Below are positions 1 to 64,000 of a stretch of DNA of 64,000 bases, in pieces (within the stretch, counting starts at the first letter, position 1; every line of letters starts with the position of its first letter). This DNA comes from a virus: positions 1 through 64,000 of IMG/VR virus record IMGVR_UViG_3300042564_004498; one strand, written 5' to 3'. Below the pieces are notes generated by a model. The model ran no database searches and had not been told where the DNA came from. It worked only from the letters and a program-made list of their open reading frames with translations. The translations under genes and the position numbers were made by a program.

Positions 1-1
1 A

Positions 2-127
2 CAATACGAAGGAAAAGATGTAATAATCTTTAACTTCAAAAAGTATGGATGGTTAAACGATAACAGATTTAACACCTACAACCTATCATTAGGACCAGCA
101 GGTATAACAATTGAAATACTATTATGA
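2..127 (+). CDS. C-terminal fragment of unknown protein (5' truncated)
   Basis: An open frame runs from the window edge to a TGA and encodes about 41 residues ending in GPAGITIEILL. No start is visible because the gene begins outside the window. The next gene starts inside its stop codon (ATGA overlap), which supports real coding and an operon. I do not recognise the fragment. Confidence 0.6.
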   Translation, partial: QYEGKDVIIFNFKKYGWLNDNRFNTYNLSLGPAGITIEILL

Positions 128-342
128 TAGTTAACGAAAAGGTGGATGATAAAGGTAGAGTTGTTGAAAAGAAAATAACAGGTTCTTACTATAATTCCAT
201 TTGGAGTTATATCTATGACGATAAAAATCAAACCGTAACCCAAAAAAGAAGTGACTCACCTTTTTATAAAATTATTACGGATTTAATAAGTAAAACAAGT
301 AAAATCGTTTGGAACGATGGTAAAGAAGAACAAATAATATGA
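124..342 (+). CDS. small hypothetical protein, 72 aa
   Basis: It starts with an ATG overlapping the previous stop and ends in an ATGA overlap with the next gene, so it sits in a translationally coupled operon. The protein is hydrophilic and mixed charge, without membrane segments or known motifs. The spacing of charged and aromatic residues fits a small folded protein, but no family is recognised. Confidence 0.65.
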   Translation: MIVNEKVDDKGRVVEKKITGSYYNSIWSYIYDDKNQTVTQKRSDSPFYKIITDLISKTSKIVWNDGKEEQII

Positions 343-524
343 AAACAGAAAAAGAAATAAGAGAGAAGTACGAAGAAATGTTGAAACATACCGAAGATTT
401 AGATGATATGGTCAAAAATCCAAATACCTACAGTGGTATCACTGTTGAAAATATTCAAAATCATATCAGAATAAGAGAAGAACAATATCAAATGAATGCG
501 TTAATTAATTGGATATTAAATTAG
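339..524 (+). CDS. small hypothetical protein, 61 aa
   Basis: The ATG overlaps the previous TGA. The sequence is rich in Glu, Lys and Asn with heptad-like spacing (EIREKYEEMLKHTEDLDDMV), suggesting a helical or coiled-coil protein. It is followed two bases later by the cupin gene. Function unknown. Confidence 0.6.
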   Translation: MKTEKEIREKYEEMLKHTEDLDDMVKNPNTYSGITVENIQNHIRIREEQYQMNALINWILN

Positions 525-526
525 AT

Positions 527-1054
527 ATGAAAAGTCCATTAACCGGAAAAGAAATGAAACTAATGTCGGAACCATCCACATTAAATTACAGAGGAAAACA
601 ATACAATGTGAATCATCACTTCTACCTATGTGAATTATCAAACGAACAATTCACGACAACAGAATTAGATGAACAAAATTTACAAGAACTTAACAAACAA
701 GTTAAACTTGAGTTTAGTGATATTAGACCATGGGGATTTTACGAAATCTTATTAGACACCGATTATACTAAGGTAAAACAAATTACGGTAAATCCAGGTC
801 AAAAATTATCATACCAATATCATGAAAAAAGAAAAGAATATTGGACAATCGTTAAAGGTTCTGCAACAATAATTTTGAATGATGAAAAAGTGTTTAGAAA
901 TCAAGGAGAATCAATTCACATTCCTTTAGGTTCAAAACATAGAATAATTAACGAAAGTGATGAAATATTAATTTTTATCGAAGTTCAAACAGGAGAATCT
1001 TTTGACGAAGAAGATATTATAAGACTTGAAGATGATTATGGTAGACAGGATTAA
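527..1054 (+). CDS. cupin-domain protein related to mannose-6-phosphate isomerase type II
   Basis: The C-terminal two thirds form a single cupin: PWGFYEILL, PGQKLSYQYHEKR with a metal-type His near residue 99 and a following Glu, then GESIHIPLGSKHRI. This matches the type II phosphomannose isomerase / mannose-1-phosphate guanylyltransferase tail. The first 50 residues (SPLTGKEM, YRGKQYNVNHHFYLC) resemble the N-terminal part of YgiT/MqsA-like proteins but keep only one Cys, so no zinc ribbon can be claimed. I chose the ATG at 527 rather than a TTG at 509 because it follows the upstream stop. A role in nucleotide-sugar or glycan metabolism is inferred. Confidence 0.7.
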   Translation: MKSPLTGKEMKLMSEPSTLNYRGKQYNVNHHFYLCELSNEQFTTTELDEQNLQELNKQVKLEFSDIRPWGFYEILLDTDYTKVKQITVNPGQKLSYQYHEKRKEYWTIVKGSATIILNDEKVFRNQGESIHIPLGSKHRIINESDEILIFIEVQTGESFDEEDIIRLEDDYGRQD

Positions 1055-1662
1055 TGAAATGTCATGTATAATTGAACTATTTTTGTTGCCAATTTACCAA
1101 TAGTTCTATTAACTTTATCTAATTCAATCTCCATACCTTGAGATTCCATCCATTTAATGGTTCCCTGAACCATTTTATCTTTAGCCTCTTCAGCATTATT
1201 GAGAACATCTTGGAAGTCTTCATTGTCTTCCAAGTTTTCTCCGTAATATCGGTCAATCCATTGTTTACCTGAGTATAAAAATGGCCCTGATTGAAACATG
1301 TTAACGGGGCTCGCCTTTCTTACTTTATAAAGATAATCTCTTAAAAATTTCCAATCAAAATTTTCAAAAATTTCTGGATTATCCGCAAAAAAGTTATATT
1401 CGTTTGATAATGTATTCGTTTTAGCCTCCTCAATTTGTTTTTTTGATAATTTCCAAGCGTCCGTTACACTAACCAATGATAATCTACTATCATTATCCCA
1501 ATCAACACTAATAATTAAATCATCCTCATTCGGTTCAAATGGGTCTTTTTGAACTTTAGTTACAGTTCCTTCAGTACCAGGAGGTACTCCAGTTTCTCCG
1601 TCCATATGGTAACAAATCACTCTATCACCTACTTTTAATTTTGGATTTAATTCACTCTTCAT
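1051..1662 (-). CDS. hypothetical protein with N-terminal KOW/SH3-like segment, 203 aa
   Basis: The N-terminus (LKVGDRVICYHMDGETGVPPGTEGTVTKV split over residues 9-37) has the Gly-Asp-Arg-Val and Gly-Thr-Val pattern of small SH3/KOW-like barrels. The rest is mixed helix without recognised motifs. It is divergent from the next gene, sharing a palindromic TATTTAT promoter, and its 3' end overlaps the convergent cupin gene by four bases. Function unknown. Confidence 0.65.
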   Translation of the reverse strand: MKSELNPKLKVGDRVICYHMDGETGVPPGTEGTVTKVQKDPFEPNEDDLIISVDWDNDSRLSLVSVTDAWKLSKKQIEEAKTNTLSNEYNFFADNPEIFENFDWKFLRDYLYKVRKASPVNMFQSGPFLYSGKQWIDRYYGENLEDNEDFQDVLNNAEEAKDKMVQGTIKWMESQGMEIELDKVNRTIGKLATKIVQLYMTFH

Positions 1663-1695
1663 AACAATAAATATAAGCAGTATATTTATTGTTAT
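1661..1695. promoter_or_regulatory. divergent palindromic late-type promoter (two TATTTAT elements)
   Basis: Two 15-base arms (1661-1675 and 1681-1695) are exact reverse complements around a 5-base spacer. Each contains TATTTAT reading towards its own gene, whose ATG lies immediately outside the palindrome. It could be two promoters, an operator, or both. Confidence 0.6.
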
Positions 1696-2316
1696 ATGGA
1701 TTTTTTAATTAACGAATCTCAACTGAGAACAATTTTAACGGAACAAGATAAATCTAAGATGACAGATTATATGAAAGTACTATATTCTTTCACAAATAAT
1801 CTTGTTGGTAGAGTACTAAAAGTTTATGGGTTTAACTTAAAAATGTTATTAACTTGGGGTACCTCTGTTGGAGGTATGGTTATGCCATTAGACAACTTTA
1901 TCAAAACAGGAAATTTTGATTTAACCGATGACCAACGATATTTAATTTTAGCGGGAGTCGCTTTCATTATATTTTTTGAAAGTAAAAAAGGACTTGTAAA
2001 CATTTTAGAACAAATTAAAGAAGAGGGTCTTGAAGACACTTTTAGAATCGTTTTAGAAAAAGCTAAAGATTTAAAATCTTCATTTAAAGGATTTCTTAAT
2101 TCGTTAAAAGTTACATCAAGTAGTTTCATGGAAACCGTTGCTTATAGTTTCTTAATACCAATTATTTTAGATATCCAAACTATTGCTTATAACACCTCTG
2201 ACCCAAAAGAGGCTGGAATACATATTGCAGAAAGACTTATTGCTTCAGGAGTTGTTGTTATTGGGTCACAAGTATTATCTCAAGTACTTAGAAAAATAAT
2301 AGAAAGACTTAGGTAA
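1696..2316 (+). CDS. tagged membrane protein, 206 aa
   Basis: It begins with the recurrent leader MDFLINESQLRTILTEQDKS, ending in an EQ pair. After that come roughly four hydrophobic stretches: WGTSVGGMVMPL near residue 55, YLILAGVAFIIFF near 90, YSFLIPIILDIQTI near 152 and ASGVVVIGSQVL near 185. A small multipass membrane protein carrying the virion-type tag could be an injected inner-membrane protein, but this is inference. TATTTAT lies 6 bases before the ATG, and the 3' end overlaps the convergent neighbour by 8 bases. Confidence 0.65.
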   Translation: MDFLINESQLRTILTEQDKSKMTDYMKVLYSFTNNLVGRVLKVYGFNLKMLLTWGTSVGGMVMPLDNFIKTGNFDLTDDQRYLILAGVAFIIFFESKKGLVNILEQIKEEGLEDTFRIVLEKAKDLKSSFKGFLNSLKVTSSSFMETVAYSFLIPIILDIQTIAYNTSDPKEAGIHIAERLIASGVVVIGSQVLSQVLRKIIERLR

Positions 2317-3049
2317 ACATTTCATCATTAATATCAAAATGATTGGCTGTTGGGTGAACGTCTAAACCATCTATTGATTTAACATACCACAAGGGTTGTA
2401 CGTATAAGTCATCAATTTTTAATAAATTAATTTCATCTCGTAATGTACTATAAAGAATATTTTCTACCTCATCTTTAAATCTATCCGAATCATACATCAT
2501 ATCACTAACAACGCCCGCCAACTCATCTATCATGTCTAAATTAGGTGATACTGTTTTACCGTTTATTTTAAAATTTGATAATTTAAGGTAAAAATAAAAA
2601 GTAATATAATCCCCATCAAAATTACTAAAATAACCATCAGATGGTTCCCAATGTATGTTAAATTTTAACCAATTTGTTTTATTTGTAATAAGTTCCGCAG
2701 TTTGAATTCGTTGTTGAATTTTTTTTAATACTTTTTGTTCCTTCTCAGGACTAATATAAACACCACCTTTAACAGGTTGTTTACCATTAACCAGTATGTG
2801 AGCATTTATTGATATTGTAGCATCAAGATACTTTGATATGTTATCAATAATATCATCTATATGACTTTCAAAAACTGGTATTGCATATGATTGATTTTTT
2901 TTAGGTAAAATAACATTTATAGTGACATCATATATGGGTATAAACCCTGTCTCATCAAGTTTAATTTTAATAAAATGATATTCACATCCATCCTCTAAAA
3001 AAGGGTGGGACATTAACATTTTTTTAAGAACATTAGATAAATCAGACAT
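2309..3049 (-). CDS. hypothetical protein, 246 aa
   Basis: Alternating hydrophobic and polar residues (YHFIKIKLDETGFIPIYDVT, WYVKSIDGLDVHPT) suggest a beta-rich protein. Its ATG lies within the end of the upstream metallopeptidase gene (8-base overlap), so the two are co-translated. No known family recognised; a partner or substrate of the metallopeptidase is possible but unproven. Confidence 0.6.
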   Translation of the reverse strand: MSDLSNVLKKMLMSHPFLEDGCEYHFIKIKLDETGFIPIYDVTINVILPKKNQSYAIPVFESHIDDIIDNISKYLDATISINAHILVNGKQPVKGGVYISPEKEQKVLKKIQQRIQTAELITNKTNWLKFNIHWEPSDGYFSNFDGDYITFYFYLKLSNFKINGKTVSPNLDMIDELAGVVSDMMYDSDRFKDEVENILYSTLRDEINLLKIDDLYVQPLWYVKSIDGLDVHPTANHFDINDEMFT

Positions 3050-4022
3050 TATTTAAAATTTTTGCAATGACTTTTTCTTTTTGAGTCGGATTCAATCTAT
3101 GTTTATGAGGATTTTTTTCAAACCAATTCCTAACCAATGTTTCAAAATCTAATTTTGTTGTTTTAGATTTTCTATTAAATCCTGCTCTTTGTGCTTCTAA
3201 CTCATGTTGTTGCGTGTAATAAATTTCAGGGTCTTCAGTTTCTTCCTCTGGTGTTTCAAACCCTTCATCATGTTGTTTAACATGTTCCAATTCATGACGA
3301 ATAACCTCATTTAATTCGTGGCTTAATTCCTCTAAAATAGAATATCCCGCATTTGGATTTGAAATGATGGTAACAATCACATCATCATCGTCATATCGTA
3401 ATTCAGCGTCTACATCTACAGTATCCACATCATCACTCAATTCTAAATTCAATTTAATAACAAATCCTTCAATTCCAGGGTAAGTATAAACCATCTCATC
3501 CCCATTAATATCTTCAGGTAAAGTGAACTCACCTTCTCTTTGATACTTGAAAAAATTTATAATGTCTTTTACCAATACTCTGGTTAATTTATCTAATTTT
3601 CCTTCAACAAGTATTGATTCGTTCAATTTGTCCTCAGCAACTTCATTTATCACTCTAGTGCATATCGCCTTTTTTTCCACACCAAAATATTGTAAGAAAT
3701 CAGTTAACTTCTCGTTCATTATCCATCTAATGTTTGCATATTGTTGGCTAGTGGTATTAATTGAAACTTTTTTACCATAGATATCACCATACAATTTACT
3801 CCACCTGTCTGAGGTTTCATTTGTAGGTAGGATATAGATAGTATATTCAACATGTGGTTTCTTATCGCCCACATGATAATAATCTTTCACACCTGTTAAT
3901 TTTACTTTAACATTTGTTGGCACAGAATAGTCCTCATCATGTGTAGGTTGTAAATAAACCTCAAATGTATGGTTGGCAAAAAATTCGTTAATTCTTTCTA
4001 TTGGAAAATCTATAAAATTCAT
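3042..4022 (-). CDS. HExxH zinc metallopeptidase-like protein, 326 aa
   Basis: Near residue 242 it carries IRHELEHVKQHDE, a HExxH zinc-binding and catalytic motif inside a helix, preceded by ILEELSHELNEV. A further downstream acidic stretch (EEETEDPEIYYTQQHELEAQRAGF) contains a Glu that could be the third zinc ligand, as in gluzincins. The N-terminal 200 residues are not recognised. An internal segment near residue 138 (LNESILVEGKLDKLTRVLV) resembles the tag seen at the N-terminus of other proteins here. TATTTATAGGTA precedes the ATG. One of four HExxH proteins in the window. Confidence 0.65.
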   Translation of the reverse strand: MNFIDFPIERINEFFANHTFEVYLQPTHDEDYSVPTNVKVKLTGVKDYYHVGDKKPHVEYTIYILPTNETSDRWSKLYGDIYGKKVSINTTSQQYANIRWIMNEKLTDFLQYFGVEKKAICTRVINEVAEDKLNESILVEGKLDKLTRVLVKDIINFFKYQREGEFTLPEDINGDEMVYTYPGIEGFVIKLNLELSDDVDTVDVDAELRYDDDDVIVTIISNPNAGYSILEELSHELNEVIRHELEHVKQHDEGFETPEEETEDPEIYYTQQHELEAQRAGFNRKSKTTKLDFETLVRNWFEKNPHKHRLNPTQKEKVIAKILNNV

Positions 4023-4034
4023 TACCTATAAATA

Positions 4035-4460
4035 CTACCGAATTGGGATTGATAACCCCACACCATAATTAATTCCATTCATATAGTTTACACCTAATGT
4101 AAAATCAGGTCCTTCTTTAACATCTAAGATGATTCTAAGTGGATAAATTTTAACCCAAACATCAGGTTTGAACTTAACTTCATCTAAGTAATTTTCAAGG
4201 AATACTCCACCCATGACAGATACCTTATGATTGGTAAGACTTATACCAGCTCGGTTCATTCTTGATTGAGGAGTTGTGTAGATATATGGTTGTGGAAACG
4301 ATGTGGTGATGTATCCACCAACATAAAAACCAAGACCATTGTAATTATTATTGTATGTTACGACGGCACTTTTGTCGTTTGGCACATACATCACATCAGA
4401 GGTTTGTCCATTCACTAATGAACAAATAAAAAATAAAATAAGGGTAAGTGTTGTTTTCAT
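4035..4460 (-). CDS. secreted or outer-membrane protein, 141 aa
   Basis: A clear signal peptide (MKTTLTLILFFICSLVNGQ, cut before Q or T) precedes a beta-rich, Tyr/Asn/Gly-rich mature part (NNNYNGLGFYVGGYITTSF, GVNYMNGINYGVGLSIPI) that looks like a small outer-membrane barrel or surface protein of Bacteroidota type. The host-like promoter ends 4 bases before the ATG. A role in altering the infected cell surface is inferred. Confidence 0.65.
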   Translation of the reverse strand: MKTTLTLILFFICSLVNGQTSDVMYVPNDKSAVVTYNNNYNGLGFYVGGYITTSFPQPYIYTTPQSRMNRAGISLTNHKVSVMGGVFLENYLDEVKFKPDVWVKIYPLRIILDVKEGPDFTLGVNYMNGINYGVGLSIPIR

Positions 4461-4464
4461 AGTA

Positions 4465-4472
4465 CAAATATA
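4465..4472 (-). promoter_or_regulatory. Bacteroidota-type -7 element (TATATTTG)
   Basis: On the minus strand TATATTTG fits the TAnnTTTG consensus. Only four bases separate it from the ATG at 4460, so the transcript would be essentially leaderless. Confidence 0.55.
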
Positions 4473-4505
4473 TTACTTTTGTATCAGAATAACAAAAAAA
4501 ATATT

Positions 4506-4593
4506 GGAAAGATGGCAGAGTTGGCCGATTGCGTCAGTCTTGAAAACTGAAGACCTCGTAAGGGGTCCGTGGGTTCGAATCCTACTCTTTCCG
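4506..4593 (+). tRNA. tRNA-Ser(UGA)
   Basis: Acceptor GGAAAGA pairs with TCTTTCC plus discriminator G. The anticodon arm is TCAGT-CTTGAAA-ACTGA with anticodon TGA. A long type II variable arm (AGACCTC...GGGGTCC) and T arm GTGGG-TTCGAAT-CCTAC follow. All are hallmarks of a serine tRNA. It lies directly before a structured RNA and terminator. Confidence 0.93.
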
Positions 4594-4595
4594 CA

Positions 4596-4660
4596 AAATC
4601 AATAGTGCTGTACGCGACAGAGACAAAAGACAGGAGTGAAAGAGCTGTCCCTATTGATTT
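4596..4660 (+). ncRNA. structured RNA downstream of tRNA-Ser (three-way junction)
   Basis: A 10-bp outer stem (AAATCAATAG at 4596-4605 with CTATTGATTT at 4651-4660) encloses two hairpins: CTGT-ACGCG-ACAG, and GACAG-N11-CTGTC. The fold starts two bases after the tRNA and ends eight bases before the terminator, so it is probably co-transcribed with and cut from the tRNA. No known RNA family is recognised. Confidence 0.6.
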
Positions 4661-4668
4661 AAAACAAA

Positions 4669-4700
4669 AATACCTCATAGAAATATGGGGTATTTTTTTT
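4669..4700 (+). terminator. intrinsic terminator
   Basis: An 11-bp stem AATACCTCATA / TATGGGGTATT with a GAAA loop, followed by a run of T. It ends the tRNA-Ser and structured RNA unit. Confidence 0.85.
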
Positions 4701-4746
4701 GACTAATAATTTTATTTAAATTATATTTTTAAAAAAATTAAAACCT

Positions 4747-5769
4747 ATGTCTAGAATAGATGAATTAAAAAAACAGTTTCCTGAATTAAACATTACTATG
4801 TTTGATTTGTTCAAAAGGATTGACACTTCAAACACTTACAAATATTTCCCAATTTTATGTAAAATTTTAGGGGTAAGATTTAATATAAAACATAATTACG
4901 GAACTAACAGACAAAGACTTGATGAAGCAAAATTAGATTTACATTCAAGTTTATTGGATAGGGGTATTTCTACGGATAATCTTACCGATAACGAATTATT
5001 TGCACTTTACAATCTTACGGATTATCTTGTTACTGACCATCTTACAACAATAAAAGATTTTATCAGATACATGGATAAAAATCTAATTGAAAATAAAGAT
5101 GTTACTTCTTATTCAACAATAGATGATTTAAGAGCTGGGATAACATTAGCATCAATGAAAGAATTTAATAAAGACCTTGAAGGTCAAGTAATTAAAGAGT
5201 TTGAAGATGAAAAATGGTTAGTAGTTAGACCATTAACTTTTCAAGCGTCTTCCAAATATGGTGCAACAACCAGATGGTGTACAACATATAAAAGAGACAA
5301 ACATTATTTTAAAAAATATTGGGAAAAAGGTATTTTAGTTTATTTCATTAATAAACAAAGTGGGTATAAATTTGCCGGATATAAAGGATTAAAGAACGAT
5401 GATGATTTTAGTTTTTGGAATTCTGAAGATAGTAGAGTTGATTATTTAAATGTTGAGGCTGACGATTATTTATATTCTATTGTTAAACAAATATTTAAAT
5501 CTGACAAAACAAATAAAGATTTATGTAGTGAAGAAGTATCAAACCAAGTTATCAAAGAATGTAATGATGATGTTAAACGTTTGTACTCGGAACCTCAGGT
5601 TGAAGAAATAGAAGTTAATGCTCCACGATACATGGGTGAAGCTATGATGGGTATGGACGAACAAATACGAGAAGAAATTGACCGTGATGTTGTAAGACAA
5701 TTAAGGGAGGTTGCAAGAGAACATTATCCAGAGGATTCAATCTCAGAATTAATACCAATGAGAGCGTAA
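4747..5769 (+). CDS. large hypothetical phage protein with a TRWCT motif, 340 aa
   Basis: Mid-protein (about residues 170-186) reads SSKYGATTRWCTTYKRD. This GxxTRWCT pattern is familiar from uncharacterised large-phage proteins but its function is not known to me. The rest is mixed alpha/beta and Asp-rich. No signal or membrane segment. A bidirectional terminator separates it from the convergent gene at 5805. Confidence 0.65.
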   Translation: MSRIDELKKQFPELNITMFDLFKRIDTSNTYKYFPILCKILGVRFNIKHNYGTNRQRLDEAKLDLHSSLLDRGISTDNLTDNELFALYNLTDYLVTDHLTTIKDFIRYMDKNLIENKDVTSYSTIDDLRAGITLASMKEFNKDLEGQVIKEFEDEKWLVVRPLTFQASSKYGATTRWCTTYKRDKHYFKKYWEKGILVYFINKQSGYKFAGYKGLKNDDDFSFWNSEDSRVDYLNVEADDYLYSIVKQIFKSDKTNKDLCSEEVSNQVIKECNDDVKRLYSEPQVEEIEVNAPRYMGEAMMGMDEQIREEIDRDVVRQLREVAREHYPEDSISELIPMRA

Positions 5770-5772
5770 AAT

Positions 5773-5800
5773 AAAAAACCCACTATAAAGTGGGTTTTTT
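5773..5800. terminator. bidirectional terminator
   Basis: A 12-bp stem AAAAAACCCACT / AGTGGGTTTTTT with an ATAA loop lies between two convergent genes and has T runs in both directions. Confidence 0.85.
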
Positions 5801-5804
5801 ATTT

Positions 5805-6095
5805 TTATAAAGGTCTTTGGTTCCAATAAATGTGTAAACTGTTATCAAGACCTAACATTTTAAAAAAATTTTTAATATCTGTGTTGATTTTATAAGTATA
5901 ACTACCTTTTGTCCAATCAGGGTCCATATCTAAGAAAAAATTTATTCTATTAGGATTTGCAATTCCATAAGTTATTTTATGAACACTAAGTTTGATTGGC
6001 TCATCGTCTTCACCAACTAATTCGTTGTTAATTTCAGGTGTTAAGACATCGTCAAGATAAACTTGCAAATATTTTTCAATTTTATCTATTTCCAT
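5805..6095 (-). CDS. hypothetical protein, 96 aa
   Basis: Small acidic protein without recognised motifs; ends NSLHIYWNQRPL. It begins two bases after the stop of the tagged gene at 6098, forming an operon with it, and is closed by the shared terminator. Function unknown. Confidence 0.6.
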   Translation of the reverse strand: MEIDKIEKYLQVYLDDVLTPEINNELVGEDDEPIKLSVHKITYGIANPNRINFFLDMDPDWTKGSYTYKINTDIKNFFKMLGLDNSLHIYWNQRPL

Positions 6096-6097
6096 TA

Positions 6098-6721
6098 TTA
6101 AGAATTTGAAGAAGATAATCCCAATTGTTTAGCGTAACGACCAACATTACAAGACCAATATCCTGCAGTTGTTTTATCTGTTTTTTGAGAACATTTATTA
6201 AGAGTTCTAAATGATTTTGTGTCTTTTTTGTTTGTGGTTTTATTTTTTAAGTTAGAGTCTCCAAATGTTACTTTTTTAACACCATCTGTTTTACTTTTAA
6301 CATAAACCGCAAATTTCTTAGGACCACCTGGTGTTCTATGTGGTTTATTTAATTCAACATTTTTACCGTGAAGTTTTGCTTCTCTTAAAATATCTTCTTC
6401 CGTTTCTGTTTCATAAATGTATGGGGCATCAAGGTAAATAAGTCTTTTACCTATTTTAACTTTTTTACCTAAATCAGACTCAACCATTAAAGTATCATCT
6501 TCATTTAAGTCAATTTTACCTTCATTCCAAAGTTCTCTAACTTCATTAACCAAATTAAAATATGATTCAGAATAAACTCTAAATACATTATTAGTTAATG
6601 TCATGTTATTATCAATATGATATTTTAACTCATCAGACACTTCAACATTTTCTTTCAAAATCAAAGATTTGTCAAAATGTGACTCTAAAGACTCTTTTAT
6701 TAATTCTCGTAAACTATCCAT
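6098..6721 (-). CDS. tagged protein with C-terminal FGD...SFR...YWSC module, 207 aa
   Basis: I chose the start at 6721 (MDSLRELIKESLESHFDKS), which gives the tag form, rather than 6769. The last 60 residues (FAVYVKSKTDGVKKVTFGD, then KSFRTLNKCSQKTDKTTAGY, then WSCNVGRYAK) match the end of the protein at 61485 and a conserved module known from T4-like and marine phage proteins, probably DUF5872-like. The two Cys and the YW-S/A-C motif could bind metal. A late structural or packaged role is inferred. Confidence 0.65.
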   Translation of the reverse strand: MDSLRELIKESLESHFDKSLILKENVEVSDELKYHIDNNMTLTNNVFRVYSESYFNLVNEVRELWNEGKIDLNEDDTLMVESDLGKKVKIGKRLIYLDAPYIYETETEEDILREAKLHGKNVELNKPHRTPGGPKKFAVYVKSKTDGVKKVTFGDSNLKNKTTNKKDTKSFRTLNKCSQKTDKTTAGYWSCNVGRYAKQLGLSSSNS

Positions 6722-6749
6722 TTTATATTTGATTGGTATTTTAATTGTG

Positions 6750-6795
6750 TATTTATAATAAATAGTCAATAACTATAAGTTTATAAACTATTTAT
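6750..6795. promoter_or_regulatory. divergent late-type promoter region
   Basis: TATTTAT occurs on the plus strand at 6750-6756 and 6789-6795, the latter 21 bases before the endolysin ATG. It occurs on the minus strand at 6758-6764, upstream of the tagged gene starting at 6721. Confidence 0.5.
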
Positions 6796-6816
6796 TGGTT
6801 ATAAACCCAAATTACT

Positions 6817-7638
6817 ATGTTATTAAAAATTAACTCAAAAGGAGAAGAAGTAAAAAAACTTCAATCAAAATTAGGAACAACACCTGATGGTACTTTCGGC
6901 CCTGGAACTGAAAAATTGGTTAAAGAATGGCAAACCAAAAATGGTTTAACCCCTGACGGAATTGTCGGTGACGGAACTTGGAACAAAATGTTTCCTGTCA
7001 AAATAATTAAAGAAGATGTTGTCATTCCAAAAGATAGTCCATTCAATTTAGAAAAATTAAAAGGTCATATTCCTGAATCAGTAATTGCTCAGATTCCTGA
7101 AACTGCGGTAAAATTCAATATCACTAGCCCATTAAGATTGGCTCACTTTTTGGCCCAATGTGGTCATGAATCGGGAGGTTTTAAAGCGGTATCAGAAAAT
7201 GTTAACTATTCTGTTGATGGTCTTAAAAAGATATTTCCAAAATACTTTCCTGGTAACTTAGCAGAATCTTACGCAAGAAACCCTGAAAAAATTGCATCAA
7301 AAGTGTATGGTGGAAGAATGGGTAATGGAGACGAATCAACAAAAGAGGGATTTAAATTTCGTGGAAGAGGATATATCCAATTAACTGGTAAAGACAACTA
7401 TAAAAACTTTGCGAAGTTCATTGGTGAGGACACTGTGTCAAATCCTGATTTAGTTGCTACCAAATATCCGTTAGCGTCTGCAGCATTTTTCTTTGATTCA
7501 AATAAATTATGGTCTATTTGTGATAAAGGGGCTGACGCCATTACTGTAACTGCCGTTACGAAAAGAGTTAATGGTGGAATTATTGGACTTGTAGATAGAA
7601 TAAAACATTTCAAGGAATATTATAATTTATTAAAATAA
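6817..7638 (+). CDS. endolysin: peptidoglycan-binding domain plus GH19 catalytic domain
   Basis: Residues 1-60 form a PG_binding_1 domain with the repeats GTTPDGTFGPGTEKLVKEWQ and GLTPDGIVGDGTWNKM. Residues 75-273 are a glycoside hydrolase family 19 (chitinase/lysozyme-like) domain: LAHFLAQCGHESGGF carries the likely catalytic Glu near residue 116, followed by FRGRGYIQLTGKDNY and TKRVNGG. GH19 lysins cut the glycan strand of peptidoglycan. It has no signal peptide, so it would rely on a holin, and the small membrane protein at 12706 is one candidate. Full length for the family. Confidence 0.92.
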   Translation: MLLKINSKGEEVKKLQSKLGTTPDGTFGPGTEKLVKEWQTKNGLTPDGIVGDGTWNKMFPVKIIKEDVVIPKDSPFNLEKLKGHIPESVIAQIPETAVKFNITSPLRLAHFLAQCGHESGGFKAVSENVNYSVDGLKKIFPKYFPGNLAESYARNPEKIASKVYGGRMGNGDESTKEGFKFRGRGYIQLTGKDNYKNFAKFIGEDTVSNPDLVATKYPLASAAFFFDSNKLWSICDKGADAITVTAVTKRVNGGIIGLVDRIKHFKEYYNLLK

Positions 7639-7639
7639 T

Positions 7640-8047
7640 TTGGAACCTTTAATTTTTAATAGCGAATTTTTACCTGACGTACAAATCGCAGTTGTTCTAT
7701 CAGAGCATCCTCAATACGAAGACCTTAAACCAATTTTTGATGAATATGGTTATGGTTTTATGGTGCCTGGTAAAAATCTAATAATTATAGATGGAGAACA
7801 ATTCATTAATAACTTTAATGCTGATGTTCTTAAGTTTATAGAAGCCCATGAAGTATCTCATATTATTTTAGGACATGATGGACCAAGAAACGACAATGAA
7901 GAAATGGACGCCGATTTAGGTGCATATTTATTACTTAAGAAAATAGATAGATTAGGTTCTATTAAAACTCTTTTAAAACATTTTAAAGAGCGTCATGGTG
8001 TTGAATTTGATGAAAAATTATTGGATAGAGTAAAAAATTCATTCTAA
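7640..8047 (+). CDS. HExxH metallopeptidase-like protein, 135 aa
   Basis: FIEAHEVSHIILGHDGPRN near residue 70 is a HExxH motif followed by a third His, and NEEMDADLGAYLLL supplies an acidic ligand. This layout resembles ImmA/IrrE-type or SprT-like small zinc peptidases. The start is a TTG one base after the endolysin stop; no ATG occurs before the motif. Co-transcribed with the endolysin, but a lysis role is only suggested by position. Confidence 0.7.
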   Translation: MEPLIFNSEFLPDVQIAVVLSEHPQYEDLKPIFDEYGYGFMVPGKNLIIIDGEQFINNFNADVLKFIEAHEVSHIILGHDGPRNDNEEMDADLGAYLLLKKIDRLGSIKTLLKHFKERHGVEFDEKLLDRVKNSF

Positions 8048-8136
8048 CGCTAGTTAAAAGTGGACTTTTTTAAATAATTTTCATATTTATTTGTTACACA
8101 TCGCTCCACAAGGAGTGTTCTCATATATCTTTCCAA

Positions 8137-8174
8137 AAGACCCGTGAATTTAGTTTGACGGGTCTTATTTTTTT
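8137..8174 (+). terminator. intrinsic terminator
   Basis: The stem AAGACCCGT / ACGGGTCTT closes a 12-base loop and is followed by an A and then T8. It ends the endolysin operon. A smaller hairpin (CGCTCC-ACAA-GGAGTG) lies just upstream at about 8102-8117. Confidence 0.85.
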
Positions 8175-8176
8175 AC

Positions 8177-8184
8177 TATCTTTG
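8177..8184 (+). promoter_or_regulatory. Bacteroidota-type -7 element (TATCTTTG)
   Basis: TATCTTTG matches TAnnTTTG and lies 12 bases before the ATG at 8197, immediately after a terminator. Confidence 0.65.
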
Positions 8185-8196
8185 TAAAAAATAATT

Positions 8197-8832
8197 ATGG
8201 AACCAGAAAAAGATATATTTGACCAATGGGCTGAGAAGCGTGAAAAAGAATCTTGGATTATAAGAAAATTAAAATTTATTCCATCGTGGTGGAATCACGA
8301 TGGTAGATATTACCACAAATACATTAAGGAAGGAGTAAAAAACCTAATTTATTGGATTCCAATCATATGGAAAGACCGAAATTGGGATAGTCATTACATC
8401 TTTGATATAATGAAACACAAATTATCCGCTCAAGCCGATTATATTGGTCGTAGAGATTTACACACTCGTGCTCAACAAGATGCTCGTAGAATGAGACTTT
8501 GTGTAAAATTAATGGGATTGGTTCAAGAAGAGTTTTATTCCTCAGAATACTCCGATTTTCATAAAACTAAACATTGGTTTGAACCGGTTCCGGGTGACGA
8601 AAGATTATCATCTTGGGAGTCACGATTATTAGAAGAAAATTTTGATGATTACTTCAAAAAATACCCACTTATTTACAAAAGAGTAATCAATGGTGAGGGT
8701 GTTTTTGGTAGAGAAGGTCGTAAAGACGATAAACAAATCATTGCAATGAATATTGGACACATAAATCACGATAGAGCAAGAAAATTGTTATTCAATATTA
8801 TGAGTGACAATATTGAGGGTTGGTGGGATTAA
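8197..8832 (+). CDS. hypothetical phage protein, 211 aa
   Basis: Trp/Tyr/His-rich soluble protein (PSWWNHDGRYYHKYIKEGVK, then DIMKHKLSAQADYIG). Such His- and aromatic-rich proteins recur in large phages as uncharacterised genes. It is read from a host-like promoter, suggesting early expression, and lacks the tag found on late proteins. Function unknown. Confidence 0.65.
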   Translation: MEPEKDIFDQWAEKREKESWIIRKLKFIPSWWNHDGRYYHKYIKEGVKNLIYWIPIIWKDRNWDSHYIFDIMKHKLSAQADYIGRRDLHTRAQQDARRMRLCVKLMGLVQEEFYSSEYSDFHKTKHWFEPVPGDERLSSWESRLLEENFDDYFKKYPLIYKRVINGEGVFGREGRKDDKQIIAMNIGHINHDRARKLLFNIMSDNIEGWWD

Positions 8833-8850
8833 ATTAAAAAAAAATAAGTT

Positions 8851-9036
8851 ATGATAGGAGTTTATGTAATTATGTTTTTTGTTGTTTTAGGTATCTCAGC
8901 CCTTTGGGTTAAAGGTATCACCGATATGCACGAAAAACATCCCGATTATAGAGGTGAAGATTTATTTGGGGACGGATTTAATTTTGATGACAAAAAAGAA
9001 GACGAAGAAGATAGAAAAGATTATGACGAAGATTAA
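8851..9036 (+). CDS. small single-pass membrane protein, 61 aa
   Basis: An N-terminal helix (VYVIMFFVVLGISALWV) is followed by a strongly acidic cytosolic-type tail (DDKKEDEEDRKDYDED). It lies 18 bases after the previous gene and has a promoter just behind it, so it is the end of a short early operon. Function unknown. Confidence 0.6.
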   Translation: MIGVYVIMFFVVLGISALWVKGITDMHEKHPDYRGEDLFGDGFNFDDKKEDEEDRKDYDED

Positions 9037-9047
9037 ACTATTTTTAC

Positions 9048-9055
9048 TATCTTTG
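9048..9055 (+). promoter_or_regulatory. Bacteroidota-type -7 element (TATCTTTG)
   Basis: The same block (TTTTTACTATCTTTGTAAAAAA) that precedes 8197 is found here, 16 bases before the ATG at 9072. Confidence 0.65.
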
Positions 9056-9071
9056 TAAAAAAATAGAAATT

Positions 9072-9764
9072 ATGAAAATAACAATGTTGAGTGATACTCA
9101 TAATAAACACAAACAAGTTACATTAGATTTACCTGGTGGAGACTTGTTGGTACATAGTGGTGATATCTCTTCAATGGGTTACGAACATGAAATCAGAGAG
9201 TTCTGTAAATGGTTTAATGGTATTGAGGGTTATACTCACAAAGTATTCATTGCGGGAAATCACGATTGGGGCTTTCAAGATAATGTTGACAAAGTAAAAG
9301 AAATATTAGATTTCTACACTGGAATAACTTATCTTCAAGATAGTGAATTGGTAATCAAAGTTGGTGATGAAAGAGAAGTAAAAATTTATGGTAGTCCTTG
9401 GCAACCTTGGTTTTACGATTGGGCTTTTAATCTTCAAAAAAATGGTATTGGATTGGCATCTAGATGGGAAGCAATCCCTGATGATACTGATATCTTATTA
9501 ACTCATGGACCTGCATTTGGTATATTAGATACCGTTGAAGGTAGAAGACACGATAATTTGGGTTGTGAGTTATTAGCAGAAAGATTAGAAAGATTGAATG
9601 TTAAACTTCATAATGTTGGTCATATCCACACAGGTTATGGTTATGTTAGAAAAGGAGATACACATCACTTCAATACTGCGGTTTTAGATGAAAGATACAC
9701 TTATACTCAAAAACCAATAACTATTGATTGGAACCCTGAAACAAACGAGGTTACTTATGATTAA
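9072..9764 (+). CDS. calcineurin-like metallophosphoesterase, 230 aa
   Basis: All hallmark motifs of the family are in order: MLSDTHNKH (D-x-H), LLVHSGDISSMG (GD), FIAGNHDWGF (GNHD), LLTHGPAFGILD and VGHIHTGYG (GHxH). These bind two metals and hydrolyse phosphate esters. The substrate cannot be told. It heads a run of overlapping genes (9072-10794) that ends with a cyclic-phosphate-type receiver protein, so a linked nucleotide or RNA-end metabolism is possible. Confidence 0.9.
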   Translation: MKITMLSDTHNKHKQVTLDLPGGDLLVHSGDISSMGYEHEIREFCKWFNGIEGYTHKVFIAGNHDWGFQDNVDKVKEILDFYTGITYLQDSELVIKVGDEREVKIYGSPWQPWFYDWAFNLQKNGIGLASRWEAIPDDTDILLTHGPAFGILDTVEGRRHDNLGCELLAERLERLNVKLHNVGHIHTGYGYVRKGDTHHFNTAVLDERYTYTQKPITIDWNPETNEVTYD

Positions 9765-10080
9765 AGAACTATGTGAATGTGGTAAAGTTGCTGTATGGTG
9801 TTACATGCCAGGATATTCTTCTGGCAGTAGCCCATACTTTTGTGACGAATGTGTCCATCGTGGATGTGACTGTCATTATAGACATATTGATGTTAATACA
9901 TATCATCCTCCATTATACGAGCAAGAATCACCTGAAGGGATAGAAAGTGTTGATTGGAAATGGGTGGAAGACAACAAAGTTTGGACACCCATTGATGATA
10001 AAGGTCGGGAATGGCCCTGTTCCGAATATGACCAAGAATTAGAAGGGTATGAAAGAGAAATTAATCCACATATAATATGA
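9757..10080 (+). CDS. Cys/His-rich zinc-binding-like protein, 107 aa
   Basis: The N-terminal half has clustered metal ligands: CECG, VWCYMPG, then FCDECVHRGCDCHYRH. This is enough for one or two zinc sites. I used the ATG at 9757, which overlaps the previous stop, rather than a far upstream alternative start. The C-terminal half is acidic and Trp-rich. Function unknown. Confidence 0.65.
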   Translation: MIKELCECGKVAVWCYMPGYSSGSSPYFCDECVHRGCDCHYRHIDVNTYHPPLYEQESPEGIESVDWKWVEDNKVWTPIDDKGREWPCSEYDQELEGYEREINPHII

Positions 10081-10397
10081 AACAAGATAACGATAAAGAG
10101 ATTTTACTTTGTAACTGTCATTCAACTGACCATCAATTAGTAATACTCTACAGTGAAGATGAATTAGACAATGGTAGTAAATACCCAATGGTATATGCAC
10201 ACATACATTTAAACAAATTGCCATTTTGGGAGAGATTAAAATATGGTTTAAAATATATTTTTGGTCATAAATGTAGATATGGTGCGTTTGATGAGTTTAT
10301 TTTTAATCCTGAGGATGCAACCAAATTAAAAGAAGTGGTAAAATACTTAAAAAAAGAAAAAACTAAAAAAACTAAAAAACTAAAAAAAAATGGTTAA
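10077..10397 (+). CDS. hypothetical protein, 106 aa
   Basis: Starts in an ATGA overlap with the previous stop. The N-terminus contains CNCHSTDHQLVI, a Cys/His cluster, and the protein ends in a very basic Lys tail (KEKTKKTKKLKKNG), suggesting nucleic-acid contact. It overlaps the next gene by 8 bases. Small proteins of this type are common but uncharacterised in phages. Confidence 0.65.
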   Translation: MKQDNDKEILLCNCHSTDHQLVILYSEDELDNGSKYPMVYAHIHLNKLPFWERLKYGLKYIFGHKCRYGAFDEFIFNPEDATKLKEVVKYLKKEKTKKTKKLKKNG

Positions 10398-10794
10398 AAT
10401 TTATTTAGATGATGTTAGAACACCTGTTGATAAAGATTGGACCGTAGTTAGAAACTACGAACAATTTGTTGACACAGTTACTTACATCGGATTGGAAAAC
10501 ATTGAGTTAATCTCTTTGGACCATGATTTGGGAGATACTGCAATGGCTGAATGGCATAAAAATGTTTATCACAACTATACTTTAAATTATGATAACATTT
10601 TAGAAAAAACTGGGATGGATTGTGTGAAATGGTTAATCAATCAATGGTTAGATGGACAACCTGTAGTTGAAGTGGTAGTACACTCTGCAAATGCCGTTGG
10701 TAGTGCGAATATGATGGGATACATAAACAACTACAGACACATTCACAGATTACCTCAGAATTGTGTTAGAGTTCAAATTGAACATACAGTATAA
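10390..10794 (+). CDS. cyclic-phosphate processing receiver-domain (cREC) protein, 134 aa
   Basis: Begins VKIYLDDVRTP and has ISLDHDLGD, the paired acidic motifs of the cREC family of receiver-like domains, followed by VVVHSANAVGSANM. Known cREC proteins are small and are predicted to act on cyclic phosphate ends of RNA or nucleotides. Last gene of the metallophosphoesterase operon; its stop abuts a terminator. Confidence 0.75.
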   Translation: MVKIYLDDVRTPVDKDWTVVRNYEQFVDTVTYIGLENIELISLDHDLGDTAMAEWHKNVYHNYTLNYDNILEKTGMDCVKWLINQWLDGQPVVEVVVHSANAVGSANMMGYINNYRHIHRLPQNCVRVQIEHTV

Positions 10795-10819
10795 AAAGGC
10801 GGAGAAATCCACCTTTTTT
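10794..10819 (+). terminator. intrinsic terminator
   Basis: The stem AAAAGGCGGA / TCCACCTTTT with one mismatch and a GAAA loop is followed by T residues. It overlaps the last base of the upstream stop codon. Confidence 0.75.
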
Positions 10820-10832
10820 GATATTTATTAAT

Positions 10833-11471
10833 ATGGCAGACCAAAGTAACTTTTCAAGATTCCCAAAAAAACAATTAGTTTTTATTGCAAGTAAAATTGT
10901 TGATGATGGATTTGATTGGCAATCATTAGATAATGATTACGAAAATGAATATGAAGATTGTGAAAAAACACTTAAAAATGTCTCCTCATACTTTAATGAA
11001 CCAGTTGTTGAAGAAGATGTTCAATTTTTTGCTAAGTTTTTAGAAATTAATGATGATTTACTTTCTCAAATATTTGAAAATAATGATAAAACATTAATAG
11101 AACAACTTATAATTCCTCAAGCAAACGATTACTTAATCGAATATACTGTTAATGGTTCTTGTACTTTTGAAGAAGAATATGAATCAACATTTTCATCCTA
11201 TGATAAAAATTGGGTTTTGGGTTCATTAGAGGTTCAACGAAATGATGGGAATTGGGATTTCTATTCAGGTACTTTAAAAGATACTCACTATGATAATTGG
11301 GAAATGAACGATTGGGAAGTTGATAAGGTAAAAGAAGCTCCAAATAATGTACAAGAATCTTTATTAGATAAACTTGTTTTGGAAAATACTCAAAGTTCAA
11401 TCAAATCTTTAAATAAAAAAACTTTATTAAAATTAAGAACTCTTATTAACTCGAGACTTAACAGTCTTTAA
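10833..11471 (+). CDS. acidic hypothetical protein, 212 aa
   Basis: GATATTTATTA lies directly before the ATG at 10833, which I prefer over a TTG at 10818. The protein is very acidic. Its middle part (YLIEYTVNGSCTFEEEYEST, then WVLGSLEVQRNDGNWDFYSG) looks beta-rich, and the C-terminus ends in a helix rich in Lys and Leu. No known family. Its 3' end overlaps the convergent gene at 11433 by 39 bases. Confidence 0.6.
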   Translation: MADQSNFSRFPKKQLVFIASKIVDDGFDWQSLDNDYENEYEDCEKTLKNVSSYFNEPVVEEDVQFFAKFLEINDDLLSQIFENNDKTLIEQLIIPQANDYLIEYTVNGSCTFEEEYESTFSSYDKNWVLGSLEVQRNDGNWDFYSGTLKDTHYDNWEMNDWEVDKVKEAPNNVQESLLDKLVLENTQSSIKSLNKKTLLKLRTLINSRLNSL

Positions 11472-11681
11472 TTTAGCTTCTTTTGCCAAATCCCCTAAAG
11501 TTTTCTTTTTTTCTGGTTTAGGAGGAATATACCCTCTCTTATATTTAAATTCAACCTCAACAGGACCTGAAGTAGTTATGTTTGAATTATATCTCCATAT
11601 GGTAATAGTTTCTTCGTCTTCATAGACTTGTTCCCATTTAACCGATTTTGTAGATACCTTTGTGTTATTTATTACTGTCAT
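11433..11681 (-). CDS. hypothetical protein, 82 aa
   Basis: I chose the ATG at 11681 because TATCTTTA, a near-match to the host -7 element, lies 5 bases upstream inside the end of the preceding gene. The protein contains a short beta segment (EQVYEDEETITIWRYNSNI) and a Pro/Lys-rich linker. Function unknown. Confidence 0.5.
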   Translation of the reverse strand: MTVINNTKVSTKSVKWEQVYEDEETITIWRYNSNITTSGPVEVEFKYKRGYIPPKPEKKKTLGDLAKEAKLKTVKSRVNKSS

Positions 11682-12633
11682 TTGGTAAAGATACAATATT
11701 TTTTTTAATCTTCCCAATCATTTTTTCAATTTGTGATTTTCTAAATTCAAGATTTTTCAACATATCAGCGTTAGCATCAAATAAATTTTCGGTTGAATCA
11801 AGAGTCTTATATTTTCTTTTTTGTTTGACCGTAAATGAAATATTGGTGTACAAAGGTGGTTCATAAAATCTAGTTACATTGCCCCTAAGTTGACCAATTT
11901 TAAGTTTTTTGTTTTTAAAAAGAATAAATTCTTCAGTTTCCGAATTAACATACATAAAAATATTCACAATCCTTTCTGAATATCTATTGGCGTCCAAATA
12001 ACTATGTACTTCAAAAAAAGTATCCCCATCAGGTTCAACAAAAGATTCCGCTTTAGTAAATGGTTTAACTTGGATTGTAATATCCTTACTTGGATTCACA
12101 ATAACAATATCAATTCCTTTTTTTGTATCTCTAATATCTCCTGAACAAAATCGTTTCATTTCTCCATTAGGGAATCTATTTTTTAAGATATTAATAGCGA
12201 ACATCTCATTTTTATTCCCTGATATTATAGTACCCATATTTAAGTCAACCAATTCTTGTGTGTAAGTACCTTTTGGTCCAAACAAATCATTTTTGTTCTC
12301 TTCAACCCACTTACGTAAATCTTGTTCACTTTCTCCAACTGGATTTGAATTTTTAAATAACTCTTTTATCCTGTCTTTTACTTTTGAATTAGTGTCAAAT
12401 CTATTTAGTACTGACCAAACATCTTCATCTGAATGAGGAAAAATATTTATTACTCCCGTATCCGTAATACAATCGTCATTTGGGTTTGGAGCTTTACCCC
12501 ATTTCCCAATCGGTTTGTAAATACTTTCAAGTTGTTGTCTAATAAAAGATGGGAATGTATCTGTGTTAGTTTTATAAAACTCAGATAGATTCTCAGATTG
12601 TTCTTTAAGGACTTTTTTAATTAATTCTCTCAT
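11665..12633 (-). CDS. tagged PD-(D/E)XK nuclease-like protein, 322 aa
   Basis: Starts with the tag MRELIKKVLKEQSE and a TATTTAT five bases before the ATG. Around residues 165-192 it reads CSGDIRDTKKGIDIVIVNP then ITIQVKPFTK: an Asp in a hairpin followed by Q-V-K, the usual arrangement of the PD-(D/E)XK nuclease core. The C-terminal part is Lys-rich. A nuclease carrying a virion-type leader would be a candidate for ejected cargo acting on host or competitor DNA. A second tagged nuclease of this kind lies at 43136. Catalysis is inferred from motif spacing only. Confidence 0.6.
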   Translation of the reverse strand: MRELIKKVLKEQSENLSEFYKTNTDTFPSFIRQQLESIYKPIGKWGKAPNPNDDCITDTGVINIFPHSDEDVWSVLNRFDTNSKVKDRIKELFKNSNPVGESEQDLRKWVEENKNDLFGPKGTYTQELVDLNMGTIISGNKNEMFAINILKNRFPNGEMKRFCSGDIRDTKKGIDIVIVNPSKDITIQVKPFTKAESFVEPDGDTFFEVHSYLDANRYSERIVNIFMYVNSETEEFILFKNKKLKIGQLRGNVTRFYEPPLYTNISFTVKQKRKYKTLDSTENLFDANADMLKNLEFRKSQIEKMIGKIKKNIVSLPNDSNK

Positions 12634-12661
12634 ACCATAATAAATACCCGTAATAAATAAA

Positions 12662-12685
12662 AATCCCCTCGATTAGGAGGGGATT
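12662..12685 (-). terminator. intrinsic terminator
   Basis: The stem AATCCCCTC / GAGGGGATT has a T-rich tract in the minus direction. It closes the gene at 12706. Confidence 0.75.
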
Positions 12686-12705
12686 AGTTAAATAAAAGGT
12701 TCCTA

Positions 12706-12942
12706 TTATTTTTTTGGAGGAACCATAGTAAGTTGTGATGTCATACCCATTGCAGCACATACCGCAATTGCGTATTTACAAAGAGTTAAAACAGGTTCAT
12801 CTAACCCTAATGAAAAAGTTTCATTTGCAATTAAAATTGCCGTTGCTGATGACCCTAAACTTAATGTTAATTTTTTAACACCTAAAAAGAATTCCGGAGT
12901 TTCCGCATTCCATCTTTCAATAATTGATTTAATTAATTCCAT
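12706..12942 (-). CDS. small membrane protein, holin candidate, 78 aa
   Basis: Two hydrophobic segments, around residues 26-48 (LTLSLGSSATAILIANETF) and 50-72 (LTLCKYAIAVCAAMGMTSQL), are joined by an acidic turn, with a charged N-terminus and a basic C-terminal KK. Size and topology fit class II holins or small virion membrane proteins. GATATTTATAATT upstream marks it as late-type. The endolysin is 5 kb away, so the holin assignment is only suggestive. Confidence 0.5.
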   Translation of the reverse strand: MELIKSIIERWNAETPEFFLGVKKLTLSLGSSATAILIANETFSLGLDEPVLTLCKYAIAVCAAMGMTSQLTMVPPKK

Positions 12943-13039
12943 AGTTTGATAATTTACTTAATTATAAATATCTGTAAAATATTGATTGATAACATTTCAA
13001 CTATAGAATTTTTCATTATTAATATTAAATAATTCGAGA

Positions 13040-13108
13040 TTAAAGACATAAACCAACACTACCAGTTATTGTACCTACTGAAGTAATCCTTTGATTTGTT
13101 GTCGCCAT
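13040..13108 (-). CDS. possible micro-ORF, 22 aa
   Basis: The frame encodes MATTNQRITSVGTITGSVGL followed by CL. ATATTTATGT lies 10 bases upstream, as before other late genes here, which is the main reason to list it. Without homologues it may be a real short peptide or chance. Confidence 0.3.
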   Translation of the reverse strand: MATTNQRITSVGTITGSVGLCL

Positions 13109-13141
13109 TTTTGTTTTTATACATAAATATACGGAAATAAA

Positions 13142-13170
13142 AAAAGGGAAGATAAATTGTCTTCCCTTTT
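13142..13170. terminator. terminator of the RNA island
   Basis: An 11-bp stem AAAAGGGAAGA / TCTTCCCTTTT with a 7-base loop and T runs on both strands. It lies at the 3' end of the minus-strand RNA island. Confidence 0.8.
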
Positions 13171-13172
13171 AA

Positions 13173-13630
13173 TCCCCCCTTTCGAGGTTGGTGTGTTATG
13201 TTTTTTTATTTAATAAAAAAACATTTAAAAAGACAAGGATAGGTTACCATTTTTTAAGGAAAATTTAAGAGTACCGCTCTTGTAAAACCCCCGTGTTTTG
13301 ATTGAGACCAATTTTTTGATTTTAAGAAGGGAAATCAATCTTCTGATGAGTATGGGCAAACCACCGTTTTGAAAACCTTCTATTTTTTTTAATCTGTGAT
13401 AAGACCTTAAGATTTACTCATTCGTAGGTCACCCATTCTATTCTACCTAAAACTCGCCTTTAACATCCGTTCTACCCAAACCATCGTTTATTTCCTGTTA
13501 ACCTTTCAGTTATCTTTGAGTACCTCCTCAACCGGCAATCTGATAGGGGCTCCATATTGCTCGTCATTTCTGACTCCCTATGGGGTTCTGCTGTAATAGG
13601 TCTATCTGATATCTTATCACAGAATAAATT
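13173..13630 (-). ncRNA. large structured non-coding RNA candidate
   Basis: About 450 bases have no credible ORF but many pairings on the minus strand. CTGTGATAAGA at 13612-13622 pairs over 11 bp with TCTTATCACAG at 13394-13404, enclosing a 229-base domain. Inside are hairpins such as GTCA-GAAA-TGAC, CCC-CATA-GGG and GACCT...AGGTC. Location in a phage tRNA cluster, large size and ornate fold recall GOLLD or ROOL RNAs, but I cannot match a consensus. I saw no tmRNA tag frame, group I core or RNase P signature. Confidence 0.5.
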
Positions 13631-13719
13631 ATGTGTGTGTACGCTCTACCATTATAGCTAAAACTTGGTCACCAGGATTACGTTTGTTGGAATCGAACCA
13701 ACGACTTTACACTACACAT
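13631..13719 (-). ncRNA. tRNA-like element B with permuted arm order
   Basis: Reading the minus strand: a T arm (GTTGG-TTCGATT-CCAAC) comes first, then AAAC...GTTT closing a 17-base loop that contains ATCCTGGTGA, then a D-arm-like hairpin (GCTATAATGGTAGAGC). The ends pair with each other (ATGTGT-A-GTGTA with TACACACACAT), so the anticodon side is open and the acceptor side closed. This is the reverse of a normal tRNA gene and the layout of circularly permuted tRNA genes. No anticodon with U33 is visible. Confidence 0.5.
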
Positions 13720-13720
13720 T

Positions 13721-14365
13721 TTATTTTAATTTTCGACCTTTAACCCAATCTTCTTGAAGATAAATGTTAAGGTCTTCTTTTTTTATTTTTTTATTCTCAT
13801 CACCTTTAGTTATCCAACAAGTACCAAATTGTGAATTTTTATTACCTATTCCTGTATTTTTTTTTAACTTAGATAACAATTTTTTTGTCTTTTCCGAATG
13901 ATTTTTACCTAACCACCAACCTGATGATTTATTCCTACCATCTTGAAATGTTTTTTTAGCAGTCTCATATAAAATTACCACCATTTTATCTCTAAATTCT
14001 TTATTTTTCCATTTTTCAGTAATCCATTTAGATGAGCCTTCACACATTTTTTTATGATGTTCTTCACTAATGAACCCACCTTGACCACCTTCTTTAAGGT
14101 TTAAACATAAATTATCGGATAATAATACTTTATCAACAATTTTTGTTTCTCTAATTATCAATTCTTCCCTTGATGGAAGATATTCTAAAATTTCTTTAGT
14201 ATGGTTTTCGTTACCATATTTTCGGATAGAATAACGTAATCGTTTTCCACTACCCATATAACCATCTTCTAAATTAGAGGTACTGTGCATTCCGATGTAA
14301 TACATTTTAGTAACATTACACGTTGTTTTATAAATGTAATGTATGTGTGGTTTTTTTCTTGGCAT
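13721..14365 (-). CDS. GIY-YIG homing endonuclease, 214 aa
   Basis: The N-terminal module reads HYIYKTTCNVTKMYYIGMHST (split: HYIYKTT and YYIG), the GIY-YIG signature in the Y-I-Y / Y-I-G form, followed by LRYSIRKYGNENHTKEIL with the usual Arg and the acidic region REELIIRETKIV. The C-terminal basic part (EEHHKKMCEGSSKW, GWWLGKNHSEKTKKLLSKLK) is typical of NUMOD-type DNA-binding modules in phage homing enzymes. It sits among tRNA-like genes, a usual insertion spot. A strong hairpin ends one base before the ATG. Confidence 0.88.
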   Translation of the reverse strand: MPRKKPHIHYIYKTTCNVTKMYYIGMHSTSNLEDGYMGSGKRLRYSIRKYGNENHTKEILEYLPSREELIIRETKIVDKVLLSDNLCLNLKEGGQGGFISEEHHKKMCEGSSKWITEKWKNKEFRDKMVVILYETAKKTFQDGRNKSSGWWLGKNHSEKTKKLLSKLKKNTGIGNKNSQFGTCWITKGDENKKIKKEDLNIYLQEDWVKGRKLK

Positions 14366-14366
14366 C

Positions 14367-14410
14367 TTGTTCTTTTACTATAAATATCTCGAATAATAGT
14401 AAAAGAACAA
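14367..14410 (-). promoter_or_regulatory. start-adjacent hairpin with internal late promoter for the GIY-YIG gene
   Basis: Arms at 14367-14381 and 14396-14410 are exact 15-base reverse complements with a 14-base loop. On the minus strand the hairpin ends one base before the ATG. GATATTTATAG lies in the loop and at the start of the downstream arm, so transcripts begun there would lack the upstream arm. This parallels the T4 I-TevI arrangement, where read-through RNA blocks translation and late RNA allows it. Confidence 0.6.
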
Positions 14411-14419
14411 AAATGTCTA

Positions 14420-14512
14420 TGGTGGTATCAGATGGGTTCGAACCACCGGCACAGAGTCTTTCGTTACTCCTGCTCTACCAAAGGAGATAAATCTCCACTG
14501 AGCTATAATACC
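14420..14512 (-). tRNA. unusual tRNA with D-loop hairpin insertion, CCA encoded
   Basis: Acceptor GGTATTA pairs perfectly with TGATACC, then discriminator A and an encoded CCA. The T arm is GGTGG-TTCGAAC-CCATC and the D stem GCTC/GAGC. The D loop contains an extra GGAGAT-TT-ATCTCC hairpin (14483-14496). The anticodon stem GGAGT/ACTCT closes an 8-base loop AACGAAAG without U33, so the identity is uncertain (a CGA in the loop would be Ser). It may be degenerate, intron-bearing or specialised. Confidence 0.65.
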
Positions 14513-14521
14513 ATATATTTT

Positions 14522-14607
14522 AGTGAGTGTATGCTCTACCACTGAGCTACTTGCTTTTCATCAAGATACACAAGGCCGGAATTAAACCTGACGACACAAC
14601 ACTCACC
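14522..14607 (-). ncRNA. tRNA-like element A with permuted arm order
   Basis: It has the same layout as element B. On the minus strand, the order is GGTGAGTGT, a T-arm-like hairpin with loop TTTAATT, CTTG...CAAG closing a 17-base loop containing ATCTTGATGA, a canonical D arm (TAGCTCAGTGGTAGAGC), then ACACTCACT, which pairs with the 5' end. Elements A and B share length, arm order, and the loop consensus ATCYTGRTGA, so they are homologous rather than chance matches. Confidence 0.5.
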
Positions 14608-14729
14608 TATTTTTTTTCTGTTAAATCAACTTCAATTAAAACATTTTTTAATCCGTAGGTTACCCCTAATATTGGTGAGTAATCCATAACCAATTCTTCG
14701 TACACATCGTACTCTACTAACTTTTCCAT
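14607..14729 (-). CDS. small acidic protein, 40 aa
   Basis: Encodes MEKLVEYDVYEELVMDYSPI followed by 20 further residues ending DLTEKK. TATCTTTG lies 17 bases before the ATG, and the stop abuts tRNA-like element A. The frame is intact and Glu/Asp-rich. No family recognised. Confidence 0.5.
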   Translation of the reverse strand: MEKLVEYDVYEELVMDYSPILGVTYGLKNVLIEVDLTEKK

Positions 14730-14746
14730 ATCTTAATTTCTTTTGA

Positions 14747-14754
14747 CAAAGATA
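14747..14754 (-). promoter_or_regulatory. Bacteroidota-type -7 element (TATCTTTG)
   Basis: It lies upstream of the 40-aa gene at 14729. It could also drive the whole downstream RNA island on the minus strand. Confidence 0.5.
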
Positions 14755-14765
14755 TAAAAAACAAT

Positions 14766-15020
14766 TTACATAGACAACATCCAACCCATTTTATTTTGTT
14801 CTTGATATTGAGAATAAGTACATTTTTTCATTGTCTTATAATCAGGTCTCAATTTAACATGAGTAGGGTATTTCTTCTCGTGTTCTTTGTGTTCTCTCAC
14901 CACTTTTGCATAAGCTTCTCTTTTACTTGGTGCCCACACATCATTAAATCCACCACCAATCCAATTAAATAAATAAAGGTATTCTCCGTTAACACTTCTA
15001 TACAATTTCTCTTTAGCCAT
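14766..15020 (-). CDS. hypothetical protein, 84 aa
   Basis: A basic, aromatic-rich small protein (NGEYLYLFNWIGGGFNDVWA, then PSKREAYAKVVREHKEHEKK). TATCTTTG at 15044-15051 on the minus strand lies 23 bases before the ATG. No tag and no known motif; probably early expressed. Confidence 0.6.
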   Translation of the reverse strand: MAKEKLYRSVNGEYLYLFNWIGGGFNDVWAPSKREAYAKVVREHKEHEKKYPTHVKLRPDYKTMKKCTYSQYQEQNKMGWMLSM

Positions 15021-15043
15021 AATGATTAGTTTTAAATCCGATA

Positions 15044-15051
15044 CAAAGATA
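15044..15051 (-). promoter_or_regulatory. Bacteroidota-type -7 element (TATCTTTG)
   Basis: On the minus strand it matches TAnnTTTG upstream of the gene starting at 15020. Confidence 0.55.
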
Positions 15052-15090
15052 TAACAATATTTGATTCTGCCAAACTATTTATAATAAAAA

Positions 15091-15178
15091 TTAAGCCTCT
15101 CCTTAAATGGAGACTTTTAGGACCGTTCCAGTTATGGAACACATAAAGAGAACGACTCGCTACCGTTCTCTTTTTTTT
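15091..15178 (+). ncRNA. small three-hairpin RNA candidate with terminator
   Basis: There is no ORF. In order, the plus strand has TATTTAT at 15076-15082, hairpin TCTCC-TTAAAT-GGAGA (15098-15113), hairpin GTTCC-AGTTAT-GGAAC (15125-15140) and a terminator AAAGAGAACG / CGTTCTCTTT with T8 (15145-15178). The promoter-like element, compact hairpins and terminator fit an independent late small RNA of about 85 bases. Confidence 0.55.
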
Positions 15179-15298
15179 CCACTATAATTGAATAGAAGAG
15201 TTATTTTGTTGTAAATTTTCCATTAAAACCTCAAATTTGGTAAAAATTTTCCACTAAAGATTATCTTATTTAATATTTATATGTATTAAACATTAAAG

Positions 15299-15430
15299 AT
15301 GGCAAAAACTACAAAATCTACAGCAGGAAGTCAAAAAGTAATCTTCGGTAAAAAGGGTAAAGGTAAAGCTCAAAAAAGTTTTAACAAGCACGATAATAAG
15401 GAGAGAAACTACCGAGGACAAGGACGTTAG
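15299..15430 (+). CDS. small basic protein, 43 aa
   Basis: Starts MAKTTKSTAGSQKVIFGKKG and ends ERNYRGQGR, with about a third Lys/Arg. TATTTAT at 15274-15280 precedes it. A nucleic-acid-binding or packaged basic peptide is plausible. Unrecognised family. Confidence 0.55.
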   Translation: MAKTTKSTAGSQKVIFGKKGKGKAQKSFNKHDNKERNYRGQGR

Positions 15431-15466
15431 TCTGTAAATTTTTTTAAAATTTCTTATATTTTTATC

Positions 15467-15754
15467 ATGATAGATAAGAAACAGAGACTCTTTCGCCTAA
15501 TTGAAAATTATATTAATGATTTTCAGGGAGAATCTGTACAAAAAATATACGGTGAGGGTTCTAAAATTAAAGTTCACACAATGACTGAAAGTTTTTCTAC
15601 TAATTTTTTACTATTTGAAGTTGTTGTTATGTTAGGAGAAACAATCAACGAATCAGTTATGGACGATTCTCTCGCAAATGTTTTAATCCAAGATTCGTTA
15701 GTATATTTCTTCCCTGAACACCAAATAAAAACTTATGTTAGATTTGATGTATAA
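15467..15754 (+). CDS. hypothetical protein, 95 aa
   Basis: Mixed alpha/beta small protein (DKKQRLFRLIENYINDF, FSTNFLLFEVVVML, HQIKTYVRFDV) with no recognised motif. It follows the 43-aa gene by 36 bases. Similar small proteins with a central beta hairpin occur elsewhere in the window, but homology is not clear. Confidence 0.55.
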   Translation: MIDKKQRLFRLIENYINDFQGESVQKIYGEGSKIKVHTMTESFSTNFLLFEVVVMLGETINESVMDDSLANVLIQDSLVYFFPEHQIKTYVRFDV

Positions 15755-15806
15755 AAGTTTTGGTAATAAAAAAAAATCATTATCTTTGTAATCTAAATCA
15801 ATAGAT

Positions 15807-16268
15807 ATGAAACTATTAAAACTTTTCTTATTATCTTTTTTATCAATCCCATTATTTTTGTTTTTATACATTAGTACATCATTTCCTGAAGGTGTGAGTG
15901 TTTTAACTCACTATGTTTTTGGTAATGGTGAAAAATTAGAATTAAAATCTGATTATTTACCAAAATCACCTGTGATTATTAATTCGTTAAAATCAATGAA
16001 TATTGGTGAAACAAAAGTTATACGATTTTCTCAGGAAAAAGATTGGAGATTATCTTACGCATTGAATCCGTTTAGATTAAAAAAATTAAAAAATGGTTTT
16101 GAGATATACCAATATATCCAATTTGATAAAACGGGTAAAGTGTATACTATTGTTAATTTGGGAGGTCATAAAATTAAAATATACGATAATTGGGTAAATT
16201 TACTTAACCCAACACCGTATATGTTAACTTATTCTTATACTTTCAAACCGTTAACTAAACAGTTTTAG
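15807..16268 (+). CDS. membrane-anchored or exported protein, 153 aa
   Basis: Residues 4-26 form a strong hydrophobic segment (LKLFLLSFLSIPLFLFLYIS), an uncleaved anchor or signal peptide, followed by a beta-rich exported-type domain. TTATCTTTG lies about 17 bases before the ATG, a host-like promoter. It may modify the cell envelope during infection. It overlaps the convergent gene at 16255 by 14 bases. Confidence 0.6.
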   Translation: MKLLKLFLLSFLSIPLFLFLYISTSFPEGVSVLTHYVFGNGEKLELKSDYLPKSPVIINSLKSMNIGETKVIRFSQEKDWRLSYALNPFRLKKLKNGFEIYQYIQFDKTGKVYTIVNLGGHKIKIYDNWVNLLNPTPYMLTYSYTFKPLTKQF

Positions 16269-17250
16269 TTTTTGGTATTTCAATTTCAACAGGGATTCCT
16301 TTATACCCTCTTGATTGTTTGTAGGATGCAAGTTCTTCAATTCCTTGTATGTAATTTCCACAAGTAATTTTAGATAACGCATTTTTAACAGTACTACCAA
16401 CATTTTCAAGTGAGTATGCACTTGGGTTATTTTTAAAATTATTAAAATCGTAAATGTCTTTTACAATATATGAATTACCGTTATCAATTACTTCTCCATT
16501 TCCAATTGTTAAACCTATCGCCTTTGCCAATCCAGGATTTACCACTTTTTCTTCTCCTTTTTTAATCTTGGACCAATCGGTATCTTGGTAGAATGATACA
16601 TTACATTTCTTATTTCTTTTACAGTTTGGATTGGAAGGGAAATAAGAATTAACTTTATTTGCTATTATTTGTAATTCTTCGGGTTTAAAAAAATTAGAGG
16701 TAATTGGGGTTGTTTGACCCCCTAAAAAAGATAAAAAAGCTCTAATATGAGGAGGAAGTGGATTAAGTGAAACTGTTTTTGAATCAATATACCCTTTAAA
16801 CTCTTCCAATCTTTTTAAAGGACTTGAACAGAAATTTTTTGTTTTATCCCACCAAGAATCTTCTTTTGAAGGAGCTACTTTTGCATTTACATTAACTTTT
16901 GGTTTATTTGTTGCAGTTGTAGATAATTTTTGATTAGTTGCCGATGTAAGTGGTTGAACACCTAACGCCTTTGCAGTTATCGGTCCCACATTACCTGTTT
17001 GTTTAATACCTTTTTTCTTTTGAAATTGTCTAACAGCATCTTTTGTTGCCGGTCCAAAAACTCCATCGTCTTTAATTCTAAATCCGTTAAATATAAGGGC
17101 TTTTTGTACTTCTTTAACACCACTAGGTAAATTATTATTTCCATAATTAGGGATTCCAAAATTTGGGGCTCCTACAACTGATTGTTCTTTAAGAACTCTT
17201 TTAACGATTTGCTCTAAATCTGATTCCGTTAATTTTATTACTTTTTTCAT
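16255..17250 (-). CDS. tagged peptidoglycan-binding protein, 331 aa
   Basis: A textbook tag (MKKVIKLTESDLEQIVKRVL then KEQSVVGAPN) is followed by a PG_binding_1 domain at about residues 40-92 (GVKEVQKALIFNGFRIKDDG, then FGPATKDAVRQFQKKKGI). A Thr/Lys linker leads to a 200-residue unknown domain. The stretch EQSVVGAPN is nearly repeated as EQSVVGTPN in the protein at 25822, pointing to a conserved processing site after Glu. Likely a virion protein that meets the cell wall at entry. Confidence 0.7.
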   Translation of the reverse strand: MKKVIKLTESDLEQIVKRVLKEQSVVGAPNFGIPNYGNNNLPSGVKEVQKALIFNGFRIKDDGVFGPATKDAVRQFQKKKGIKQTGNVGPITAKALGVQPLTSATNQKLSTTATNKPKVNVNAKVAPSKEDSWWDKTKNFCSSPLKRLEEFKGYIDSKTVSLNPLPPHIRAFLSFLGGQTTPITSNFFKPEELQIIANKVNSYFPSNPNCKRNKKCNVSFYQDTDWSKIKKGEEKVVNPGLAKAIGLTIGNGEVIDNGNSYIVKDIYDFNNFKNNPSAYSLENVGSTVKNALSKITCGNYIQGIEELASYKQSRGYKGIPVEIEIPKTKTV

Positions 17251-17259
17251 ATTTTTTTT

Positions 17260-17874
17260 TTAATTCTTACGAGTTGATAAATAACCTGCCAATCTTTCTG
17301 ATTTTTTTTTAAAGAATTCTAAATTTTCTTCAGTTATTTCAGTTGGTTTCAAATAATCGACACCTATTGACCCCATTAATTTTCCTGACCCAAAATCAAA
17401 TAACCCAACAATATAAGATGATTTAGCTCCTGTTGCCTCAGCACCTGTTTTTAACCCAAAAGTGGCGACTGTGGGGTCATCATAATTTGAAATCTCAACA
17501 AATCCTGTGTTCATCATTTCAATAAAAAATCTTGAATATAATGAGATTGGGATATTTGTAAATATGTTTGATACAGGTAAAACACCAGGTCCATCAACTT
17601 CATACACTACAGAAAATTTTTGCATGGACTTATTTGAATGCAAAAAATGTCCTCCATTATGTATTTGGGTGACCCAAACTCTATCACAATCTAAATTATT
17701 TAAAATATCTTCTATTTCTGTTGTTATTTTTTCAATCGAAATCATTTCGATTTGTAATTCGTCTTTTGGGGTTTTTAATTTTTTTTGTACCCACAATATT
17801 GCCGCAGGCCCTAATAAGGCGGTAATTAGTGCTACAATAACACTTCCAAAAATTTCTATCATATGTTGGGTCAT
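17260..17874 (-). CDS. membrane-anchored GAF-like domain protein, 204 aa
   Basis: Residues 6-30 form a membrane helix (IEIFGSVIVALITALLGPAA). The soluble part has a GAF-like layout (CDRVWVTQIHNGGHFLHSN, then EVDGPGVLPVSNIFTNIPIS, then IVGLFDFGSGKLMGSIGVDY). GAF-like proteins with an N-terminal anchor recur in phages as uncharacterised genes. The ligand is unknown. It begins 10 bases upstream of the next gene's start region and may be co-transcribed with the tagged PG-binding gene. Confidence 0.55.
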   Translation of the reverse strand: MTQHMIEIFGSVIVALITALLGPAAILWVQKKLKTPKDELQIEMISIEKITTEIEDILNNLDCDRVWVTQIHNGGHFLHSNKSMQKFSVVYEVDGPGVLPVSNIFTNIPISLYSRFFIEMMNTGFVEISNYDDPTVATFGLKTGAEATGAKSSYIVGLFDFGSGKLMGSIGVDYLKPTEITEENLEFFKKKSERLAGYLSTRKN

Positions 17875-17978
17875 TTACTTTATTGGTTTAAAGTTATTAA
17901 TAAATATGAAAGAGTCTTAAAAAAAGGATAATTTTGTAATTTTAATGGAAAATTTGTCTTTTGGTAAAGAAGGAAATA

Positions 17979-18003
17979 ATTATTATTCTTATAGAATAAT
18001 AAT
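17979..18003. repeat. AT-rich inverted repeat
   Basis: ATTATTATTC and GAATAATAAT are exact reverse complements around TTATA, in the 174-base gap between two minus-strand genes. An ACTAGT-rich stretch (ACTAGTACTAGAACTAGT) lies just before 18049. These may be a terminator-like or operator site. Confidence 0.4.
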
Positions 18004-18048
18004 ATAATATTAAAATATAAAAAAATAAAATACTAGTACTAGAACTAG

Positions 18049-18300
18049 TTATACAAAATCTACACAACACTCAAAACCTAACACACCCTCCAAAGTTTTT
18101 TGGACTGTTGTTGGTCTATATGTTTCTCTTTCTAATAGTGATTTAATTTGGACAAATAATGCAAATGAATCAGGAACCCACTTACTTAAACTTTCATCAT
18201 ACTTAAAAGTTGGTGTCATGTCAAAATCACATATTGTCATACCACTAAATGATATGTCCAAAACCGATTCACATAGTTTTTTTATTCTATTTTTGTCCAT
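18049..18300 (-). CDS. hypothetical protein, 83 aa
   Basis: It starts within the end of the upstream gene (19-base overlap), so is translationally coupled to it. Soluble, with paired Cys near the C-terminus (GFECCVDFV). No known family. Confidence 0.55.
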   Translation of the reverse strand: MDKNRIKKLCESVLDISFSGMTICDFDMTPTFKYDESLSKWVPDSFALFVQIKSLLERETYRPTTVQKTLEGVLGFECCVDFV

Positions 18301-18665
18301 GTCATATTGGAATTTAAAATTGCAGAATAAAGGTGTTTTTTATTCCATGAGGTAGGTTCAATCAAAGAAAGATATCTCCCACCATTATTATCTTCATATA
18401 AGTGATATATCTCACCTACAATCGGTTCAAATCTATAAGACGACTCATAGACCTCTTGGGTAATAATAAACGATTTTTGGAGGGTTTCCACTTCTTTAAT
18501 CAACTCTTTATATCGTGTATCAAATATTTTGTTCGCTTTGTCCGTTCCATTTCTTTTAAATGGTGTTAAATCGGTAGGTACAATCTTTGGAGCCCCCACA
18601 TGATGGGGATATTCCATTAAATTTGGTTTAAGTTCAACCTTGTCGATGTGTGATTGTGTAGACAT
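18282..18665 (-). CDS. DUF2452-like protein, 127 aa
   Basis: The stretch PHHVGAPKIVPTDLTPFKRN, then RYKELIKEVETLQKSFIITQ and FEPIVGEIYHLYEDNNGGRY, followed by LSLIEPTSWNKKH, matches my memory of the DUF2452 family found in Bacteroidota and their phages. The function of that family is unknown; it is a compact alpha/beta protein. It is the first gene of a two-gene unit after the terminator at 18671. Confidence 0.65.
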   Translation of the reverse strand: MSTQSHIDKVELKPNLMEYPHHVGAPKIVPTDLTPFKRNGTDKANKIFDTRYKELIKEVETLQKSFIITQEVYESSYRFEPIVGEIYHLYEDNNGGRYLSLIEPTSWNKKHLYSAILNSNMTWTKIE

Positions 18666-18670
18666 AAAAA

Positions 18671-18691
18671 AAGCCCCATTGAGTGGGGCTT
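18671..18691 (-). terminator. intrinsic terminator
   Basis: The stem AAGCCCCA / TGGGGCTT with T7 in the minus direction lies between the tagged gene at 18724 and the DUF2452-like gene. Confidence 0.8.
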
Positions 18692-18723
18692 AAATTATAA
18701 TTATTATTTTGGTAATGTTCAAG

Positions 18724-19221
18724 TTATTGTCCTTTAATCATTCCAATTCCGTGTTTTAAAAACTCTTTTGCTCTTTGAGACACATGTTGCATTCCATAAA
18801 CTTTTTCAATGTCTTTAACTAACTCTTCTCCGTGTTCGTTCTCTTTGTAAAGTTCAATAATTTTGTCCATCGCTCTATTACATTCTCTTTTAGTTTCATC
18901 AAAATAATTGTAAGGCTTAAAGTCTTTTAAGTGGTTCATAACATGATATGCCAAATGTTCCCCACCATCGGAAACTTTTGGATGAAGTCTTAATGTTTTT
19001 AATAGTTCAAGTCTATCAACCAATCCGTTGATTCCACCTTTTCTTATTTTAACACCTTGGATATAATCTTCGGCGTCTTCGTCACCAACAATCTCCTCTA
19101 AAGTTTTAACATTCCCACCATGGCAGAATTTTTTGTCTTCTTCTTTTTTTGATTGTTCCGAAATATAAAGTTTTTTTATTGACTCTATTTCTGATTCTGT
19201 AATTTCAAATCTTTTACTCAT
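18724..19221 (-). CDS. tagged hypothetical protein, 165 aa
   Basis: The tag reads MSKRFEITESEIESIKKLYI then SEQSKK, with the EQ pair at the expected place. The remainder is helical with FCHGGNVKTLEEIVGDE and a His/Cys-containing segment. TATTTATTG lies 5 bases before the ATG. I recognise no catalytic motif; candidate internal virion protein. Confidence 0.65.
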   Translation of the reverse strand: MSKRFEITESEIESIKKLYISEQSKKEEDKKFCHGGNVKTLEEIVGDEDAEDYIQGVKIRKGGINGLVDRLELLKTLRLHPKVSDGGEHLAYHVMNHLKDFKPYNYFDETKRECNRAMDKIIELYKENEHGEELVKDIEKVYGMQHVSQRAKEFLKHGIGMIKGQ

Positions 19222-19283
19222 AACAATAAATATACAGATGTTTAATTAAATTTAAACCATTGGAATTCATTGTATTTATCAAT

Positions 19284-19919
19284 ATGAAAAAAATAGTAAT
19301 ATTCATAGGTATTATACTCATAGGTATAACCTCAAATGCTCAAGACCTTATCACAATTAAACATACAAACTATACAAGTACATTTAGTAAATCAAAAATG
19401 TATCCTGTGGTTGTTGAATGGTGGTTAACAAAATCTATGATTACATGTCCAACACCATTAAAAAGAAAAAATAATTTTAAACCCGACCCTCAAGCAATAA
19501 CAGAAACAAATATTGCTCAAGATTATGTTGGTAGTGGGGTAGACAGAGGTCATATGATGCCCGCCGCAGAGAATCTTTGTCAAACACAATTAATACAAGA
19601 TGAATGTTTTTATTTTTCAAACATGTCACCTCAATACCATTCATTAAATGCTGGTGATTGGAAATCTGTTGAGACTTTAGAAAGAGAAATTTCAATAAAA
19701 GAAGATTCAATACATATTTGGTGTGGAAATATCGGAGAAATAAAACGAATAGGTAGGGTTGCGGTTCCAAAACAATGCTGGAAAGTAATTTACATTAAGA
19801 AAACAAAAACATTTAAATCTTATTTGTTTTACAACACCATAAATAAACCTGATGGTATTAAAAATAATTTGGTTAAATTAGAAGTTATTGAAAAATTAAC
19901 TGGATTAAAATTTAAATAA
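19284..19919 (+). CDS. secreted DNA/RNA non-specific endonuclease (EndA/NUC1 type)
   Basis: A signal peptide (MKKIVIFIGIILIGITSNA, cut before Q) precedes a His-Me finger nuclease: VDRGHMMPAAEN near residue 86 is the DRGH motif with the catalytic His, followed by CFYFSNMSPQYHSLNAGDW, which contains the metal-binding Asn. These nucleases cut DNA and RNA without sequence preference, here in the periplasm or outside. I chose the ATG at 19284 because TATTTATCA precedes it. A phage-borne secreted nuclease could block superinfecting DNA or feed nucleotides. Confidence 0.88.
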   Translation: MKKIVIFIGIILIGITSNAQDLITIKHTNYTSTFSKSKMYPVVVEWWLTKSMITCPTPLKRKNNFKPDPQAITETNIAQDYVGSGVDRGHMMPAAENLCQTQLIQDECFYFSNMSPQYHSLNAGDWKSVETLEREISIKEDSIHIWCGNIGEIKRIGRVAVPKQCWKVIYIKKTKTFKSYLFYNTINKPDGIKNNLVKLEVIEKLTGLKFK

Positions 19920-19921
19920 AA

Positions 19922-19941
19922 AACCCCCTTAATAGGGGGTT
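19922..19941. terminator. intrinsic terminator
   Basis: AACCCCC / GGGGGTT stem between the nuclease gene and the convergent gene at 19946. Confidence 0.75.
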
Positions 19942-19945
19942 GTTG

Positions 19946-20143
19946 TTAAAATAATTTTTGAGTATCGTTATACAATCGTTTCATACTTGACTCAATTACA
20001 TTGATTTGTCGTTGGTCTTCCTCTGTAACTTCAAAACTTTTAGCTTTAATCAATCTTACTTGCTCTTGAAGTCTTTGATATCTCAAAAGCATATCATCAT
20101 ATAATTTTGCTTTTTCTTGTTGTGTTAAATGTTGTGCTCCCAT
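19946..20143 (-). CDS. small coiled-coil protein, 65 aa
   Basis: Almost entirely helical and heptad-like (YDDMLLRYQRLQEQVRLIKA), charged, without Cys or Gly. It could be a scaffold or chaperone-type helper. No tag, no TATTTAT close by. Function unknown. Confidence 0.55.
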   Translation of the reverse strand: MGAQHLTQQEKAKLYDDMLLRYQRLQEQVRLIKAKSFEVTEEDQRQINVIESSMKRLYNDTQKLF

Positions 20144-20185
20144 TTTGTTTTTTTTTATAATTTACTAATAAAAATTAAATTGTCA

Positions 20186-20470
20186 TTAGTTTTCGTATTT
20201 TATATTTGAGAAAGTTTTATTTATCTCATCTAAATTGTGAAAAATCCTAGTTTTTAATTCTGTGTGAATTTGTTTACCTGATTTTAACATGGACATAAGT
20301 TCATCCATCTTAGAGATTATGTCATTAACCGCATCTTCAATATCGGAGTTTCCATTATCCGAAGATGTTGTCATAGGTTGACTATAAATATCTAAATCCA
20401 TTGCTGCGGTGTTTGACGCTTGTTCTACCAATTTTTGATATTGTGATTTAGTTAGAATGTATTTAGACAT
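20186..20470 (-). CDS. tagged hypothetical protein, 94 aa
   Basis: The tag is MSKYILTKSQYQKLVEQASN with an EQ pair at residues 16-17. A Ser/Asn-rich linker and a helical C-terminus (DIISKMDELMSMLKSGKQ) follow. TATTTATAAATA lies about 17 bases upstream. The protein is mostly tag plus a helix, as expected of small internal head proteins. Confidence 0.6.
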   Translation of the reverse strand: MSKYILTKSQYQKLVEQASNTAAMDLDIYSQPMTTSSDNGNSDIEDAVNDIISKMDELMSMLKSGKQIHTELKTRIFHNLDEINKTFSNIKYEN

Positions 20471-20518
20471 ATTTTTGTTTATATTTATAAATACTAAATA
20501 AACTAGTATTTCTTTATT

Positions 20519-20851
20519 ATGATAACAATAAGTGAAAAAGCATTAAACCATGTTATTGGATTAATGATTGAAGATGGTAAGACACCTGACACCTATAACC
20601 TTAGAGTGGGTGTTAAAGGTGGCGGATGTAGTGGATTATCTTACATTATGGAATTTGACGATAAAATCACAGAATTTGATAAAATTGTTGATTTAGATGG
20701 TGGATTAAAAGTATTAATTGATAAAAAATCTCTTTTATATTTAATAGGGACCACATTAGATTATTCTGATGGGTTAAATGGTAAAGGGTTTGAGTGGATT
20801 AATCCTCAGGCTTCTCGTGTTTGTGGTTGTGGGGAGTCTTTTTCTCTTTAG
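20519..20851 (+). CDS. IscA/SufA/ErpA-like iron-sulfur carrier protein
   Basis: A-type carrier signature: VGVKGGGCSGLSYIMEFDD with Cys37, and a C-terminal CGCGESF with Cys102 and Cys104, the three conserved cluster ligands. Length (110 aa) is normal for the family. Such proteins pass [2Fe-2S] or [4Fe-4S] clusters to apo-enzymes. The phage encodes at least one Fe-S client, the radical SAM protein at 31616. It is read alone on the plus strand, and its 3' end overlaps the convergent gene by 53 bases. Confidence 0.9.
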   Translation: MITISEKALNHVIGLMIEDGKTPDTYNLRVGVKGGGCSGLSYIMEFDDKITEFDKIVDLDGGLKVLIDKKSLLYLIGTTLDYSDGLNGKGFEWINPQASRVCGCGESFSL

Positions 20852-21026
20852 AATCTTTCCAATCTAACCACATCGCCCAAATTACGATAATATTCATACC
20901 AAAAGATGTTAATATTTCATAAATGTCTTCATAAATGTTAATACTTAAATGGATGTGTCCGACAACCCAAAAAGGAACTGCTAAATTTGAACCAACCCAT
21001 CTTATTATAAATTTAAATGCTTCCAT
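20799..21026 (-). CDS. small membrane protein, 75 aa
   Basis: I prefer the ATG at 21026 (MEAFKFIIRW), which overlaps the upstream gene's end by 14 bases. Two hydrophobic stretches (NLAVPFWVVGHIHLSINI and ILTSFGMNIIVIWAMWLDW) and a charged His/Lys-rich tail follow. Its end overlaps the IscA-like gene. Function unknown. Confidence 0.5.
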   Translation of the reverse strand: MEAFKFIIRWVGSNLAVPFWVVGHIHLSINIYEDIYEILTSFGMNIIVIWAMWLDWKDSKEKKTPHNHKHEKPED

Positions 21027-21504
21027 GTTCAACAATATAATTTTCAAGTGTAACATTTTGAGATTCACTTTTTAATGACAAATATTTTTTTATTAGATAA
21101 TAACTATACCCATATCGTTCTTTTAACGACCATTTATAGTTAGTATTTCTTATTACTCCATCAATAAAATATTCCATATTACTATTTTTACGAGATATTT
21201 GATATACATTTAATTCTGTAATATCCTCAAACCATTTTTTAAGTATTTTTTGGTATTGATGGAAATCTAATGAGAATATGCTAAAATAAGAACTGAAATA
21301 TTTTTGATTATACCATAATTTCCCATCACTTGTAAAATGAAAATACCATTCTTTGGTATCAATATCTAACAACCATAGTTCTCTCCCAAATGGGTGATAG
21401 ATTTTATTTGATAAATCAGAATCTAATTTGCCAAAAATAATTTTTTGTAGTCTTTTACTTTGGAGTACGTCTACCATAAAAATAGGGTTTATTAGTTTCT
21501 CCAC
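21013..21504 (-). CDS. member of the WFE/NGVK small-protein family, 163 aa
   Basis: The central part (LWLLDIDTKEWYFHFTSDGK, then LWYNQKYFSSYFSIFSLDF, ending ILKKWFEDITE) aligns with the N-terminal domain of the repeat protein at 48880 and with those at 52714 and 54800. The later FIDGVIRNTNYKWS resembles one of their repeats. It shows a beta hairpin then helix pattern. Function unknown; paralogy is the main information. Confidence 0.6.
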   Translation of the reverse strand: MEKLINPIFMVDVLQSKRLQKIIFGKLDSDLSNKIYHPFGRELWLLDIDTKEWYFHFTSDGKLWYNQKYFSSYFSIFSLDFHQYQKILKKWFEDITELNVYQISRKNSNMEYFIDGVIRNTNYKWSLKERYGYSYYLIKKYLSLKSESQNVTLENYIVEHGSI

Positions 21505-21827
21505 ATATAGATAAGACGACCTTCGGGGTTAAAAACATTAAAACCTATTGCCACTTTATCTTCAATATTAAAATAAGGAAAATATTTTTTAAGATGATGA
21601 CTGACTAAAAAATGAGGGTCAAAGTCTTTATCATACATATTTTTTTTTGTAATTGAATCGTCGTTTAAAAATATATTAATATCAAATCTATCCCATTCGG
21701 TCCCAAATGTTTCTTCGTCTAAATCGTCATAACGAATGACAATACGGTCAATCATAGGATATATCTCTTTGATAACACTAGAATTAAGTAATTTAGTTAG
21801 TCCTTTTATTTTATATTGCTCTATCAT
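21492..21827 (-). CDS. hypothetical protein, 111 aa
   Basis: Ends inside the start of the next gene (13-base overlap). Alternating beta-type sequence (IDRIVIRYDDLDEETFGTEW, then FDINIFLND) and Asp-rich. It belongs to a chain of overlapping minus-strand genes from 23205 down to 20799. Unrecognised family. Confidence 0.55.
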   Translation of the reverse strand: MIEQYKIKGLTKLLNSSVIKEIYPMIDRIVIRYDDLDEETFGTEWDRFDINIFLNDDSITKKNMYDKDFDPHFLVSHHLKKYFPYFNIEDKVAIGFNVFNPEGRLIYMWRN

Positions 21828-21829
21828 TA

Positions 21830-22195
21830 TTAATCAATTGTTTTAACTGGTAAATTAAAATTTTTCATAAACCAATTTTTAAATGGTTCATTCCACATAT
21901 CACCAAAATAACCGTTTAATTTCCTTACATAATCATCACCAATAGTAACCATTGGACACTTTTCACTTGCAGGACTATTAGGGTTAAAGTAATCACATTC
22001 GTACCAATAAAAACATCCTTCATCATCCCCATCATAATCTCCAATATAAAATACTACTCGATTAGTATCATCCCACTCTTCACCTGTTTCATCATCATAT
22101 TCAACAGGGTGTGTCCAATTAATATCATTAAAAAGTTCCTTAATGTAATTAGTAATTGTCTCGTCTAATTTAGATTCTGTAATTATGTATTTCAT
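21830..22195 (-). CDS. tagged WFE-type protein, 121 aa
   Basis: The tag MKYIITESKLDETITNYIKE is followed by an acidic beta segment (VVFYIGDYDGDDEGCFYWYE) and the end LNGYFGDMWNEPFKNWFMKN then FNLPVKTID. The same plan (tag, beta domain, WF[EM] helix, short V-x-D/E tail) is seen at 46558 and 52278. It is one base away from the gene upstream. Confidence 0.6.
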   Translation of the reverse strand: MKYIITESKLDETITNYIKELFNDINWTHPVEYDDETGEEWDDTNRVVFYIGDYDGDDEGCFYWYECDYFNPNSPASEKCPMVTIGDDYVRKLNGYFGDMWNEPFKNWFMKNFNLPVKTID

Positions 22196-22196
22196 T

Positions 22197-22460
22197 TTAA
22201 TCTTCTAATAATTCCCAAGTCACACCTAACCAATAGTCACGACCTTCTTTTAATCCGGTATATCCGGTAACCAATTCAATGATATTTTCCATGTCAAATG
22301 GGTGATTATAATTATTCGCCTCGTACACTAATTCAAAATAAGGATAATCACCATCATAGGCTGACCTTATTTCTTTTACAATTCTAATTAGAGGATAAGG
22401 ATGAACAGTACTTTGGTCAAAAAATGCATCCAATAATTTTTGAACTTTTGTACTATCCAT
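22197..22460 (-). CDS. hypothetical protein, 87 aa
   Basis: The ATG at 22460 (MDSTKVQKLLDAFF) lies 7 bases after the upstream stop and is preferred over 22496, which would overlap the lysin-like gene. Mixed alpha/beta (IRIVKEIRSAYDGDYPYFEL), ending GVTWELLED. Unknown function. Confidence 0.55.
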   Translation of the reverse strand: MDSTKVQKLLDAFFDQSTVHPYPLIRIVKEIRSAYDGDYPYFELVYEANNYNHPFDMENIIELVTGYTGLKEGRDYWLGVTWELLED

Positions 22461-22467
22461 GTCTATA

Positions 22468-23205
22468 TTATGCCAAATCTGATTTTGATTTATCATCTAA
22501 AGAAGCATAAATTGGCTCCGATTTTTGTCTTGTAGATTGAGCAAGTTGTTTTACAGAATTTTCATAATCTTTTGAAGACGCATATCTTTGACCTCCAGAG
22601 TTAACAAAATTATTTAACAAATCTGACGCTGTTTTATTTCCTGCCAAATATTTTCTAGCGATTAAATCATAATATGTTTGAATACCACTTTGGACTGACC
22701 CATGACTAATATTTTTCCCTGAATCAATATTCCCAACATTAAATGGGTTTTTTGTTCTAATAGGTCTTGCTTTTGGGTTACTCGAAAAACCTCCTTCAGT
22801 CGCCAATTGGGCCAATGCCAATTCCGCAGGAACATATTTTTTGTATTGATTATAAGTATTTTTTGCCGCATCCGCCAACATAGAACCGGTAATACCTAAA
22901 AGATTTGATGACCTATTTGTAATAAAATTATCTGCAATTTTTTGATAGGCCTTATACCCTTCAGAAGTATTAAGGTCTAATGTTTTAAATGTGGTATCAC
23001 CTCCTTTAATTATTGGAGACCCTGCTGAACTTTTATCAAAAGTTTTAGATTGTGTTGTACTATCTGAGGATTGTGTTGTGGAATCAGAATCACCAGTTGA
23101 TAACATATTTTTAATAAATTTACTAAGGGAATCATCCCCTATTTGTTCTGAGATTAGATTAACTAATTCTTGTCTTGTAAGTCTTACGACATATTTTTTT
23201 CCCAT
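22468..23205 (-). CDS. tagged glucosaminidase/transglycosylase-like protein, 245 aa
   Basis: The tag MGKKYVVRLTRQELVNLISE then Q is followed by a Ser/Thr linker with two near-identical SSDSTTQS units. The domain at residues 95-220 (VPAELALAQLATEGGFSSNP, TKNPFNVGNIDSGKN, SGIQTYYDLIARKYL) matches the glucosaminidase / lysozyme-like fold, with the Glu of ATEGG as likely catalyst. A tagged muralytic enzyme fits a virion-associated lysin used at entry. TATTTATATG precedes the ATG. Confidence 0.72.
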   Translation of the reverse strand: MGKKYVVRLTRQELVNLISEQIGDDSLSKFIKNMLSTGDSDSTTQSSDSTTQSKTFDKSSAGSPIIKGGDTTFKTLDLNTSEGYKAYQKIADNFITNRSSNLLGITGSMLADAAKNTYNQYKKYVPAELALAQLATEGGFSSNPKARPIRTKNPFNVGNIDSGKNISHGSVQSGIQTYYDLIARKYLAGNKTASDLLNNFVNSGGQRYASSKDYENSVKQLAQSTRQKSEPIYASLDDKSKSDLA

Positions 23206-23226
23206 ACATATAAATATACTATTTTA

Positions 23227-23667
23227 TCATATAAATAAATTCTCAACTATAACAAATCCCACCAATCCTTCAATATAGTTCACAATTTGTTCTTCAGTAT
23301 ATTCATTTAATGGCCTAAAATTAATTTCACCCTCAACGCTGTCATCAGGCATAAATCTTAAATCTTCAAGAACTTTTAAATTTTCAAGTCTAATAACATA
23401 TCTATCCACAGTTTCATCCAAGATAACATTATACCCACCATTTAACATTTTTCTATGACTATCGTAATGTTCAGGATGTAATAGTCCCTCAAGAGCAGGA
23501 GACATTGTTATGGTATCAGCGCCTCCTCTAAAAGAAGATTTGTGAATTTTTGATGATACCTCAATAAACTTTTCAATTAAGGTTTTATTCCATTTTAATT
23601 GTAATCCAACTTCAGGTTCGTTATGTTCTTTCCATCCCATAAAATCCCAAGTAATAATATTTTCCAT
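23227..23667 (-). CDS. hypothetical protein, 146 aa
   Basis: A notable central stretch, IHKSSFRGGADTITMSPALE, recalls the RGG...SP segment of T4-type capsid proteins, but the protein is too short and the match too weak for a call. The rest is acidic alpha/beta. It lies between two late-type genes and ends in its own frame without overlap. Function unknown. Confidence 0.55.
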   Translation of the reverse strand: MENIITWDFMGWKEHNEPEVGLQLKWNKTLIEKFIEVSSKIHKSSFRGGADTITMSPALEGLLHPEHYDSHRKMLNGGYNVILDETVDRYVIRLENLKVLEDLRFMPDDSVEGEINFRPLNEYTEEQIVNYIEGLVGFVIVENLFI

Positions 23668-23686
23668 AGTATTGTTTTTAGATAAA

Positions 23687-23708
23687 AACCCCTCACGATG
23701 GAGGGGTT
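23687..23708 (-). terminator. intrinsic terminator
   Basis: AACCCCTC / GAGGGGTT stem followed by T residues in the minus direction; ends the tagged gene cluster read from above 23667 or the cyclophilin gene region. Confidence 0.7.
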
Positions 23709-23716
23709 ATAAGTTA

Positions 23717-24148
23717 TTAGATAACTGAAATTTCGTTAATTTTAGTTCCCGCTTGAATTTGATTGATAACATCTAATCCTTCAATAACTTTACCAAAACA
23801 AGTATGGTTTCCATCTAAATGTTGTGTCCCTTGTCTGTTATGACAAATAAAGAATTGGGACCCTCCTGTGTTTCTTCCTGCGTGTGCCATGGAAAGAACA
23901 CCTGTGTCGTGAAATTGTCTTGGAGCACTTACTTCACACTCAATTGTGTAACCTGGTCCACCACTACCAGTTCCATTTGGGCATCCGCCCTGAACTACGA
24001 AATTAGGAATAACTCTATGGAAATTTAACCCATCATAGAATTTTTTACCTATTAAATCTTTGAAGTTGTTTACTGTGATTGGAGTTTCATTGTCGTATAG
24101 TTCGGCAATCATATCTCCTTTGTCTGTAGAAATTTTTACTTTAGTCAT
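23717..24148 (-). CDS. cyclophilin-type peptidyl-prolyl cis-trans isomerase
   Basis: All core motifs are present: FYDGLNFHRVIPNFVVQGG with the catalytic Arg, GTGSGGPGYTIECE, GVLSMAHAGRNTGGSQFFI, and TQHLDGNHTCFGKVIEGLDV. Length (143 aa) is that of a minimal bacterial cyclophilin without signal peptide, so cytoplasmic. It speeds proline isomerisation during protein folding. A fibre or other complex virion protein could be its client. Confidence 0.93.
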   Translation of the reverse strand: MTKVKISTDKGDMIAELYDNETPITVNNFKDLIGKKFYDGLNFHRVIPNFVVQGGCPNGTGSGGPGYTIECEVSAPRQFHDTGVLSMAHAGRNTGGSQFFICHNRQGTQHLDGNHTCFGKVIEGLDVINQIQAGTKINEISVI

Positions 24149-24193
24149 ATTTTATTTTTTAAGAAAAATAGATAAAGTATTTTGTAATGTCAA

Positions 24194-24460
24194 TTAATAA
24201 TCAATGTCTGAGTTCTCCATCATTATAACTTCAACGTCTAAACCAATATAATTTTTTATTTTATTACGAATTAATGATTGGTATTTTGTTTTTGCCGCGC
24301 TCATTAAATAATTTTTTAATGGGATTAAAACATATATGGAACCAGTTGATGAAAATACAACATCAACTTTTATTGACAATGGGACTTTAATATCTTCAAC
24401 TATTTCTTTAATTGAGGATATTATTTTTTCTTTTTGTTTTTCACTAATAATTACATCCAT
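24194..24460 (-). CDS. tag-like small protein, 88 aa
   Basis: The N-terminus MDVIISEKQKEKIISSIKEI is a clear variant of the leader found on other late proteins. A beta segment (VDVVFSSTGSIYVLIPLKNY) and helix follow. It starts one base after the end of the gene above. Function unknown. Confidence 0.55.
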   Translation of the reverse strand: MDVIISEKQKEKIISSIKEIVEDIKVPLSIKVDVVFSSTGSIYVLIPLKNYLMSAAKTKYQSLIRNKIKNYIGLDVEVIMMENSDIDY

Positions 24461-24461
24461 G

Positions 24462-25091
24462 TTAGTCAGTAATTTTTAATTTCATAGGTTTAAACTTTGT
24501 TTTTGGTTTTAAAGGAGGATTTAATAAAAACTTTTCATTTAACCAATTTCTTAATTCATTTTCAACAAAAAATTCAGGAACCTCTTTATCGTCAGGTTGT
24601 AAACTTGCAAGATTGGCAATATATTGTGCAAACTTTAATTTATATTTTTCATCTAACATAGTCATAAGACCATCTGAAATAAAAAATATTTTAGTTAGTG
24701 GGTCTGATAAATTCATTTCACCTTCGGCTATTTGAAATGACTTCATAATAACTTTACTCCAAAATGTTTTGTAGTTGTAAGTTTGTTCTAAACTTGGAGT
24801 TAATAGTTTGTTGGCGGCTCTCATTACACCTGCAATTGACCCCGCAATAAATAATTGAGGGATAAACCACGGGAGTAATCTTATTGTGGCTTTAACACCC
24901 CCTTGACCAACATCTTTGAAAATTTTTTTCTTTGTTGCCGACCCAACTAACGCCTTTAATTGTCCAAACGTGATTTTTCCTTGGGCCGAACAAAACTTTT
25001 CACTATTGCAAATATTTTGTTTTACCGTGGTGAAAGGTTCAATATGTTTTTTAAGTTCTTCAAACTGGTCTTGTGTTACAATATATTTCAT
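24462..25091 (-). CDS. tagged hypothetical protein, 209 aa
   Basis: The tag MKYIVTQDQFEELKKHIEPF is followed by a Cys-containing segment (NICNSEKFCSAQG), a hydrophobic helix (LLPWFIPQLFIAGSIAGVMR) and a basic Pro/Lys tail. TATTTATATG lies 4 bases before the ATG. Perhaps an internal virion protein with one membrane-active helix. Confidence 0.6.
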   Translation of the reverse strand: MKYIVTQDQFEELKKHIEPFTTVKQNICNSEKFCSAQGKITFGQLKALVGSATKKKIFKDVGQGGVKATIRLLPWFIPQLFIAGSIAGVMRAANKLLTPSLEQTYNYKTFWSKVIMKSFQIAEGEMNLSDPLTKIFFISDGLMTMLDEKYKLKFAQYIANLASLQPDDKEVPEFFVENELRNWLNEKFLLNPPLKPKTKFKPMKLKITD

Positions 25092-25117
25092 TACATATAA
25101 ATACCATAATAAATAAA

Positions 25118-25138
25118 AAACCCTCCATAGGAGAGTTT
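25118..25138 (-). terminator. intrinsic terminator
   Basis: AAACCCTCC / GGAGAGTTT, with T6 in the minus direction. An almost identical copy lies at 26918. Confidence 0.75.
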
Positions 25139-25160
25139 ATGTTTCATTATATGAAATTAA

Positions 25161-25793
25161 TTATTGTTGACCAGCTCTTCTTTGATTTCTTCTTGCTTGT
25201 CTTGCTAGTCTTTGGTCAAATCTACCTTGTTGTCTAATTTGTTGTGGAGTTAATTGACCACTTAATGCTTGTTGACTTGTTTGAGATAATGCCGGTTGTG
25301 TTGTTGTTGCAGGAGCCGCTTGTGTTTGACCAACTTCAGTCCCTAATACTTCATCTGATGTTTGAGCTACGGGTTGTGCGGTTGTTGTGGCGGCTGGTGC
25401 TGCGGTTGTTGTGGCGGCTGGTGCTGCGGTTGTTGTAGCGGCTGGTGCCGTTGTTCCTGTTGCAGGCGCTGCCGTTGTCGCTGCCGGCGCCCCTGTTATA
25501 GGATTAGGTTTGTTTTCAAAATCTTTTCCCATTTGAGAAAAAGTTTCTTTAAATTTATCCACACTAGCTTGAGTGGACTTCATTGTTTTTGAAAGTGCTG
25601 TCAAAGTATTTTGACCTAAAATTCCATCAACTTTTAACCCTGTATTATATTTGGTGTTTAACAGTGTTTGTATCTTCATGATTTTTGCTTTATCATCCAA
25701 CGGTGGTGTTGATTGTTCTTTAAGTAATTTAGCATTATTATGAAGATTTAATATCTCTTTTTTTTCTGATTCGCTTATATTGAAAATTCCCAT
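25161..25793 (-). CDS. tagged peptidoglycan-binding protein with Ala/Thr/Pro linker, 210 aa
   Basis: The leader MGIFNISESEKKEILNLHNN then AKLLKEQS carries the terminal EQ. A PG_binding_1 domain at residues 33-75 (DKAKIMKIQTLLNTKYNTGL, then KVDGILGQNTLTALSK) leads to a low-complexity linker with three PAATTTAA-type units and a basic, Gln-rich C-terminus (FDQRLARQARRNQRRAGQQ). A virion protein binding the wall through one end and DNA or capsid through the basic tail is a reasonable inference. Confidence 0.68.
   Translation of the reverse strand: MGIFNISESEKKEILNLHNNAKLLKEQSTPPLDDKAKIMKIQTLLNTKYNTGLKVDGILGQNTLTALSKTMKSTQASVDKFKETFSQMGKDFENKPNPITGAPAATTAAPATGTTAPAATTTAAPAATTTAAPAATTTAQPVAQTSDEVLGTEVGQTQAAPATTTQPALSQTSQQALSGQLTPQQIRQQGRFDQRLARQARRNQRRAGQQ
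25378..25449. repeat. three 24-bp tandem repeats
   Basis: GCGGTTGTTGTGGCGGCTGG-type units repeat three times at 24-base spacing and encode the PAATTTAA linker of the gene at 25161. Much more GC-rich than the surroundings. Confidence 0.85.
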
Positions 25794-25821
25794 TTTGTTT
25801 TTTTTATTTATTTTAAATTTA

Positions 25822-26574
25822 TTATTGAGCTAATGACGCTAATATTTTATCCAAATCTGGTTTTCCATTTGCGTCAGTAGGAAATGTTTGTGTTGTTTGA
25901 ACTTCTTGTGAAGTTTCACTATTAACATCATTACCTCCTAATCTTTGAAGTATTGAGTCTAATTCTTGACTTGACAATTTTCCTGATGGATTACTTCCAA
26001 TAGCAGTTTGAATATCCTGAGCTAATGGCACCAAATTTGTAGGATTAGTATAAGATTTTACTCTGTCTTTTTTTACTTTAAATTCTGTATCACAAGTATA
26101 TCCGGTCATTGTACCATTTGCAAGTTTTTTTCTACCAGCATTATAATAAATTGTACCATTAATTTCGTACGCAGTGGTTCTATCTTTTAAAACAAGTTTT
26201 TTTGCTCCAGGTTGTATAGGAACACATTTTAAATCTGTTGTCCAACGAGCCTCTCTTTTATTTAATTCTTCTTCGGTTGGAGTTGTTGAGGATGTTGTTT
26301 TAGGTTTAATTGGGAACTCAGAAGTTTTAACTCTTTTTGTTCCACTTCCCTGATAATATTTTTCTTCCCCCTTTGGTATTTTACCGGAGTCTCTGTATTC
26401 CTGAAAGGTTATGTTTCTATACTCATCCTGCTCTAGTATTGACTCAAGTTTAGTTATCACACCATTATTGGGTGTACCAACAACAGATTGTTCAGAGATA
26501 ACAGTTCCCGCTTTTGCATTAATAAGATTTTTCATCTTATTAAGTTCTTCAAATATATTAGTTTTTTGATTCAC
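25822..26574 (-). CDS. tagged hypothetical protein, 250 aa
   Basis: The leader (MNQKTNIFEELNKMKNLINA then KAGTVISEQSVVGTPNNG) ends in EQSVVGTPN, nearly the same as the protein at 16255, supporting a shared cleavage site. The middle part has two Cys (KCVPIQPGAKK and GYTCDTEF) in a beta-rich domain. The C-terminus is Ser/Gln/Thr-rich. Function unknown. Confidence 0.62.
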   Translation of the reverse strand: MNQKTNIFEELNKMKNLINAKAGTVISEQSVVGTPNNGVITKLESILEQDEYRNITFQEYRDSGKIPKGEEKYYQGSGTKRVKTSEFPIKPKTTSSTTPTEEELNKREARWTTDLKCVPIQPGAKKLVLKDRTTAYEINGTIYYNAGRKKLANGTMTGYTCDTEFKVKKDRVKSYTNPTNLVPLAQDIQTAIGSNPSGKLSSQELDSILQRLGGNDVNSETSQEVQTTQTFPTDANGKPDLDKILASLAQ

Positions 26575-26613
26575 AATAATTTTATTTATAAATATGGTTA
26601 ATCTTCATAATTG

Positions 26614-26892
26614 TTATTTTGTTTTTAACTCCCAATTACTCTCCATAATGAATTTAAATTGACTTTCTGAGACGATATAAGTTTTAGACTCTGTAATATC
26701 GTGATTACGTTTTAATTTTATTTTCATTAATCCAATAACAATTTCAAATTTTTTAAATTCTTCCGACCTTGGGGTAATAGAATACTCTTTATTAAATTCA
26801 TTAATTTCTTTAATAGTGTCGGATAATTGCTCACGACTTTCACAAGAAACTAATTTCTTAATAAGTGATGTATATTCTTGTCTTTTATTCAT
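26614..26892 (-). CDS. hypothetical protein with C-terminal tag-like motif, 92 aa
   Basis: The C-terminus reads ITESKTYIVSESQFKFIMES, strikingly like the leaders found at the N-termini of other proteins (compare MKYIITESQ). The rest is helical (TSLIKKLVSCESREQLSDTI). TATTTATTAAT lies next to the ATG. Either the tag works at either end or the two share a helix-forming motif. Confidence 0.55.
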   Translation of the reverse strand: MNKRQEYTSLIKKLVSCESREQLSDTIKEINEFNKEYSITPRSEEFKKFEIVIGLMKIKLKRNHDITESKTYIVSESQFKFIMESNWELKTK

Positions 26893-26917
26893 ATTAATAA
26901 ATAGTCTTTAAAATAAA

Positions 26918-26938
26918 AAACCCTCCATAGGAGGGTTT
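26918..26938 (-). terminator. intrinsic terminator
   Basis: AAACCCTCC-ATA-GGAGGGTTT with T6 in the minus direction. Confidence 0.8.
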
Positions 26939-26948
26939 CTGTTTATTG

Positions 26949-27119
26949 TTATTTCTTGAGTTTTGTTTTGGTGAGGAAATATCTCACATTTTCGTAATTA
27001 AAGAAATGGGTACCCAATACATAACTTGGGTTTCTAAGAGTTTCAAATGTTTGTTGTTCTGTCTGTGTTGTTAGAACAATTTTATTTTCTCCAAATTTAA
27101 TAGTGTTATAATTTTCCAT
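26949..27119 (-). CDS. hypothetical protein, 56 aa
   Basis: The ATG at 27119 (MENYNTIKFGENKIVLTTQT) is preferred over 27146 because the earlier residues look non-coding. A short beta-rich protein with a basic end (FLTKTKLKK). Function unknown. Confidence 0.5.
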   Translation of the reverse strand: MENYNTIKFGENKIVLTTQTEQQTFETLRNPSYVLGTHFFNYENVRYFLTKTKLKK

Positions 27120-27177
27120 ATTAGAAATATAAGAAAATTTATTCACATATTAAACCTTTATCTTGGATGTTTCCATA

Positions 27178-27591
27178 TTATAGTTTTTGCCACGACATTT
27201 TATAAACTTCAAATTCTAATGGGGTACCATAATATGACACATTTATATTGAAAAATGAATTAAGGTCATTAAATATTTCACGCTTTGTACCATTAACATC
27301 AGGAGTTGATTCAGATAAATAAAATATTAAATTAATTGTTTTTGATGAATAATTCTCATTACCATAATGGAGTCCTTTTTCTTCAATCTCAAATTTTAAT
27401 AGATATTTTCCAAATTTATCTTTAAAAAACTCAACAATTCTTGGTAATATCTTTTCAATGTCTTTTTTATTTTTTTCAATTTGAATAATCCTATCTTTTG
27501 TTGACATGGTTTGAAACTCTTCAACCCAATGTGGAGCATTAGGACTAATGTGGCTATTTTCTCTTAATATGTTTTTTATTAGGTCTCTCAT
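27178..27591 (-). CDS. tagged hypothetical protein, 137 aa
   Basis: The tag MRDLIKNILRENSHIS ends in EN in place of EQ. The body is an alpha/beta protein (KYLLKFEIEEKGLHYGNENY, TINLIFYLSESTP). GGTATTTATTT lies 6 bases before the ATG. Function unknown. Confidence 0.62.
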   Translation of the reverse strand: MRDLIKNILRENSHISPNAPHWVEEFQTMSTKDRIIQIEKNKKDIEKILPRIVEFFKDKFGKYLLKFEIEEKGLHYGNENYSSKTINLIFYLSESTPDVNGTKREIFNDLNSFFNINVSYYGTPLEFEVYKMSWQKL

Positions 27592-27609
27592 TACTTAAAT
27601 AAATACCAA

Positions 27610-28038
27610 TTATTTAAGATTACGACTGGTTTCTTTATCAATATCTCTTTTTTTGATGGTTTCTCTTTTATCGTAAAATTTTTTACCTCTGGCAAGCACA
27701 ACTTCCACTTTAAATAACCCTTTTTCGTTTTCGTATAATCTTGTGGGAATTATGGTAAGACCTTTATCCAAATCTTTCTTGATTTTGGTTAATTCTTTAT
27801 TTTTTAAAAGTAATTTACGGTCTCTTTTGATGTTATCATTCCCAATACCTGAAATGGAGACATTTTTCATGAATAATTCGTCATTTTGAAATGAACAGAA
27901 TGAATCAACAAAGGTTAAATGACCTTTTCTAATGAATTTAACTTCAACTCCTGTTAATACAACACCGGCCGTGTAAGTATCAATAAATTCATAGTCAAAT
28001 CTTGCTCTTTTGTTTAATATGTTGATTTTATTTCTCAT
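27610..28038 (-). CDS. smpB: SsrA-binding protein SmpB
   Basis: The sequence follows SmpB throughout: NILNKRARFDYEFIDTYTAG, GVVLTGVEVKFIRKGHLTFV, then RDRKLLLKNKELTKIK, KGLTIIPTRLYENEKGLFKV and the C-terminal GKKFYDKRETIKKRDIDKE. SmpB binds tmRNA and rescues stalled ribosomes. Its length (142 aa) is near normal. Only the residues just before the basic tail differ (VVLARGKKFYDKRE). No tmRNA is recognised in the window, so it may serve the host tmRNA or a phage RNA. It overlaps no gene and follows the HECGH gene by 4 bases. Confidence 0.93.
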   Translation of the reverse strand: MRNKINILNKRARFDYEFIDTYTAGVVLTGVEVKFIRKGHLTFVDSFCSFQNDELFMKNVSISGIGNDNIKRDRKLLLKNKELTKIKKDLDKGLTIIPTRLYENEKGLFKVEVVLARGKKFYDKRETIKKRDIDKETSRNLK

Positions 28039-28042
28039 TTGG

Positions 28043-28450
28043 CTAAGATACTGTAAAATATGTTAATAATGCTAAATCTTTTTCCTTACTAAATCTTTTA
28101 ATATCAATTTCTATTCCAAGTTTGTTTGCCAATTCCAAACCTTTATCCCAAGCATCAACCTCATTGATAAATCTTTTCATTGAAAACTCTTTTGGTTTCT
28201 CATCTTCATCAATATTTTTGTAACAATTTACTCCTACATTTGTTACAGGTTGTAAAGCATGTCCACACTCATGTAATAATGCATATAAACCGTTTTTTTC
28301 AAGATTATATGAACGGTGAATACATATTAGTTTTGAATTATGCCCAACAAACCATGTTGAATCGGTTAATTCTACTCTAATACCTTTTTCCTTTGAGATA
28401 TAATCAACAACTGTTTGGAAATTTTTTGGAAATGTCTTGGTCTTTCTCAT
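28043..28450 (-). CDS. HExxH metallopeptidase-like protein, 135 aa
   Basis: LYALLHECGHALQPV near residue 57 is a HExxH zinc motif, and FINEVDAWDKGLELAN supplies a downstream Glu/Asp typical of ImmA/IrrE-like and related minigluzincins. An imperfect host-like -7 element (TATCTTAG) precedes the ATG closely. Probably an operon with smpB. Substrate unknown. Confidence 0.7.
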   Translation of the reverse strand: MRKTKTFPKNFQTVVDYISKEKGIRVELTDSTWFVGHNSKLICIHRSYNLEKNGLYALLHECGHALQPVTNVGVNCYKNIDEDEKPKEFSMKRFINEVDAWDKGLELANKLGIEIDIKRFSKEKDLALLTYFTVS

Positions 28451-28497
28451 ATTTTACTAAGATACAAAAAAAATTCATGAAAAACTAATGAATTATT

Positions 28498-29301
28498 TTA
28501 AGTTATTTTATGTTCAAATTCTTCAAATTTTTCGTTAGGAATACAAACACAATCCAAACATTTACCCGTTTCAGTATTAAAAGGCACCCCCTCTTGAAAT
28601 CTTTTAACAACATATCCTAAAGATTCAATTTTATTTAACAATGATTCTTCAGAACTCCCAAATTTATTTAAAAGAGGCTCCTCAAATTCAACAAATAAGT
28701 AAGGTCTATGTTTTTCTATTGTTTTTATTGCGCCATCAATAACAAATGGTTCATACCCTTGGACATCTATTTTAATAAAGACAATATTGTTAAATTCATA
28801 ATCATCCAATTTTTTTGATTCAACTATCTCAAAATTTTCAGAGGTCTCATTAACCCGAACATTACCAAAATTCACATATTCTTCAGAAAAATAATCAGGT
28901 TTTTCTATTTTAACAAATTCATTTTTATCCCCTAATGCGACATTATGACAATATGCATTATCAATACCATTTAAGAATACATTGGTACACAATTGATAGT
29001 AGATTATCCTTTGTGGTTCAAAACTATGGACTTTACCATTATCTCCAACCAAATGAGCAAAATCTACTGTAAAGTTTCCATTATTTGCACCAATATCAAT
29101 AATATCTTTACCACCACAATCAATTTGATTTTGTTCAAGAAAATCAAACATATATGATTCGTATTGCCACCCTTCTAAGATAGAACTTGTTACCGCATTA
29201 TCTTTTGGGAACAATGCATACAATAAAGAATTTGTATGAAAGAAATTTACAAAATCTTTTTTACTAATTTGGTATAAAATTGTGTTAAATTTTGTTTTCA
29301 T
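28498..29301 (-). CDS. FkbM-family methyltransferase, 267 aa
   Basis: The SAM-binding motif DIIDIGANNGNFTVDFA is near residue 65, followed by GKVHSFEPQRIIYYQL, CHNVALGD, then VFIKIDVQGYEPFVIDGAIK and PYLFVEFEE, the standard FkbM (PF05050) series. These enzymes O-methylate sugars or similar hydroxyl groups. It is last in a nine-gene glycan-modifying operon, so capping of a virion or surface glycan is inferred. It overlaps the upstream stop by one base. Confidence 0.88.
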   Translation of the reverse strand: MKTKFNTILYQISKKDFVNFFHTNSLLYALFPKDNAVTSSILEGWQYESYMFDFLEQNQIDCGGKDIIDIGANNGNFTVDFAHLVGDNGKVHSFEPQRIIYYQLCTNVFLNGIDNAYCHNVALGDKNEFVKIEKPDYFSEEYVNFGNVRVNETSENFEIVESKKLDDYEFNNIVFIKIDVQGYEPFVIDGAIKTIEKHRPYLFVEFEEPLLNKFGSSEESLLNKIESLGYVVKRFQEGVPFNTETGKCLDCVCIPNEKFEEFEHKIT

Positions 29302-30122
29302 TATTTAGTATATCTAAATTGATTAAAGAACCAACGATAATTTTCATAAATCCAATCACTAACATCTTTACCTAATAATTCTTTTGCTCTTGACCTTACA
29401 GGTTCCAATTTGGTTCTGATTTTATGGTCACCATAAACACCATAAACTTCATCATCCTCTTTTGTTATTTGTTCAATGTTATCAAAATCGTGTTCAAAAT
29501 ATGGAATTTCCAAATAATCATAAACTTTCTTCATTGTTTGCTCAGGATATAGACATAAATCTTCAAATCTGATAAATAACATCTTACTATCATTACCCAT
29601 TCTAAAAATTTCACCTATTCTTTCCATCGCCATACCAACAGGAGGACTTTGAGCCCAAATATCAACTCGTTTAGGTACGGTTGTTCCTTGCATCTTACTC
29701 CAATCCAATATATTGTTAGACTTTTCTGGACTAGACCTAAAGTTTTTTTCCATTGATGCGAAAATATCTCTTAAATCTCTAACCATACATATAATTTTAG
29801 GGTTTGGATTAATAGTATTTAAGAAATCATAGTGAATCCCCCATCCTCTACTTTTATCCACAACAAATTTCTTATCTGTTATGGCGTTATAAAACCCATT
29901 CATCCCTTCTTTACAAAAATTCAGAAAACCTGATTTCATTAATTCAGAATCTTGAGCAATAAACTCAGATGATTCGGTATAATTGGTTCTGGCAGCAAAG
30001 ATTAGTTCTAAAACCCCTGATGTTGGAGTTACATATAAGTCAGGGTTTTGCCCCATTATGTTTTGTAGTAAAGTTGACCCCGCTCTTGGAAGTGAACTTT
30101 GATAAAATATTTTTTCTACCAT
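29301..30122 (-). CDS. sulfotransferase-family protein, 273 aa
   Basis: The N-terminal FYQSSLPRAGSTLLQNIMGQ is the P-loop-like 5'-phosphosulfate binding segment of sulfotransferases. CMVRDLRDIFASMEKNFR matches the 3'-phosphate-binding R-D...S motif, and RFEDLCLYPEQTMKKVYDYL follows as usual. It would move sulfate from PAPS to a sugar or protein. One of four sulfotransferase-like genes here. Confidence 0.82.
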   Translation of the reverse strand: MVEKIFYQSSLPRAGSTLLQNIMGQNPDLYVTPTSGVLELIFAARTNYTESSEFIAQDSELMKSGFLNFCKEGMNGFYNAITDKKFVVDKSRGWGIHYDFLNTINPNPKIICMVRDLRDIFASMEKNFRSSPEKSNNILDWSKMQGTTVPKRVDIWAQSPPVGMAMERIGEIFRMGNDSKMLFIRFEDLCLYPEQTMKKVYDYLEIPYFEHDFDNIEQITKEDDEVYGVYGDHKIRTKLEPVRSRAKELLGKDVSDWIYENYRWFFNQFRYTK

Positions 30123-30131
30123 ATTGTTTTA

Positions 30132-30710
30132 TTATTTATTAACATTTGCCATTGGGAATGGTTTATTTGGAATTTCCTTTTCTAAAAAAGGACAGAGTAG
30201 TTCCCAACTATCTCCACCACAGATATTCATTTCTAAAAAGTTAGGATTTCCTTTAAAATATTCTCTAACTTCATTGTTATACTCTTCATAATATTTTACA
30301 AAACTTTCTTTAGTAAATTCATTTGTTTCAAAGTGTCTTTTATAAATCTCAATTCGTAGTGATTTATCAGTTTCATTGTCAAAACGCCTACCATTTCTAC
30401 TTGTTAACCACCTACTTACAGAATCCCACCACTCTTCGGTATCTCTAACGGTTAGAATGAATTTACTATCAGGGACATGTTTATCTAATACCTTGTATAA
30501 TTTATTGGTGTTAAATGGTCTATCTTTAAAACAATCATAATTGTCAATTAAATCAAAAATAACCTTATATTTCCCTTCAAATGCTGCCATTGAAACATCC
30601 AAATTGTTAAGTTTCATTGGGGAACATATCTTATCATAACCTAATATCTTCCAAGAATTTAAAAGAGAAGTTGTTGCCGTTTTATTAATTCCTATGCAAA
30701 ATATTTTCAT
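30132..30710 (-). CDS. sulfotransferase-family protein (type 4-like), 192 aa
   Basis: MKIFCIGINKTATTSLLNSW is the nucleotide-binding loop; CFKDRPFNTN and KFILTVRDTEEWWDSVSRWL are the D-x-P and R-D motifs of this subfamily. It is strongly paralogous to the protein at 34342. The stop and next start overlap. Substrate unknown. Confidence 0.82.
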   Translation of the reverse strand: MKIFCIGINKTATTSLLNSWKILGYDKICSPMKLNNLDVSMAAFEGKYKVIFDLIDNYDCFKDRPFNTNKLYKVLDKHVPDSKFILTVRDTEEWWDSVSRWLTSRNGRRFDNETDKSLRIEIYKRHFETNEFTKESFVKYYEEYNNEVREYFKGNPNFLEMNICGGDSWELLCPFLEKEIPNKPFPMANVNK

Positions 30711-31603
30711 TAATTTAAATTGTCTTCGTTTCTACTTTTAAAATAACCTAATAATGTTGGGTTATACTTGGTAGGTTCTCTAAACTCTAACACCCCGTCA
30801 TCATTTTTGATAATTTCAGTATCAATATTTAGTTCGTTTAATAAAAAATGTCTCTCAAGATATTTTCTATCTAAAACACTTCCATGATACAAATGATAAA
30901 CAATACCATCCAAATAAGAATATTTTAAATCAAGAGATTTTAATTTTTCCGTAAACTCATTTTTCTTATCTGAATTAAATGAATTTATTTTAAGTGGTCT
31001 CCTAATAAATTTAGGTAGTAACATCTTATCGGCTCCTCCAAATATCGCATATTCGTACATTCCAATCTCGTCAAAGAATTTCCTATGGACCCCAACCGCA
31101 TATCCTGAACTAAATGGACCTTGTTCCTCACTATATCTCATATCTAAAAGTATTTTGGATATGTACATCACTTTATCATAGAACGGGTCTAAAACAAAGG
31201 CTTCATGGTAAGGATAGACGACATCACACTCGTTTAGTTTCTCATCAATTCTATTTATCCAATTATCATCTTCAAATATTACATCACCATCCAAACAAAC
31301 TATTTTAGTATATTGACTTGGGAGTTTATTTACCAAAATATTAAACAAATTTTCTTTATGAAACATATAAGAATTTGATTTAACATGGAAAATGTTTTCT
31401 CCCTCATCAAATGTTGGTGTCTGACCATCATAAACTAATTCAATAATGTAATGAGGGATTTTACTTTTCTTTAAAATGTTTGCAACATATAGTTGATTCA
31501 TAATTGGTTTGGTAAAATCTCCTGCATTGTAAAATACCGAGCAAACCGCGATGTTATCGTTGTTTGGGGATTTGTATTTCTTAATATTTTTTAGTTTATT
31601 CAA
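30710..31603 (-). CDS. GT-A fold glycosyltransferase-like protein, 297 aa
   Basis: After CSVFYNAGDFTKPIMNQLYV the protein has YTKIVCLDGDVIFEDDNWIN, with a D-x-D metal/nucleotide-sugar motif, and AIFGGADKMLLPKF near residue 195. The end contains VYHLYHGSVLDRKYLERH. It pairs with a paralogue at 33455 and each sits next to a type 4 sulfotransferase, so a glycosyl-then-sulfate pathway is inferred. Confidence 0.75.
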   Translation of the reverse strand: MNKLKNIKKYKSPNNDNIAVCSVFYNAGDFTKPIMNQLYVANILKKSKIPHYIIELVYDGQTPTFDEGENIFHVKSNSYMFHKENLFNILVNKLPSQYTKIVCLDGDVIFEDDNWINRIDEKLNECDVVYPYHEAFVLDPFYDKVMYISKILLDMRYSEEQGPFSSGYAVGVHRKFFDEIGMYEYAIFGGADKMLLPKFIRRPLKINSFNSDKKNEFTEKLKSLDLKYSYLDGIVYHLYHGSVLDRKYLERHFLLNELNIDTEIIKNDDGVLEFREPTKYNPTLLGYFKSRNEDNLN

Positions 31604-31615
31604 GGTAATGTGGAA

Positions 31616-32626
31616 TTATAATAGTTTAGTAATTGATTTTGTTATTCTCATATCAGGACCACAGGAACAATTACCTGATTTATGGCATATTATTCCAATT
31701 GGTTTTAGCTTTACCCTTAAATCTTTATTTTTAATTAAATTACCAAATTCACCTGAATATTTGGCACCACAATGAGCTCCACTTACCGTTCCATCCCATT
31801 TAATTGATAAATTTGATTTTCCAGCGTCACATCTAAACCCTTTAAACTTATTTAATCCTTGTGAAACTAATTTTTGTTGTTGGAAATCTTCTATTATACC
31901 ATCTTCATAATGTACTTTAGTTGCGTGAGAAGTGTTATTAGGGTCATACCCGTCAAGACCTCTATCAAAATTTTGATATAGATTTTTTTTAATATATGTA
32001 AGTTGTTCTTCAGTGTATAAACTTGAGTATTCCCCAATAAATAAATTATCCCCTTTTTTTATAGAATTTTCCGATTTAGTTCTTGCAACAACCCCTTTAT
32101 ATGCAACCGTTATATTTTTTTGTTTAAAATATTCTACCGTATCAAGAACTTTATCCCAATGCTCCGGGTCCATTAAAAGTCCAATACTCATCATAGCATT
32201 TTTTCTTTGACCAATTTCAATTAATTCATCAAATTTAGAAAATTTAGCATATCTAGGGTGAAAACTTAAATGCACATTATTTGTTTTTTCAAAAAGTATT
32301 TCCCACACTTCTTTAGGTGCACTCCCGTTACTATCCAAACTAACATTAAAATTATTATCATTAAAGAATGTTATTAATTCTTCAATACCCTCATAAAGAC
32401 TTGGTTCTCCTCCTGATATTGACACAAACCTATTAGAATAATCATTAATTTGTGGATTTTCATTAATTAAGTTGGTGAAAAATTTAATATAAGTTTCTAC
32501 TAATATCGGTTCTTCCGAACCATTATGAAGAATTGAAGGACAATATTTACAACGATAGTTACACGAATTTGTTACCGTTAGAGTTATATTAAACTCATCA
32601 CTTACTATTGATTTTATTTTATTCAT
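31616..32626 (-). CDS. radical SAM enzyme, 336 aa
   Basis: TNSCNYRCKYCPSILHNGSE contains the CxxxCxxC cluster motif near residue 22, and SISGGEPSLYEGIEELI and SLDSNGSAP are typical of the SAM-binding barrel. Additional Cys at the end (FRCDAGKSNLSIKWDGTV, SGAHCGAK, ICHKSGNCSCGPD) suggest a SPASM/Twitch-like auxiliary cluster. It could modify a sugar or a peptide. The phage's IscA-like protein may help load its clusters. Flanked by glycosyl- and sulfotransferases. Confidence 0.85.
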   Translation of the reverse strand: MNKIKSIVSDEFNITLTVTNSCNYRCKYCPSILHNGSEEPILVETYIKFFTNLINENPQINDYSNRFVSISGGEPSLYEGIEELITFFNDNNFNVSLDSNGSAPKEVWEILFEKTNNVHLSFHPRYAKFSKFDELIEIGQRKNAMMSIGLLMDPEHWDKVLDTVEYFKQKNITVAYKGVVARTKSENSIKKGDNLFIGEYSSLYTEEQLTYIKKNLYQNFDRGLDGYDPNNTSHATKVHYEDGIIEDFQQQKLVSQGLNKFKGFRCDAGKSNLSIKWDGTVSGAHCGAKYSGEFGNLIKNKDLRVKLKPIGIICHKSGNCSCGPDMRITKSITKLL

Positions 32627-33468
32627 TTTATTTCGTTTAAAGTTTTAATTTCTAATTCGGTAATTAATTTATCTTTATTTGATTCATTAATAAAATCATC
32701 CACATTATTAAAAATTTCACTTAATGAATATTTTGGGTTTTTTTTTTGATTTTGTTGTCCTGACACCACAATATCGTTCATTTCGTTTGGTTCCAAATTA
32801 ATATATTTTATAATTTCAGAATAATGTTTTTTATAATCAACACCACATAATTGTTCATATGTTACTTCATGAATTGGTATGTCATGAGTTTCACATAATT
32901 CTCTTACTTGTTTTTTTTCTGTTATCATATTATTCCGATATTTGGTATATTCATCATATTCTACATTTGTTTTGTTGTATTTATCAATAACAAATTTACT
33001 AAACTTACTTGAGAAATTGGTAACCCCTATTTTAGCTAATTTTCGAGAAAAAAATTGTAAAATAGTATTATCTCTTGTTAAATGAATTACCTTAATATTA
33101 TTTTCTTTAATATAGCATAAAAATTCATCCTCAATATTTCCTTCAACTATATGATTATTGTAAAATACCTTGAATCCTTGAATAGGTTTTTCTATTACTG
33201 ATAAAAATAAATTTAAATATTTTATAACATTTAAATTTCTATTATAAAGTATTTTTTTAGGGTCATTACCAGTTAATTTAATAATTTCTTGGTAAACTGT
33301 AGGGTTTTTATAAAGATGAAGTATTTTATTAATTGTAGTAATATAATTATTTTTTAAAATCTCGTGTTCAAACCTTACTCCTCTTTGATTGTTTAAAAAC
33401 TCAATTAACATATTAGACCCTGTCCTTGCTGTTGTAATTATTATAAAAGTTTCTTTAGTTGTCTTCAT
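32623..33468 (-). CDS. sulfotransferase-like protein (Stf0-like), 281 aa
   Basis: ETFIIITTARTGSNMLIEFL is a P-loop with the T-G-S pattern of Stf0/NodH-like sulfotransferases; GFKVFYNNHI and VIHLTRDNTILQFFSRKLA match the family's second and third motifs. It overlaps the radical SAM gene by four bases, and the glycosyltransferase gene by 14. It could sulfate a glycan. Confidence 0.75.
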   Translation of the reverse strand: MKTTKETFIIITTARTGSNMLIEFLNNQRGVRFEHEILKNNYITTINKILHLYKNPTVYQEIIKLTGNDPKKILYNRNLNVIKYLNLFLSVIEKPIQGFKVFYNNHIVEGNIEDEFLCYIKENNIKVIHLTRDNTILQFFSRKLAKIGVTNFSSKFSKFVIDKYNKTNVEYDEYTKYRNNMITEKKQVRELCETHDIPIHEVTYEQLCGVDYKKHYSEIIKYINLEPNEMNDIVVSGQQNQKKNPKYSLSEIFNNVDDFINESNKDKLITELEIKTLNEIK

Positions 33469-34345
33469 TTCTATTTTTAAAATATTCTTCTATATGACTA
33501 AAAATTAAAATATCTGGTTCTTTATACCATTCTAAAATTCCGTCATTGTTTAACCTAATGGATTTAAATATATCCATATTTCTTGTGAATTTATTACGAG
33601 AAGTGTATTGTCTGTCATGTCTATCTCCATGATAGACATGATAGGCATTTCCAGTTATAAACCCAATTGATGGTGAACCCAAAGATTGAACCCATTTTTC
33701 AAATTCAACTAAATTACCTCCTAAGTTAAATCGGCAATTTGGGCTTAACTCATATTTTTTAAAAATATGACTCATTACATTATCCCCACCTCCCAACACA
33801 CAATAAGGGTACAACCCATTTGATTTTTTCCATTGAGCTCTTGTCATTGCCCAAGCAAATCCTGTGTGATATGGTTTTTTATCCCAAAGTTCTATTTTAG
33901 GGTGATTTTTTTCTTGGAATGACCCTATGGATGGTTTTTCCATAAATGGTGTCCCATCTTTATCTAGCCAATATGCTTGTTCAAATAATTGTATTATATC
34001 GTTTGTCTTGAGTTGATTAATAGACATCTCAACCCAATTTTTATTATCAAAAAAAATATCAGAGTCAATCCAAGCAATCAAATCGTATTCGTCAGGAACC
34101 AATTTTTCCGCAATATTTAACAAACATTCTTTTTGCCAAAAAATATTTTTATTAGGGTCTACTAAAATCTGAACCCAATTCTCATATCTCAATGTTTGAG
34201 ATTGTTGACTTGGTAAAAGTAATTCTACCCCAAAAACAGGAACGTTATCAGATGTCATTTTCCCTATAAATTGATGTAAATTATTTATAGGATTATTAAA
34301 ATCACTAAAGTTAAAATGACAAGTAATTACCGCAAGTTTACTCAT
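33455..34345 (-). CDS. GT-A fold glycosyltransferase-like protein, 296 aa
   Basis: YDLIAWIDSDIFFDNKNWVE carries a D-x-D motif near residue 92, followed by HTGFAWAMTRAQWKKSNGLY then PYCVLGGGDNVMSHIF and AYHVYHGDRHDRQYTSR, clearly paralogous to 30710. It lies directly behind the type 4 sulfotransferase at 34342, in reversed order compared with the other pair, as if a two-gene cassette were duplicated. Confidence 0.75.
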   Translation of the reverse strand: MSKLAVITCHFNFSDFNNPINNLHQFIGKMTSDNVPVFGVELLLPSQQSQTLRYENWVQILVDPNKNIFWQKECLLNIAEKLVPDEYDLIAWIDSDIFFDNKNWVEMSINQLKTNDIIQLFEQAYWLDKDGTPFMEKPSIGSFQEKNHPKIELWDKKPYHTGFAWAMTRAQWKKSNGLYPYCVLGGGDNVMSHIFKKYELSPNCRFNLGGNLVEFEKWVQSLGSPSIGFITGNAYHVYHGDRHDRQYTSRNKFTRNMDIFKSIRLNNDGILEWYKEPDILIFSHIEEYFKNRNEDN

Positions 34346-34956
34346 ATATTAACATTTGATTTGGGAAATTCTTTATTAGGGATTGTTTTACCAAGGAAAG
34401 GACATAATAATTCCCACCCTTCACCGTTACAAATATTAATTTCTAAAAAATTAGGATTACCTTTAAAATACTCTTTAACTTTATTGTTATAGTCTTGATA
34501 ATAAGTGATAAAACTATCTTTTGTGAATTCAGTTGTATTAAAATGTTTTTTATACAAATCAATTTTCTTTTTTGTTTTCTCTTCGGTCTCGTGGAGATTA
34601 AGAGTTGAGGTTAACCATTTATTAACCGATTCCCACCATTCTTCATCATCTCTAATTGTTAAGATGAATTTAGAATTATAGTAATTTTTATCTAACCATC
34701 TGTATAAATTATTGGTATTGAATGGTCTATCTTTCATACATTCATACCCTGATATTAATTGTCTTAAGATATCATAATCTCTATTAAACCCTGAATTAAT
34801 AATATTATTATTTTTAAATTTGAATTTATTTGACATAACTTTAACCAGGGTAGGTTTATCAAACCCTGAGTAAATTTTTGTATAACCTAATTCTTTCCAA
34901 GCGTCAACTAAAGATGTTGTACCTGTTTTATTTAAACCAATACAAAAGACTTTCAA
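34342..34956 (-). CDS. sulfotransferase-family protein (type 4-like), 204 aa, TTG start
   Basis: I place the start at a TTG at 34956, one base after the upstream stop, which gives MKVFCIGLNKTGTTSL, matching the MKIFCIGINKTATTSL start of its paralogue at 30132. Longer ATG-started versions reach back into the upstream gene. CMKDRPFNTN and KFILTIRDDEEWWESVNKWL are the conserved motifs. Confidence 0.78.
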   Translation of the reverse strand: MKVFCIGLNKTGTTSLVDAWKELGYTKIYSGFDKPTLVKVMSNKFKFKNNNIINSGFNRDYDILRQLISGYECMKDRPFNTNNLYRWLDKNYYNSKFILTIRDDEEWWESVNKWLTSTLNLHETEEKTKKKIDLYKKHFNTTEFTKDSFITYYQDYNNKVKEYFKGNPNFLEINICNGEGWELLCPFLGKTIPNKEFPKSNVNI

Positions 34957-34957
34957 C

Positions 34958-35830
34958 TTATTGTCGTTTAACTGATGAAATGATGGCGTTAGCATCAAAT
35001 ATCTCAGACTCATCATTGTACGGGAACTCTAATAAATCACCACCTATATTGAATTTACTCAAATAAGCATTTCTTAATTCAGGTTTAACTGTAAAAATGT
35101 TTGATATAATATTATCGTGAATTTCATAACCAAATACATTTGGTTTATTAGTAATCCAACAAACTGTAGATGGTAACTCTAATGCTGCTGCGGTATGTTG
35201 ACAAAAACTGTCAATAAATAATCTTTTTCTACTAAGACTAATCAATACCGCCAACGCCCGAAATGAATCTGTAATAGGGATAGTGTTATCTAATGGAATT
35301 TGGTCTTCTCTTCTAATATGAATGATATTATAAACATCTTTAAATTCATTTACAATATCATTTGCAATACTTATTGGCATATCTCTTGACCAAGAGTACG
35401 CCATGTCTGATGGAGCACCACCATTTGTTTGTAGTAAAAATAGAGGTTTGTCAGAACTAAATTTATTACCAAAAAATTTAATTTCCCTATCTGTTAAAAA
35501 TATTCTTGGTGATTCACCGTTGTAAGGAATATTAAACATTTCACACCAAGTTTTAATTAGGTGTTCTTTTTGTTCAATATGTTCTGTTTGTAAGTAAGGG
35601 TCGTGAGCGAATATTTTAAATTCTTTATCTTCAATATACTCCTCATAAAAATAACTAAAACCTCCAAAGGCAAAGGCTCTGTCAACATTTGGGTTGTTTA
35701 AGAAAACATCAGGATAACCTGAAATAACAATTAATTTTGATTCTGGATATTCTTTTTTAATTGCTTCACAGACAGCGGTGGCTATAACACATTTACCGAT
35801 GCCTCCGTTAATTTGAAATACTATATTCAT
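34958..35830 (-). CDS. GT9 (heptosyltransferase-like) glycosyltransferase, 290 aa
   Basis: MNIVFQINGGIGKCVIATAV matches the N-terminal glycine-rich start of GT9 enzymes. YPESKLIVISGYPDVFLNNP, LFLLQTNGGAPS and the end ISLSRKRLFIDSFCQHTAAA then LELPSTVCWITNKPNVFGYE follow the ADP-heptose LPS heptosyltransferase layout. Together with the ADP-heptose genes at 40489-42423 it suggests heptose transfer. Related autotransporter heptosyltransferases modify beta-helical proteins, and a repeat fibre is encoded next to it. Confidence 0.8.
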   Translation of the reverse strand: MNIVFQINGGIGKCVIATAVCEAIKKEYPESKLIVISGYPDVFLNNPNVDRAFAFGGFSYFYEEYIEDKEFKIFAHDPYLQTEHIEQKEHLIKTWCEMFNIPYNGESPRIFLTDREIKFFGNKFSSDKPLFLLQTNGGAPSDMAYSWSRDMPISIANDIVNEFKDVYNIIHIRREDQIPLDNTIPITDSFRALAVLISLSRKRLFIDSFCQHTAAALELPSTVCWITNKPNVFGYEIHDNIISNIFTVKPELRNAYLSKFNIGGDLLEFPYNDESEIFDANAIISSVKRQ

Positions 35831-35899
35831 ATATTTTTTTGTTTAAAATAAATGTAAATAAATCCTTCAAATTAGTGAAGAGTTAAAAACAATTAGTTA

Positions 35900-36238
35900 T
35901 TAAATTCCATACATTCCCGTAGTCCCTGTAAGTACTTCAATAACATTAGTTCCCATTTGAGTAGCAATTTCATTTAAAATTACACTATCATCAAGACCCC
36001 AAGTTTCTAGTTTAGATTTACCTAAAGTAGTATTAAGATTAAGGATAGACCTGAAATTTGTAACAGTATTTCCTGAAATTTCTCCATTACCAAATACAAC
36101 CTCAAAATTTACTTTTGTTGCACCTAAAGGGTATGGTCTTGCGATAACTGCCATTAAATCGGCTGTTTGAGTAATTGCTGAAAATGGAGTAACTTGTTGA
36201 GTACTTGACGCTGGTGGATTAATTTTTCCGTATAACAT
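35900..36238 (-). CDS. small fibre-associated protein, paralogue 1, 112 aa
   Basis: MLYGKINPPASSTQQVTPFS and the ending share a plan with its neighbour at 36265: LMAVIARPYPLG, then VNFEVVFGNGEISGN and LETWGLDDSVILNEIATQMG. Beta-rich then a C-terminal helix. A small virion or fibre-tip accessory protein is likely from its place directly behind the fibre gene. Function otherwise unknown. Confidence 0.6.
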   Translation of the reverse strand: MLYGKINPPASSTQQVTPFSAITQTADLMAVIARPYPLGATKVNFEVVFGNGEISGNTVTNFRSILNLNTTLGKSKLETWGLDDSVILNEIATQMGTNVIEVLTGTTGMYGI

Positions 36239-36264
36239 ATTTTTATATTTTTATATTTTATTTA

Positions 36265-36600
36265 TTAATAAGTGAAATGTGAATCAACAGTTATTTTTTC
36301 TGTTATTGTTGTTCCTATTTTTGAGGCAATAATGTCTAACACAACTGAATCGTCAACACCCCAATTAGATAATTCTTGAGTTGTTAAACTAACTCTATCG
36401 TTTAGTACAACATCAAATTCTTGTTTACCCGACGCATTAAGTATTAAATTACCAAATCTTAGTGTAAAATCAACTTCTGGCTCTCCAATAACATAATTTT
36501 CAGCCTTAACTGCCATATATTCAGCAGTAACTGTTTGAGACGAAAACGCACTTATTTGGTATGTTTTTGTAACTGATGGGATTATTTTTCCTAGTAACAT
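36265..36600 (-). CDS. small fibre-associated protein, paralogue 2, 111 aa
   Basis: It shares MLxGKI, EYMAVKAENYVIGEPEVDFT, LRFGN and LSNWGVDDSVVLDIIASKIG with the next gene, about one third identity by eye. The two genes are a tandem duplication downstream of the fibre. Beta-rich; perhaps a collar or attachment subunit. Confidence 0.6.
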   Translation of the reverse strand: MLLGKIIPSVTKTYQISAFSSQTVTAEYMAVKAENYVIGEPEVDFTLRFGNLILNASGKQEFDVVLNDRVSLTTQELSNWGVDDSVVLDIIASKIGTTITEKITVDSHFTY

Positions 36601-36625
36601 ATTTTTTATTTTTTATTTTTTAATT

Positions 36626-39600
36626 TTATTTCCAAACTTCAACACCTAACCAACCATTTTTAGCGTCAATATCTTTTCTTGTTCCAATAATCAACACATT
36701 ATATTCTCCATCACAATTTGATGTAAAACTAACACATGTTTGTCCAGAATCTACAACACCATATGCACTACCAAAATGGTTTTTTGGTGTAACAAATACT
36801 TGGTCATCTTCATTTAAGAATTTATAATAATCAGGTAATGCTAAAGATGCACTACAATTTGTAGTCTCTATTTTGTATCTATAAATATTATCTCCTTTTG
36901 TTGGTGATTCCACAAATGAGTGTTGTAAATATTTTGTTTGTGTTTTACTTGGGTCTGGATGATTAATTCTAAAAGTACCACTGGCTTTTGATAAAGCATT
37001 TGTATATGTGGTACAAGAAGCCGCCGCAGATAAGTTAGACCCAACAATATTAGATTTGACATAGGTAGAGCCAATAGTATTACAAATTCCACCTAAAATA
37101 GCATTACAAGCATCAGAAATACAGTTACAAAAACCACCACCAATAAATGATAAACATGAAGTACCACAGTTGATAATTTGATTTTGGCATCCACCAACTA
37201 TTGTTGATTTACTAGAACAAATAGTGTTAGCAAAACCTCCACCAATAAATGAAAAAGTTGAAGTACCACAGTTGATAATATTATTACTATAACCACCGAC
37301 TATTGTTGAAAAACAAGAACAAATAGTGTTGACACAACCACCTCCAATAAATGAGTGATTTGAATCATTGCAGTTTTGAATACAATTCTTATAACCACCG
37401 CTTATTGTTGAATATTGAGAAGAGAGACAGTTTTGTCGACCACCACCAATTGTTGACATATAACCACAAATATGATGTTTATTTGCATACCCACCACCAA
37501 TAGTGTTATAACCGACCATTTCAATTAGGTTATTTTGTCCACCTGAAATGTTGCTAAAATAACCACAACGAATAATGTTTCCATAACCACCACTAATTGT
37601 TCCGCAGCTACTACCACATTCTATTTTGTTTCCACAACCCCCACCGATAAAACCGTTATTGGTACTAATACAAATATGGTTAAACTTTCCTCCTACGATT
37701 GAATTCATGTAACCTGTTGAGATAATATTTCTATCACCACCACCAATAAATCCACAATAAGTGTTTGATGCCGAATTGTATCTACCACCTCCAATAGTGT
37801 TCATATACCCATAAACTGAACAACTACCATATCCACCTCCAATTGTTGAAAAAGTACTACCCTCTAATTTATTAGCAACACCTCCAGCAATTGTTCCATA
37901 TGATGAGTTACCGTCAACCCCATTGCCATTACCACCTCCAATTGTTGACGCATAAGCATAACCACAATTACCAACTCCTCCACCAATTGTTGAGTAGTTG
38001 CTGGACGATGTATTACCTCTCCCACCAGCAATCGTACTACTTATCCCGCAATTACAATTTAAGGCACCACCACCAATTGTTGAACAGTTGTTTAATGTTA
38101 TGCAGTTGCAGGCTCCACCACCAATTGTTTGATAACTCCCAGAAACACTATTTAATCTACCACCCCCTATGAAATCAAAACTTCCACAAGAGCAGTTACA
38201 ACAACCACCACCAATTGTTGATGCGGTAGTATTAACACTTCCATAATCACCTCTTACCGTATTACATAGTCCACCACCAATTGTAGCAAAACAATGATTA
38301 CCTGCAGTATAATTACAAAATCCACCACCAATTGTTGAAACAACAACTTCTGCCCTATTAAGACAACCACCACCAACTGTGGAACCATAACTAGTAGAAT
38401 TACAGAATCCTCCTGCAATTGTTGATAAACATCCTGTGGCTGTATTTTGAAATCCTCCACCAATAAAACTATATTGTCCTGCAACACATGCGAATGGTGC
38501 TGTGGTAAAAACACATGAGAATCCACACCAAACACCTCCACAGGTGTTATTTCCAACACCTCCGGCAACTACCGCACCATAGGATAAACATCCACAAGTG
38601 GAATTACATACAAAATTACAGTTACCTCCTCCAATAAATGAAGCAAATCCATTAGATTTATTATTAATACCACCACCAATTGTTGAGGTTTGACCTGAAA
38701 CACTATTACCTGTTCCACCTCCAATTGTTGAATATTCTCCTAAATTACAATTGTTATTACCACCCCCAATTGTTGAATAATTACAACACATTTTATTACA
38801 TAGACCACCGGCAATTACACTATATGAACCACCACCAATGGTATTAAAAAACCCACCACCAATAGTTGCATCACCACTTATGTTTGAGTTGCAACGACCA
38901 CCACCAATAAAACCGTAGTTGGCACTGACAGTATTACGAAAACCACCACCAATTGTTGACCAGCTACCATAACCACATGCCTGATTACAACAACCACCAC
39001 CAATTGTTGAACCTCCACTAGCACTTTCTATTAAGTTACAACAACCACCACCAATTGTTGAAGATTCACCATAACCACTTATAGTATTACGACGACCACC
39101 ACCAATTGTTGAAACAGGAGAAGTAGATGCGGTATTACAAATACCACCACCAATTGTTGAACCTGAAGAATCTACATCTACGATGTTACAAGAACCTCCT
39201 GCAATTGTTGATAAACATCCTGTGGCTATATTTCGAAATCCTCCACCAATAAAACTATATTGTCCTGCGTTACATGCCGTTGGTGCTACGGTGAAAGCAC
39301 ATGAGGCTAATGTCCAAGTCCCACCACAGGTGTTATTTCCAACACCTCCGGCAACTACCGCACCATAGGATAAACATCCTGAAGTGGAATTACATACAAA
39401 ATTACAGTTACCACCACCAATAAATGAATCAATTGAATAAGAACGATTAGAACGCCCACCACCAATGGTTGAACGACAACAACATGTTTCATTAGAACGC
39501 CCACCACCAATTGTTGAACCCTCACTATATGCAAAATTATTACTCCCACCACCAATGGTTGCATACGGAGCACTCAATTGGTTTTGGAACCCACCACCAA

Positions 39601-40417
39601 TAAAGGAATAATTACTATTGCTATTAATGCGGTTATTAAATCCACCACTAATTACGCCACGATTACTACCAGTATTAATTATATTAAAATCTCCTCCTGC
39701 AATTGTTGAAAATGAATTCGTGGTTATAATGTTACTAGCTCCTCCTCCAATAAATCCACAATATGACGAACTCGTTGTATTTTTATCACCACCAGCAATT
39801 ACATTTGAACAACCATAACTACTCATTGTATTTTTACATCCACCACCAATGAAGGACCTACAATTGTTAATATTAATACTATTAAGATATCCACCTGCTA
39901 TGGTAGAAAAACTAGTACATACATTATTACCAACACCTCCACCTATTGTTGAATAAGAACTGTTTGCGTCTGTGCAATTACTACCGCCACCCGCAATTGT
40001 TGAAGAATAACCACAACTGTAATTACCAAAACCTCCACCAACAGTTGAATAGACGGAATTTGATACATTTTGTCGACCACCACTAATTGTATTAGTGGGT
40101 CCGCAATTAGAATTATAAACACCACCGCCAATTGTTGAGAAGCAACAAACCACACAGTTATTACAACCTCCACCAATTGTTGAAGAAATCCCGCAATTGC
40201 ATATTGTATTACAATTCCCTCCACCAATTGTTGCACAATTAGCATTACAACTTGTGTTACAAGTTCCGTTCACAAATGAACCAACTCCTGTTGCAGTGTT
40301 ACCTGTACCAAAAGTAATACTTCCACATGTACCTTGACATAATCTTTGGACTACGTTTGATGCTGTGCAAAAATCAATCTTACTCTGTCCTGGGGTTATT
40401 AATATATCTTGAGCCAT
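36626..40417 (-). CDS. giant Cys-rich fibre protein with about 60 [ST]IGGGxxN repeats, 1263 aa
   Basis: Most of the protein is about 60 units of the form [STF]-I-x-G-G-x-x-N followed by 5-12 variable residues, often rich in Cys, Ser and Asn (STIGGGCNNCVVCCFSTIGG is one example). Such a period is typical of beta-helix or YadA-head-like stacks in tail fibres. A block near residues 335-415 recurs near 600-675. The C-terminal ~130 residues (GTFRINHPDPSKTQTKYLQH, then FLNEDDQVFVTPKNHFGSAY) look like a phage fibre end domain. I prefer the ATG at 40417 over a TTG three bases up. TATTTAT lies 18 bases upstream. Many Cys suggest disulfides or metal bridges. Confidence 0.82.
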   Translation of the reverse strand: MAQDILITPGQSKIDFCTASNVVQRLCQGTCGSITFGTGNTATGVGSFVNGTCNTSCNANCATIGGGNCNTICNCGISSTIGGGCNNCVVCCFSTIGGGVYNSNCGPTNTISGGRQNVSNSVYSTVGGGFGNYSCGYSSTIAGGGSNCTDANSSYSTIGGGVGNNVCTSFSTIAGGYLNSININNCRSFIGGGCKNTMSSYGCSNVIAGGDKNTTSSSYCGFIGGGASNIITTNSFSTIAGGDFNIINTGSNRGVISGGFNNRINSNSNYSFIGGGFQNQLSAPYATIGGGSNNFAYSEGSTIGGGRSNETCCCRSTIGGGRSNRSYSIDSFIGGGNCNFVCNSTSGCLSYGAVVAGGVGNNTCGGTWTLASCAFTVAPTACNAGQYSFIGGGFRNIATGCLSTIAGGSCNIVDVDSSGSTIGGGICNTASTSPVSTIGGGRRNTISGYGESSTIGGGCCNLIESASGGSTIGGGCCNQACGYGSWSTIGGGFRNTVSANYGFIGGGRCNSNISGDATIGGGFFNTIGGGSYSVIAGGLCNKMCCNYSTIGGGNNNCNLGEYSTIGGGTGNSVSGQTSTIGGGINNKSNGFASFIGGGNCNFVCNSTCGCLSYGAVVAGGVGNNTCGGVWCGFSCVFTTAPFACVAGQYSFIGGGFQNTATGCLSTIAGGFCNSTSYGSTVGGGCLNRAEVVVSTIGGGFCNYTAGNHCFATIGGGLCNTVRGDYGSVNTTASTIGGGCCNCSCGSFDFIGGGRLNSVSGSYQTIGGGACNCITLNNCSTIGGGALNCNCGISSTIAGGRGNTSSSNYSTIGGGVGNCGYAYASTIGGGNGNGVDGNSSYGTIAGGVANKLEGSTFSTIGGGYGSCSVYGYMNTIGGGRYNSASNTYCGFIGGGDRNIISTGYMNSIVGGKFNHICISTNNGFIGGGCGNKIECGSSCGTISGGYGNIIRCGYFSNISGGQNNLIEMVGYNTIGGGYANKHHICGYMSTIGGGRQNCLSSQYSTISGGYKNCIQNCNDSNHSFIGGGCVNTICSCFSTIVGGYSNNIINCGTSTFSFIGGGFANTICSSKSTIVGGCQNQIINCGTSCLSFIGGGFCNCISDACNAILGGICNTIGSTYVKSNIVGSNLSAAASCTTYTNALSKASGTFRINHPDPSKTQTKYLQHSFVESPTKGDNIYRYKIETTNCSASLALPDYYKFLNEDDQVFVTPKNHFGSAYGVVDSGQTCVSFTSNCDGEYNVLIIGTRKDIDAKNGWLGVEVWK
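38412..38641 (-). repeat. internal duplication of the fibre gene, copy 2
   Basis: About 230 bases nearly identical to 39199-39428, 787 bases away. Both encode the non-canonical insert SYGAVVAGGVGNNTCGG and the flanking GQYSFIGGGF. The two copies differ mostly in the middle, where TWTLASCAFTVAPTAC replaces VWCGFSCVFTTAPFAC. Confidence 0.8.
39199..39428 (-). repeat. internal duplication of the fibre gene, copy 1
   Basis: Partner of 38412-38641 at 787 bases spacing (about 262 residues, a whole number of repeat units). Confidence 0.8.
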
Positions 40418-40435
40418 CAATTAAATTCGTTTCTT

Positions 40436-40442
40436 ATAAATA
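40436..40442 (-). promoter_or_regulatory. late-type TATTTAT element of the fibre gene
   Basis: GTGTATTTATAAG on the minus strand, 18 bases before the fibre ATG. Confidence 0.5.
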
Positions 40443-40488
40443 CACGATAAAAAGAAATTATCACATATAATAACATTTAGTTCATCCA

Positions 40489-41307
40489 TTAATTAAAATA
40501 TAAATAGTTTTTATATTCACTTAACCCCAACTCCAAATTGTATTGTGGTTTCCACCCTTTCATCCATTTGTCTTTATTAGAACAAGTGTAGAATTGATAC
40601 CCTGTCGGGATTAGATTTTCATTATGATATGTAAATGGTATTTCCATGATGTTCATTACATCTTCAAAACTTCTTGATTCCCCGGAACCCACATCGTAAT
40701 GATTAAGATTTAATTCATTATAATTTAGAAATCCAAAGATGTTTGCTGATACAACATCTTTAACATAAATGAAATCCCTTGTTGGGTTTTTTGGAAATAA
40801 TTTACATTCATTACCAAGATTATGTTTGATAAATGACTGGTAGGCAACTGAAGACATTTTTCCCTTATGTTCTTCTCTTGGTCCATAAACATTAAAGTAT
40901 CTAAGACCGATTCCATTATTTGAGATTACATATTGTTCAGCGACGTATTTACTCCACCCATATAAGTTTGATGGATAATTATTGTTTTCACCATAATTGG
41001 CAGCTGATGATGAGTAGATTAGTTTGGAGTTATTTTCTTTACTCCAATCCGTTAACACTTTTGTAAATTCAAAATTTAATACCATCATGTAGTTAACATC
41101 TTTTTCCAAAGTGTCCGAACAGGCTCCGACATGAAAAATTCCTTGAGGGTTATGTTTTATTAGAGTTGATACTAAATCTGATTTCCAATTGTCTGATTGA
41201 AATATGTCTTCGTTTATTTCAATAACCTTATAATTCAATGATATTAATTCTTCTTTAAGGTTTTGACCAATAAATCCTTTTGACCCTGTTAATAATACTT
41301 TTATCAT
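40489..41307 (-). CDS. hldD: ADP-glyceromanno-heptose 6-epimerase-like SDR protein (HldD-like)
   Basis: Extended SDR: NAD-binding LLTGSKGFIGQNL at residue 5, IFHVGACSDTLEKDVNYMMV, a YGWSK catalytic Tyr/Lys pair near residue 137, then LRYFNVYGPREEHKGKMSSV and RDFIYVKDVVSANIFG. HVGACSDT and GPREEHKGKMSSVA are characteristic of HldD, which epimerises ADP-heptose at C6. Part of the hldD-hldE1-hldE2 operon. Other sugar epimerases cannot be excluded but context favours heptose. Confidence 0.82.
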   Translation of the reverse strand: MIKVLLTGSKGFIGQNLKEELISLNYKVIEINEDIFQSDNWKSDLVSTLIKHNPQGIFHVGACSDTLEKDVNYMMVLNFEFTKVLTDWSKENNSKLIYSSSAANYGENNNYPSNLYGWSKYVAEQYVISNNGIGLRYFNVYGPREEHKGKMSSVAYQSFIKHNLGNECKLFPKNPTRDFIYVKDVVSANIFGFLNYNELNLNHYDVGSGESRSFEDVMNIMEIPFTYHNENLIPTGYQFYTCSNKDKWMKGWKPQYNLELGLSEYKNYLYFN

Positions 41308-42044
41308 GGTGTGGCAACCCCTCTTTTTGATACTACGATTGATGCCATTTTATTGGCGAAGATTATAGATTCCTCAACATCTTTGGTTTCCAAATATTTT
41401 AATGTGAATGATGATGTGAAAGTATCTCCTGCCCCACTAACATCAATGGTCTCCTTTGGGTTAGGAGATGGATAAATTTTACCTTGGTATTTGGCACCGT
41501 TACTTCCAAGTGTAATAAGAAGTTTATTTAATGAGCTATCATTAAAGTTATGTTTGGAAAATTCAGATTCGTTTAACTTCACAAAATCAAATTTATTAAC
41601 AAGGTCATCTCCAATTTGTTTCTTTGTGTCAATAATTGAGAATTGAGCGTGTTTGGTTATTTCAAATAATACCTCATCATTAAGGAATCCTTTATTATAA
41701 TCACTTATAATAACTGCATCCACATTTTTTAATGCGTTTAACTTTGAAATATTTAATTCTAATGGTTCAATATCAGATTCACCCTCATCAACTCTTAAAA
41801 ACATATGATTACTTTTCTTATCAACATATCTTGTTTTTGTAATGTCTTTGTTTTGGTACCAATGAATGATATGTAAATCTTTATTCAAAGATTTTAAGTT
41901 CTCAACAACATTACCTGACATACCTTTGTTTTCCGTTGTCTCTATTGGTGTTAATACGGGCACAGGCGCTTCAGGAGACAATCGTTTTGTCTCCACATAA
42001 ATAAATCTATCTAAACACAACTCACCTATTACTATTATTCTCAT
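41304..42044 (-). CDS. hldE1: PfkB-type sugar kinase, heptose-7-phosphate kinase-like (HldE domain 1)
   Basis: MRIIVIGELCLDRFIYVET then RLSPEAPVPVLTP are HldE/RfaE domain 1 hallmarks; VIISDYNKGFLNDEV and the C-terminal ETIDVSGAGDTFTSSFTLK carry the PfkB anion hole and catalytic Asp. It is shorter (246 aa) than the standard ~315-residue domain, missing part of the lid, so activity is probable rather than certain. It makes D-glycero-D-manno-heptose 1,7-bisphosphate in the known pathway. Encoded apart from domain 2, overlapping it by 23 bases. Confidence 0.8.
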   Translation of the reverse strand: MRIIVIGELCLDRFIYVETKRLSPEAPVPVLTPIETTENKGMSGNVVENLKSLNKDLHIIHWYQNKDITKTRYVDKKSNHMFLRVDEGESDIEPLELNISKLNALKNVDAVIISDYNKGFLNDEVLFEITKHAQFSIIDTKKQIGDDLVNKFDFVKLNESEFSKHNFNDSSLNKLLITLGSNGAKYQGKIYPSPNPKETIDVSGAGDTFTSSFTLKYLETKDVEESIIFANKMASIVVSKRGVATP

Positions 42045-42423
42045 ACTTCAATATTTTTGTTGTACTATAATCTAGTAGTTTTTTATAAAACACTAATTCT
42101 TTTGCGTGTTCACTACCATAAACAATTTCATTCCTATAGTCATCACCAACCACCATATAATCAGGTTGATATTCTTTCACACAATTAATTAGTTCTTCTC
42201 TTGAATCAAACACCACGACTTCATCCACAAATTTTAATGACTGAAGAAAATATTTTCTATCCTCAACATTATTAAATGGTCTACTCTCACCTTTAAGTTC
42301 TTTCACCCTTTTGTCCGAATCTATTCCAACCACTAACACACCTAAAGATTTGGCGTATTCCAACATCTTAAGATGTCCGGCATGAAGAACATCAAATGTT
42401 CCATTTACCCAAACTTTTTTCAT
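42022..42423 (-). CDS. hldE2: cytidylyltransferase-fold heptose adenylyltransferase-like (HldE domain 2)
   Basis: KKVWVNGTFDVLHAGHLKML is the nucleotidyltransferase HxGH motif; GIDSDKRVKELKGESRPFNN and VVGDDYRNEIVYGSEHAKEL then VFYKKLLDYSTTKIL match RfaE domain 2, which transfers AMP to heptose-1-phosphate. Complete at 133 aa. Separate genes for the two HldE domains are normal in some bacteria. Confidence 0.85.
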   Translation of the reverse strand: MKKVWVNGTFDVLHAGHLKMLEYAKSLGVLVVGIDSDKRVKELKGESRPFNNVEDRKYFLQSLKFVDEVVVFDSREELINCVKEYQPDYMVVGDDYRNEIVYGSEHAKELVFYKKLLDYSTTKILKYENNSNR

Positions 42424-42725
42424 AGTTCTTCTATCCTTATTGACTTATCACAAATGTATAAATCATAATGTGGTTTATGGTTCATCCTTAGTTCGTGGAA
42501 TTTACATCCCCAATCGTTAAGTTGTTGTTTTGTTAATTCTACATAGTCAACTTTTGTTGCCGCACCTCTTGCAGTATAATAAACAATTGTATTACCTTGG
42601 TCATACAATTTATTTATTTTAGATATCTGTTCTAATCGTGGTGCTGCATCAGAATAAGGTTTTGCTATTGTGCAAATTGTCCCATCGATGTCTACATAAA
42701 TTACTTTTGGCTGTCTCCCTTCCAT
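42420..42725 (-). CDS. HAD-family phosphatase-like protein, 101 aa
   Basis: VIYVDIDGTICTIAKPYSDA is HAD motif I (D-x-D-G-T), YYTARGAA is motif II, and HYDLYICDKSIRI the end. This short capless HAD type occurs with sugar-nucleotide genes. In a heptose operon the missing step is heptose bisphosphate phosphatase (GmhB), so this protein is a candidate, though it is small for that role. Overlaps both neighbours. Confidence 0.7.
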   Translation of the reverse strand: MEGRQPKVIYVDIDGTICTIAKPYSDAAPRLEQISKINKLYDQGNTIVYYTARGAATKVDYVELTKQQLNDWGCKFHELRMNHKPHYDLYICDKSIRIEEL

Positions 42726-43087
42726 ACTCTATATGAATCTGAATCAAAATGTTCTGTTGATACTTCAAACACTACCCCATCGGTTATTGCTTCCAATTGA
42801 TGAGGTTGACCTGGTCTTTGTCTAACCACATCACCAACTTTAAGATGTTGTTCAATTACTTCTGCGGTTTCGGTATTAATCCATCGGTAAATAAATTCAC
42901 CTTCATTCACATACCAAGTCTCATCCTTAATCATATGATAATGCATTGAGAATTTTGCGCCTTGTCTAAACCGAAGTAATTTTCCGCAATATAATTCATG
43001 ATTGGCAATAATGATTTCTTCGCCCCAACCTTTTGGGATTTTGCAACCATCACATTCAATCACATTAATAACTTTGGGTGTTTCCAT
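42701..43087 (-). CDS. cupin-domain protein, phosphomannose-isomerase-like, 128 aa
   Basis: A single cupin: GAKFSMHYHMIKDETWYVNE has the His-x-His...Glu metal triad, and GDVVRQRPGQPHQLEAITDG the second motif. Related to sugar isomerases and epimerases. First gene of the heptose operon, so a role in nucleotide-sugar synthesis is inferred. A second cupin is at 527. Confidence 0.78.
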   Translation of the reverse strand: METPKVINVIECDGCKIPKGWGEEIIIANHELYCGKLLRFRQGAKFSMHYHMIKDETWYVNEGEFIYRWINTETAEVIEQHLKVGDVVRQRPGQPHQLEAITDGVVFEVSTEHFDSDSYRVWKGDSQK

Positions 43088-43127
43088 AAGATAAAAGTAA
43101 TCTCATCACCAAAATTTGTAAACAAAA

Positions 43128-43149
43128 AACCCTTCTTAGGAGAAGGGTT
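43128..43149 (-). terminator. intrinsic terminator
   Basis: AACCCTTCT-TAGG-AGAAGGGTT with T runs on both sides. Overlaps the end of the gene at 43136. Confidence 0.8.
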
Positions 43150-43996
43150 GTTTTTTTCTTTTAATTGTTTTGGTATCGTTATCTTTAACAGAGTAAATTA
43201 CAAACACATCTTTCTGTGGATAAATTAAAATGTCCACGGCTTTATGTCTTCCTTTACTAACATCTTTCTTGAATGACTCACCTTGTCCTTCACTTGATTT
43301 CACTTGTATTGTTTTTACCTCACCTCTTGAAGATTTGAAAATTAAATCTGTTGAGAATATCATATCAATAAAATCTCCGTCTCCACCTTGGTATAATAAT
43401 TCATAACCTGGTATTGACCCAATTGTATCGGCAACTTCATTTTCAATTTTTTCTCCCCATTCAGAATTTCTTCTAATATTGGTAGTGTAATCCAATAATT
43501 CATTGGGAGAACTCAAATATTGACTAAAAAGACCTGATAAGTTGTCTTTATACTTCAATAATACTTCTTTTACCTCATCTTCATCTTTGGAATTACTTAT
43601 TGTGTTAATAATTTCAGTAGCGGCTGGACGACCATTATTTTTAGATAAAAATAACAAATCGGTTAAAAGTTTAGCTAAATCGGAAAAATTTGTGTTTAAT
43701 TTGTTAACAGGATGCCATTTACCATCAATATAAACTAATCTTTTACTTGGAAGACTTTCCAAAAATCTATTATAAGTGTAATCATTGATTTTACCGTTAT
43801 CTTTTAAGATATTGACCCCCATAATATATCTTTCAATATCATCTTCTCCAATATTTGTTTTGATTTCATCAAGAATATTATCGATTATTGATTGTAAACC
43901 TAAACCATCATTTCTTGATAACCAAGATTTTAACTTATTCAACGAGTTGAATATTGACTCATGGTCACCTTCTCTTTGTTCTTTTATTAATTTCAT
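43136..43996 (-). CDS. tagged PD-(D/E)XK nuclease-like protein, 286 aa
   Basis: Starts MKLIKEQREGD, a very short leader ending in EQ. Residues 190-235 read WGEKIENEVADTIGSIPGYE, then GGDGDFIDMIFSTDLIF and EVKTIQVKSSEGQ: a helix Glu, an Asp and a Q-V-K, the common core of PD-(D/E)XK nucleases. The N-terminal 180 residues are helical. Starts one base after the stop of 43998, so the two are expressed together. A second tagged nuclease is at 11665. Confidence 0.6.
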   Translation of the reverse strand: MKLIKEQREGDHESIFNSLNKLKSWLSRNDGLGLQSIIDNILDEIKTNIGEDDIERYIMGVNILKDNGKINDYTYNRFLESLPSKRLVYIDGKWHPVNKLNTNFSDLAKLLTDLLFLSKNNGRPAATEIINTISNSKDEDEVKEVLLKYKDNLSGLFSQYLSSPNELLDYTTNIRRNSEWGEKIENEVADTIGSIPGYELLYQGGDGDFIDMIFSTDLIFKSSRGEVKTIQVKSSEGQGESFKKDVSKGRHKAVDILIYPQKDVFVIYSVKDNDTKTIKRKKQPFS

Positions 43997-43997
43997 A

Positions 43998-44858
43998 TTA
44001 ATGCTGTACTCTTAATCTATCGGTATTATATCCCAAACTTTGTATTAACTCACGAACTTCTTCAGTAAAAGTTGATGTATGTCTCCACGCATTACTTTTA
44101 AAAGTTAAGTTAATTAGTCCACCAACATTATTAGTTGATGTATTAAATTTCACTGAGTGTAATACTTGGGAATTAGGGAGAGCTCTAATTTTCTTTTTTA
44201 TTTCTTTATTTAATGTTTGTTTGACCCATTCATCGACCCCCTGATATACAAATGCACCACTCATATTTAAATCTAATTTTCCGTGGGTAACACTACCAAT
44301 TTCAACACCAATAAAATTAGTTAATGTTTCCATAAAGTCATTTCCCAATTCCGCGGCTCGATAATTTTTTTCAGATTTATCACGAATTGACTTATCAAAA
44401 TCAACACTAAAAAAACCATTTACAACATAAGGAGAATCTTCAGTTAAATTAAGTGTTATCCATTCAGGTAACTCTAACCTATCAGTAAAAAAAGTAATCG
44501 CCTTTTTGTACCTTTCAAGAAAAAGTCCTTCATTTTTAAGACTTGGCATTTTGTGAACGCCTTTTTGTGCTAATTCTCTTCCAACATTAACCATAGTACG
44601 ATAAGCACCATAATAACCTGTAACCACATCAGCAGCGCCATAATCTTCTGCAAATTCTTTCATATGATTTTTAATCAATAAAGAAAGAGGGTATTGACCT
44701 ATTTCATCACCGTGGTTTTTTTTAACCCATGGTCTAAAATAGTTCACAAAAACTTCAACAAAGTCTTCATCCTGGTATTCTTTTGGATTAAAACTTTCTA
44801 AGACAGTTCTTACAACTTTCTCAAGGTCAGATTCGGTAAGTGTGTGTATTTTTTTCAT
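43998..44858 (-). CDS. tagged hypothetical protein, 286 aa
   Basis: The tag MKKIHTLTESDLEKVVRTVL then ESF is the clearest match to the protein at 16255. The body is a mixed fold with Gly-rich segments (YGAADVVTGYYGAYRTMVNV) and a beta-rich C-terminus (GGLINLTFKSNAWRHTST). GAGTATTTATA lies 6 bases before the ATG. It precedes the tagged nuclease gene at 43136. Function unknown. Confidence 0.65.
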   Translation of the reverse strand: MKKIHTLTESDLEKVVRTVLESFNPKEYQDEDFVEVFVNYFRPWVKKNHGDEIGQYPLSLLIKNHMKEFAEDYGAADVVTGYYGAYRTMVNVGRELAQKGVHKMPSLKNEGLFLERYKKAITFFTDRLELPEWITLNLTEDSPYVVNGFFSVDFDKSIRDKSEKNYRAAELGNDFMETLTNFIGVEIGSVTHGKLDLNMSGAFVYQGVDEWVKQTLNKEIKKKIRALPNSQVLHSVKFNTSTNNVGGLINLTFKSNAWRHTSTFTEEVRELIQSLGYNTDRLRVQH

Positions 44859-44861
44859 TAC

Positions 44862-45032
44862 TTATAAATACTCATTAGGAATGATATGCACAACTTTATT
44901 TGTCATCCCATTCATAACCCGATAAATTGTGTTTTTTTGTTTTTCACTAATAGTGTCAAGAGTAAGCATAAACTCGTAAAGACCTCTTGTCAATTTAAGT
45001 TCCATATACTCTTCAAATTCTCTAGATTCCAT
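44862..45032 (-). CDS. small helical protein, 56 aa
   Basis: The ATG at 45032 (MESREFEEYMELKLTRGLYE) is preferred over 45053 because the earlier residues look like intergenic sequence. Helical, ends VVHIIPNEYL. Function unknown. Confidence 0.5.
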   Translation of the reverse strand: MESREFEEYMELKLTRGLYEFMLTLDTISEKQKNTIYRVMNGMTNKVVHIIPNEYL

Positions 45033-45055
45033 AATACAAACAAAAATAAACAAAA

Positions 45056-45079
45056 AACCCCACTTAATAAAGTAGGGTT
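45056..45079 (-). terminator. intrinsic terminator
   Basis: AACCCCACTT / AAGTAGGGTT, with one mismatch, and T6 in the minus direction. Confidence 0.65.
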
Positions 45080-45102
45080 ATATTATTATTTGATTTCAAA
45101 AT

Positions 45103-45696
45103 TTAAAATCCTAAAATTTCGTGTCGTTTAACCGTATCAACAATATCTAAATAGAAATCTTCAAGGTCTCTTTCTCCTGATTCAATTTGATTAATAATTT
45201 CTTGTCTTTTATACCCTGTATTTTTATCAATGAAGTCAATCATTTCATCGTCAGTAATACCTTCAGGTTTTATTGGCTCAGGTATACACTCATGGTCTCT
45301 TTCAACAACACCAATGTCATCAACATATAATCCCGTTTCACCAACCATTTCTTCAAATTTAGGTATCATAATATCTTCATACCACTCTTCAATCACATGT
45401 AGCACAAAAGATTCTTTAACGGTAAACAAAGATTGTATTGTTTTAATAAAGTTTTTAGAAACAATTAAGTGTCCCCCTTCAAAATTTTCATCTTCAAAAT
45501 AAAATATTGCTGTAATCGCCTCTACCCCATCAACACACCAATCCTCCCGAAGATTACCATAATTACGAGATTTTTGTGTGATTTTTCTCTGACCTTCTTC
45601 AATATATTGATTTAGGTATTTTGTAATTGCGTTTTGTAACACGGGACTACTTTTTACAAATCTTTTATATTGTTCTTCAGTTATAATGTATTTCAT
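45103..45696 (-). CDS. tagged hypothetical protein, 197 aa
   Basis: The tag MKYIITEEQYKRFVKSSPVL precedes a domain with DWCVDGVEAITAIFYFEDEN and a WYEDIMIPKFEEMVG helix resembling the WFE family, then a helical acidic end. CTATTTATTTA lies 6 bases before the ATG. Function unknown. Confidence 0.62.
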   Translation of the reverse strand: MKYIITEEQYKRFVKSSPVLQNAITKYLNQYIEEGQRKITQKSRNYGNLREDWCVDGVEAITAIFYFEDENFEGGHLIVSKNFIKTIQSLFTVKESFVLHVIEEWYEDIMIPKFEEMVGETGLYVDDIGVVERDHECIPEPIKPEGITDDEMIDFIDKNTGYKRQEIINQIESGERDLEDFYLDIVDTVKRHEILGF

Positions 45697-45721
45697 GTTA
45701 AATAAATAGTTTTGAAATTAA

Positions 45722-45746
45722 AAACCCCCAACATAGTTGAGGGTTT
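45722..45746 (-). terminator. intrinsic terminator
   Basis: AAACCCCCAAC-ATA-GTTGAGGGTTT with T residues in the minus direction. Confidence 0.75.
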
Positions 45747-45760
45747 CTTTTTTCATTATG

Positions 45761-46318
45761 TTAATTTTCTTCAATTTTTCGTTCATCCATCACTTCACGA
45801 TAACCCTCATATAACGAATCTCTAAGTTGATATAAGTTATCATAAATTTCGTCATGATAATCATCATCGTTCATCATCTCTTCAAAATCAATCCCCTCTT
45901 CATAATCTTCAATATCGTCGTAGTCTACGGCGTATACAAATGCACCAATAGGGGCATACCCTTCATCTTCATATGTTCCATAAACAACGGTGTCTCCACC
46001 AAGTACTTCAACAAGTTTTTGTAAATACTCTGTCGGAACACTCCAAGCTGACTCAATTACTAAATCAACATCTGATGAATACTCGTCTATTTCAGATTCA
46101 ATGGTAATCCATTTGGAACCAACATTCTCGGTCATCCATTCTCTATCCATAAAATTATCAGGTTCACTAAACTCAGTCCCGTATAATTTATTGATATTAT
46201 TTACAATATCCACATATAAAGTGTCATCACTTTTACTTACAAGAAGTTCTTTTAATTTAATAAAAGTTTCTTCGTTAAGATTCTCAACCTTAACATAAGT
46301 GGTCATGGTATTTGCCAT
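45761..46318 (-). CDS. acidic hypothetical protein, 185 aa
   Basis: Very acidic, with beta-type N-terminus (TTYVKVENLNEETFIKLKEL) and YVDIVNNINKLYG, ending in an Asp/Glu-rich helix. The ATG shares a base with the stop of the 56-aa gene upstream (TAATG). Expression is driven by the same promoter. Unrecognised; acidic proteins of this kind can be DNA mimics, but nothing specific supports that. Confidence 0.58.
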   Translation of the reverse strand: MANTMTTYVKVENLNEETFIKLKELLVSKSDDTLYVDIVNNINKLYGTEFSEPDNFMDREWMTENVGSKWITIESEIDEYSSDVDLVIESAWSVPTEYLQKLVEVLGGDTVVYGTYEDEGYAPIGAFVYAVDYDDIEDYEEGIDFEEMMNDDDYHDEIYDNLYQLRDSLYEGYREVMDERKIEEN

Positions 46319-46488
46319 TAATTCTCTAAAATTGATTTGCCCAAAATTAACGGAGAACCTGTTTGACTCTTCACAACTGTGAAATGAGAATCATACTCCT
46401 TGATGAATAAGGTGTCATCTTTACCAAATAATTGTCTGTAATTGTTTTTTGCGTAGTCTTCTACTTGTTTTGAAACTTCTGGTGTCAT
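46318..46488 (-). CDS. small hypothetical protein, 56 aa
   Basis: Encodes MTPEVSKQVEDYAKNNYRQL and continues to ILGKSILEN. It is the first gene of a two-gene operon with 45761 (stop and start overlap), preceded by a host-like promoter within an inverted repeat. Function unknown. Confidence 0.6.
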   Translation of the reverse strand: MTPEVSKQVEDYAKNNYRQLFGKDDTLFIKEYDSHFTVVKSQTGSPLILGKSILEN

Positions 46489-46510
46489 ATTTTTAATTAT
46501 TAAATTATAC

Positions 46511-46539
46511 TGTCACAAATATAGAATAAATTTGTGACA
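46511..46539 (-). promoter_or_regulatory. promoter within a perfect 10-bp inverted repeat (operator candidate)
   Basis: TGTCACAAAT and ATTTGTGACA are exact reverse complements around a 9-base spacer. The minus-strand -7 element TATATTTG (46516-46523) overlaps the left arm. Such a palindrome over a promoter is the usual site of a dimeric repressor. Confidence 0.6.
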
Positions 46540-46557
46540 AAACAAATTAATTTTTAA

Positions 46558-46920
46558 TTAAAAAGTTCCAACATCATTTACTTGAAGACCCGTATGTCCT
46601 TCAAACCATTCTTTTACCATTGGTTTCCAAGAATCTTCACCAAAATAAGCATCAAATGACCCATAAATCCCTTTTGGTAATACCAAGAATGGACAATCCA
46701 TACTTGTATTGATATCATGGTTATTACAACTTACCCACCACATATGGTCGTAGTCGTCAAATTCAGGCATCCCTACCAAAGAAAAAAAATACTCAGGCTC
46801 ATTATCATCATATGGTGATTTAAATCCATCATATGGAATTAATTTATCATTGATAAATTCTAAAATGGCGTTGTTACGCTTCCAATTATTTAATTGTTGT
46901 TCGGTTATAATATATTCCAT
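46558..46920 (-). CDS. tagged WFE-type protein, 120 aa
   Basis: The tag MEYIITEQQLNNWKRNNAIL is followed by acidic and aromatic sequence and the ending MVKEWFEGHTGLQVNDVGTF, like the proteins at 21830 and 52278. AGTATTTATTA precedes the ATG. Function unknown. Confidence 0.6.
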   Translation of the reverse strand: MEYIITEQQLNNWKRNNAILEFINDKLIPYDGFKSPYDDNEPEYFFSLVGMPEFDDYDHMWWVSCNNHDINTSMDCPFLVLPKGIYGSFDAYFGEDSWKPMVKEWFEGHTGLQVNDVGTF

Positions 46921-46954
46921 CTCTAATAAATACTCTAACCTTTTAGTTTGGGTA

Positions 46955-47176
46955 TTAAGATTTATTGCCCTTTACAGGTGTTTTTCCTATAATTTTCCAT
47001 ACTTTTTTAATTGGTGCCCCTAATAAGTCATCAAAGGCCCCAATAATAAATGAACTATCATTAATATTATCACTACTACGATTTCTTATTTCAAAAACTA
47101 ACTCTTCACCTTGATGAATTGTACTTTCATCTGTGATTAAATAATCAACTTTTCCTATTATTACATTCATTTCCAT
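46955..47176 (-). CDS. hypothetical protein, 73 aa
   Basis: Short beta-rich protein (NVIIGKVDYLITDESTIHQG, VFEIRNRSSDNIND). No tag and no recognised motif. Function unknown. Confidence 0.5.
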   Translation of the reverse strand: MEMNVIIGKVDYLITDESTIHQGEELVFEIRNRSSDNINDSSFIIGAFDDLLGAPIKKVWKIIGKTPVKGNKS

Positions 47177-47216
47177 AAACCAATAATAAGTTTTTATTTG
47201 TATATGTCAAATAAAA

Positions 47217-47239
47217 AACCCCTCTTTGTGGGAGGGGTT
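47217..47239 (-). terminator. intrinsic terminator
   Basis: AACCCCTC / GAGGGGTT with T6 in the minus direction. Confidence 0.75.
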
Positions 47240-47247
47240 GGTTAATA

Positions 47248-48108
47248 TTATATTTGTGATTCAGCGGTCACTACCACATTTGATAGTTTCCATCCCGCAT
47301 TACATAACTTATCGTTATAACAATCTCCTGTAAACCAAGGAGAATCATAAGGACCTTTAGGGGAATATACTTCCCAATATGAAGGTGTTATCCACCAACC
47401 AACAGACATTGACGATTTTAATGATGACATATCTATGGTTGTACCATCAGCACCTCCATTGTTTAATACATCATATGTTAAAATACTCACACCATTTTGA
47501 GTTAAAATAATACTCATATTTGTGTAATCAGAATTAAAAGTAACTTCCATATCAAATGGAATTGTTACATCAATAACATCAACTAAACTATGAGTTCCTT
47601 CACCAGGGTTATTAGATAAATTACTTTGAGTGTAACAATCATCACTCAGAATTGCTTCACTATAAGAATATTCAAATCTTTGTTTGTTATTTAAATGAAT
47701 TGTTTGTTGAAGTATTCTATTACCATTAGTTTCCATAAAGTCAATTTCATTACAATATGGAGACCCTGAATTACCTGCGTCACAATAGTTAGTCCCTTTA
47801 GGTTGGGTTGCACTATTCACCATATAAAACGAAGCATTTAACCAATTGTTTTTTTGAATTTCGGTTGGTTCCATTCCTGATAGGTCAATTGTTGCAGTAA
47901 TTTTAGAAATGTTTTTAAACCCATGGGTTGAAACAACTCTACCAGCATTAAAGGTAACGGTTGAATTTTCAATTATTGGAGACATATTACACCAATCGCT
48001 GGTCCAATCTGAATCAAATGTGACATTATAAGTTGTTAATGATAATGATTTTTTATTACGACGAAATAGTTTTTTTATTCGGTCATAAAATTTAGATAAT
48101 TTACTCAT
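47248..48108 (-). CDS. GH16-like / concanavalin-type jelly-roll protein, 286 aa
   Basis: Near residue 118 the sequence YCNEIDFMETNGNRILQQTI contains E-I-D-F-M-E, the E-x-D-x-x-E catalytic motif of GH16-type glucanases and carrageenases, in a beta-rich Cys-containing fold (NYCDAGNSGS, DDCYTQSNLS, FTGDCYNDKLCNAGW). The ending (WWITPSYWEVYSPKG) also fits a glycan-binding jelly roll. It could degrade or bind host surface polysaccharide. No signal peptide; a basic start (LSKFYDRIKKLFRRNKKSL) instead. Confidence 0.6.
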   Translation of the reverse strand: MSKLSKFYDRIKKLFRRNKKSLSLTTYNVTFDSDWTSDWCNMSPIIENSTVTFNAGRVVSTHGFKNISKITATIDLSGMEPTEIQKNNWLNASFYMVNSATQPKGTNYCDAGNSGSPYCNEIDFMETNGNRILQQTIHLNNKQRFEYSYSEAILSDDCYTQSNLSNNPGEGTHSLVDVIDVTIPFDMEVTFNSDYTNMSIILTQNGVSILTYDVLNNGGADGTTIDMSSLKSSMSVGWWITPSYWEVYSPKGPYDSPWFTGDCYNDKLCNAGWKLSNVVVTAESQI

Positions 48109-48115
48109 AAATTGT

Positions 48116-48280
48116 TTATTTCACTTTTTTTTCTTGTTCATTAACCAATGGTTTTGAATCACCAAGCTTTGAATTTATTAATTTAGAGAAATTCTCAGTC
48201 ATTACTTTCATTCCTCCTGTGTGTTGTTCACGGATGGCATTTTTTTCTTCTTCCGATAAATTATTCAATATGTGTTTCAT
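48116..48280 (-). CDS. tagged small protein, 54 aa
   Basis: MKHILNNLSEEEKNAIREQH is another tag variant, with an EQ pair at 18-19. The remaining 34 residues are helical and Lys-rich. GGTATTTATAA lies 13 bases before the ATG. It lies 7 bases before the GH16-like gene. A small internal head-type protein is plausible. Confidence 0.6.
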   Translation of the reverse strand: MKHILNNLSEEEKNAIREQHTGGMKVMTENFSKLINSKLGDSKPLVNEQEKKVK

Positions 48281-48322
48281 GTTTTGTTTTATTATAAATA
48301 CCTTAATATGTGAAAAAAAAGT

Positions 48323-48856
48323 TTATCGTCTTCCTGATGAAGGTGATGTTGTTCCTCTCCCACCACTTTGTGGCCTAACCGAAGGTGTTTCAGGTCTATA
48401 TTCTTGTTGAGGTCTTACTGACGGGGTTTCTGTTCTTTGTGGTCTTACTGACGGAGTTTCTTGTCTTCCACCTCTTTGTCCTCCAACAGATGGTGTTTCA
48501 TCTCTACGATATTCTCTTCCTCTATAACCATTATTTCTTGCAACTCTATACCCATTATTATAATATACCGGATAAGAATAATAATAATTATAAATTCTTG
48601 GTCTCCAATAAGGGTCATCAAAATAAAACCACCAATTATAACCATTATACCAATTATTTCCCCAATAAAATCTCCAATTATTATAATAATATGGGTCTAA
48701 TTGGTTTGAAAATGTGGATAATGGAACTTGCACTTGCTGGCCCAATTCATTAACTGCCAAGATATGTGTTATTCTTGGTTGGGATGAAACATTTTGATAT
48801 CCTACACAAGATGATAAAAGAAAAAACAATCCAATAATTAATAATACTTTTTTCAT
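48323..48856 (-). CDS. Tyr/Asn-rich lipoprotein with TPSVRPQ repeats, 177 aa
   Basis: The lipoprotein signal (MKKVLLIIGLFFLLSSC) has a Cys at residue 16 for lipid attachment. The middle is extremely rich in Tyr, Trp and Asn (YYYNNWRFYWGNNWYNGYNW), and the end repeats ETPSVRPQ-type units four times. It is likely anchored in the infected host's envelope. A role in superinfection exclusion or virion release is speculation. Confidence 0.7.
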   Translation of the reverse strand: MKKVLLIIGLFFLLSSCVGYQNVSSQPRITHILAVNELGQQVQVPLSTFSNQLDPYYYNNWRFYWGNNWYNGYNWWFYFDDPYWRPRIYNYYYSYPVYYNNGYRVARNNGYRGREYRRDETPSVGGQRGGRQETPSVRPQRTETPSVRPQQEYRPETPSVRPQSGGRGTTSPSSGRR

Positions 48857-48879
48857 AACATTTTTTTATTATAAATATA

Positions 48880-50157
48880 CTAAATTAAAGTTCCTTCTTT
48901 AACACCATTCTCAATAACATCATCAATAGGGTTAACATTACTGTCAATTTGTTTATGTTCTTTTGGTAACCAATAAACTTCTTTCACACCAAATTTAATT
49001 GTTTCCTCAAGATAATCTATAAATGCTTTTGTTCTATCTTCTTTTAGGTTATAGTAATCCCCATAACCTCTTAGTTCACCACTTTGTTCTGGTAATGGTT
49101 GGGTTTCTTTAACACCATTATTAATAACATCTTCAATCATTTTGGGATAACTAGTTGAGTTATTTTCTTTCATCCATTCAACGGTTGACATAATATCTCC
49201 ATCTTTACCGGGTGTCTTTGTTTCCTTAACACCGGTTTGAATGATATCATCTATGTTGCGTGGTCTAAAACCTTTATAATTATAAATTTCCTTAACACCA
49301 TTATTAATCACACCATCTATTCTTCCTTTGTGGTGATATGCGTCATCGTGGGTTTCTTTCACACCATTTTCAATTATTTCTTCAACTTGCCAATCAGTAT
49401 ATTGTGTCATTGGGGAAATATCTCTCACCCCATCTTGAATAACATCTTTAACATCCCATCTATGACCTTTATAATCGTAAATTTCTTTCACCCCATTTTC
49501 AATAATATCATCCAACCTTACATCACCGACTAACCAATCACCATCTTCGGTATGTTTTACACCCTTTTTAATAACACCTTCAATCCAACTTTCATTAAGA
49601 TACGGGTTATTCTGAGTGTTTTTTATCCCATTTTGTAATACCTCTTCCATTTTATTGTCAAAAAACTTCATCACATCAACAGGATTAGTTTCTTTTACAC
49701 CATTATTAAGAGTTGTCTCAACCAACTTTTCTCGTTCTGCACAAATCCATAAGGTTTTTCTCACACCATTTTGAATTGTGTCTTCACAATCCTTTTGCCT
49801 CTTGGCAAACCCCAAGGAGTATTCGCTTACTTTAACGGAATCAATAGACCCATATTTAATCGTATTTTCAATAACATCTTTAAATTCAAACGGATTGTCT
49901 GATGTTTGGTTCAACCCCTTTTTAATAAAACTTTCCATCCATTTGGTGATGTATTGTTGATTATCCACAACATCCAAAGAAACATATTGAAATAAATTAT
50001 TGAAAAAACTATAATTGTACCATAAAGTTCCACCATTAGTTAACTCAACAACCCATTGTTTTGTATCCGTGAATATTAACCAAGTAGATTTATTATGATG
50101 ATATACATCACAACCTTCAACACCCTCAATTATTAATCTATTGATAATCTTTTCCAT
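48880..50157 (-). CDS. NGVKE tandem-repeat protein, 425 aa
   Basis: The first 75 residues form a WFE-type domain (STWLIFTDTKQWVVELTNGG, LWYNYSFFNNL, YITKWMESFIKKG). The rest consists of about 16 units of [DE]-[VI]-I-x-x-G-V-[KR]-[ED]-[TI] separated by spacers of 5-40 variable residues (IIENGVKEIYDYKGHRWDVK, VIQDGVRDISPM, EIIENGVKETHDDAYHHKGR). No such repeat family is known to me. Related single copies occur at 52714 and 54800. A helical solenoid or multi-contact scaffold is possible. Confidence 0.7.
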   Translation of the reverse strand: MEKIINRLIIEGVEGCDVYHHNKSTWLIFTDTKQWVVELTNGGTLWYNYSFFNNLFQYVSLDVVDNQQYITKWMESFIKKGLNQTSDNPFEFKDVIENTIKYGSIDSVKVSEYSLGFAKRQKDCEDTIQNGVRKTLWICAEREKLVETTLNNGVKETNPVDVMKFFDNKMEEVLQNGIKNTQNNPYLNESWIEGVIKKGVKHTEDGDWLVGDVRLDDIIENGVKEIYDYKGHRWDVKDVIQDGVRDISPMTQYTDWQVEEIIENGVKETHDDAYHHKGRIDGVINNGVKEIYNYKGFRPRNIDDIIQTGVKETKTPGKDGDIMSTVEWMKENNSTSYPKMIEDVINNGVKETQPLPEQSGELRGYGDYYNLKEDRTKAFIDYLEETIKFGVKEVYWLPKEHKQIDSNVNPIDDVIENGVKEGTLI

Positions 50158-50598
50158 CTATTTCTTTTTGAATAATTCAAAAAACTTATCCTCATTAGTT
50201 TTTACCGGAGGAACAATCATAGATTCAACTTTGAATGTTATAAAATCCATTTCTCCTCCATAGGTCATTTTAAAATAATCATTAAATAATTCTTCATAAT
50301 GAGATTTATCACCTTTTGGTATATCGTCTTCATTAAAAAATATATTAATACCAACCAAAAATTTCCAAATTGGTTCAAAATTTACAGGGTTATAAACACT
50401 ATTACTTTTATAACCAATTGTGACAACCTCTCTAATTTCAGGACACAATTTTAAAATTACAGTATTAAATCTTTCAGGTATTTCAATATCGCATACATTC
50501 ATATATGAATCTTTCAATCCAATTGTTGTTTCATTTACCACACGACGAACGAGTCCGTTGGGTATTTCATAATAATCGTCATTATTCTCGTTTTCCAT
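50158..50598 (-). CDS. hypothetical protein, 146 aa
   Basis: I choose the ATG at 50598 (MENENNDDYYEIPNGLVRRV), one base after the upstream stop, over 50661, which would overlap that gene. An alpha/beta protein with an acidic start and a FELFKKK end. Its stop touches the NGVKE gene's start region, so these are co-transcribed. Function unknown. Confidence 0.58.
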   Translation of the reverse strand: MENENNDDYYEIPNGLVRRVVNETTIGLKDSYMNVCDIEIPERFNTVILKLCPEIREVVTIGYKSNSVYNPVNFEPIWKFLVGINIFFNEDDIPKGDKSHYEELFNDYFKMTYGGEMDFITFKVESMIVPPVKTNEDKFFELFKKK

Positions 50599-50599
50599 A

Positions 50600-50875
50600 C
50601 TATCTAATTGTGTTTGGTTGGATTGTTGTGTCTTCAAAGGACTCTGTGGACACAAACTCACTTTTCATATAATCAATTACATATTCAAACATTTCGTAAT
50701 CTTTAAAATCACCTCTTTTGTGTCCGGCTTTAATCAACATAGACATGCCAGCAGCTAACATCATTGTTGATTCCTTAACCGATAATAACTCTTGGTCTTT
50801 TGGGAAAGCGATGTCAAAATAATTTCTTTTATTTTCACCTCGTCTGTGTGTTACTGCAACTGTTAAACTATCCAT
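50600..50875 (-). CDS. hypothetical protein, 91 aa
   Basis: TATCTTTG (50889-50896 on the minus strand) lies 13 bases before the ATG, so this is an early-type operon that continues into 50158 and perhaps the NGVKE gene. The protein has an N-terminal beta hairpin and a Met-rich helix (TMMLAAGMSMLIKAGHKRGD). Function unknown. Confidence 0.58.
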   Translation of the reverse strand: MDSLTVAVTHRRGENKRNYFDIAFPKDQELLSVKESTMMLAAGMSMLIKAGHKRGDFKDYEMFEYVIDYMKSEFVSTESFEDTTIQPNTIR

Positions 50876-50913
50876 TTTGTATTTTTAACAAAGATAATAA
50901 ATTATAAATAAAA

Positions 50914-50934
50914 AACCCACTATTAAAGTGGGTT
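50914..50934 (-). terminator. intrinsic terminator
   Basis: AACCCACT / AGTGGGTT with T residues in the minus direction; ends the tagged metallopeptidase gene at 50923, whose last codons it overlaps. Confidence 0.75.
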
Positions 50935-52041
50935 ATTTTTGTTTTTCAATAAAGAGTATAATTTACTTAATTTTTTTGTCATTTTTAGACAAATGTTTCT
51001 TGTCTGATTAATCTCGTATTTGATGAATTTCTCATAGTCACCACCAAATCTTGTAACCCTATCCAAATATTTGTCAAAATATTTTTGTTTCTTTCCACTA
51101 AACCCAAAGAGTTCTTCAATAAACTCTTGTGTTAAATATGACTTCATTGTGCCTGCTCTCCAATTCAATAAAGTCTTAAAGAACTCCTTTAATGTTACAT
51201 CAACCATTTCGTCATCTGATGCATCTTCAGGATAATTAATATTATTATCGTCAAAAGTTTCTTTAATTTGGGGGATAATCTTTTTTAAATCATCCCTTAG
51301 TTTTTCATAAGTTAAATTGGCTCCGTCTTTATAAATCTCATAAACTTTATTATTTGTGATAAATTTATAAAAATCTTCTTTGGTGATTCCTTCCTCCTCC
51401 AACGCAGCATACAATTCTGTGGCTCTAACCAAATTTTCTGTGGTATGAGCAAAATACATATAATGTAATAATTTATTTAATGGTGGTATATTTCCAAATT
51501 GTCTTTGACTTCCAATTTGATATTCAACTCGTTTATTGGTTTTTAAGTTTGGGTTAACAGATTCATCGTAACCGTGTTTTATCTCATGAGCCAAACTTGA
51601 GATGATTACTACTTTTTCTTTTTTAAACTCATCAATTAAATCTTGAGTTGTTGCGTCATTATCTAAAGTCATATTAATTGACAAATCAATTACATCCATA
51701 TCACGATTAGTAGTGTAATTGAATTTATTGTTCATCTCCACTGTACTACGATGGGTCATACCTCTTAGATATATTTTTTGTCTACTATCCCCATTAACAT
51801 CATATTCATCTAAACTATCAACATTAAATTCCAAGTTAATAGTGTCAAACTTATAATCATTAATTTGAAAATTTCCCTTTAATACTATTGGTTTTTTTAT
51901 GAAAGATTTTAATTTGGTGGTTGGTTTAAGTTCCGACATCATTTTGTCGTATAGTTGTCTGGCAATGTCAACGATATTAGTTGGGACACCAACCGCTTCG
52001 TTTAATTTTTTATATTGAGATTCTGTTAATACGTATTTCAT
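50923..52041 (-). CDS. tagged HExxH metallopeptidase-like protein, 372 aa
   Basis: The tag MKYVLTESQYKKLNEAV precedes an unknown domain. Near residue 150, SSLAHEIKHGYDESVNP is a HExxH motif. RATELYAALEEEGITKEDFY supplies a possible downstream Glu ligand about 60 residues later, typical of gluzincins. The end is Lys-rich. ATATTTATCATTA lies right before the ATG. A protease carrying the virion-type leader is notable: it could be head-packaged cargo. Substrate unknown. Confidence 0.68.
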   Translation of the reverse strand: MKYVLTESQYKKLNEAVGVPTNIVDIARQLYDKMMSELKPTTKLKSFIKKPIVLKGNFQINDYKFDTINLEFNVDSLDEYDVNGDSRQKIYLRGMTHRSTVEMNNKFNYTTNRDMDVIDLSINMTLDNDATTQDLIDEFKKEKVVIISSLAHEIKHGYDESVNPNLKTNKRVEYQIGSQRQFGNIPPLNKLLHYMYFAHTTENLVRATELYAALEEEGITKEDFYKFITNNKVYEIYKDGANLTYEKLRDDLKKIIPQIKETFDDNNINYPEDASDDEMVDVTLKEFFKTLLNWRAGTMKSYLTQEFIEELFGFSGKKQKYFDKYLDRVTRFGGDYEKFIKYEINQTRNICLKMTKKLSKLYSLLKNKNNPL

Positions 52042-52072
52042 TAATGATAAATATAAGAAGACTTTAAATAAA

Positions 52073-52098
52073 AAACCTCAACGATTAAGATGAGGTTT
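52073..52098 (-). terminator. intrinsic terminator
   Basis: AAACCTCA / TGAGGTTT with T5 in the minus direction. Confidence 0.7.
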
Positions 52099-52105
52099 TA
52101 TTAAA

Positions 52106-52222
52106 TTAAAATTCTTTTTTTAAACGACTAAGGATTTCATTGTTCTTATTCGTTCTCTTCAATTCCTTAAGAACATTTCTTCTATTCTTTTTAGGTTTAC
52201 CAATTTTTCTTGATTTTGACAT
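52106..52222 (-). CDS. small very basic protein, 38 aa
   Basis: Encodes MSKSRKIGKPKKNRRNVLKE and more of the same type, over 40 percent Lys/Arg. TATATTTATTA precedes the ATG. Comparable to the basic protein at 15299. DNA-binding or internal head peptide is plausible. Confidence 0.5.
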   Translation of the reverse strand: MSKSRKIGKPKKNRRNVLKELKRTNKNNEILSRLKKEF

Positions 52223-52277
52223 AGTTAGTATTTTATAATAAATATACTATCCCCAATTATCGTCATTATCAAAAAAA

Positions 52278-52583
52278 TTAATCATCATCACTAAAGTCCC
52301 AATTAACAATCTCATTAACAGGATAATCATACGTTTCTTCAAACCATTCACCAGCATATTCCAAAGCGTCCTCACCCGAAACATTAAACATGGCCGCAAA
52401 CCCAAAGATGATATCATTAGAAACCAATAATTTATTATTATAAATCTTATAATGCCAAGTCTGATTGCCATGGTTGTTTTCAAGGGAAAGATAATGTTGT
52501 GTTTCCTTAACATTATAATCAGGAGAATCAAAATATTTCCACATTAAATTCTTAACCTGTGATTCTTTAATAATATATTCCAT
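52278..52583 (-). CDS. tagged WFE-type protein, 101 aa
   Basis: The tag MEYIIKESQVKNLMWKYFDS is followed by a beta segment (WHYKIYNNKLLVSNDIIFGF) and the ending YAGEWFEETYDYPVNEIVNW. Same plan as 21830 and 46558. AGTATTTATCA precedes the ATG by 5 bases. Confidence 0.6.
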   Translation of the reverse strand: MEYIIKESQVKNLMWKYFDSPDYNVKETQHYLSLENNHGNQTWHYKIYNNKLLVSNDIIFGFAAMFNVSGEDALEYAGEWFEETYDYPVNEIVNWDFSDDD

Positions 52584-52604
52584 AATGATAAATACTCAAC
52601 TATC

Positions 52605-52668
52605 AAAAAAAGGGGCTGGGGATTCCCACGAACGAAGTGAGTTTCCGTCGGGCGGTACACGAATTACC
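52605..52668. repeat. GC-rich dispersed repeat, copy 1
   Basis: Contains AAAAAAAGGGGCTGGG, CGAACGAAGTGAG, CGTCGGGCGGTACACGAATT. Nearly repeated at 55207 and in part at 54805; each copy borders the 3' end of a minus-strand gene and has a T run at its minus-strand 3' end. Confidence 0.75.
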
Positions 52669-52713
52669 ACATAATATTACCAAGATATCAACTCTACCAC
52701 AAGGATAATCGTT

Positions 52714-53157
52714 TTACCCAAACATCCTCACCATTACATTATGATTATTATCGGACTTCTGTCGGGGAGTAATATTACCAAGAATCAAATCTATCTGACT
52801 ATACATACCCGTACCACAATCCATTGTCTTTTTTACCCCATTACGTAAAACGGATTCCAACAACACAACGTGTGGGAGTGGCAAGTTTTGGGTGGCCTCT
52901 ACCTTACCATGTAAAAACAATTCAAACCATTCTGTTATCAGGGGTTCATATTCTTTATAACCAATATCAAATAACTTAAAGAAATTATCAAAGAATCCCC
53001 ACCTCCAAAATAGTCTACCTGATTCCTGAAATTCAAAATACCAATACTTGTTCTCCCTATCAATAAACCAAATGTTACCCCGATGTAGAATTACTTCCGC
53101 ATGGGATAAATCCTCACTCAACTTTTTAAATATAAATTCCTTTAACCTATCTGTCAT
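52714..53157 (-). CDS. WFE/NGVK-family protein, 147 aa
   Basis: Shares NIWFIDRENKYWYFEFQESG, LFWRWGFFDNFFKLF and LITEWFELFLHG with the N-terminal domain of the protein at 48880, then has a single LLESVLRNGVKKTMDCGTGM unit. It overlaps the next gene by 11 bases. No tag. Function unknown. Confidence 0.6.
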   Translation of the reverse strand: MTDRLKEFIFKKLSEDLSHAEVILHRGNIWFIDRENKYWYFEFQESGRLFWRWGFFDNFFKLFDIGYKEYEPLITEWFELFLHGKVEATQNLPLPHVVLLESVLRNGVKKTMDCGTGMYSQIDLILGNITPRQKSDNNHNVMVRMFG

Positions 53158-53431
53158 CTTTCGGTATATTATTTAACCATTCATTAAAATATCGTGAAGT
53201 ATCTGTATGACTTAAACAAAATAGTATTCTTACACTACGGTATAACTCAGACCTCATAGATATTCTCTTAACACCATCCTTACGAGAACCAACCACAATT
53301 CCATTAACAGAATAAATGGTCTTAAACATATTCCCCCTGTACCCACCAAAATGAATTTTTTGTTTTGATACAGATAAGGTGGGGTTACCCCCAACCGTAG
53401 AATTAAGATATTCATTAACCAATTTTTCCAT
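53147..53431 (-). CDS. WFE-family-like small protein, 94 aa
   Basis: Ends with SRYFNEWLNNIPKD, the WL/WF helix of the family, after a basic beta-rich region (KIHFGGYRGNMFKTIYSVNG). Starts one base from the upstream gene's stop and overlaps the next start. Function unknown. Confidence 0.55.
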   Translation of the reverse strand: MEKLVNEYLNSTVGGNPTLSVSKQKIHFGGYRGNMFKTIYSVNGIVVGSRKDGVKRISMRSELYRSVRILFCLSHTDTSRYFNEWLNNIPKDDR

Positions 53432-53619
53432 TATGTTGTTTCATCAATATTGGACATCACATAACCTTCAGGTGGAAAATGAATCAAACATCTTCCATTA
53501 CCCTTATAACAAGAGCAATCCTTATCATCATCAATCTCAAATGAAACACTACTTTCCTTATCTTCGTAATTTGTGAAGAAATCATTAAAGATTCCCGTAA
53601 TAGTTATTTTCTTTTTCAC
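53431..53619 (-). CDS. hypothetical protein, 62 aa
   Basis: MKKKITITGIFNDFFTNYED then KDCSCYKGNGRCLIHFPPEG: three Cys and one His in a short stretch could bind a metal. Overlaps the stop of the gene downstream by one base. Function unknown. Confidence 0.55.
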   Translation of the reverse strand: MKKKITITGIFNDFFTNYEDKESSVSFEIDDDKDCSCYKGNGRCLIHFPPEGYVMSNIDETT

Positions 53620-53620
53620 C

Positions 53621-53944
53621 TTATTTCTTTTTGAATTGTGAAACCCTTTGTGGGTCTATTGTCACCACAATGTTACCACTACTATCGGCATACGAAGCGA
53701 TATCATCATCCAATAACATTTTATGAATAGTATCGTCATAATAAATCACCACACTATTGTATGAGTAATGTGGATAATGTTGTTTAATTGGTTCCAATAG
53801 AACAACAATAGTACATTGACTAACAGCGCCATCCATAATGGATTTAATTAGTTCATAATAATATTGGTTTCGTTTTTTCTTATACTCGTTCAATATATCA
53901 ATTCGAGATAAGGTTTCAGTTGTCTTTGGTTTAGAATTCCACAT
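53621..53944 (-). CDS. hypothetical protein, 107 aa
   Basis: A mixed alpha/beta protein (IDILNEYKKKRNQYYYELIK, YNSVVIYYDDTIHKMLLDDD) with no recognised motif. Its start overlaps the end of 53931 by 14 bases. Part of an early-type chain of short genes from 54745 downwards. Confidence 0.55.
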   Translation of the reverse strand: MWNSKPKTTETLSRIDILNEYKKKRNQYYYELIKSIMDGAVSQCTIVVLLEPIKQHYPHYSYNSVVIYYDDTIHKMLLDDDIASYADSSGNIVVTIDPQRVSQFKKK

Positions 53945-54308
53945 TATTTTTTACTATTTCAATTAATTTTTTAAGACAAGCAAGTTCCGCTTCTTCGGGA
54001 GATATAAAATAAACTATACTTCTATTTACTGATTCAGTGCTCTTATCATCCAAATAACTGTAACGATAATTCCAATAAATAGACTTATCTATTTTCATCC
54101 AAAAAGTAGAACTATGTATTTTATACTTCTCTCTAAACCATCTAAATGCTTGTTGGTAAAGTGGTGCTGAATTTCTTCCATCACAAGGAAAATTACCCCC
54201 CATTGGTTTATTATTCTCCATATCATTATAAAATCCAAAACAATCCTCATCAAAGCCTAATTCTTTTAACGATAATGATTGTTCGTAAGTCACAAATTCT
54301 TTTTCCAT
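53931..54308 (-). CDS. EKEF-family paralogue 2, 125 aa
   Basis: I choose the ATG at 54308, where MEKEFVTYEQSLSLKELGFD aligns with the start of its neighbour (MEKEFVPYEQSLELKELGFN). Both share APLYxQAFRWFREKY and a C-terminal EE-x-E-L-x-C-LKKLIEI. This family is familiar from Bacteroidota genomes and phages; function unknown. Stop of the upstream copy and this ATG overlap (TAATG). Confidence 0.65.
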   Translation of the reverse strand: MEKEFVTYEQSLSLKELGFDEDCFGFYNDMENNKPMGGNFPCDGRNSAPLYQQAFRWFREKYKIHSSTFWMKIDKSIYWNYRYSYLDDKSTESVNRSIVYFISPEEAELACLKKLIEIVKNNVEF

Positions 54309-54745
54309 TATTTCTCTTTTGCGATTTCTATTAATTTTTTTAGACATTCAAGCTCTGATTCTTCGGGAGTATTAAATGTACCACTATAAGACGAACCTGA
54401 CCCTACAAAATTATCATATATGTATTTTTCCGAGTATAAATCTCTTATCTGAAAACAATATTCTATTGCTCCCATATCGGATGTATATGGCTCAGCATGC
54501 AGATTGTACTTCTCTCTAAACCATCTAAACGCTTGTCTGTAAAGTGGAGCACTACACGCCTTATCTAAACAATTACTATTCACCCAATCACTTGGGCTTT
54601 CATTCATACCGAATTCTGTCTCTAAAAAATATTCAGTAAAATTACTTGGTATTAGTGTTGACCTGAACCAACCAAAACAAGGTTCATTAAATCCCAATTC
54701 TTTTAATTCCAATGATTGCTCATAAGGTACAAATTCTTTTTCCAT
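54308..54745 (-). CDS. EKEF-family paralogue 1, 145 aa
   Basis: Same plan as 53931 with an additional Cys-containing insert (NCLDKACSAPLYRQAFRWFR). A near-consensus host promoter (TATCTTCG) lies about 26 bases upstream. A tandem duplication of an uncharacterised gene. Confidence 0.65.
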   Translation of the reverse strand: MEKEFVPYEQSLELKELGFNEPCFGWFRSTLIPSNFTEYFLETEFGMNESPSDWVNSNCLDKACSAPLYRQAFRWFREKYNLHAEPYTSDMGAIEYCFQIRDLYSEKYIYDNFVGSGSSYSGTFNTPEESELECLKKLIEIAKEK

Positions 54746-54799
54746 AATTCTTTATTTAGAAAGCGAAGATATAACAAAGAATTTAATCCACCAAATATA

Positions 54800-55195
54800 T
54801 TATGAAAAAAAGGGCTGGGATTCCCCCGAACAAAGTGAGGTCGGACGACTGGCCACAATAACTCCCCTCTCAATAACCTTATCAACCTCAAAGTCTTTTC
54901 TCCAATCATATACGGTGGGAAGATAATCAGGATAACAATGTTTGCCAACAAAATTCATCCCCAAACCATTACGAATCCAATTAGAAATATAACTATCATT
55001 ACCCGGCACCACCAAAGACATATAAGAAAATAAGTTATGGAAGAAAAAATAATTATAAAAAGTATATCCCGTATAACTAACCGTAACAACCCATGTTTTA
55101 TTGTCGGGGTTAATTATCCAGTGTGAACCCCTATACTCATACCACACGTATCCCGAGATAGTATCATTAAGAACTTTAGTAATCAGTTTTTCCAT
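54800..55195 (-). CDS. WFE/NGVK-family protein with repeat-derived C-terminus, 131 aa
   Basis: SHWIINPDNKTWVVTVSYTG then YTFYNYFFFHNLFSYMSLVV and YISNWIRNGLG match the N-terminal domain of 48880. FEVDKVIERGVIVAS is one degenerate NGVK unit. The last ~13 residues (RPTSLCSGESQPFFS) are encoded by the GC-rich dispersed repeat, suggesting the element inserted at and rewrote the 3' end. Confidence 0.58.
   Translation of the reverse strand: MEKLITKVLNDTISGYVWYEYRGSHWIINPDNKTWVVTVSYTGYTFYNYFFFHNLFSYMSLVVPGNDSYISNWIRNGLGMNFVGKHCYPDYLPTVYDWRKDFEVDKVIERGVIVASRPTSLCSGESQPFFS
54805..54840. repeat. GC-rich dispersed repeat, copy 2 (partial)
   Basis: Shares AAAAAAAGGGCTGGGATTCC and CCGAACAAAGTGAG with the copies at 52605 and 55207, then diverges. 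Confidence 0.65.
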
Positions 55196-55206
55196 AATAT
55201 AGTTTT

Positions 55207-55269
55207 AAAAAAAAGGGCTGGGATTACCCCGAACGAAGTGAGTCTCCGCCGGGCGGTATACGAATTACC
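55207..55269. repeat. GC-rich dispersed repeat, copy 3
   Basis: AAAAAAAAGGGCTGGGATTA then CCCCGAACGAAGTGAG and CTCCGCCGGGCGGTATACGA, nearly the same as copy 1. It abuts the stop codon of the gene at 55265. Confidence 0.75.
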
Positions 55270-55810
55270 CCAAAAACTCCATTAACGATTTCGCCGATGT
55301 ATCAAACAATAAATTATATTTCAATAAATCTTTATACTCCTTTGTCCCCTTATTAATAGTAGACCTCATCTCAATGTTATGGTTATTCTCATTAGAAAGT
55401 TCAGTACCATTCATAGGACATATTTTAAACTTATAAATCATATGTTTAGGGATTACAAAAAACATGGGGGTGAAATCATTCTCACAATCAACAAAACAAA
55501 ATAAATAATAATCAATTAACTGCCACGGCCTAAGATGGGTTAGATTATAAGCGTTAGAAAGATTGGATAAAAAACTAACCTTAATCTCAAAGTGTTTTCC
55601 ATTCTTCTTAGAGTCCCCCCGATTCATACGAGTTTTAACTGACTCCATACCAAACTCCCGTATAATTTTCTGTTCAATCCTCTTACCATAAGAACACGGT
55701 AATAACCTAACATAACAGTCACAAATAAAATCCTTTAACTTTAACCCAAAATCAACATCCTTCCTTTGACCAAATTTAAGTTTCGCCAACTGTAAATAAT
55801 CCAATACCAT
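55265..55810 (-). CDS. PD-(D/E)XK-like nuclease candidate, 181 aa
   Basis: Residues 62-80 read NRGDSKKNGKHFEIKVSFLS: an Asp followed ten residues later by F-E-I-K-V-S, the E-x-K core of restriction-type nucleases. Then NLTHLRPWQLIDYYLFCFVD, typical of some type II restriction enzymes. TATCTTTG upstream marks it as early-type, unlike the tagged nucleases. Target and methylase partner, if any, are unknown. Confidence 0.58.
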   Translation of the reverse strand: MVLDYLQLAKLKFGQRKDVDFGLKLKDFICDCYVRLLPCSYGKRIEQKIIREFGMESVKTRMNRGDSKKNGKHFEIKVSFLSNLSNAYNLTHLRPWQLIDYYLFCFVDCENDFTPMFFVIPKHMIYKFKICPMNGTELSNENNHNIEMRSTINKGTKEYKDLLKYNLLFDTSAKSLMEFLG

Positions 55811-55835
55811 TACACCTTTATTTTATATTAGTCAA

Positions 55836-55843
55836 CAAAGATA
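55836..55843 (-). promoter_or_regulatory. Bacteroidota-type -7 element (TATCTTTG)
   Basis: Minus-strand TATCTTTG, 25 bases before the ATG at 55810. In the gap to 56006 I see only two ACGAGAGTAA motifs (55931 and 55969) and no gene. Confidence 0.6.
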
Positions 55844-56006
55844 TAACATTTCCCCATTTCTCACAAAATTTTCCAAAAATTTTTTTTGTCCTTGAAGAGG
55901 GTAAAATAAAAAGGGGGGTCCACTTTACAGAATAGTAGACGAGAGTAAAGAACGACCCCGTTCATCATACGAGAGTAATTGTTACTTCCGAGATTGGACA
56001 TAAAAA

Positions 56007-56029
56007 AACCCCTCTGTTGGGAGGGGGTT
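56007..56029 (-). terminator. intrinsic terminator
   Basis: AACCCCTC / GAGGGGGTT with T7 in the minus direction; ends the tagged gene at 56033. Confidence 0.8.
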
Positions 56030-56032
56030 ATA

Positions 56033-56353
56033 TTAATTAGACTTGAATCTTTTTCTTATAATAACATCTTTTACAGGTAGTCTATAATCTTTCTTTACCC
56101 ATAACTTAATTACCTTATGGATTTGTTTTTCATTTAATTTAAAAAAATCCATTAACGAAAAATGTATTCTACTGTCATCAGATGAAATAAACAATTCCAT
56201 AGGTTTCTTCTTATACAAGAAAATAATATTACCATCACTTTCCGAAAAAATAATGTTAGGACCTATGTCTTCCCGTTTTAAATTTGGAAACTCCTTTCGT
56301 AACCATTTAAGGATAACACTAAATAACCTCTTCTCACTTATAATATATTCCAT
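56033..56353 (-). CDS. tagged small protein, 106 aa
   Basis: I choose the ATG at 56353, where MEYIISEKRLFSVILKWLRK matches the tag and GGTATTTATTT precedes it, over an upstream start whose extra 32 residues look non-coding. The remaining part (NIIFLYKKKPMELFISSDDS, IHKVIKLWVKK) is WFE-like. Function unknown. Confidence 0.6.
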   Translation of the reverse strand: MEYIISEKRLFSVILKWLRKEFPNLKREDIGPNIIFSESDGNIIFLYKKKPMELFISSDDSRIHFSLMDFFKLNEKQIHKVIKLWVKKDYRLPVKDVIIRKRFKSN

Positions 56354-56449
56354 AGAAATAAATACCAAACAAAGAACATTTTTTCCCCAAAAATTATTTT
56401 TGTCATTGAAGGGACATTTAAAAAGAAGGGGTCGTGTTCCCCGGACCAA

Positions 56450-56830
56450 TACTCCACCCCGTAGGTAGGGTTTATATCCGGAAAATTTCCGGGTAATGAA
56501 TCATTATTTCCGGATAGGAGTTATTCACCCATTAAAGGGTGGGGGATTTATTCCCCCGACCATCTAACCGGAGGGGTAAATTTTTACCCAAAAATTATTT
56601 TATTTGATTTAGGGGATTATCCCCCCTATATGACATTCTGACAGTATAGTAAGGGGGGATACGGGGGGGAGGGGGGCCCCATAGGGGGGTAGACCCCATG
56701 CCAGAGGGGTGGTCTGTCAGTATAAGTTATTAACAATGTTATCCCCCCTCCCCATTAGTTATCAACATGACAGGGTGATAAAAAAAAAGTTATCAACATA
56801 TTACTGTGGATAACTTTATGGTATGATATT
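56450..56830. other. gene-poor GC-rich palindromic region with DnaA-box-like sites (origin candidate)
   Basis: No credible ORF. It contains runs of G and C, several inverted repeats (e.g. TTTCCGG / CCGGAAA), TTATCAACA at 56759-56767 and 56790-56798, and TGTGGATAA (inverse of TTATCCACA) at 56805-56813. Base composition is sharply different from the genes around it. Such a cluster is what a DnaA-type origin or packaging region would look like. Confidence 0.45.
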
Positions 56831-56839
56831 GTTTGTTAA

Positions 56840-57262
56840 CTATTGTTCGGGGACAATGAATGACCCGATGTGGAATGACCGACCTTGTGGTAGTCTAAGT
56901 TCCACGGGTAAGGCGGGGGAGCTATGTATGTCTTCCATCATCTGATTCATGGGAGATGTGATGAGGTTATCTCCTTCTTCATATGACATGTCCAATAGTA
57001 GTGATGGGTATGTGGCTCTATAACCTTTCCCACTATCAAGGTCCCTAGTTACCCATGGAAGGAATGGTCTCTCATATTCATTGGCCATTTGTATTGGGTC
57101 CACGATAAGTTCTAAGAAGATTACATTATAAAGGTTTACCTCATCCTCATTTATAATCACATCCTTAATCCATTTGTTCTCATTCATAAGGGCCTTCCTT
57201 ACAACCTTGAACTCATAGTTGTTTCTTAATTCATCGGGGGTCATTACATTTCTAACTGCCAT
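56840..57262 (-). CDS. hypothetical protein, 140 aa
   Basis: Beta and helix mix with aromatic residues (NLYNVIFLELIVDPIQMANE) and a Pro-rich end (PALPVELRLPQGRSFHIGSF). ATATTTATCATTA lies about 26 bases upstream. It sits alone inside the gene-poor region. Codon use is richer in GC than its neighbours. Function unknown. Confidence 0.6.
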   Translation of the reverse strand: MAVRNVMTPDELRNNYEFKVVRKALMNENKWIKDVIINEDEVNLYNVIFLELIVDPIQMANEYERPFLPWVTRDLDSGKGYRATYPSLLLDMSYEEGDNLITSPMNQMMEDIHSSPALPVELRLPQGRSFHIGSFIVPEQ

Positions 57263-57327
57263 AGTGTTGTATAATATATTAATGATAAATATATGATATA
57301 TTGTTTGGGGGTTACATTTATTATCCG

Positions 57328-57430
57328 TACCTTTGTATCACTGAATCGGTAACCACTCCGACAGGGGGCGCAAGTAAGGTTGGGGAGAGTGGACGGAGCA
57401 GCGCTTTATATTTTTAATATAAATCCCCCA
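57328..57430 (+). ncRNA. possible structured RNA
   Basis: TACCTTTG, a good -7 match, starts the stretch. Behind it, CTCCG and CGGAG about 40 bases apart, plus GGGGGCGCAAG and GCAGCGCT, could form a multi-stem RNA. No ORF covers it. The evidence is pairing potential and the promoter only. Confidence 0.3.
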
Positions 57431-57523
57431 CCTTTGTTACGAATATCATAATGGTACCTTTAACTAAGAGAAAATTATTACTAATGAAATCCCCCATTCT
57501 TTGTGAATGTCATAATTTGTTTG

Positions 57524-57531
57524 TATATTTG
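57524..57531 (+). promoter_or_regulatory. Bacteroidota-type -7 element (TATATTTG)
   Basis: About 52 bases before the ATG at 57584. The leader contains a GACGG...CCGTC hairpin (about 57539-57557). Confidence 0.6.
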
Positions 57532-57583
57532 TGTCTTGACGGTGATAGTCGCCGTCATCTCTTACACATTTAAATCATTAGTC

Positions 57584-57658
57584 ATGAAAGGTTTCCTTAA
57601 AGCATTGTTTGTTGGGTATGTAGTAGTTGGGGTTTATAACCACCTTACAAAGAAATAA
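57584..57658 (+). CDS. micro-protein with one membrane helix, 24 aa
   Basis: MKGFLKALFVGYVVVGVYNH then LTKK: a Lys-flanked hydrophobic helix. A promoter, structured leader and terminator frame it, which makes a real small membrane peptide likely. Confidence 0.5.
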   Translation: MKGFLKALFVGYVVVGVYNHLTKK

Positions 57659-57659
57659 C

Positions 57660-57684
57660 AGAGGGACATTGATGTCCCCCTCTT
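57660..57684. terminator. bidirectional terminator
   Basis: AGAGGGACAT / ATGTCCCCCTCT with a two-base bulge, followed by T residues; between the micro-protein and the convergent gene at 57683. Confidence 0.65.
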
Positions 57685-57961
57685 ATTTTACATACTCCCT
57701 TATTAGTTCCTGACACTTACCCACTATATCCTTGGGGGTAATGTTGTCCCCGCCATATTCATAGAGTCCTTCTATCTTGGCATCCACACATCCCCACGCA
57801 TCCATTCCTATTGGTTTACGTTGGAAGGTTTTCTTTGCCCTCTCGAAATATAGAGAACCTAACTCCATTCCCCCACCATCTGAGATTACTATTCTTATTA
57901 CTCCCTCATCCATTGGGGATAATTCATATGTCAAATTGTCTACTGTTATATCCATAATCAT
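57683..57961 (-). CDS. hypothetical protein, 92 aa
   Basis: MIMDITVDNLTYELSPMDEG then VIRIVISDGGGMELGSLYFE: a beta-rich acidic small protein. The upstream CTATATTTATGA is the late-type element. No tag. Function unknown. Confidence 0.55.
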   Translation of the reverse strand: MIMDITVDNLTYELSPMDEGVIRIVISDGGGMELGSLYFERAKKTFQRKPIGMDAWGCVDAKIEGLYEYGGDNITPKDIVGKCQELIREYVK

Positions 57962-58796
57962 AAATATAGGTTGGGGAACATATAAAATAAAGGTGAAACC
58001 ATCCGATTAGGATGTATTAACAGTTGGGGTGTTGATAACTTTTGGTCCTGACAGTCTGTCATAAGGAAAAATAAATGTTAATTGTTGATAACTTTAGGGT
58101 AAATTATTTGGATTTGTCAAAATGTCAGGGGAGCTCTCGATAGGGGATAATCCCTTTCCCCGCATTTAACCCCCACCGTGGTTACACAGTCTACCACTTT
58201 TTACCACCGATAGTGTCATGTGGATAGTGTAAAGACCACTTTTTTCCCCCTGACGACCCCTACAGGACCAGTTTTTTACTATGTGTATTTCCTAGCGAAA
58301 AAGGGAGTAGTAAGTGAAAGACGCGTGGAAACGAGTTTACGAGTGTTATAGAAGGACTTTTATTACTTCAACGAGTGTCACAGACCGACCTAAGGAGTGA
58401 ACCGATACACTATATGTCCCCCTCGTATAGACCATGTAACATCCTTTCGTAGTGGAGACAACTCATTAGTGGTAAGTAGTGGGGAAACTTACTATTCATA
58501 TCACTCATGTGAGTTTTAAACTGACTACACTGATATGAAACATAAGTTATTATATCATCGTGTAATTATATGACATCACATATAAATGGTCGTAGACCAT
58601 TACTTTTATATGTCATTACATATAACGATTACTAATACCACCACATATGTCTCTTCGTTTAGGTGGGGACCACATATGTTGGGCGGGGAACATATAATTA
58701 TTATCGGGTTATAGGTAATAATAAGGTTATAGACTGATAATATATGTTTATAAGGTTCAGGACTTATATCCGTATTTATACGATAATATCCGAAAA
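57962..58796. other. gene-free repetitive region
   Basis: About 830 bases without a credible gene. It holds inverse DnaA-box-like TGTTGATAA at 58030-58038 and 58083-58091, the palindrome TGACAGTCTGTCA, ACGAGTG-type direct repeats around 58330-58380, and hairpin AATGGTC-GTA-GACCATT near 58586, flanked by two inverted copies of an ATATGTxATxACATAT motif. A 67-codon frame on the minus strand (58606-58809) is mostly made of these repeats and I do not call it. Confidence 0.5.
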
Positions 58797-58862
58797 TGAT
58801 ACGATACATGAATGAACGAAAAAAGGAGACCCGAATGGAGTCTCCCTTTGTAGTGAGTGAAT
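58797..58862 (-). repeat. conserved terminator element, copy 1
   Basis: About 65 bases (GATACGATACATGAATGAAC... GTAGTGAGTGA) closely matching 61407-61471. Its centre is a GGAGAC / GTCTCC hairpin followed on the minus strand by TTTTTTCGTTCA, so it ends the gene at 58871. Confidence 0.75.
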
Positions 58863-58870
58863 GGATTGGA

Positions 58871-59137
58871 TTATTTTACTACAGTTACAATCTCTTTGTC
58901 CCACCCTGTTATCTTATTACCATTTTGTAAATTGGTAATCATATTGGTGGCTTCTATTTCAGTATTGAATGTAAGTGGATAAGATTGACAATCCCCATTA
59001 TGACATTCCACATCTGTTATATTCTCCCATAGTTTCCACCATAAGAACTTTGATTGACATTGTACTGTATAATGTTCTTTATTTATCTCCCCTTTCTCGT
59101 AGTGTGTATGTTTAACTACTCTGTATATTTTCTTCAT
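58871..59137 (-). CDS. hypothetical protein, 88 aa
   Basis: Small protein with three Cys (QCQSKFLW, VECHNGDCQSY) that could bind metal. Minus-strand TATATTTG ends 4 bases before the ATG, implying a leaderless mRNA. It is divergent from the gene at 59229 across an inverted repeat. Function unknown. Confidence 0.58.
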   Translation of the reverse strand: MKKIYRVVKHTHYEKGEINKEHYTVQCQSKFLWWKLWENITDVECHNGDCQSYPLTFNTEIEATNMITNLQNGNKITGWDKEIVTVVK

Positions 59138-59141
59138 AACG

Positions 59142-59223
59142 CAAATATATTAATATTTGTTTTTATTGTCAATAAGGTTTATGATTTTCCTTATTGATAT
59201 AGTCATATTAATCATTATCTTTG
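59142..59223. promoter_or_regulatory. divergent promoters with central 9-bp inverted repeat
   Basis: Minus-strand TATATTTG at 59142-59149 and plus-strand TATCTTTG at 59216-59223 face outwards. Between them TCAATAAGG (59169-59177) and CCTTATTGA (59189-59197) are exact reverse complements, a candidate operator for both. Confidence 0.6.
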
Positions 59224-59228
59224 CACAT

Positions 59229-59546
59229 ATGACCGACAATCTTAAACATGCTATCTTTAACTTTCTTACCACCGAGTATGGTAATTTACCCCCTTATAAA
59301 ACAGAGGAATGTGAATATTATGTTTTTTATTTTTTAAAGGGTGAAAAAATAATTGTATACAATTGGGTAACTAAAGAAGTTCATATAAGGTATAGTATTG
59401 TTTGGAGATTTTTAGAGAATTTTTTTGATTTATCGTATACAAAAGTATCCCTGTTAATGTCAGAGTGGTTAGAATCTATTTACAAATTAGATATATCTAA
59501 AATATCAACAATTAATGACCATCAATTTAGTTGGATACATAATTAA
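59229..59546 (+). CDS. WFE-family-like protein, 105 aa
   Basis: I choose the ATG at 59229, five bases after the -7 element, so the mRNA is leaderless; a longer frame from 59157 would run through the promoter. KHAIFNFLTTEYG, KIIVYNWVTKEVHIRYSIVW, then MSEWLESIYKLDISKI match the family's domain at 48880. Function unknown. Confidence 0.6.
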   Translation: MTDNLKHAIFNFLTTEYGNLPPYKTEECEYYVFYFLKGEKIIVYNWVTKEVHIRYSIVWRFLENFFDLSYTKVSLLMSEWLESIYKLDISKISTINDHQFSWIHN

Positions 59547-59594
59547 TCTATCATATGGTCCGAGGCGTTAATCCCCAACCCCCTTTAAATTAAA

Positions 59595-59618
59595 AACCCC
59601 CACCGTTAAGTGAGGGTT
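59595..59618 (-). terminator. intrinsic terminator
   Basis: AACCCCCAC / GTGAGGGTT with T5 in the minus direction; ends the gene at 59622. Confidence 0.7.
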
Positions 59619-59621
59619 GTA

Positions 59622-60185
59622 TTAATAGAATGATTTTAATTCCATGTACGGCCCCAAATTATATTTGTCTATAATCTGTTTGAAGATTTGTTGTCTGTAT
59701 CTTGAACCCAATATGTTCTTTTTACTAATGAATCCATAACCAAATCCTGAATCACCACTTAATCCCACCACTTTGTAATATGGTTGGTCGTGAAGATTTG
59801 TCGGATATAATCTTGCGGTGAATTTATATCTTAAACCACCCTTAGGTCCGAATGAAAAGTCCCCTAATTCTTTTTCACCACGATGTAGTGGTCGTAAATT
59901 ATCATTTAGTCCAAGTTTTTCAACCAACGCTTCATGTATGTATAGCGCTGTTTTGTCTACAGACATATAAACAAGTGGTGTATGAGTATCTTCACTGAAC
60001 ATCATAATATCTCCATCATAAAGAACATTTATTAAATTATCAATTCCACCCATTAGTTTAGATGTAATTTGTATCCCTGATTGTTTTAACATGGATTTTA
60101 ATGCATCTTTTTTTGAATCGGATTGTTCGTTAATAACCCCTCCCATCATTGATTGTATCCTATGTATGTTCTCTTGTAAGTTCAT
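59622..60185 (-). CDS. tagged protein (MNLQENIxRI type), 187 aa
   Basis: I choose the ATG at 60185: MNLQENIHRIQSMMGGVINE then QSDS, a second form of leader that also ends in EQ and is shared with the next gene (MNLQENIQRIREMM). The rest is an alpha/beta protein (IMMFSEDTHTPLVYMSVDKT, YKVVGLSGDSGFGYGFISKK). The start lies one base after the upstream stop. Confidence 0.62.
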   Translation of the reverse strand: MNLQENIHRIQSMMGGVINEQSDSKKDALKSMLKQSGIQITSKLMGGIDNLINVLYDGDIMMFSEDTHTPLVYMSVDKTALYIHEALVEKLGLNDNLRPLHRGEKELGDFSFGPKGGLRYKFTARLYPTNLHDQPYYKVVGLSGDSGFGYGFISKKNILGSRYRQQIFKQIIDKYNLGPYMELKSFY

Positions 60186-60186
60186 A

Positions 60187-60960
60187 TTATTTAAAGTCAG
60201 GTAGTTTGGTGTCTTTAACAAATTTGTTATGTGAAGCTTTATATGATTTTTGAGTTTCATCGTTCACATCTTTGGTGTATTGCCAATTCCAATATAAATC
60301 ATCGTTTGGTTTGAAACCATAGAACTCATGAACCTTTTTTTGTATTTCAGTTACGTTCTCACCATTCCAATTCTGTCCAACACAAATAAACCCTGTCTCT
60401 ATATCCTTAACAAGATTTGATTCCCCCAATGTTGCGTGTCTATTCTCAATCCAAGTTAGTCTCTCGATTAAGTTTTGGTAGAACATATTGGTTTGTCCCC
60501 ACCTGATGGAACTAAAAAATATAACTGCGTCAGATTCAAATAACTCTTTTGATATCTTCCATAGTTCATCCTTTGGATTGTTATAACTTGCCCAACATCT
60601 ATGGTCACCTGATGGATTTTTCTTCTTATCTTTAAGCATGGATTTTAACACCCCACAACTATTCCCATCTTTTCTTGATACATTCCCTTCACAAGGAACT
60701 ATATTAAGTTCGGAAACATCAATTAAAACTGATGTATCTTTTAACTCATCGTTAAGGTACATGGCAATCGCCTTTGATTTTGGAATATCTTCGTTCTCCT
60801 TATCCCAATTATATCTATTGGAACAACTTAAGATTAAAACTTTCTTTTTATCTTTAAGAATATCTAATGTTTTCTTGATTGATTTCCATGCGTCGGACTG
60901 AACCATCTCTTCGGCAATCATCATCTCTCTTATTCTTTGTATGTTTTCTTGTAAGTTCAT
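60187..60960 (-). CDS. tagged NADPH-dependent FMN reductase-like flavoprotein, 257 aa
   Basis: The leader MNLQENIQRIREMMIAEEMV is followed by a flavodoxin-like fold: KKVLILSCSNRYNWDK in place of the usual nucleotide loop, then SDAVIFFSSIRWGQTNMFYQ and NLIERLTWIENRHATLGESN, the FMN-binding and dimer motif of NAD(P)H-dependent oxidoreductases. Cys in CEGNVSRKDGNSCGVLKSML and HRCWASYNN suggest an iron-sulfur flavoprotein type. A tagged redox enzyme is unusual cargo. TATTTATTAAT precedes the ATG. Confidence 0.72.
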   Translation of the reverse strand: MNLQENIQRIREMMIAEEMVQSDAWKSIKKTLDILKDKKKVLILSCSNRYNWDKENEDIPKSKAIAMYLNDELKDTSVLIDVSELNIVPCEGNVSRKDGNSCGVLKSMLKDKKKNPSGDHRCWASYNNPKDELWKISKELFESDAVIFFSSIRWGQTNMFYQNLIERLTWIENRHATLGESNLVKDIETGFICVGQNWNGENVTEIQKKVHEFYGFKPNDDLYWNWQYTKDVNDETQKSYKASHNKFVKDTKLPDFK

Positions 60961-60977
60961 ATTAATAAATATAAAAA

Positions 60978-61000
60978 AAAGGAGAATGTTATCTCCCTTT
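60978..61000 (-). terminator. intrinsic terminator
   Basis: AAAGGAGA / TCTCCCTTT in the gap, with T8 in the minus direction; ends the HNH gene. Confidence 0.7.
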
Positions 61001-61008
61001 GTTTTATT

Positions 61009-61290
61009 TTACCTACCTTCGTATTCCCATAGTACCGCGTTACAATAAGCATGTACCGCTCCTTCAGTCATATTGGTTTTATGACAATGTTGTAGATGTA
61101 TCGGATGGTCCAAGAATCCATCAGGGAATAGTTTTAGATTGATTCGTCTCTTTGTTATTCTCTCAGGTGCGGGACTGTCTAATGTCTCCCCACAATACAT
61201 ACATAAATTGTTCTGTTCTTTGATATATTGTAACCTAACCTCTCTTCTTTGTGGCTGAGTTAATTTCGTGTAGTCTATTGGTAAATTCAT
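61009..61290 (-). CDS. HNH endonuclease-like protein, 93 aa
   Basis: NNLCMYCGETLDSPAPERI supplies a zinc CxxC pair, HPIHLQHCHKTNMTEGAVHA the H-N-H-like catalytic stretch and AYCNAVLWEYEGR a closing Cys and Asn. Typical small phage HNH protein, perhaps a homing enzyme or a packaging helper. TATTTAT lies 20 bases upstream of the ATG. GC use resembles neighbours. Confidence 0.75.
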   Translation of the reverse strand: MNLPIDYTKLTQPQRREVRLQYIKEQNNLCMYCGETLDSPAPERITKRRINLKLFPDGFLDHPIHLQHCHKTNMTEGAVHAYCNAVLWEYEGR

Positions 61291-61406
61291 ATGACAATAA
61301 TAATCATAGGTATTTATTTTGTCAAATTAAAATAGTGTGGTGAATTATAGGTATTTGTGGTGAATTATGGTTATTTATCCCCCACTCTTGTGAATAGTAG
61401 TTAAAA

Positions 61407-61471
61407 ATGATACAACATAGGAGTGAACGAAAAAGGAGACCTTGTATGGTCTCCTTATGTAGTGAGTGAGT
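61407..61471 (-). repeat. conserved terminator element, copy 2
   Basis: Matches 58797-58862 over most of its length, with hairpin GGAGACC-TTGTAT-GGTCTCC and T5CGTTCAC on the minus strand. Lies directly after the stop of the gene at 61485. Confidence 0.75.
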
Positions 61472-61484
61472 ATGATGTATTATT

Positions 61485-62006
61485 TTACCATGTTCTACAT
61501 GCCCAATATCTTGGTTTCCATCTTGGTCCAGGGTTATCACAATTATGTCTAGCCCTAAATGATTTTCTTCTTTCAGGATTATTCTTTTTAATCCTCATTA
61601 TTTTACCATGAGCAGATTTTCCTCCAAACCCAAAGTTAACCTTTACAACCTTACCCTTATCGTTTTTAACATATACCTTTGACTTCTTAACATCACCTTG
61701 CATAATTTTACCAAGTTGGACCTTACGCCCTTGGTATTCAGCTTCGGTTAACAAATCACCAATAACAAAGTTGGTTTCTTCAACTGAACCATACTTATCC
61801 TCATACAAAGTTTTATTTTTTGAGGTCTCTTCAATCTCTTCAGATTCATTCTTAACGCAATTTGGATATCTTTTACCAAACATTGTTTTCATCCCTTTTT
61901 TGGTATAACCTTTCCAACAACCTTCAGTCATTTCAGTTTCTTCTGCAAGAACACGTTTGATTAAATGAATCAAATCTCCTTCAGTAAGTTTAATAATCTT
62001 TGTCAT
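61485..62006 (-). CDS. tagged protein with SFRARHNC...YWAC module (DUF5872-like), 173 aa
   Basis: The tag MTKIIKLTEGDLIHLIKRVL then AEE is followed by a Cys-containing middle (EGCWKGYTKKGMKTMFGKRY). The C-terminus (VYVKNDKGKVVKVNFGFGG, NPERRKSFRARHNCDNPGPR, WKPRYWACRTW) is the same module as in 6098. This module is common on T4-like and marine phage virion proteins as far as I recall. Late role inferred. Confidence 0.7.
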   Translation of the reverse strand: MTKIIKLTEGDLIHLIKRVLAEETEMTEGCWKGYTKKGMKTMFGKRYPNCVKNESEEIEETSKNKTLYEDKYGSVEETNFVIGDLLTEAEYQGRKVQLGKIMQGDVKKSKVYVKNDKGKVVKVNFGFGGKSAHGKIMRIKKNNPERRKSFRARHNCDNPGPRWKPRYWACRTW

Positions 62007-62011
62007 ATTAT

Positions 62012-63001
62012 TTATTGTTTTAAATGTTTAAATCTAAATTCTATCTTCGCTCCTTTTGGGTCTTCCGCCTTCCATCTGAATCTCTTACCAATATAGTCTT
62101 TAAGTTCTCCCCTCATTTTGATTTTGATTGCGTCTTCCACCTTAGTTGAATCAAGGTTAGGAATCTCCCCCTTTAAATAGTTTTGTGGTGTAGTCACTTG
62201 GGTGTTGTTTTCTCTTTTAAGAACATCATATACATCTATGTCCACGAAAGCTTTGTCATCATTCACATCTATATTCTTTACTTGGAACTTTATATTTGTA
62301 TTTGGAACCATTTGTTCTGGGTCCCGATTCCAATAGTTGAACGTCTTTGCAGTTTTCTTTCTCTTTTTTAAATCAGGTTCAATATTTTTTAATTTCTGTA
62401 CCTTATTCTTCATTATCTCCTCGTGACTATATCCTCTTTCTAATAGTTTCATCTCCTCAGGAGTTAATGTGTACAAATTGTCAAACTCTTTATTGTCCCA
62501 CGATACAGGATTGGAATTACTCATTTGTCTACTCGTGGATGAAGAATAATTTGCAGTTACCTCATACCACTTATCATCTTTGAATATGTAAACTGGGTAC
62601 CATCCGTATGATGCAACTTTGTAGTATGGAATTCCTTTTGGGTCTTCAGTCCAATAACCCTCTAAGTTTGAACCCCTGAAAGGTAATTGGGCTATTGTGT
62701 ATAACTTCGCATTTGGATTTGATATAACTTTACCCTTTTGTTTTCTTGGGTCAACAAAGTTCTCCTTTGTTAGATTTGAATAGTCACCATCTTTTTTAAA
62801 GTTTAACACATACAATTCCAAAATATATTGTTCAAACCCTTCAGGTATTCCCATATATGGCGCCATGTGTTTGATGACGGTCAATAAAGATGCTCTCGTT
62901 CTATTTTTTTTCTTCTCCTCGTCTAATAACTTGAATAGCTTGGAAACCACTTTTAATGATGGCTCATTGGACTCTTCCGATATTGTGGTAATTGTTTTCA
63001 T
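62012..63001 (-). CDS. hypothetical protein with tag-like start, 329 aa
   Basis: MKTITTISEESNEPSLKVVS resembles the tag without a clear EQ end. The body is beta-rich and Lys-rich (YYKVASYGWYPVYIFKDDKW, IKFQVKNIDVNDDKAFVDID). ATATTTATTAATA precedes the ATG. It stands 5 bases before the tagged gene at 61485. Function unknown. Confidence 0.6.
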   Translation of the reverse strand: MKTITTISEESNEPSLKVVSKLFKLLDEEKKKNRTRASLLTVIKHMAPYMGIPEGFEQYILELYVLNFKKDGDYSNLTKENFVDPRKQKGKVISNPNAKLYTIAQLPFRGSNLEGYWTEDPKGIPYYKVASYGWYPVYIFKDDKWYEVTANYSSSTSRQMSNSNPVSWDNKEFDNLYTLTPEEMKLLERGYSHEEIMKNKVQKLKNIEPDLKKRKKTAKTFNYWNRDPEQMVPNTNIKFQVKNIDVNDDKAFVDIDVYDVLKRENNTQVTTPQNYLKGEIPNLDSTKVEDAIKIKMRGELKDYIGKRFRWKAEDPKGAKIEFRFKHLKQ

Positions 63002-63027
63002 TATTAATAAATATACGGATAATAAAA

Positions 63028-63051
63028 AACCCCCACATTTCTGTGAGGGTT
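63028..63051 (-). terminator. intrinsic terminator
   Basis: AACCCCCACA / TGTGAGGGTT with T6 in the minus direction; ends the gene at 63057. Confidence 0.7.
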
Positions 63052-63056
63052 ATTAT

Positions 63057-63257
63057 TTATTTTACCTCTCCATAAAGGTCAACTTTATATCCTTTTTTGG
63101 TTATGATAGAATCCATATGGTACCAAAGTTTTTCTTTGTTTTCTATTGTCTCAATAACAACCTTCGTTCGGTTTGTTGTTTCTTGATTAGGACTTGTGTC
63201 AATTGTATAAGGAATATTGTTAATTTCCATATACTTAATATATTCATTTGTTTCCAT
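63057..63257 (-). CDS. hypothetical protein, 66 aa
   Basis: METNEYIKYMEINNIPYTID then KVVIETIENKEKLWYHMDSI: small alpha/beta protein, no recognised motif. Expected to be transcribed with 63281 and 63450. Confidence 0.5.
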   Translation of the reverse strand: METNEYIKYMEINNIPYTIDTSPNQETTNRTKVVIETIENKEKLWYHMDSIITKKGYKVDLYGEVK

Positions 63258-63280
63258 TACTATTTTTTTATGTCAGACAT

Positions 63281-63463
63281 CTACTTAAGGACCAATTGTG
63301 TTTGGGTCGCTCTTAATTTCTTATTTAAATACTTCTTCACTCCGACCTCCACATACCATTTCCTGTTCTGTCTTCTACGCCTTGAGTGACAGGTAGAGCA
63401 ACTGTCTATCACTAAAGTAATAACCAATAAACATAACCACCACTTAATATTATTTTTTTTCAT
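63281..63463 (-). CDS. small lipoprotein candidate, 60 aa
   Basis: KWWLCLLVITLVIDSCSTCH is a hydrophobic signal ending in a lipobox-like Cys, followed by a very basic stretch (SRRRRQNRKWY). Starts in a 14-base overlap with the upstream gene. Function unknown. Confidence 0.5.
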   Translation of the reverse strand: MKKNNIKWWLCLLVITLVIDSCSTCHSRRRRQNRKWYVEVGVKKYLNKKLRATQTQLVLK

Positions 63464-64000
63464 TCCTTAATTTTCTTTTTGGCGTTGGTTCATAATACTC
63501 GTTATCAAATTGAGGAATAATTTCAGGGTTATATTCAACGCCTGTCTCATAGTTATTTCCAATCCATATGTTATATCTTTCAATGTAAGTCAACTCTTCA
63601 CAACAATCATCTCCCCATCTTTCGTAGAATTCGTCGTCTGTCAATAATTTGGTTATAAAATCTTCTTTGGTTGGGCATTTAACCAATTGACCCGCCTGAG
63701 AAGATATTAAATCACTATAGTTTTCACTGTTATACGATGGGTTATGAATAAAATTATCATATACATTATCAATAGTGTTAGTGATTGAATGTACGAATTT
63801 GCCAACCTCAACTTGGTAAGACATATATTCAGGATTATGATACCCCGAATTTATTATCTCTATTCTTTTAGGGTTCTCCAAATACCAATAAGCCATTTGG
63901 ATTGATTTAGTCATTGTATTATAAACATCTCCAAACTCATGGTTATCATTATACCATCCCGTCTGTGTTTTATAGTTTCTAAACTCTATGGAAAAATTTA
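63450..64000 (-). CDS. hypothetical protein (5' truncated by the window edge)
   Basis: The frame stays open from the ATG at 63914 to the window edge (ending upstream ...QTGWYNDNHEFGDVYNTMTK), so the true start lies outside. It is acidic and Tyr/Asn-rich, with GDDCCEELTY and a basic end (TPKRKLRNEKK). No family recognised. Confidence 0.65.
   Translation of the reverse strand, partial: NFSIEFRNYKTQTGWYNDNHEFGDVYNTMTKSIQMAYWYLENPKRIEIINSGYHNPEYMSYQVEVGKFVHSITNTIDNVYDNFIHNPSYNSENYSDLISSQAGQLVKCPTKEDFITKLLTDDEFYERWGDDCCEELTYIERYNIWIGNNYETGVEYNPEIIPQFDNEYYEPTPKRKLRNEKK

What the first reader, a model, noticed from the sequence alone, without database searches (positions are those of the whole stretch)
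1696..63001. A shared N-terminal leader on more than twenty unrelated phage proteins
Proteins starting at 1696, 6721, 12633, 17250, 19221, 20470, 22195, 23205, 24460, 25091, 25793, 26574, 27591, 43996, 44858, 45696, 46920, 48280, 52041, 52583, 56353, 60185, 60960 and 62006 begin with a related 12-25 residue leader (e.g. MKYIITESQ, MKKVIKLTESDLEQIV, MRELIKKVL, MNLQENIQRI), often ending in E-Q or E-N. Their bodies are unrelated. T4 internal head proteins carry a comparable short propeptide cut after Glu, and similar leaders are seen on many uncharacterised marine phage proteins. I infer a capsid-targeting or maturation signal.
Basis: partly seen in the sequence, partly recalled or inferred. Interest (0 to 1): 0.92.

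Follow-up and report, generated by a model that had tools for sequence, protein, structure and literature searches.

The report
Swappable capsid-loading tags on phage proteins
This giant T4-like phage puts one of a few short, interchangeable, apparently clipped-off tags on dozens of otherwise unrelated proteins, most likely to load them into its head so that they enter the host with the DNA; the principle is known from T4, but the scale and the variety of tags are new.

Summary
The window comes from a 145.5-kb fragment of a ~310-326-kb T4-like phage, probably of Bacteroidota. About two dozen window proteins begin with one of five leader types (A MKYIITESQY.., B MKKIIRLTESDLTRIVKRVI.E, C MRELIKKVLKE, D MNLQENI.RIKEMMG..E, E ..EEEKNRIL..H..L.E), and 24 of 25 bodies are unrelated. 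In 84 unrelated bodies from other phages, conservation of leader B ends just after a near-invariant Glu in [L/I]-x-E. In 38 pairs of homologous bodies with different leader types, the swap boundary is that Glu. [L/I]-x-E is the published cleavage motif of the T4 prohead protease gp21. All seven ~310-326-kb relatives, and all eight leader-bearing contigs of at least 240 kb, encode a gp21-like Peptidase_S77. Tagged genes carry the late-type promoter motif seen before several head and tail genes and never the host-type one (40:0). Core replication, tail and packaging genes lack tags. Cargo includes an ADP-ribosyltransferase-like (KptA) fold and a putative HExxH peptidase. Best reading: capsid-targeting propeptides, as on T4 internal proteins, but in several interchangeable families. 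Packaging and cleavage are not shown. A cultured Flavobacterium phage, immuto, has analogous leaders and could test this.

The parts
1696..1743 (+). type A leader MDFLINESQLRTILTE|Q of the 206-aa protein 1696-2316
   Evidence: homologues keep the body with leaders MEFLITESQLRVLLQE|E and MKTTLIINESQKKMILKE|S
6692..6721 (-). type C-like leader MDSLRELIKE of 6098-6721 (boundary uncertain)
   Evidence: homologous bodies with other leaders or none
12601..12633 (-). type C leader MRELIKKVLKE|QS of 11665-12633 (weak Mrr/NERD-like nuclease similarity)
17185..17250 (-). type B leader MKKVIKLTESDLEQIVKRVLKE|QS of 16255-17250 (PG_binding_1 body)
   Evidence: independent matrix score 49.9; Pfam 4e-16
19156..19221 (-). 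type E/B leader MSKRFEITESEIESIKKLYISE|QS of 18724-19221
   Evidence: same body in relatives with different leaders, nearly all ending [LI]xE|Q or [LI]xE|E
20423..20470 (-). type A leader MSKYILTKSQYQKLVE|Q of 20186-20470
22175..22195 (-). type A core MKYIITE|S of 21830-22195; no clear second site
23146..23205 (-). type B-like leader MGKKYVVRLTRQELVNLISE|Q of 22468-23205 (weak glucosaminidase similarity)
24440..24460 (-). type A core MDVIISE|K of 24194-24460
25044..25091 (-). type A-like leader of 24462-25091 (boundary uncertain)
   Evidence: homologues carry type A or C leaders on the same NICDSEKFC body
25716..25793 (-). type E leader MGIFNISESEKKEILNLHNNAKLLKE|QS of 25161-25793 (weak PG-binding similarity)
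26491..26574 (-). leader ending VISE|QSVVG of 25822-26574 (GTG 26574 or ATG 26535 start)
27559..27591 (-). type C leader MRDLIKNILRE|N of 27178-27591
   Evidence: homologue MRELIKKILRE|A
43979..43996 (-). short leader MKLIKE|Q of 43136-43996
44796..44858 (-). type B leader MKKIHTLTESDLEKVVRTVLE|S of 43998-44858
   Evidence: score 18.7; leaderless homologues exist
45676..45696 (-). type A core MKYIITE|E of 45103-45696
   Evidence: homologues carry C/D leaders such as MKDLIRKVLRE|EVSKRF
46900..46920 (-). type A core MEYIITE|Q of 46558-46920
48137..48280 (-). type E leader ending PLVNE|Q; the 54-aa ORF stops just after it
   Evidence: homologue in relative G002 continues to 209 aa
51997..52041 (-). 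type A leader MKYVLTESQYKKLNE|A of 50923-52041 (putative HExxH peptidase)
   Evidence: homologues carry type C leaders joined at the same Glu, e.g. MRDLIKKILKE|AVGVPS; invariant H152-E153-H156
52563..52583 (-). type A core MEYIIKE|S of 52278-52583
56333..56353 (-). type A core MEYIISE|K of 56033-56353
60126..60185 (-). type D leader MNLQENIHRIQSMMGGVINE|QS of 59622-60185
60910..60960 (-). type D leader MNLQENIQRIREMMIAE|E of 60187-60960
   Evidence: 38 unrelated bodies share this leader type in other contigs
61941..62006 (-). type B leader MTKIIKLTEGDLIHLIKRVLAE|E of 61485-62006
   Evidence: score 38.5
62975..63001 (-). short leader MKTITTISE|ES of 62012-63001
   Evidence: homologue MKKLSTIAE|QSNEP

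Best explanation
The leaders are capsid-targeting propeptides. Mechanism: tagged genes are transcribed late with head genes (inferred from a shared promoter motif). The amphipathic leader docks the protein onto the prohead core (inferred from T4). The gp21-like Peptidase_S77 cuts after Glu in [L/I]-x-E during head maturation (motif, protease gene and exact boundary shown; cleavage inferred), freeing the body inside the capsid. The packaged proteins are then ejected with the DNA and act early on the host (inferred from T4 IP proteins and Alt). Several leader families are interchangeable and have been attached to dozens of different bodies per genome.
For: Leader B retrieved by its first 12 residues only: in 84 unrelated bodies residues 13-22 are also conserved, E22 in 78/84 (3.2 bits), position 23 mostly Q/N/S (1.3 bits), then about 0.1-0.4 bits. 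Types D (38 bodies), E (21) and A (17) mostly end the same way. 38 homologous-body pairs with different leader types join at or within a few residues of the Glu; in the 18 in register, identity is 0-0.3 at most leader positions, 0.61 at P3 (the L/I of the motif), and 0.6-0.9 at +1 to +5. The joint was located by a pattern containing the Glu, so Glu identity itself is not counted. T4 gp21 cuts after L/I-x-E, and T4 IP propeptides of 10-19 residues target the core (PMC9026906). S77 is over cut-off in 7/7 close relatives of 308-326 kb, beside a gp23 capsid gene, and in 17/22 leader-bearing contigs of about 95 kb or more, including all 8 of at least 240 kb. The relatives' gp23 has [FHY]LINE|A near the T4 gp23 cleavage position, and gp22 has LVKESL[ST]EQ; the gene after gp23 carries a type E leader in two relatives. 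Transcription-unit heads: tagged 40 late, 0 host-type, 4 none; untagged 134 late, 51 host-type, 229 none, 6 both (late vs host-type p=1.5e-5). T4-core homologues gp13, 17, 18, 19, 20, 25, 41, 43, 61 and NrdA lack leaders. Leader B: at least 120 stretches in viral contigs against 3 in 257 Gb of cellular genomes. A leader-swapped body has a KptA-type ADP-ribosyltransferase fold; T4 Alt is also a packaged ADP-ribosyltransferase.
Against: No virion proteomics. P1' is mostly Gln in the leaders but Ala in gp23; T4 substrates show Ala, Ser and Leu. Some small type A proteins have only the first site. Several tagged bodies have peptidoglycan-binding or endolysin-like domains, an odd fit for cytoplasm-delivered cargo. 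The leaders do not resemble the T4 sequence MKTYQEFIAE. The protease is not in this 145-kb record. Co-occurrence with S77 could reflect shared ancestry, since no leader-free large phages were screened as a control.
Confidence: 0.8

Rival explanations
1. The leaders are docking tags for some other structure (replication compartment, membrane, tail or baseplate) and the common Glu is only the helix end or linker.
For: Leaders look like a capped amphipathic helix; some tagged bodies have peptidoglycan-binding domains that fit an envelope role.
Against: Conservation stops exactly at a prohead-protease motif in several leader types, the swap boundary is the same Glu, and core replication and tail genes lack leaders.
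Confidence: 0.12
2. The shared N-termini are only a 5' DNA cassette (promoter, translation start) copied by recombination, with no role for the peptide.
For: The late-type motif TATTTAT sits 11-12 nt before many tagged starts; codon identity at shared residues is somewhat above expectation (0.58-0.63 vs 0.42-0.56).
Against: Upstream DNA otherwise differs, many untagged genes have the same motif, codons at shared residues differ often, and conservation follows the protein and ends at one residue.
Confidence: 0.04
3. Ordinary paralogy: the proteins are diverged members of one family that keep a recognisable N-terminus.
For: Some small type A proteins appear related to each other in the relatives.
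Against: 24 body families among 25 window proteins, 84 body clusters behind leader B, recognisably different domains, and one body with different leaders.
Confidence: 0.03

Closest known systems
T4 internal proteins IPI-IPIII with the capsid-targeting sequence (Mullaney and Black; reviewed in PMC9026906; anti-restriction roles in PMC12373910)
   Same: Short N-terminal leader on otherwise unrelated proteins, ending in an L/I-x-E site; gp21-family protease encoded by the relatives; proteins differ freely between relatives.
   Different: Several leader families of about 6-48 residues without T4 sequence similarity; about 27-36 tagged genes per record instead of 3, with at least 10 IPs reported across T-even phages (PMC12373910); Gln preferred after the Glu; packaging not shown.
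T4 Alt and gp24 propeptides
   Same: Alt MELITE|L resembles the type A core MKYIITE|S, and gp24 MAKINELLRE|S resembles type C MRELIKKVLKE|Q; an ADP-ribosyltransferase-type fold occurs among tagged bodies.
   Different: The tagged fold is KptA-like by structure comparison, not an Alt homologue by sequence; gp24 is a shell protein.
phiKZ and SPN3US head and ejection protein propeptides (PMC10052503, PMC5694885)
   Same: Jumbo phages with many internal proteins and gp21-related proteases cutting after Glu.
   Different: SPN3US motif is A-x-E, most of its propeptides exceed 100 residues and most head proteins are not cut; no shared leader family is described.
Flavobacterium phage vB_FspM_immuto (cultured)
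   Same: T4-like head genes, S77 protease, its own repeated leaders (MENFDLKKFLVENKLT.NSK.LKE on at least 4 unrelated proteins; MKKQILSEQF.RMQ.LAGIITE on 2).
   Different: Leader sequences are a separate set; matches confined to immuto isolates in the phage collection.

Membership tests
T4-type capsid-targeting sequence (works like) | Common N-terminal leader on unrelated proteins | tested here: met
T4-type capsid-targeting sequence (works like) | Leader ends in the gp21 cleavage motif L/I-x-E | tested here: met
   motif from PMC9026906
T4-type capsid-targeting sequence (works like) | Phage encodes a gp21-family (Peptidase_S77) prohead protease | tested here: met
   Met in 7/7 close relatives and all 8 leader-bearing contigs of at least 240 kb; absent from this fragmentary record
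T4-type capsid-targeting sequence (homologous member) | Sequence similarity to the T4 leader MKTYQEFIAE | tested here: not met
   No T4 protein, IPs included, matches the leader patterns (0/69); sequences differ by eye
T4-type capsid-targeting sequence (works like) | Tagged protein is packaged in the head and cleaved there | not testable with these tools
   Needs virion proteomics or a protease assay
SPN3US-type head propeptides | A-x-E cleavage motif and propeptides mostly over 100 residues | tested here: not met
   Joint is [L/I]-x-E after about 6-48 residues; motif from PMC10052503
Peptidase_S77 (PF03420) in relatives | Profile score above the curated cut-off | tested here: met
   77-94 bits against a cut-off of 27
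Export signal peptide (Sec/Tat) | Hydrophobic core of about 10 or more residues | tested here: not met
   Read from the sequences: leaders are charged with no such hydrophobic run; no predictor was run

The most novel reading that the evidence does not exclude
Large T4-like phages of Bacteroidota use a set of interchangeable leader families as a general cargo-loading code, packing dozens of different proteins (about 7-13% of genes) into each capsid and injecting an arsenal that includes ADP-ribosyltransferase-like, peptidase, kinase-like and nuclease-like proteins; different leaders may set copy number or position in the core.
Probability: 0.55. Interest if true: 0.9.

Novelty: new variant of a known kind. 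Interest (0 to 1): 0.78.

Why it matters
If right, a simple sequence rule (leader plus [L/I]-x-E joint) turns a large set of uncharacterised phage proteins into predicted head-packaged, injected effectors, the class in which counter-defence proteins such as T4 IPI-III are found. It predicts the mature N-terminus of each one. It also shows that loading tags can be swapped as modules, and it offers candidate tags for loading foreign proteins into giant capsids of phages of Bacteroidota.

Tried and rejected
Leader B and D consensus against 50,697 phage records: no match. S77 in this record: none, because it is a fragment. PHROG and Pfam scans of bodies: mostly no family. Literature search for leader strings: none in the held library; other searches returned only T4, P1 and SPN3US work on head targeting. 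One class C pattern was too degenerate to run. Considered and rejected: signal peptides, paralogy, and a purely DNA-level cassette.
Full report
What the window is. The window is part of a 145,525-bp virus record. No head protease was found in it. Its SbcC-like protein has close relatives in contigs of up to 326 kb. Those of about 310-326 kb carry T4-type gp23 and gp21 genes, next to terminase and portal genes. The record is therefore probably less than half of a giant T4-like phage. A host in Bacteroidota is inferred from the TAnnTTTG promoter type before some genes (promoter type from general knowledge), from two of three leader hits in cellular assemblies being Bacteroidota, and from Flavobacterium phage immuto being among the nearest cultured relatives by capsid protein.

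The observation. All listed starts were checked. Most carry a clear leader; 6721, 25091, 26574 and 63001 are less certain in start or boundary. The leaders fall into about five types. Bodies are unrelated: 24 families among 25 proteins. [L/I]-x-E-Q is enriched 6.3-fold in residues 3-35 in this record and 3.3- to 3.7-fold in two relatives. A type B scoring matrix trained only on other phages finds N-terminal matches and no internal or shuffled ones at or above 6 bits. The leader regexes used for counting were written after inspection, so their 29/221 against 6/3395 is supportive rather than independent. Counts depend on longest-ATG ORFs and are approximate.

The boundary. I searched viral contigs with DNA encoding only residues 1-12 of leader B and got at least 120 stretches. 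Among 84 unrelated bodies, residues 13-22 are conserved although not part of the search, Glu22 is present in 78, position 23 is mostly Gln, Asn or Ser, and conservation then falls to background. Types D, E and A, searched separately, mostly end in the same [L/I]-x-E. Type C gave few hits.

Leader swaps. Homologous bodies often carry different leader types. The peptidase-like body of 50923-52041 follows MKYVLTESQYKKLNE, MELNKIIKKVLRE, MRELIRQVLRE or MRDLIKKILKE, and in each case continues A[VL]GVP or similar directly after the Glu. In 38 such pairs the homology starts within a few residues of the Glu. In the 18 aligned in register, identity jumps from 0-0.3 at most leader positions (0.61 at P3, the L/I of the motif) to 0.6-0.9 at +1 to +5. 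Many of these pairs belong to a few families, so they are not 38 independent events, and the Glu was located by pattern.

The protease. T4 gp21 cleaves after L/I-x-E, and the 10-19 residue propeptides of the T4 internal proteins direct them to the core (PMC9026906). The T4 sequences fetched show FIAE|A (IPII, IPIII), FLTE|A (gp23), LLRE|S (gp24) and LITE|L (Alt) (sites from the literature and my own knowledge). A gp21-type Peptidase_S77 is present in 7/7 close relatives of 308-326 kb and 17/22 leader-bearing contigs of about 95 kb or more, including all eight of at least 240 kb. The five without it are 95-171 kb and may be fragments. In six relatives gp23 has [FHY]LINE|A before the conserved capsid fold and gp22 contains LVKESL[ST]EQ. 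In two relatives the gene following gp23 has a type E leader.

Expression. TATTTAT is enriched 16- to 23-fold upstream of starts, often at -11 or -12. It precedes homologues of gp13, 18, 19, 20, 21 and 25, but also gp41 and gp43 in one relative, so calling it a late promoter is an inference. Among transcription-unit heads, tagged genes have it in 40 of 44 cases and the host-type motif alone in none; untagged genes split 134 to 51 (p=1.5e-5).

Cargo. Most bodies match no family. Exceptions are PG_binding_1, weak nuclease and DHH similarity, and one or two members each matching P-loop kinase, sigma-70, HD, acetyltransferase, SprT-like and ART-PolyVal families. A body found with type A, C and D leaders was modelled (pLDDT 73, leader residues 1-18 below 50). 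Its best solved-structure matches are tRNA 2'-phosphotransferases (KptA/Tpt1; E about 1e-4, probability 1.0, TM about 0.5), that is, the ADP-ribosyltransferase superfamily. T4 packages an ADP-ribosyltransferase, Alt; this is a functional parallel only. The 50923-52041 family has an invariant HExxH.

Against DNA-level explanations. At shared residues different copies use the same codon in 58-63% of cases, against 42-56% expected from codon usage. That is a modest excess, compatible with some recent duplication, but selection is mainly on the protein. The leader is nearly absent from cellular genomes (3 hits in 257 Gb).

A testable system. Flavobacterium phage immuto, a cultured isolate with S77, gp20 and gp23, has its own repeated leaders on unrelated bodies, with TATTTAT motifs before some of them.

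Known or new. Leaders that direct T-even internal proteins into the capsid are known, and at least ten such proteins have been reported across T-even phages, with no homology among T4 Ip1-3 except the leader (PMC12373910). I found no description of these leader families in the held library; subscription papers and preprints were not searchable. I rate this a new variant of a known kind. What is shown: the leaders, the exact boundary, the swaps, the protease gene in relatives and the promoter association. What is inferred: core docking, cleavage, packaging and injection.

Noticed in passing
window 48116-48280: A 54-aa ORF that is essentially a bare type E leader; the homologue in relative G002 goes on to 209 aa.
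   Followed up: partly
upstream of many starts across G000, G002, G006: TATTTAT often lies 11-12 nt before the start codon, which would give very short or no 5' leaders on the mRNA if it is a -10 element; a second set of genes has the Bacteroidota-type TAnnTTTG.
   Followed up: partly
L497:6395-6958: A type B leader gene (weak Tox-ART-HYD1 similarity) in a Prevotella MAG contig, lying between two ORFs that look like halves of one host gene.
   Followed up: no
window 21013-21477, 48880-50157, 52714-53157, 54800-55195: A family of untagged paralogues sharing a W..D....W/Y..F...G..(F/W)YN..FF-like motif.
   Followed up: no
window 40489-43087: Putative sugar-nucleotide cluster (epimerase, HldE-like kinase and nucleotidyltransferase, HAD phosphatase, cupin), judged from sequence only.
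   Followed up: no
tagged bodies in several contigs: A recurring KYCF/KFC cysteine motif follows the leader in otherwise different tagged proteins (e.g. 18724-19221, 24462-25091, L019, L086).
   Followed up: no
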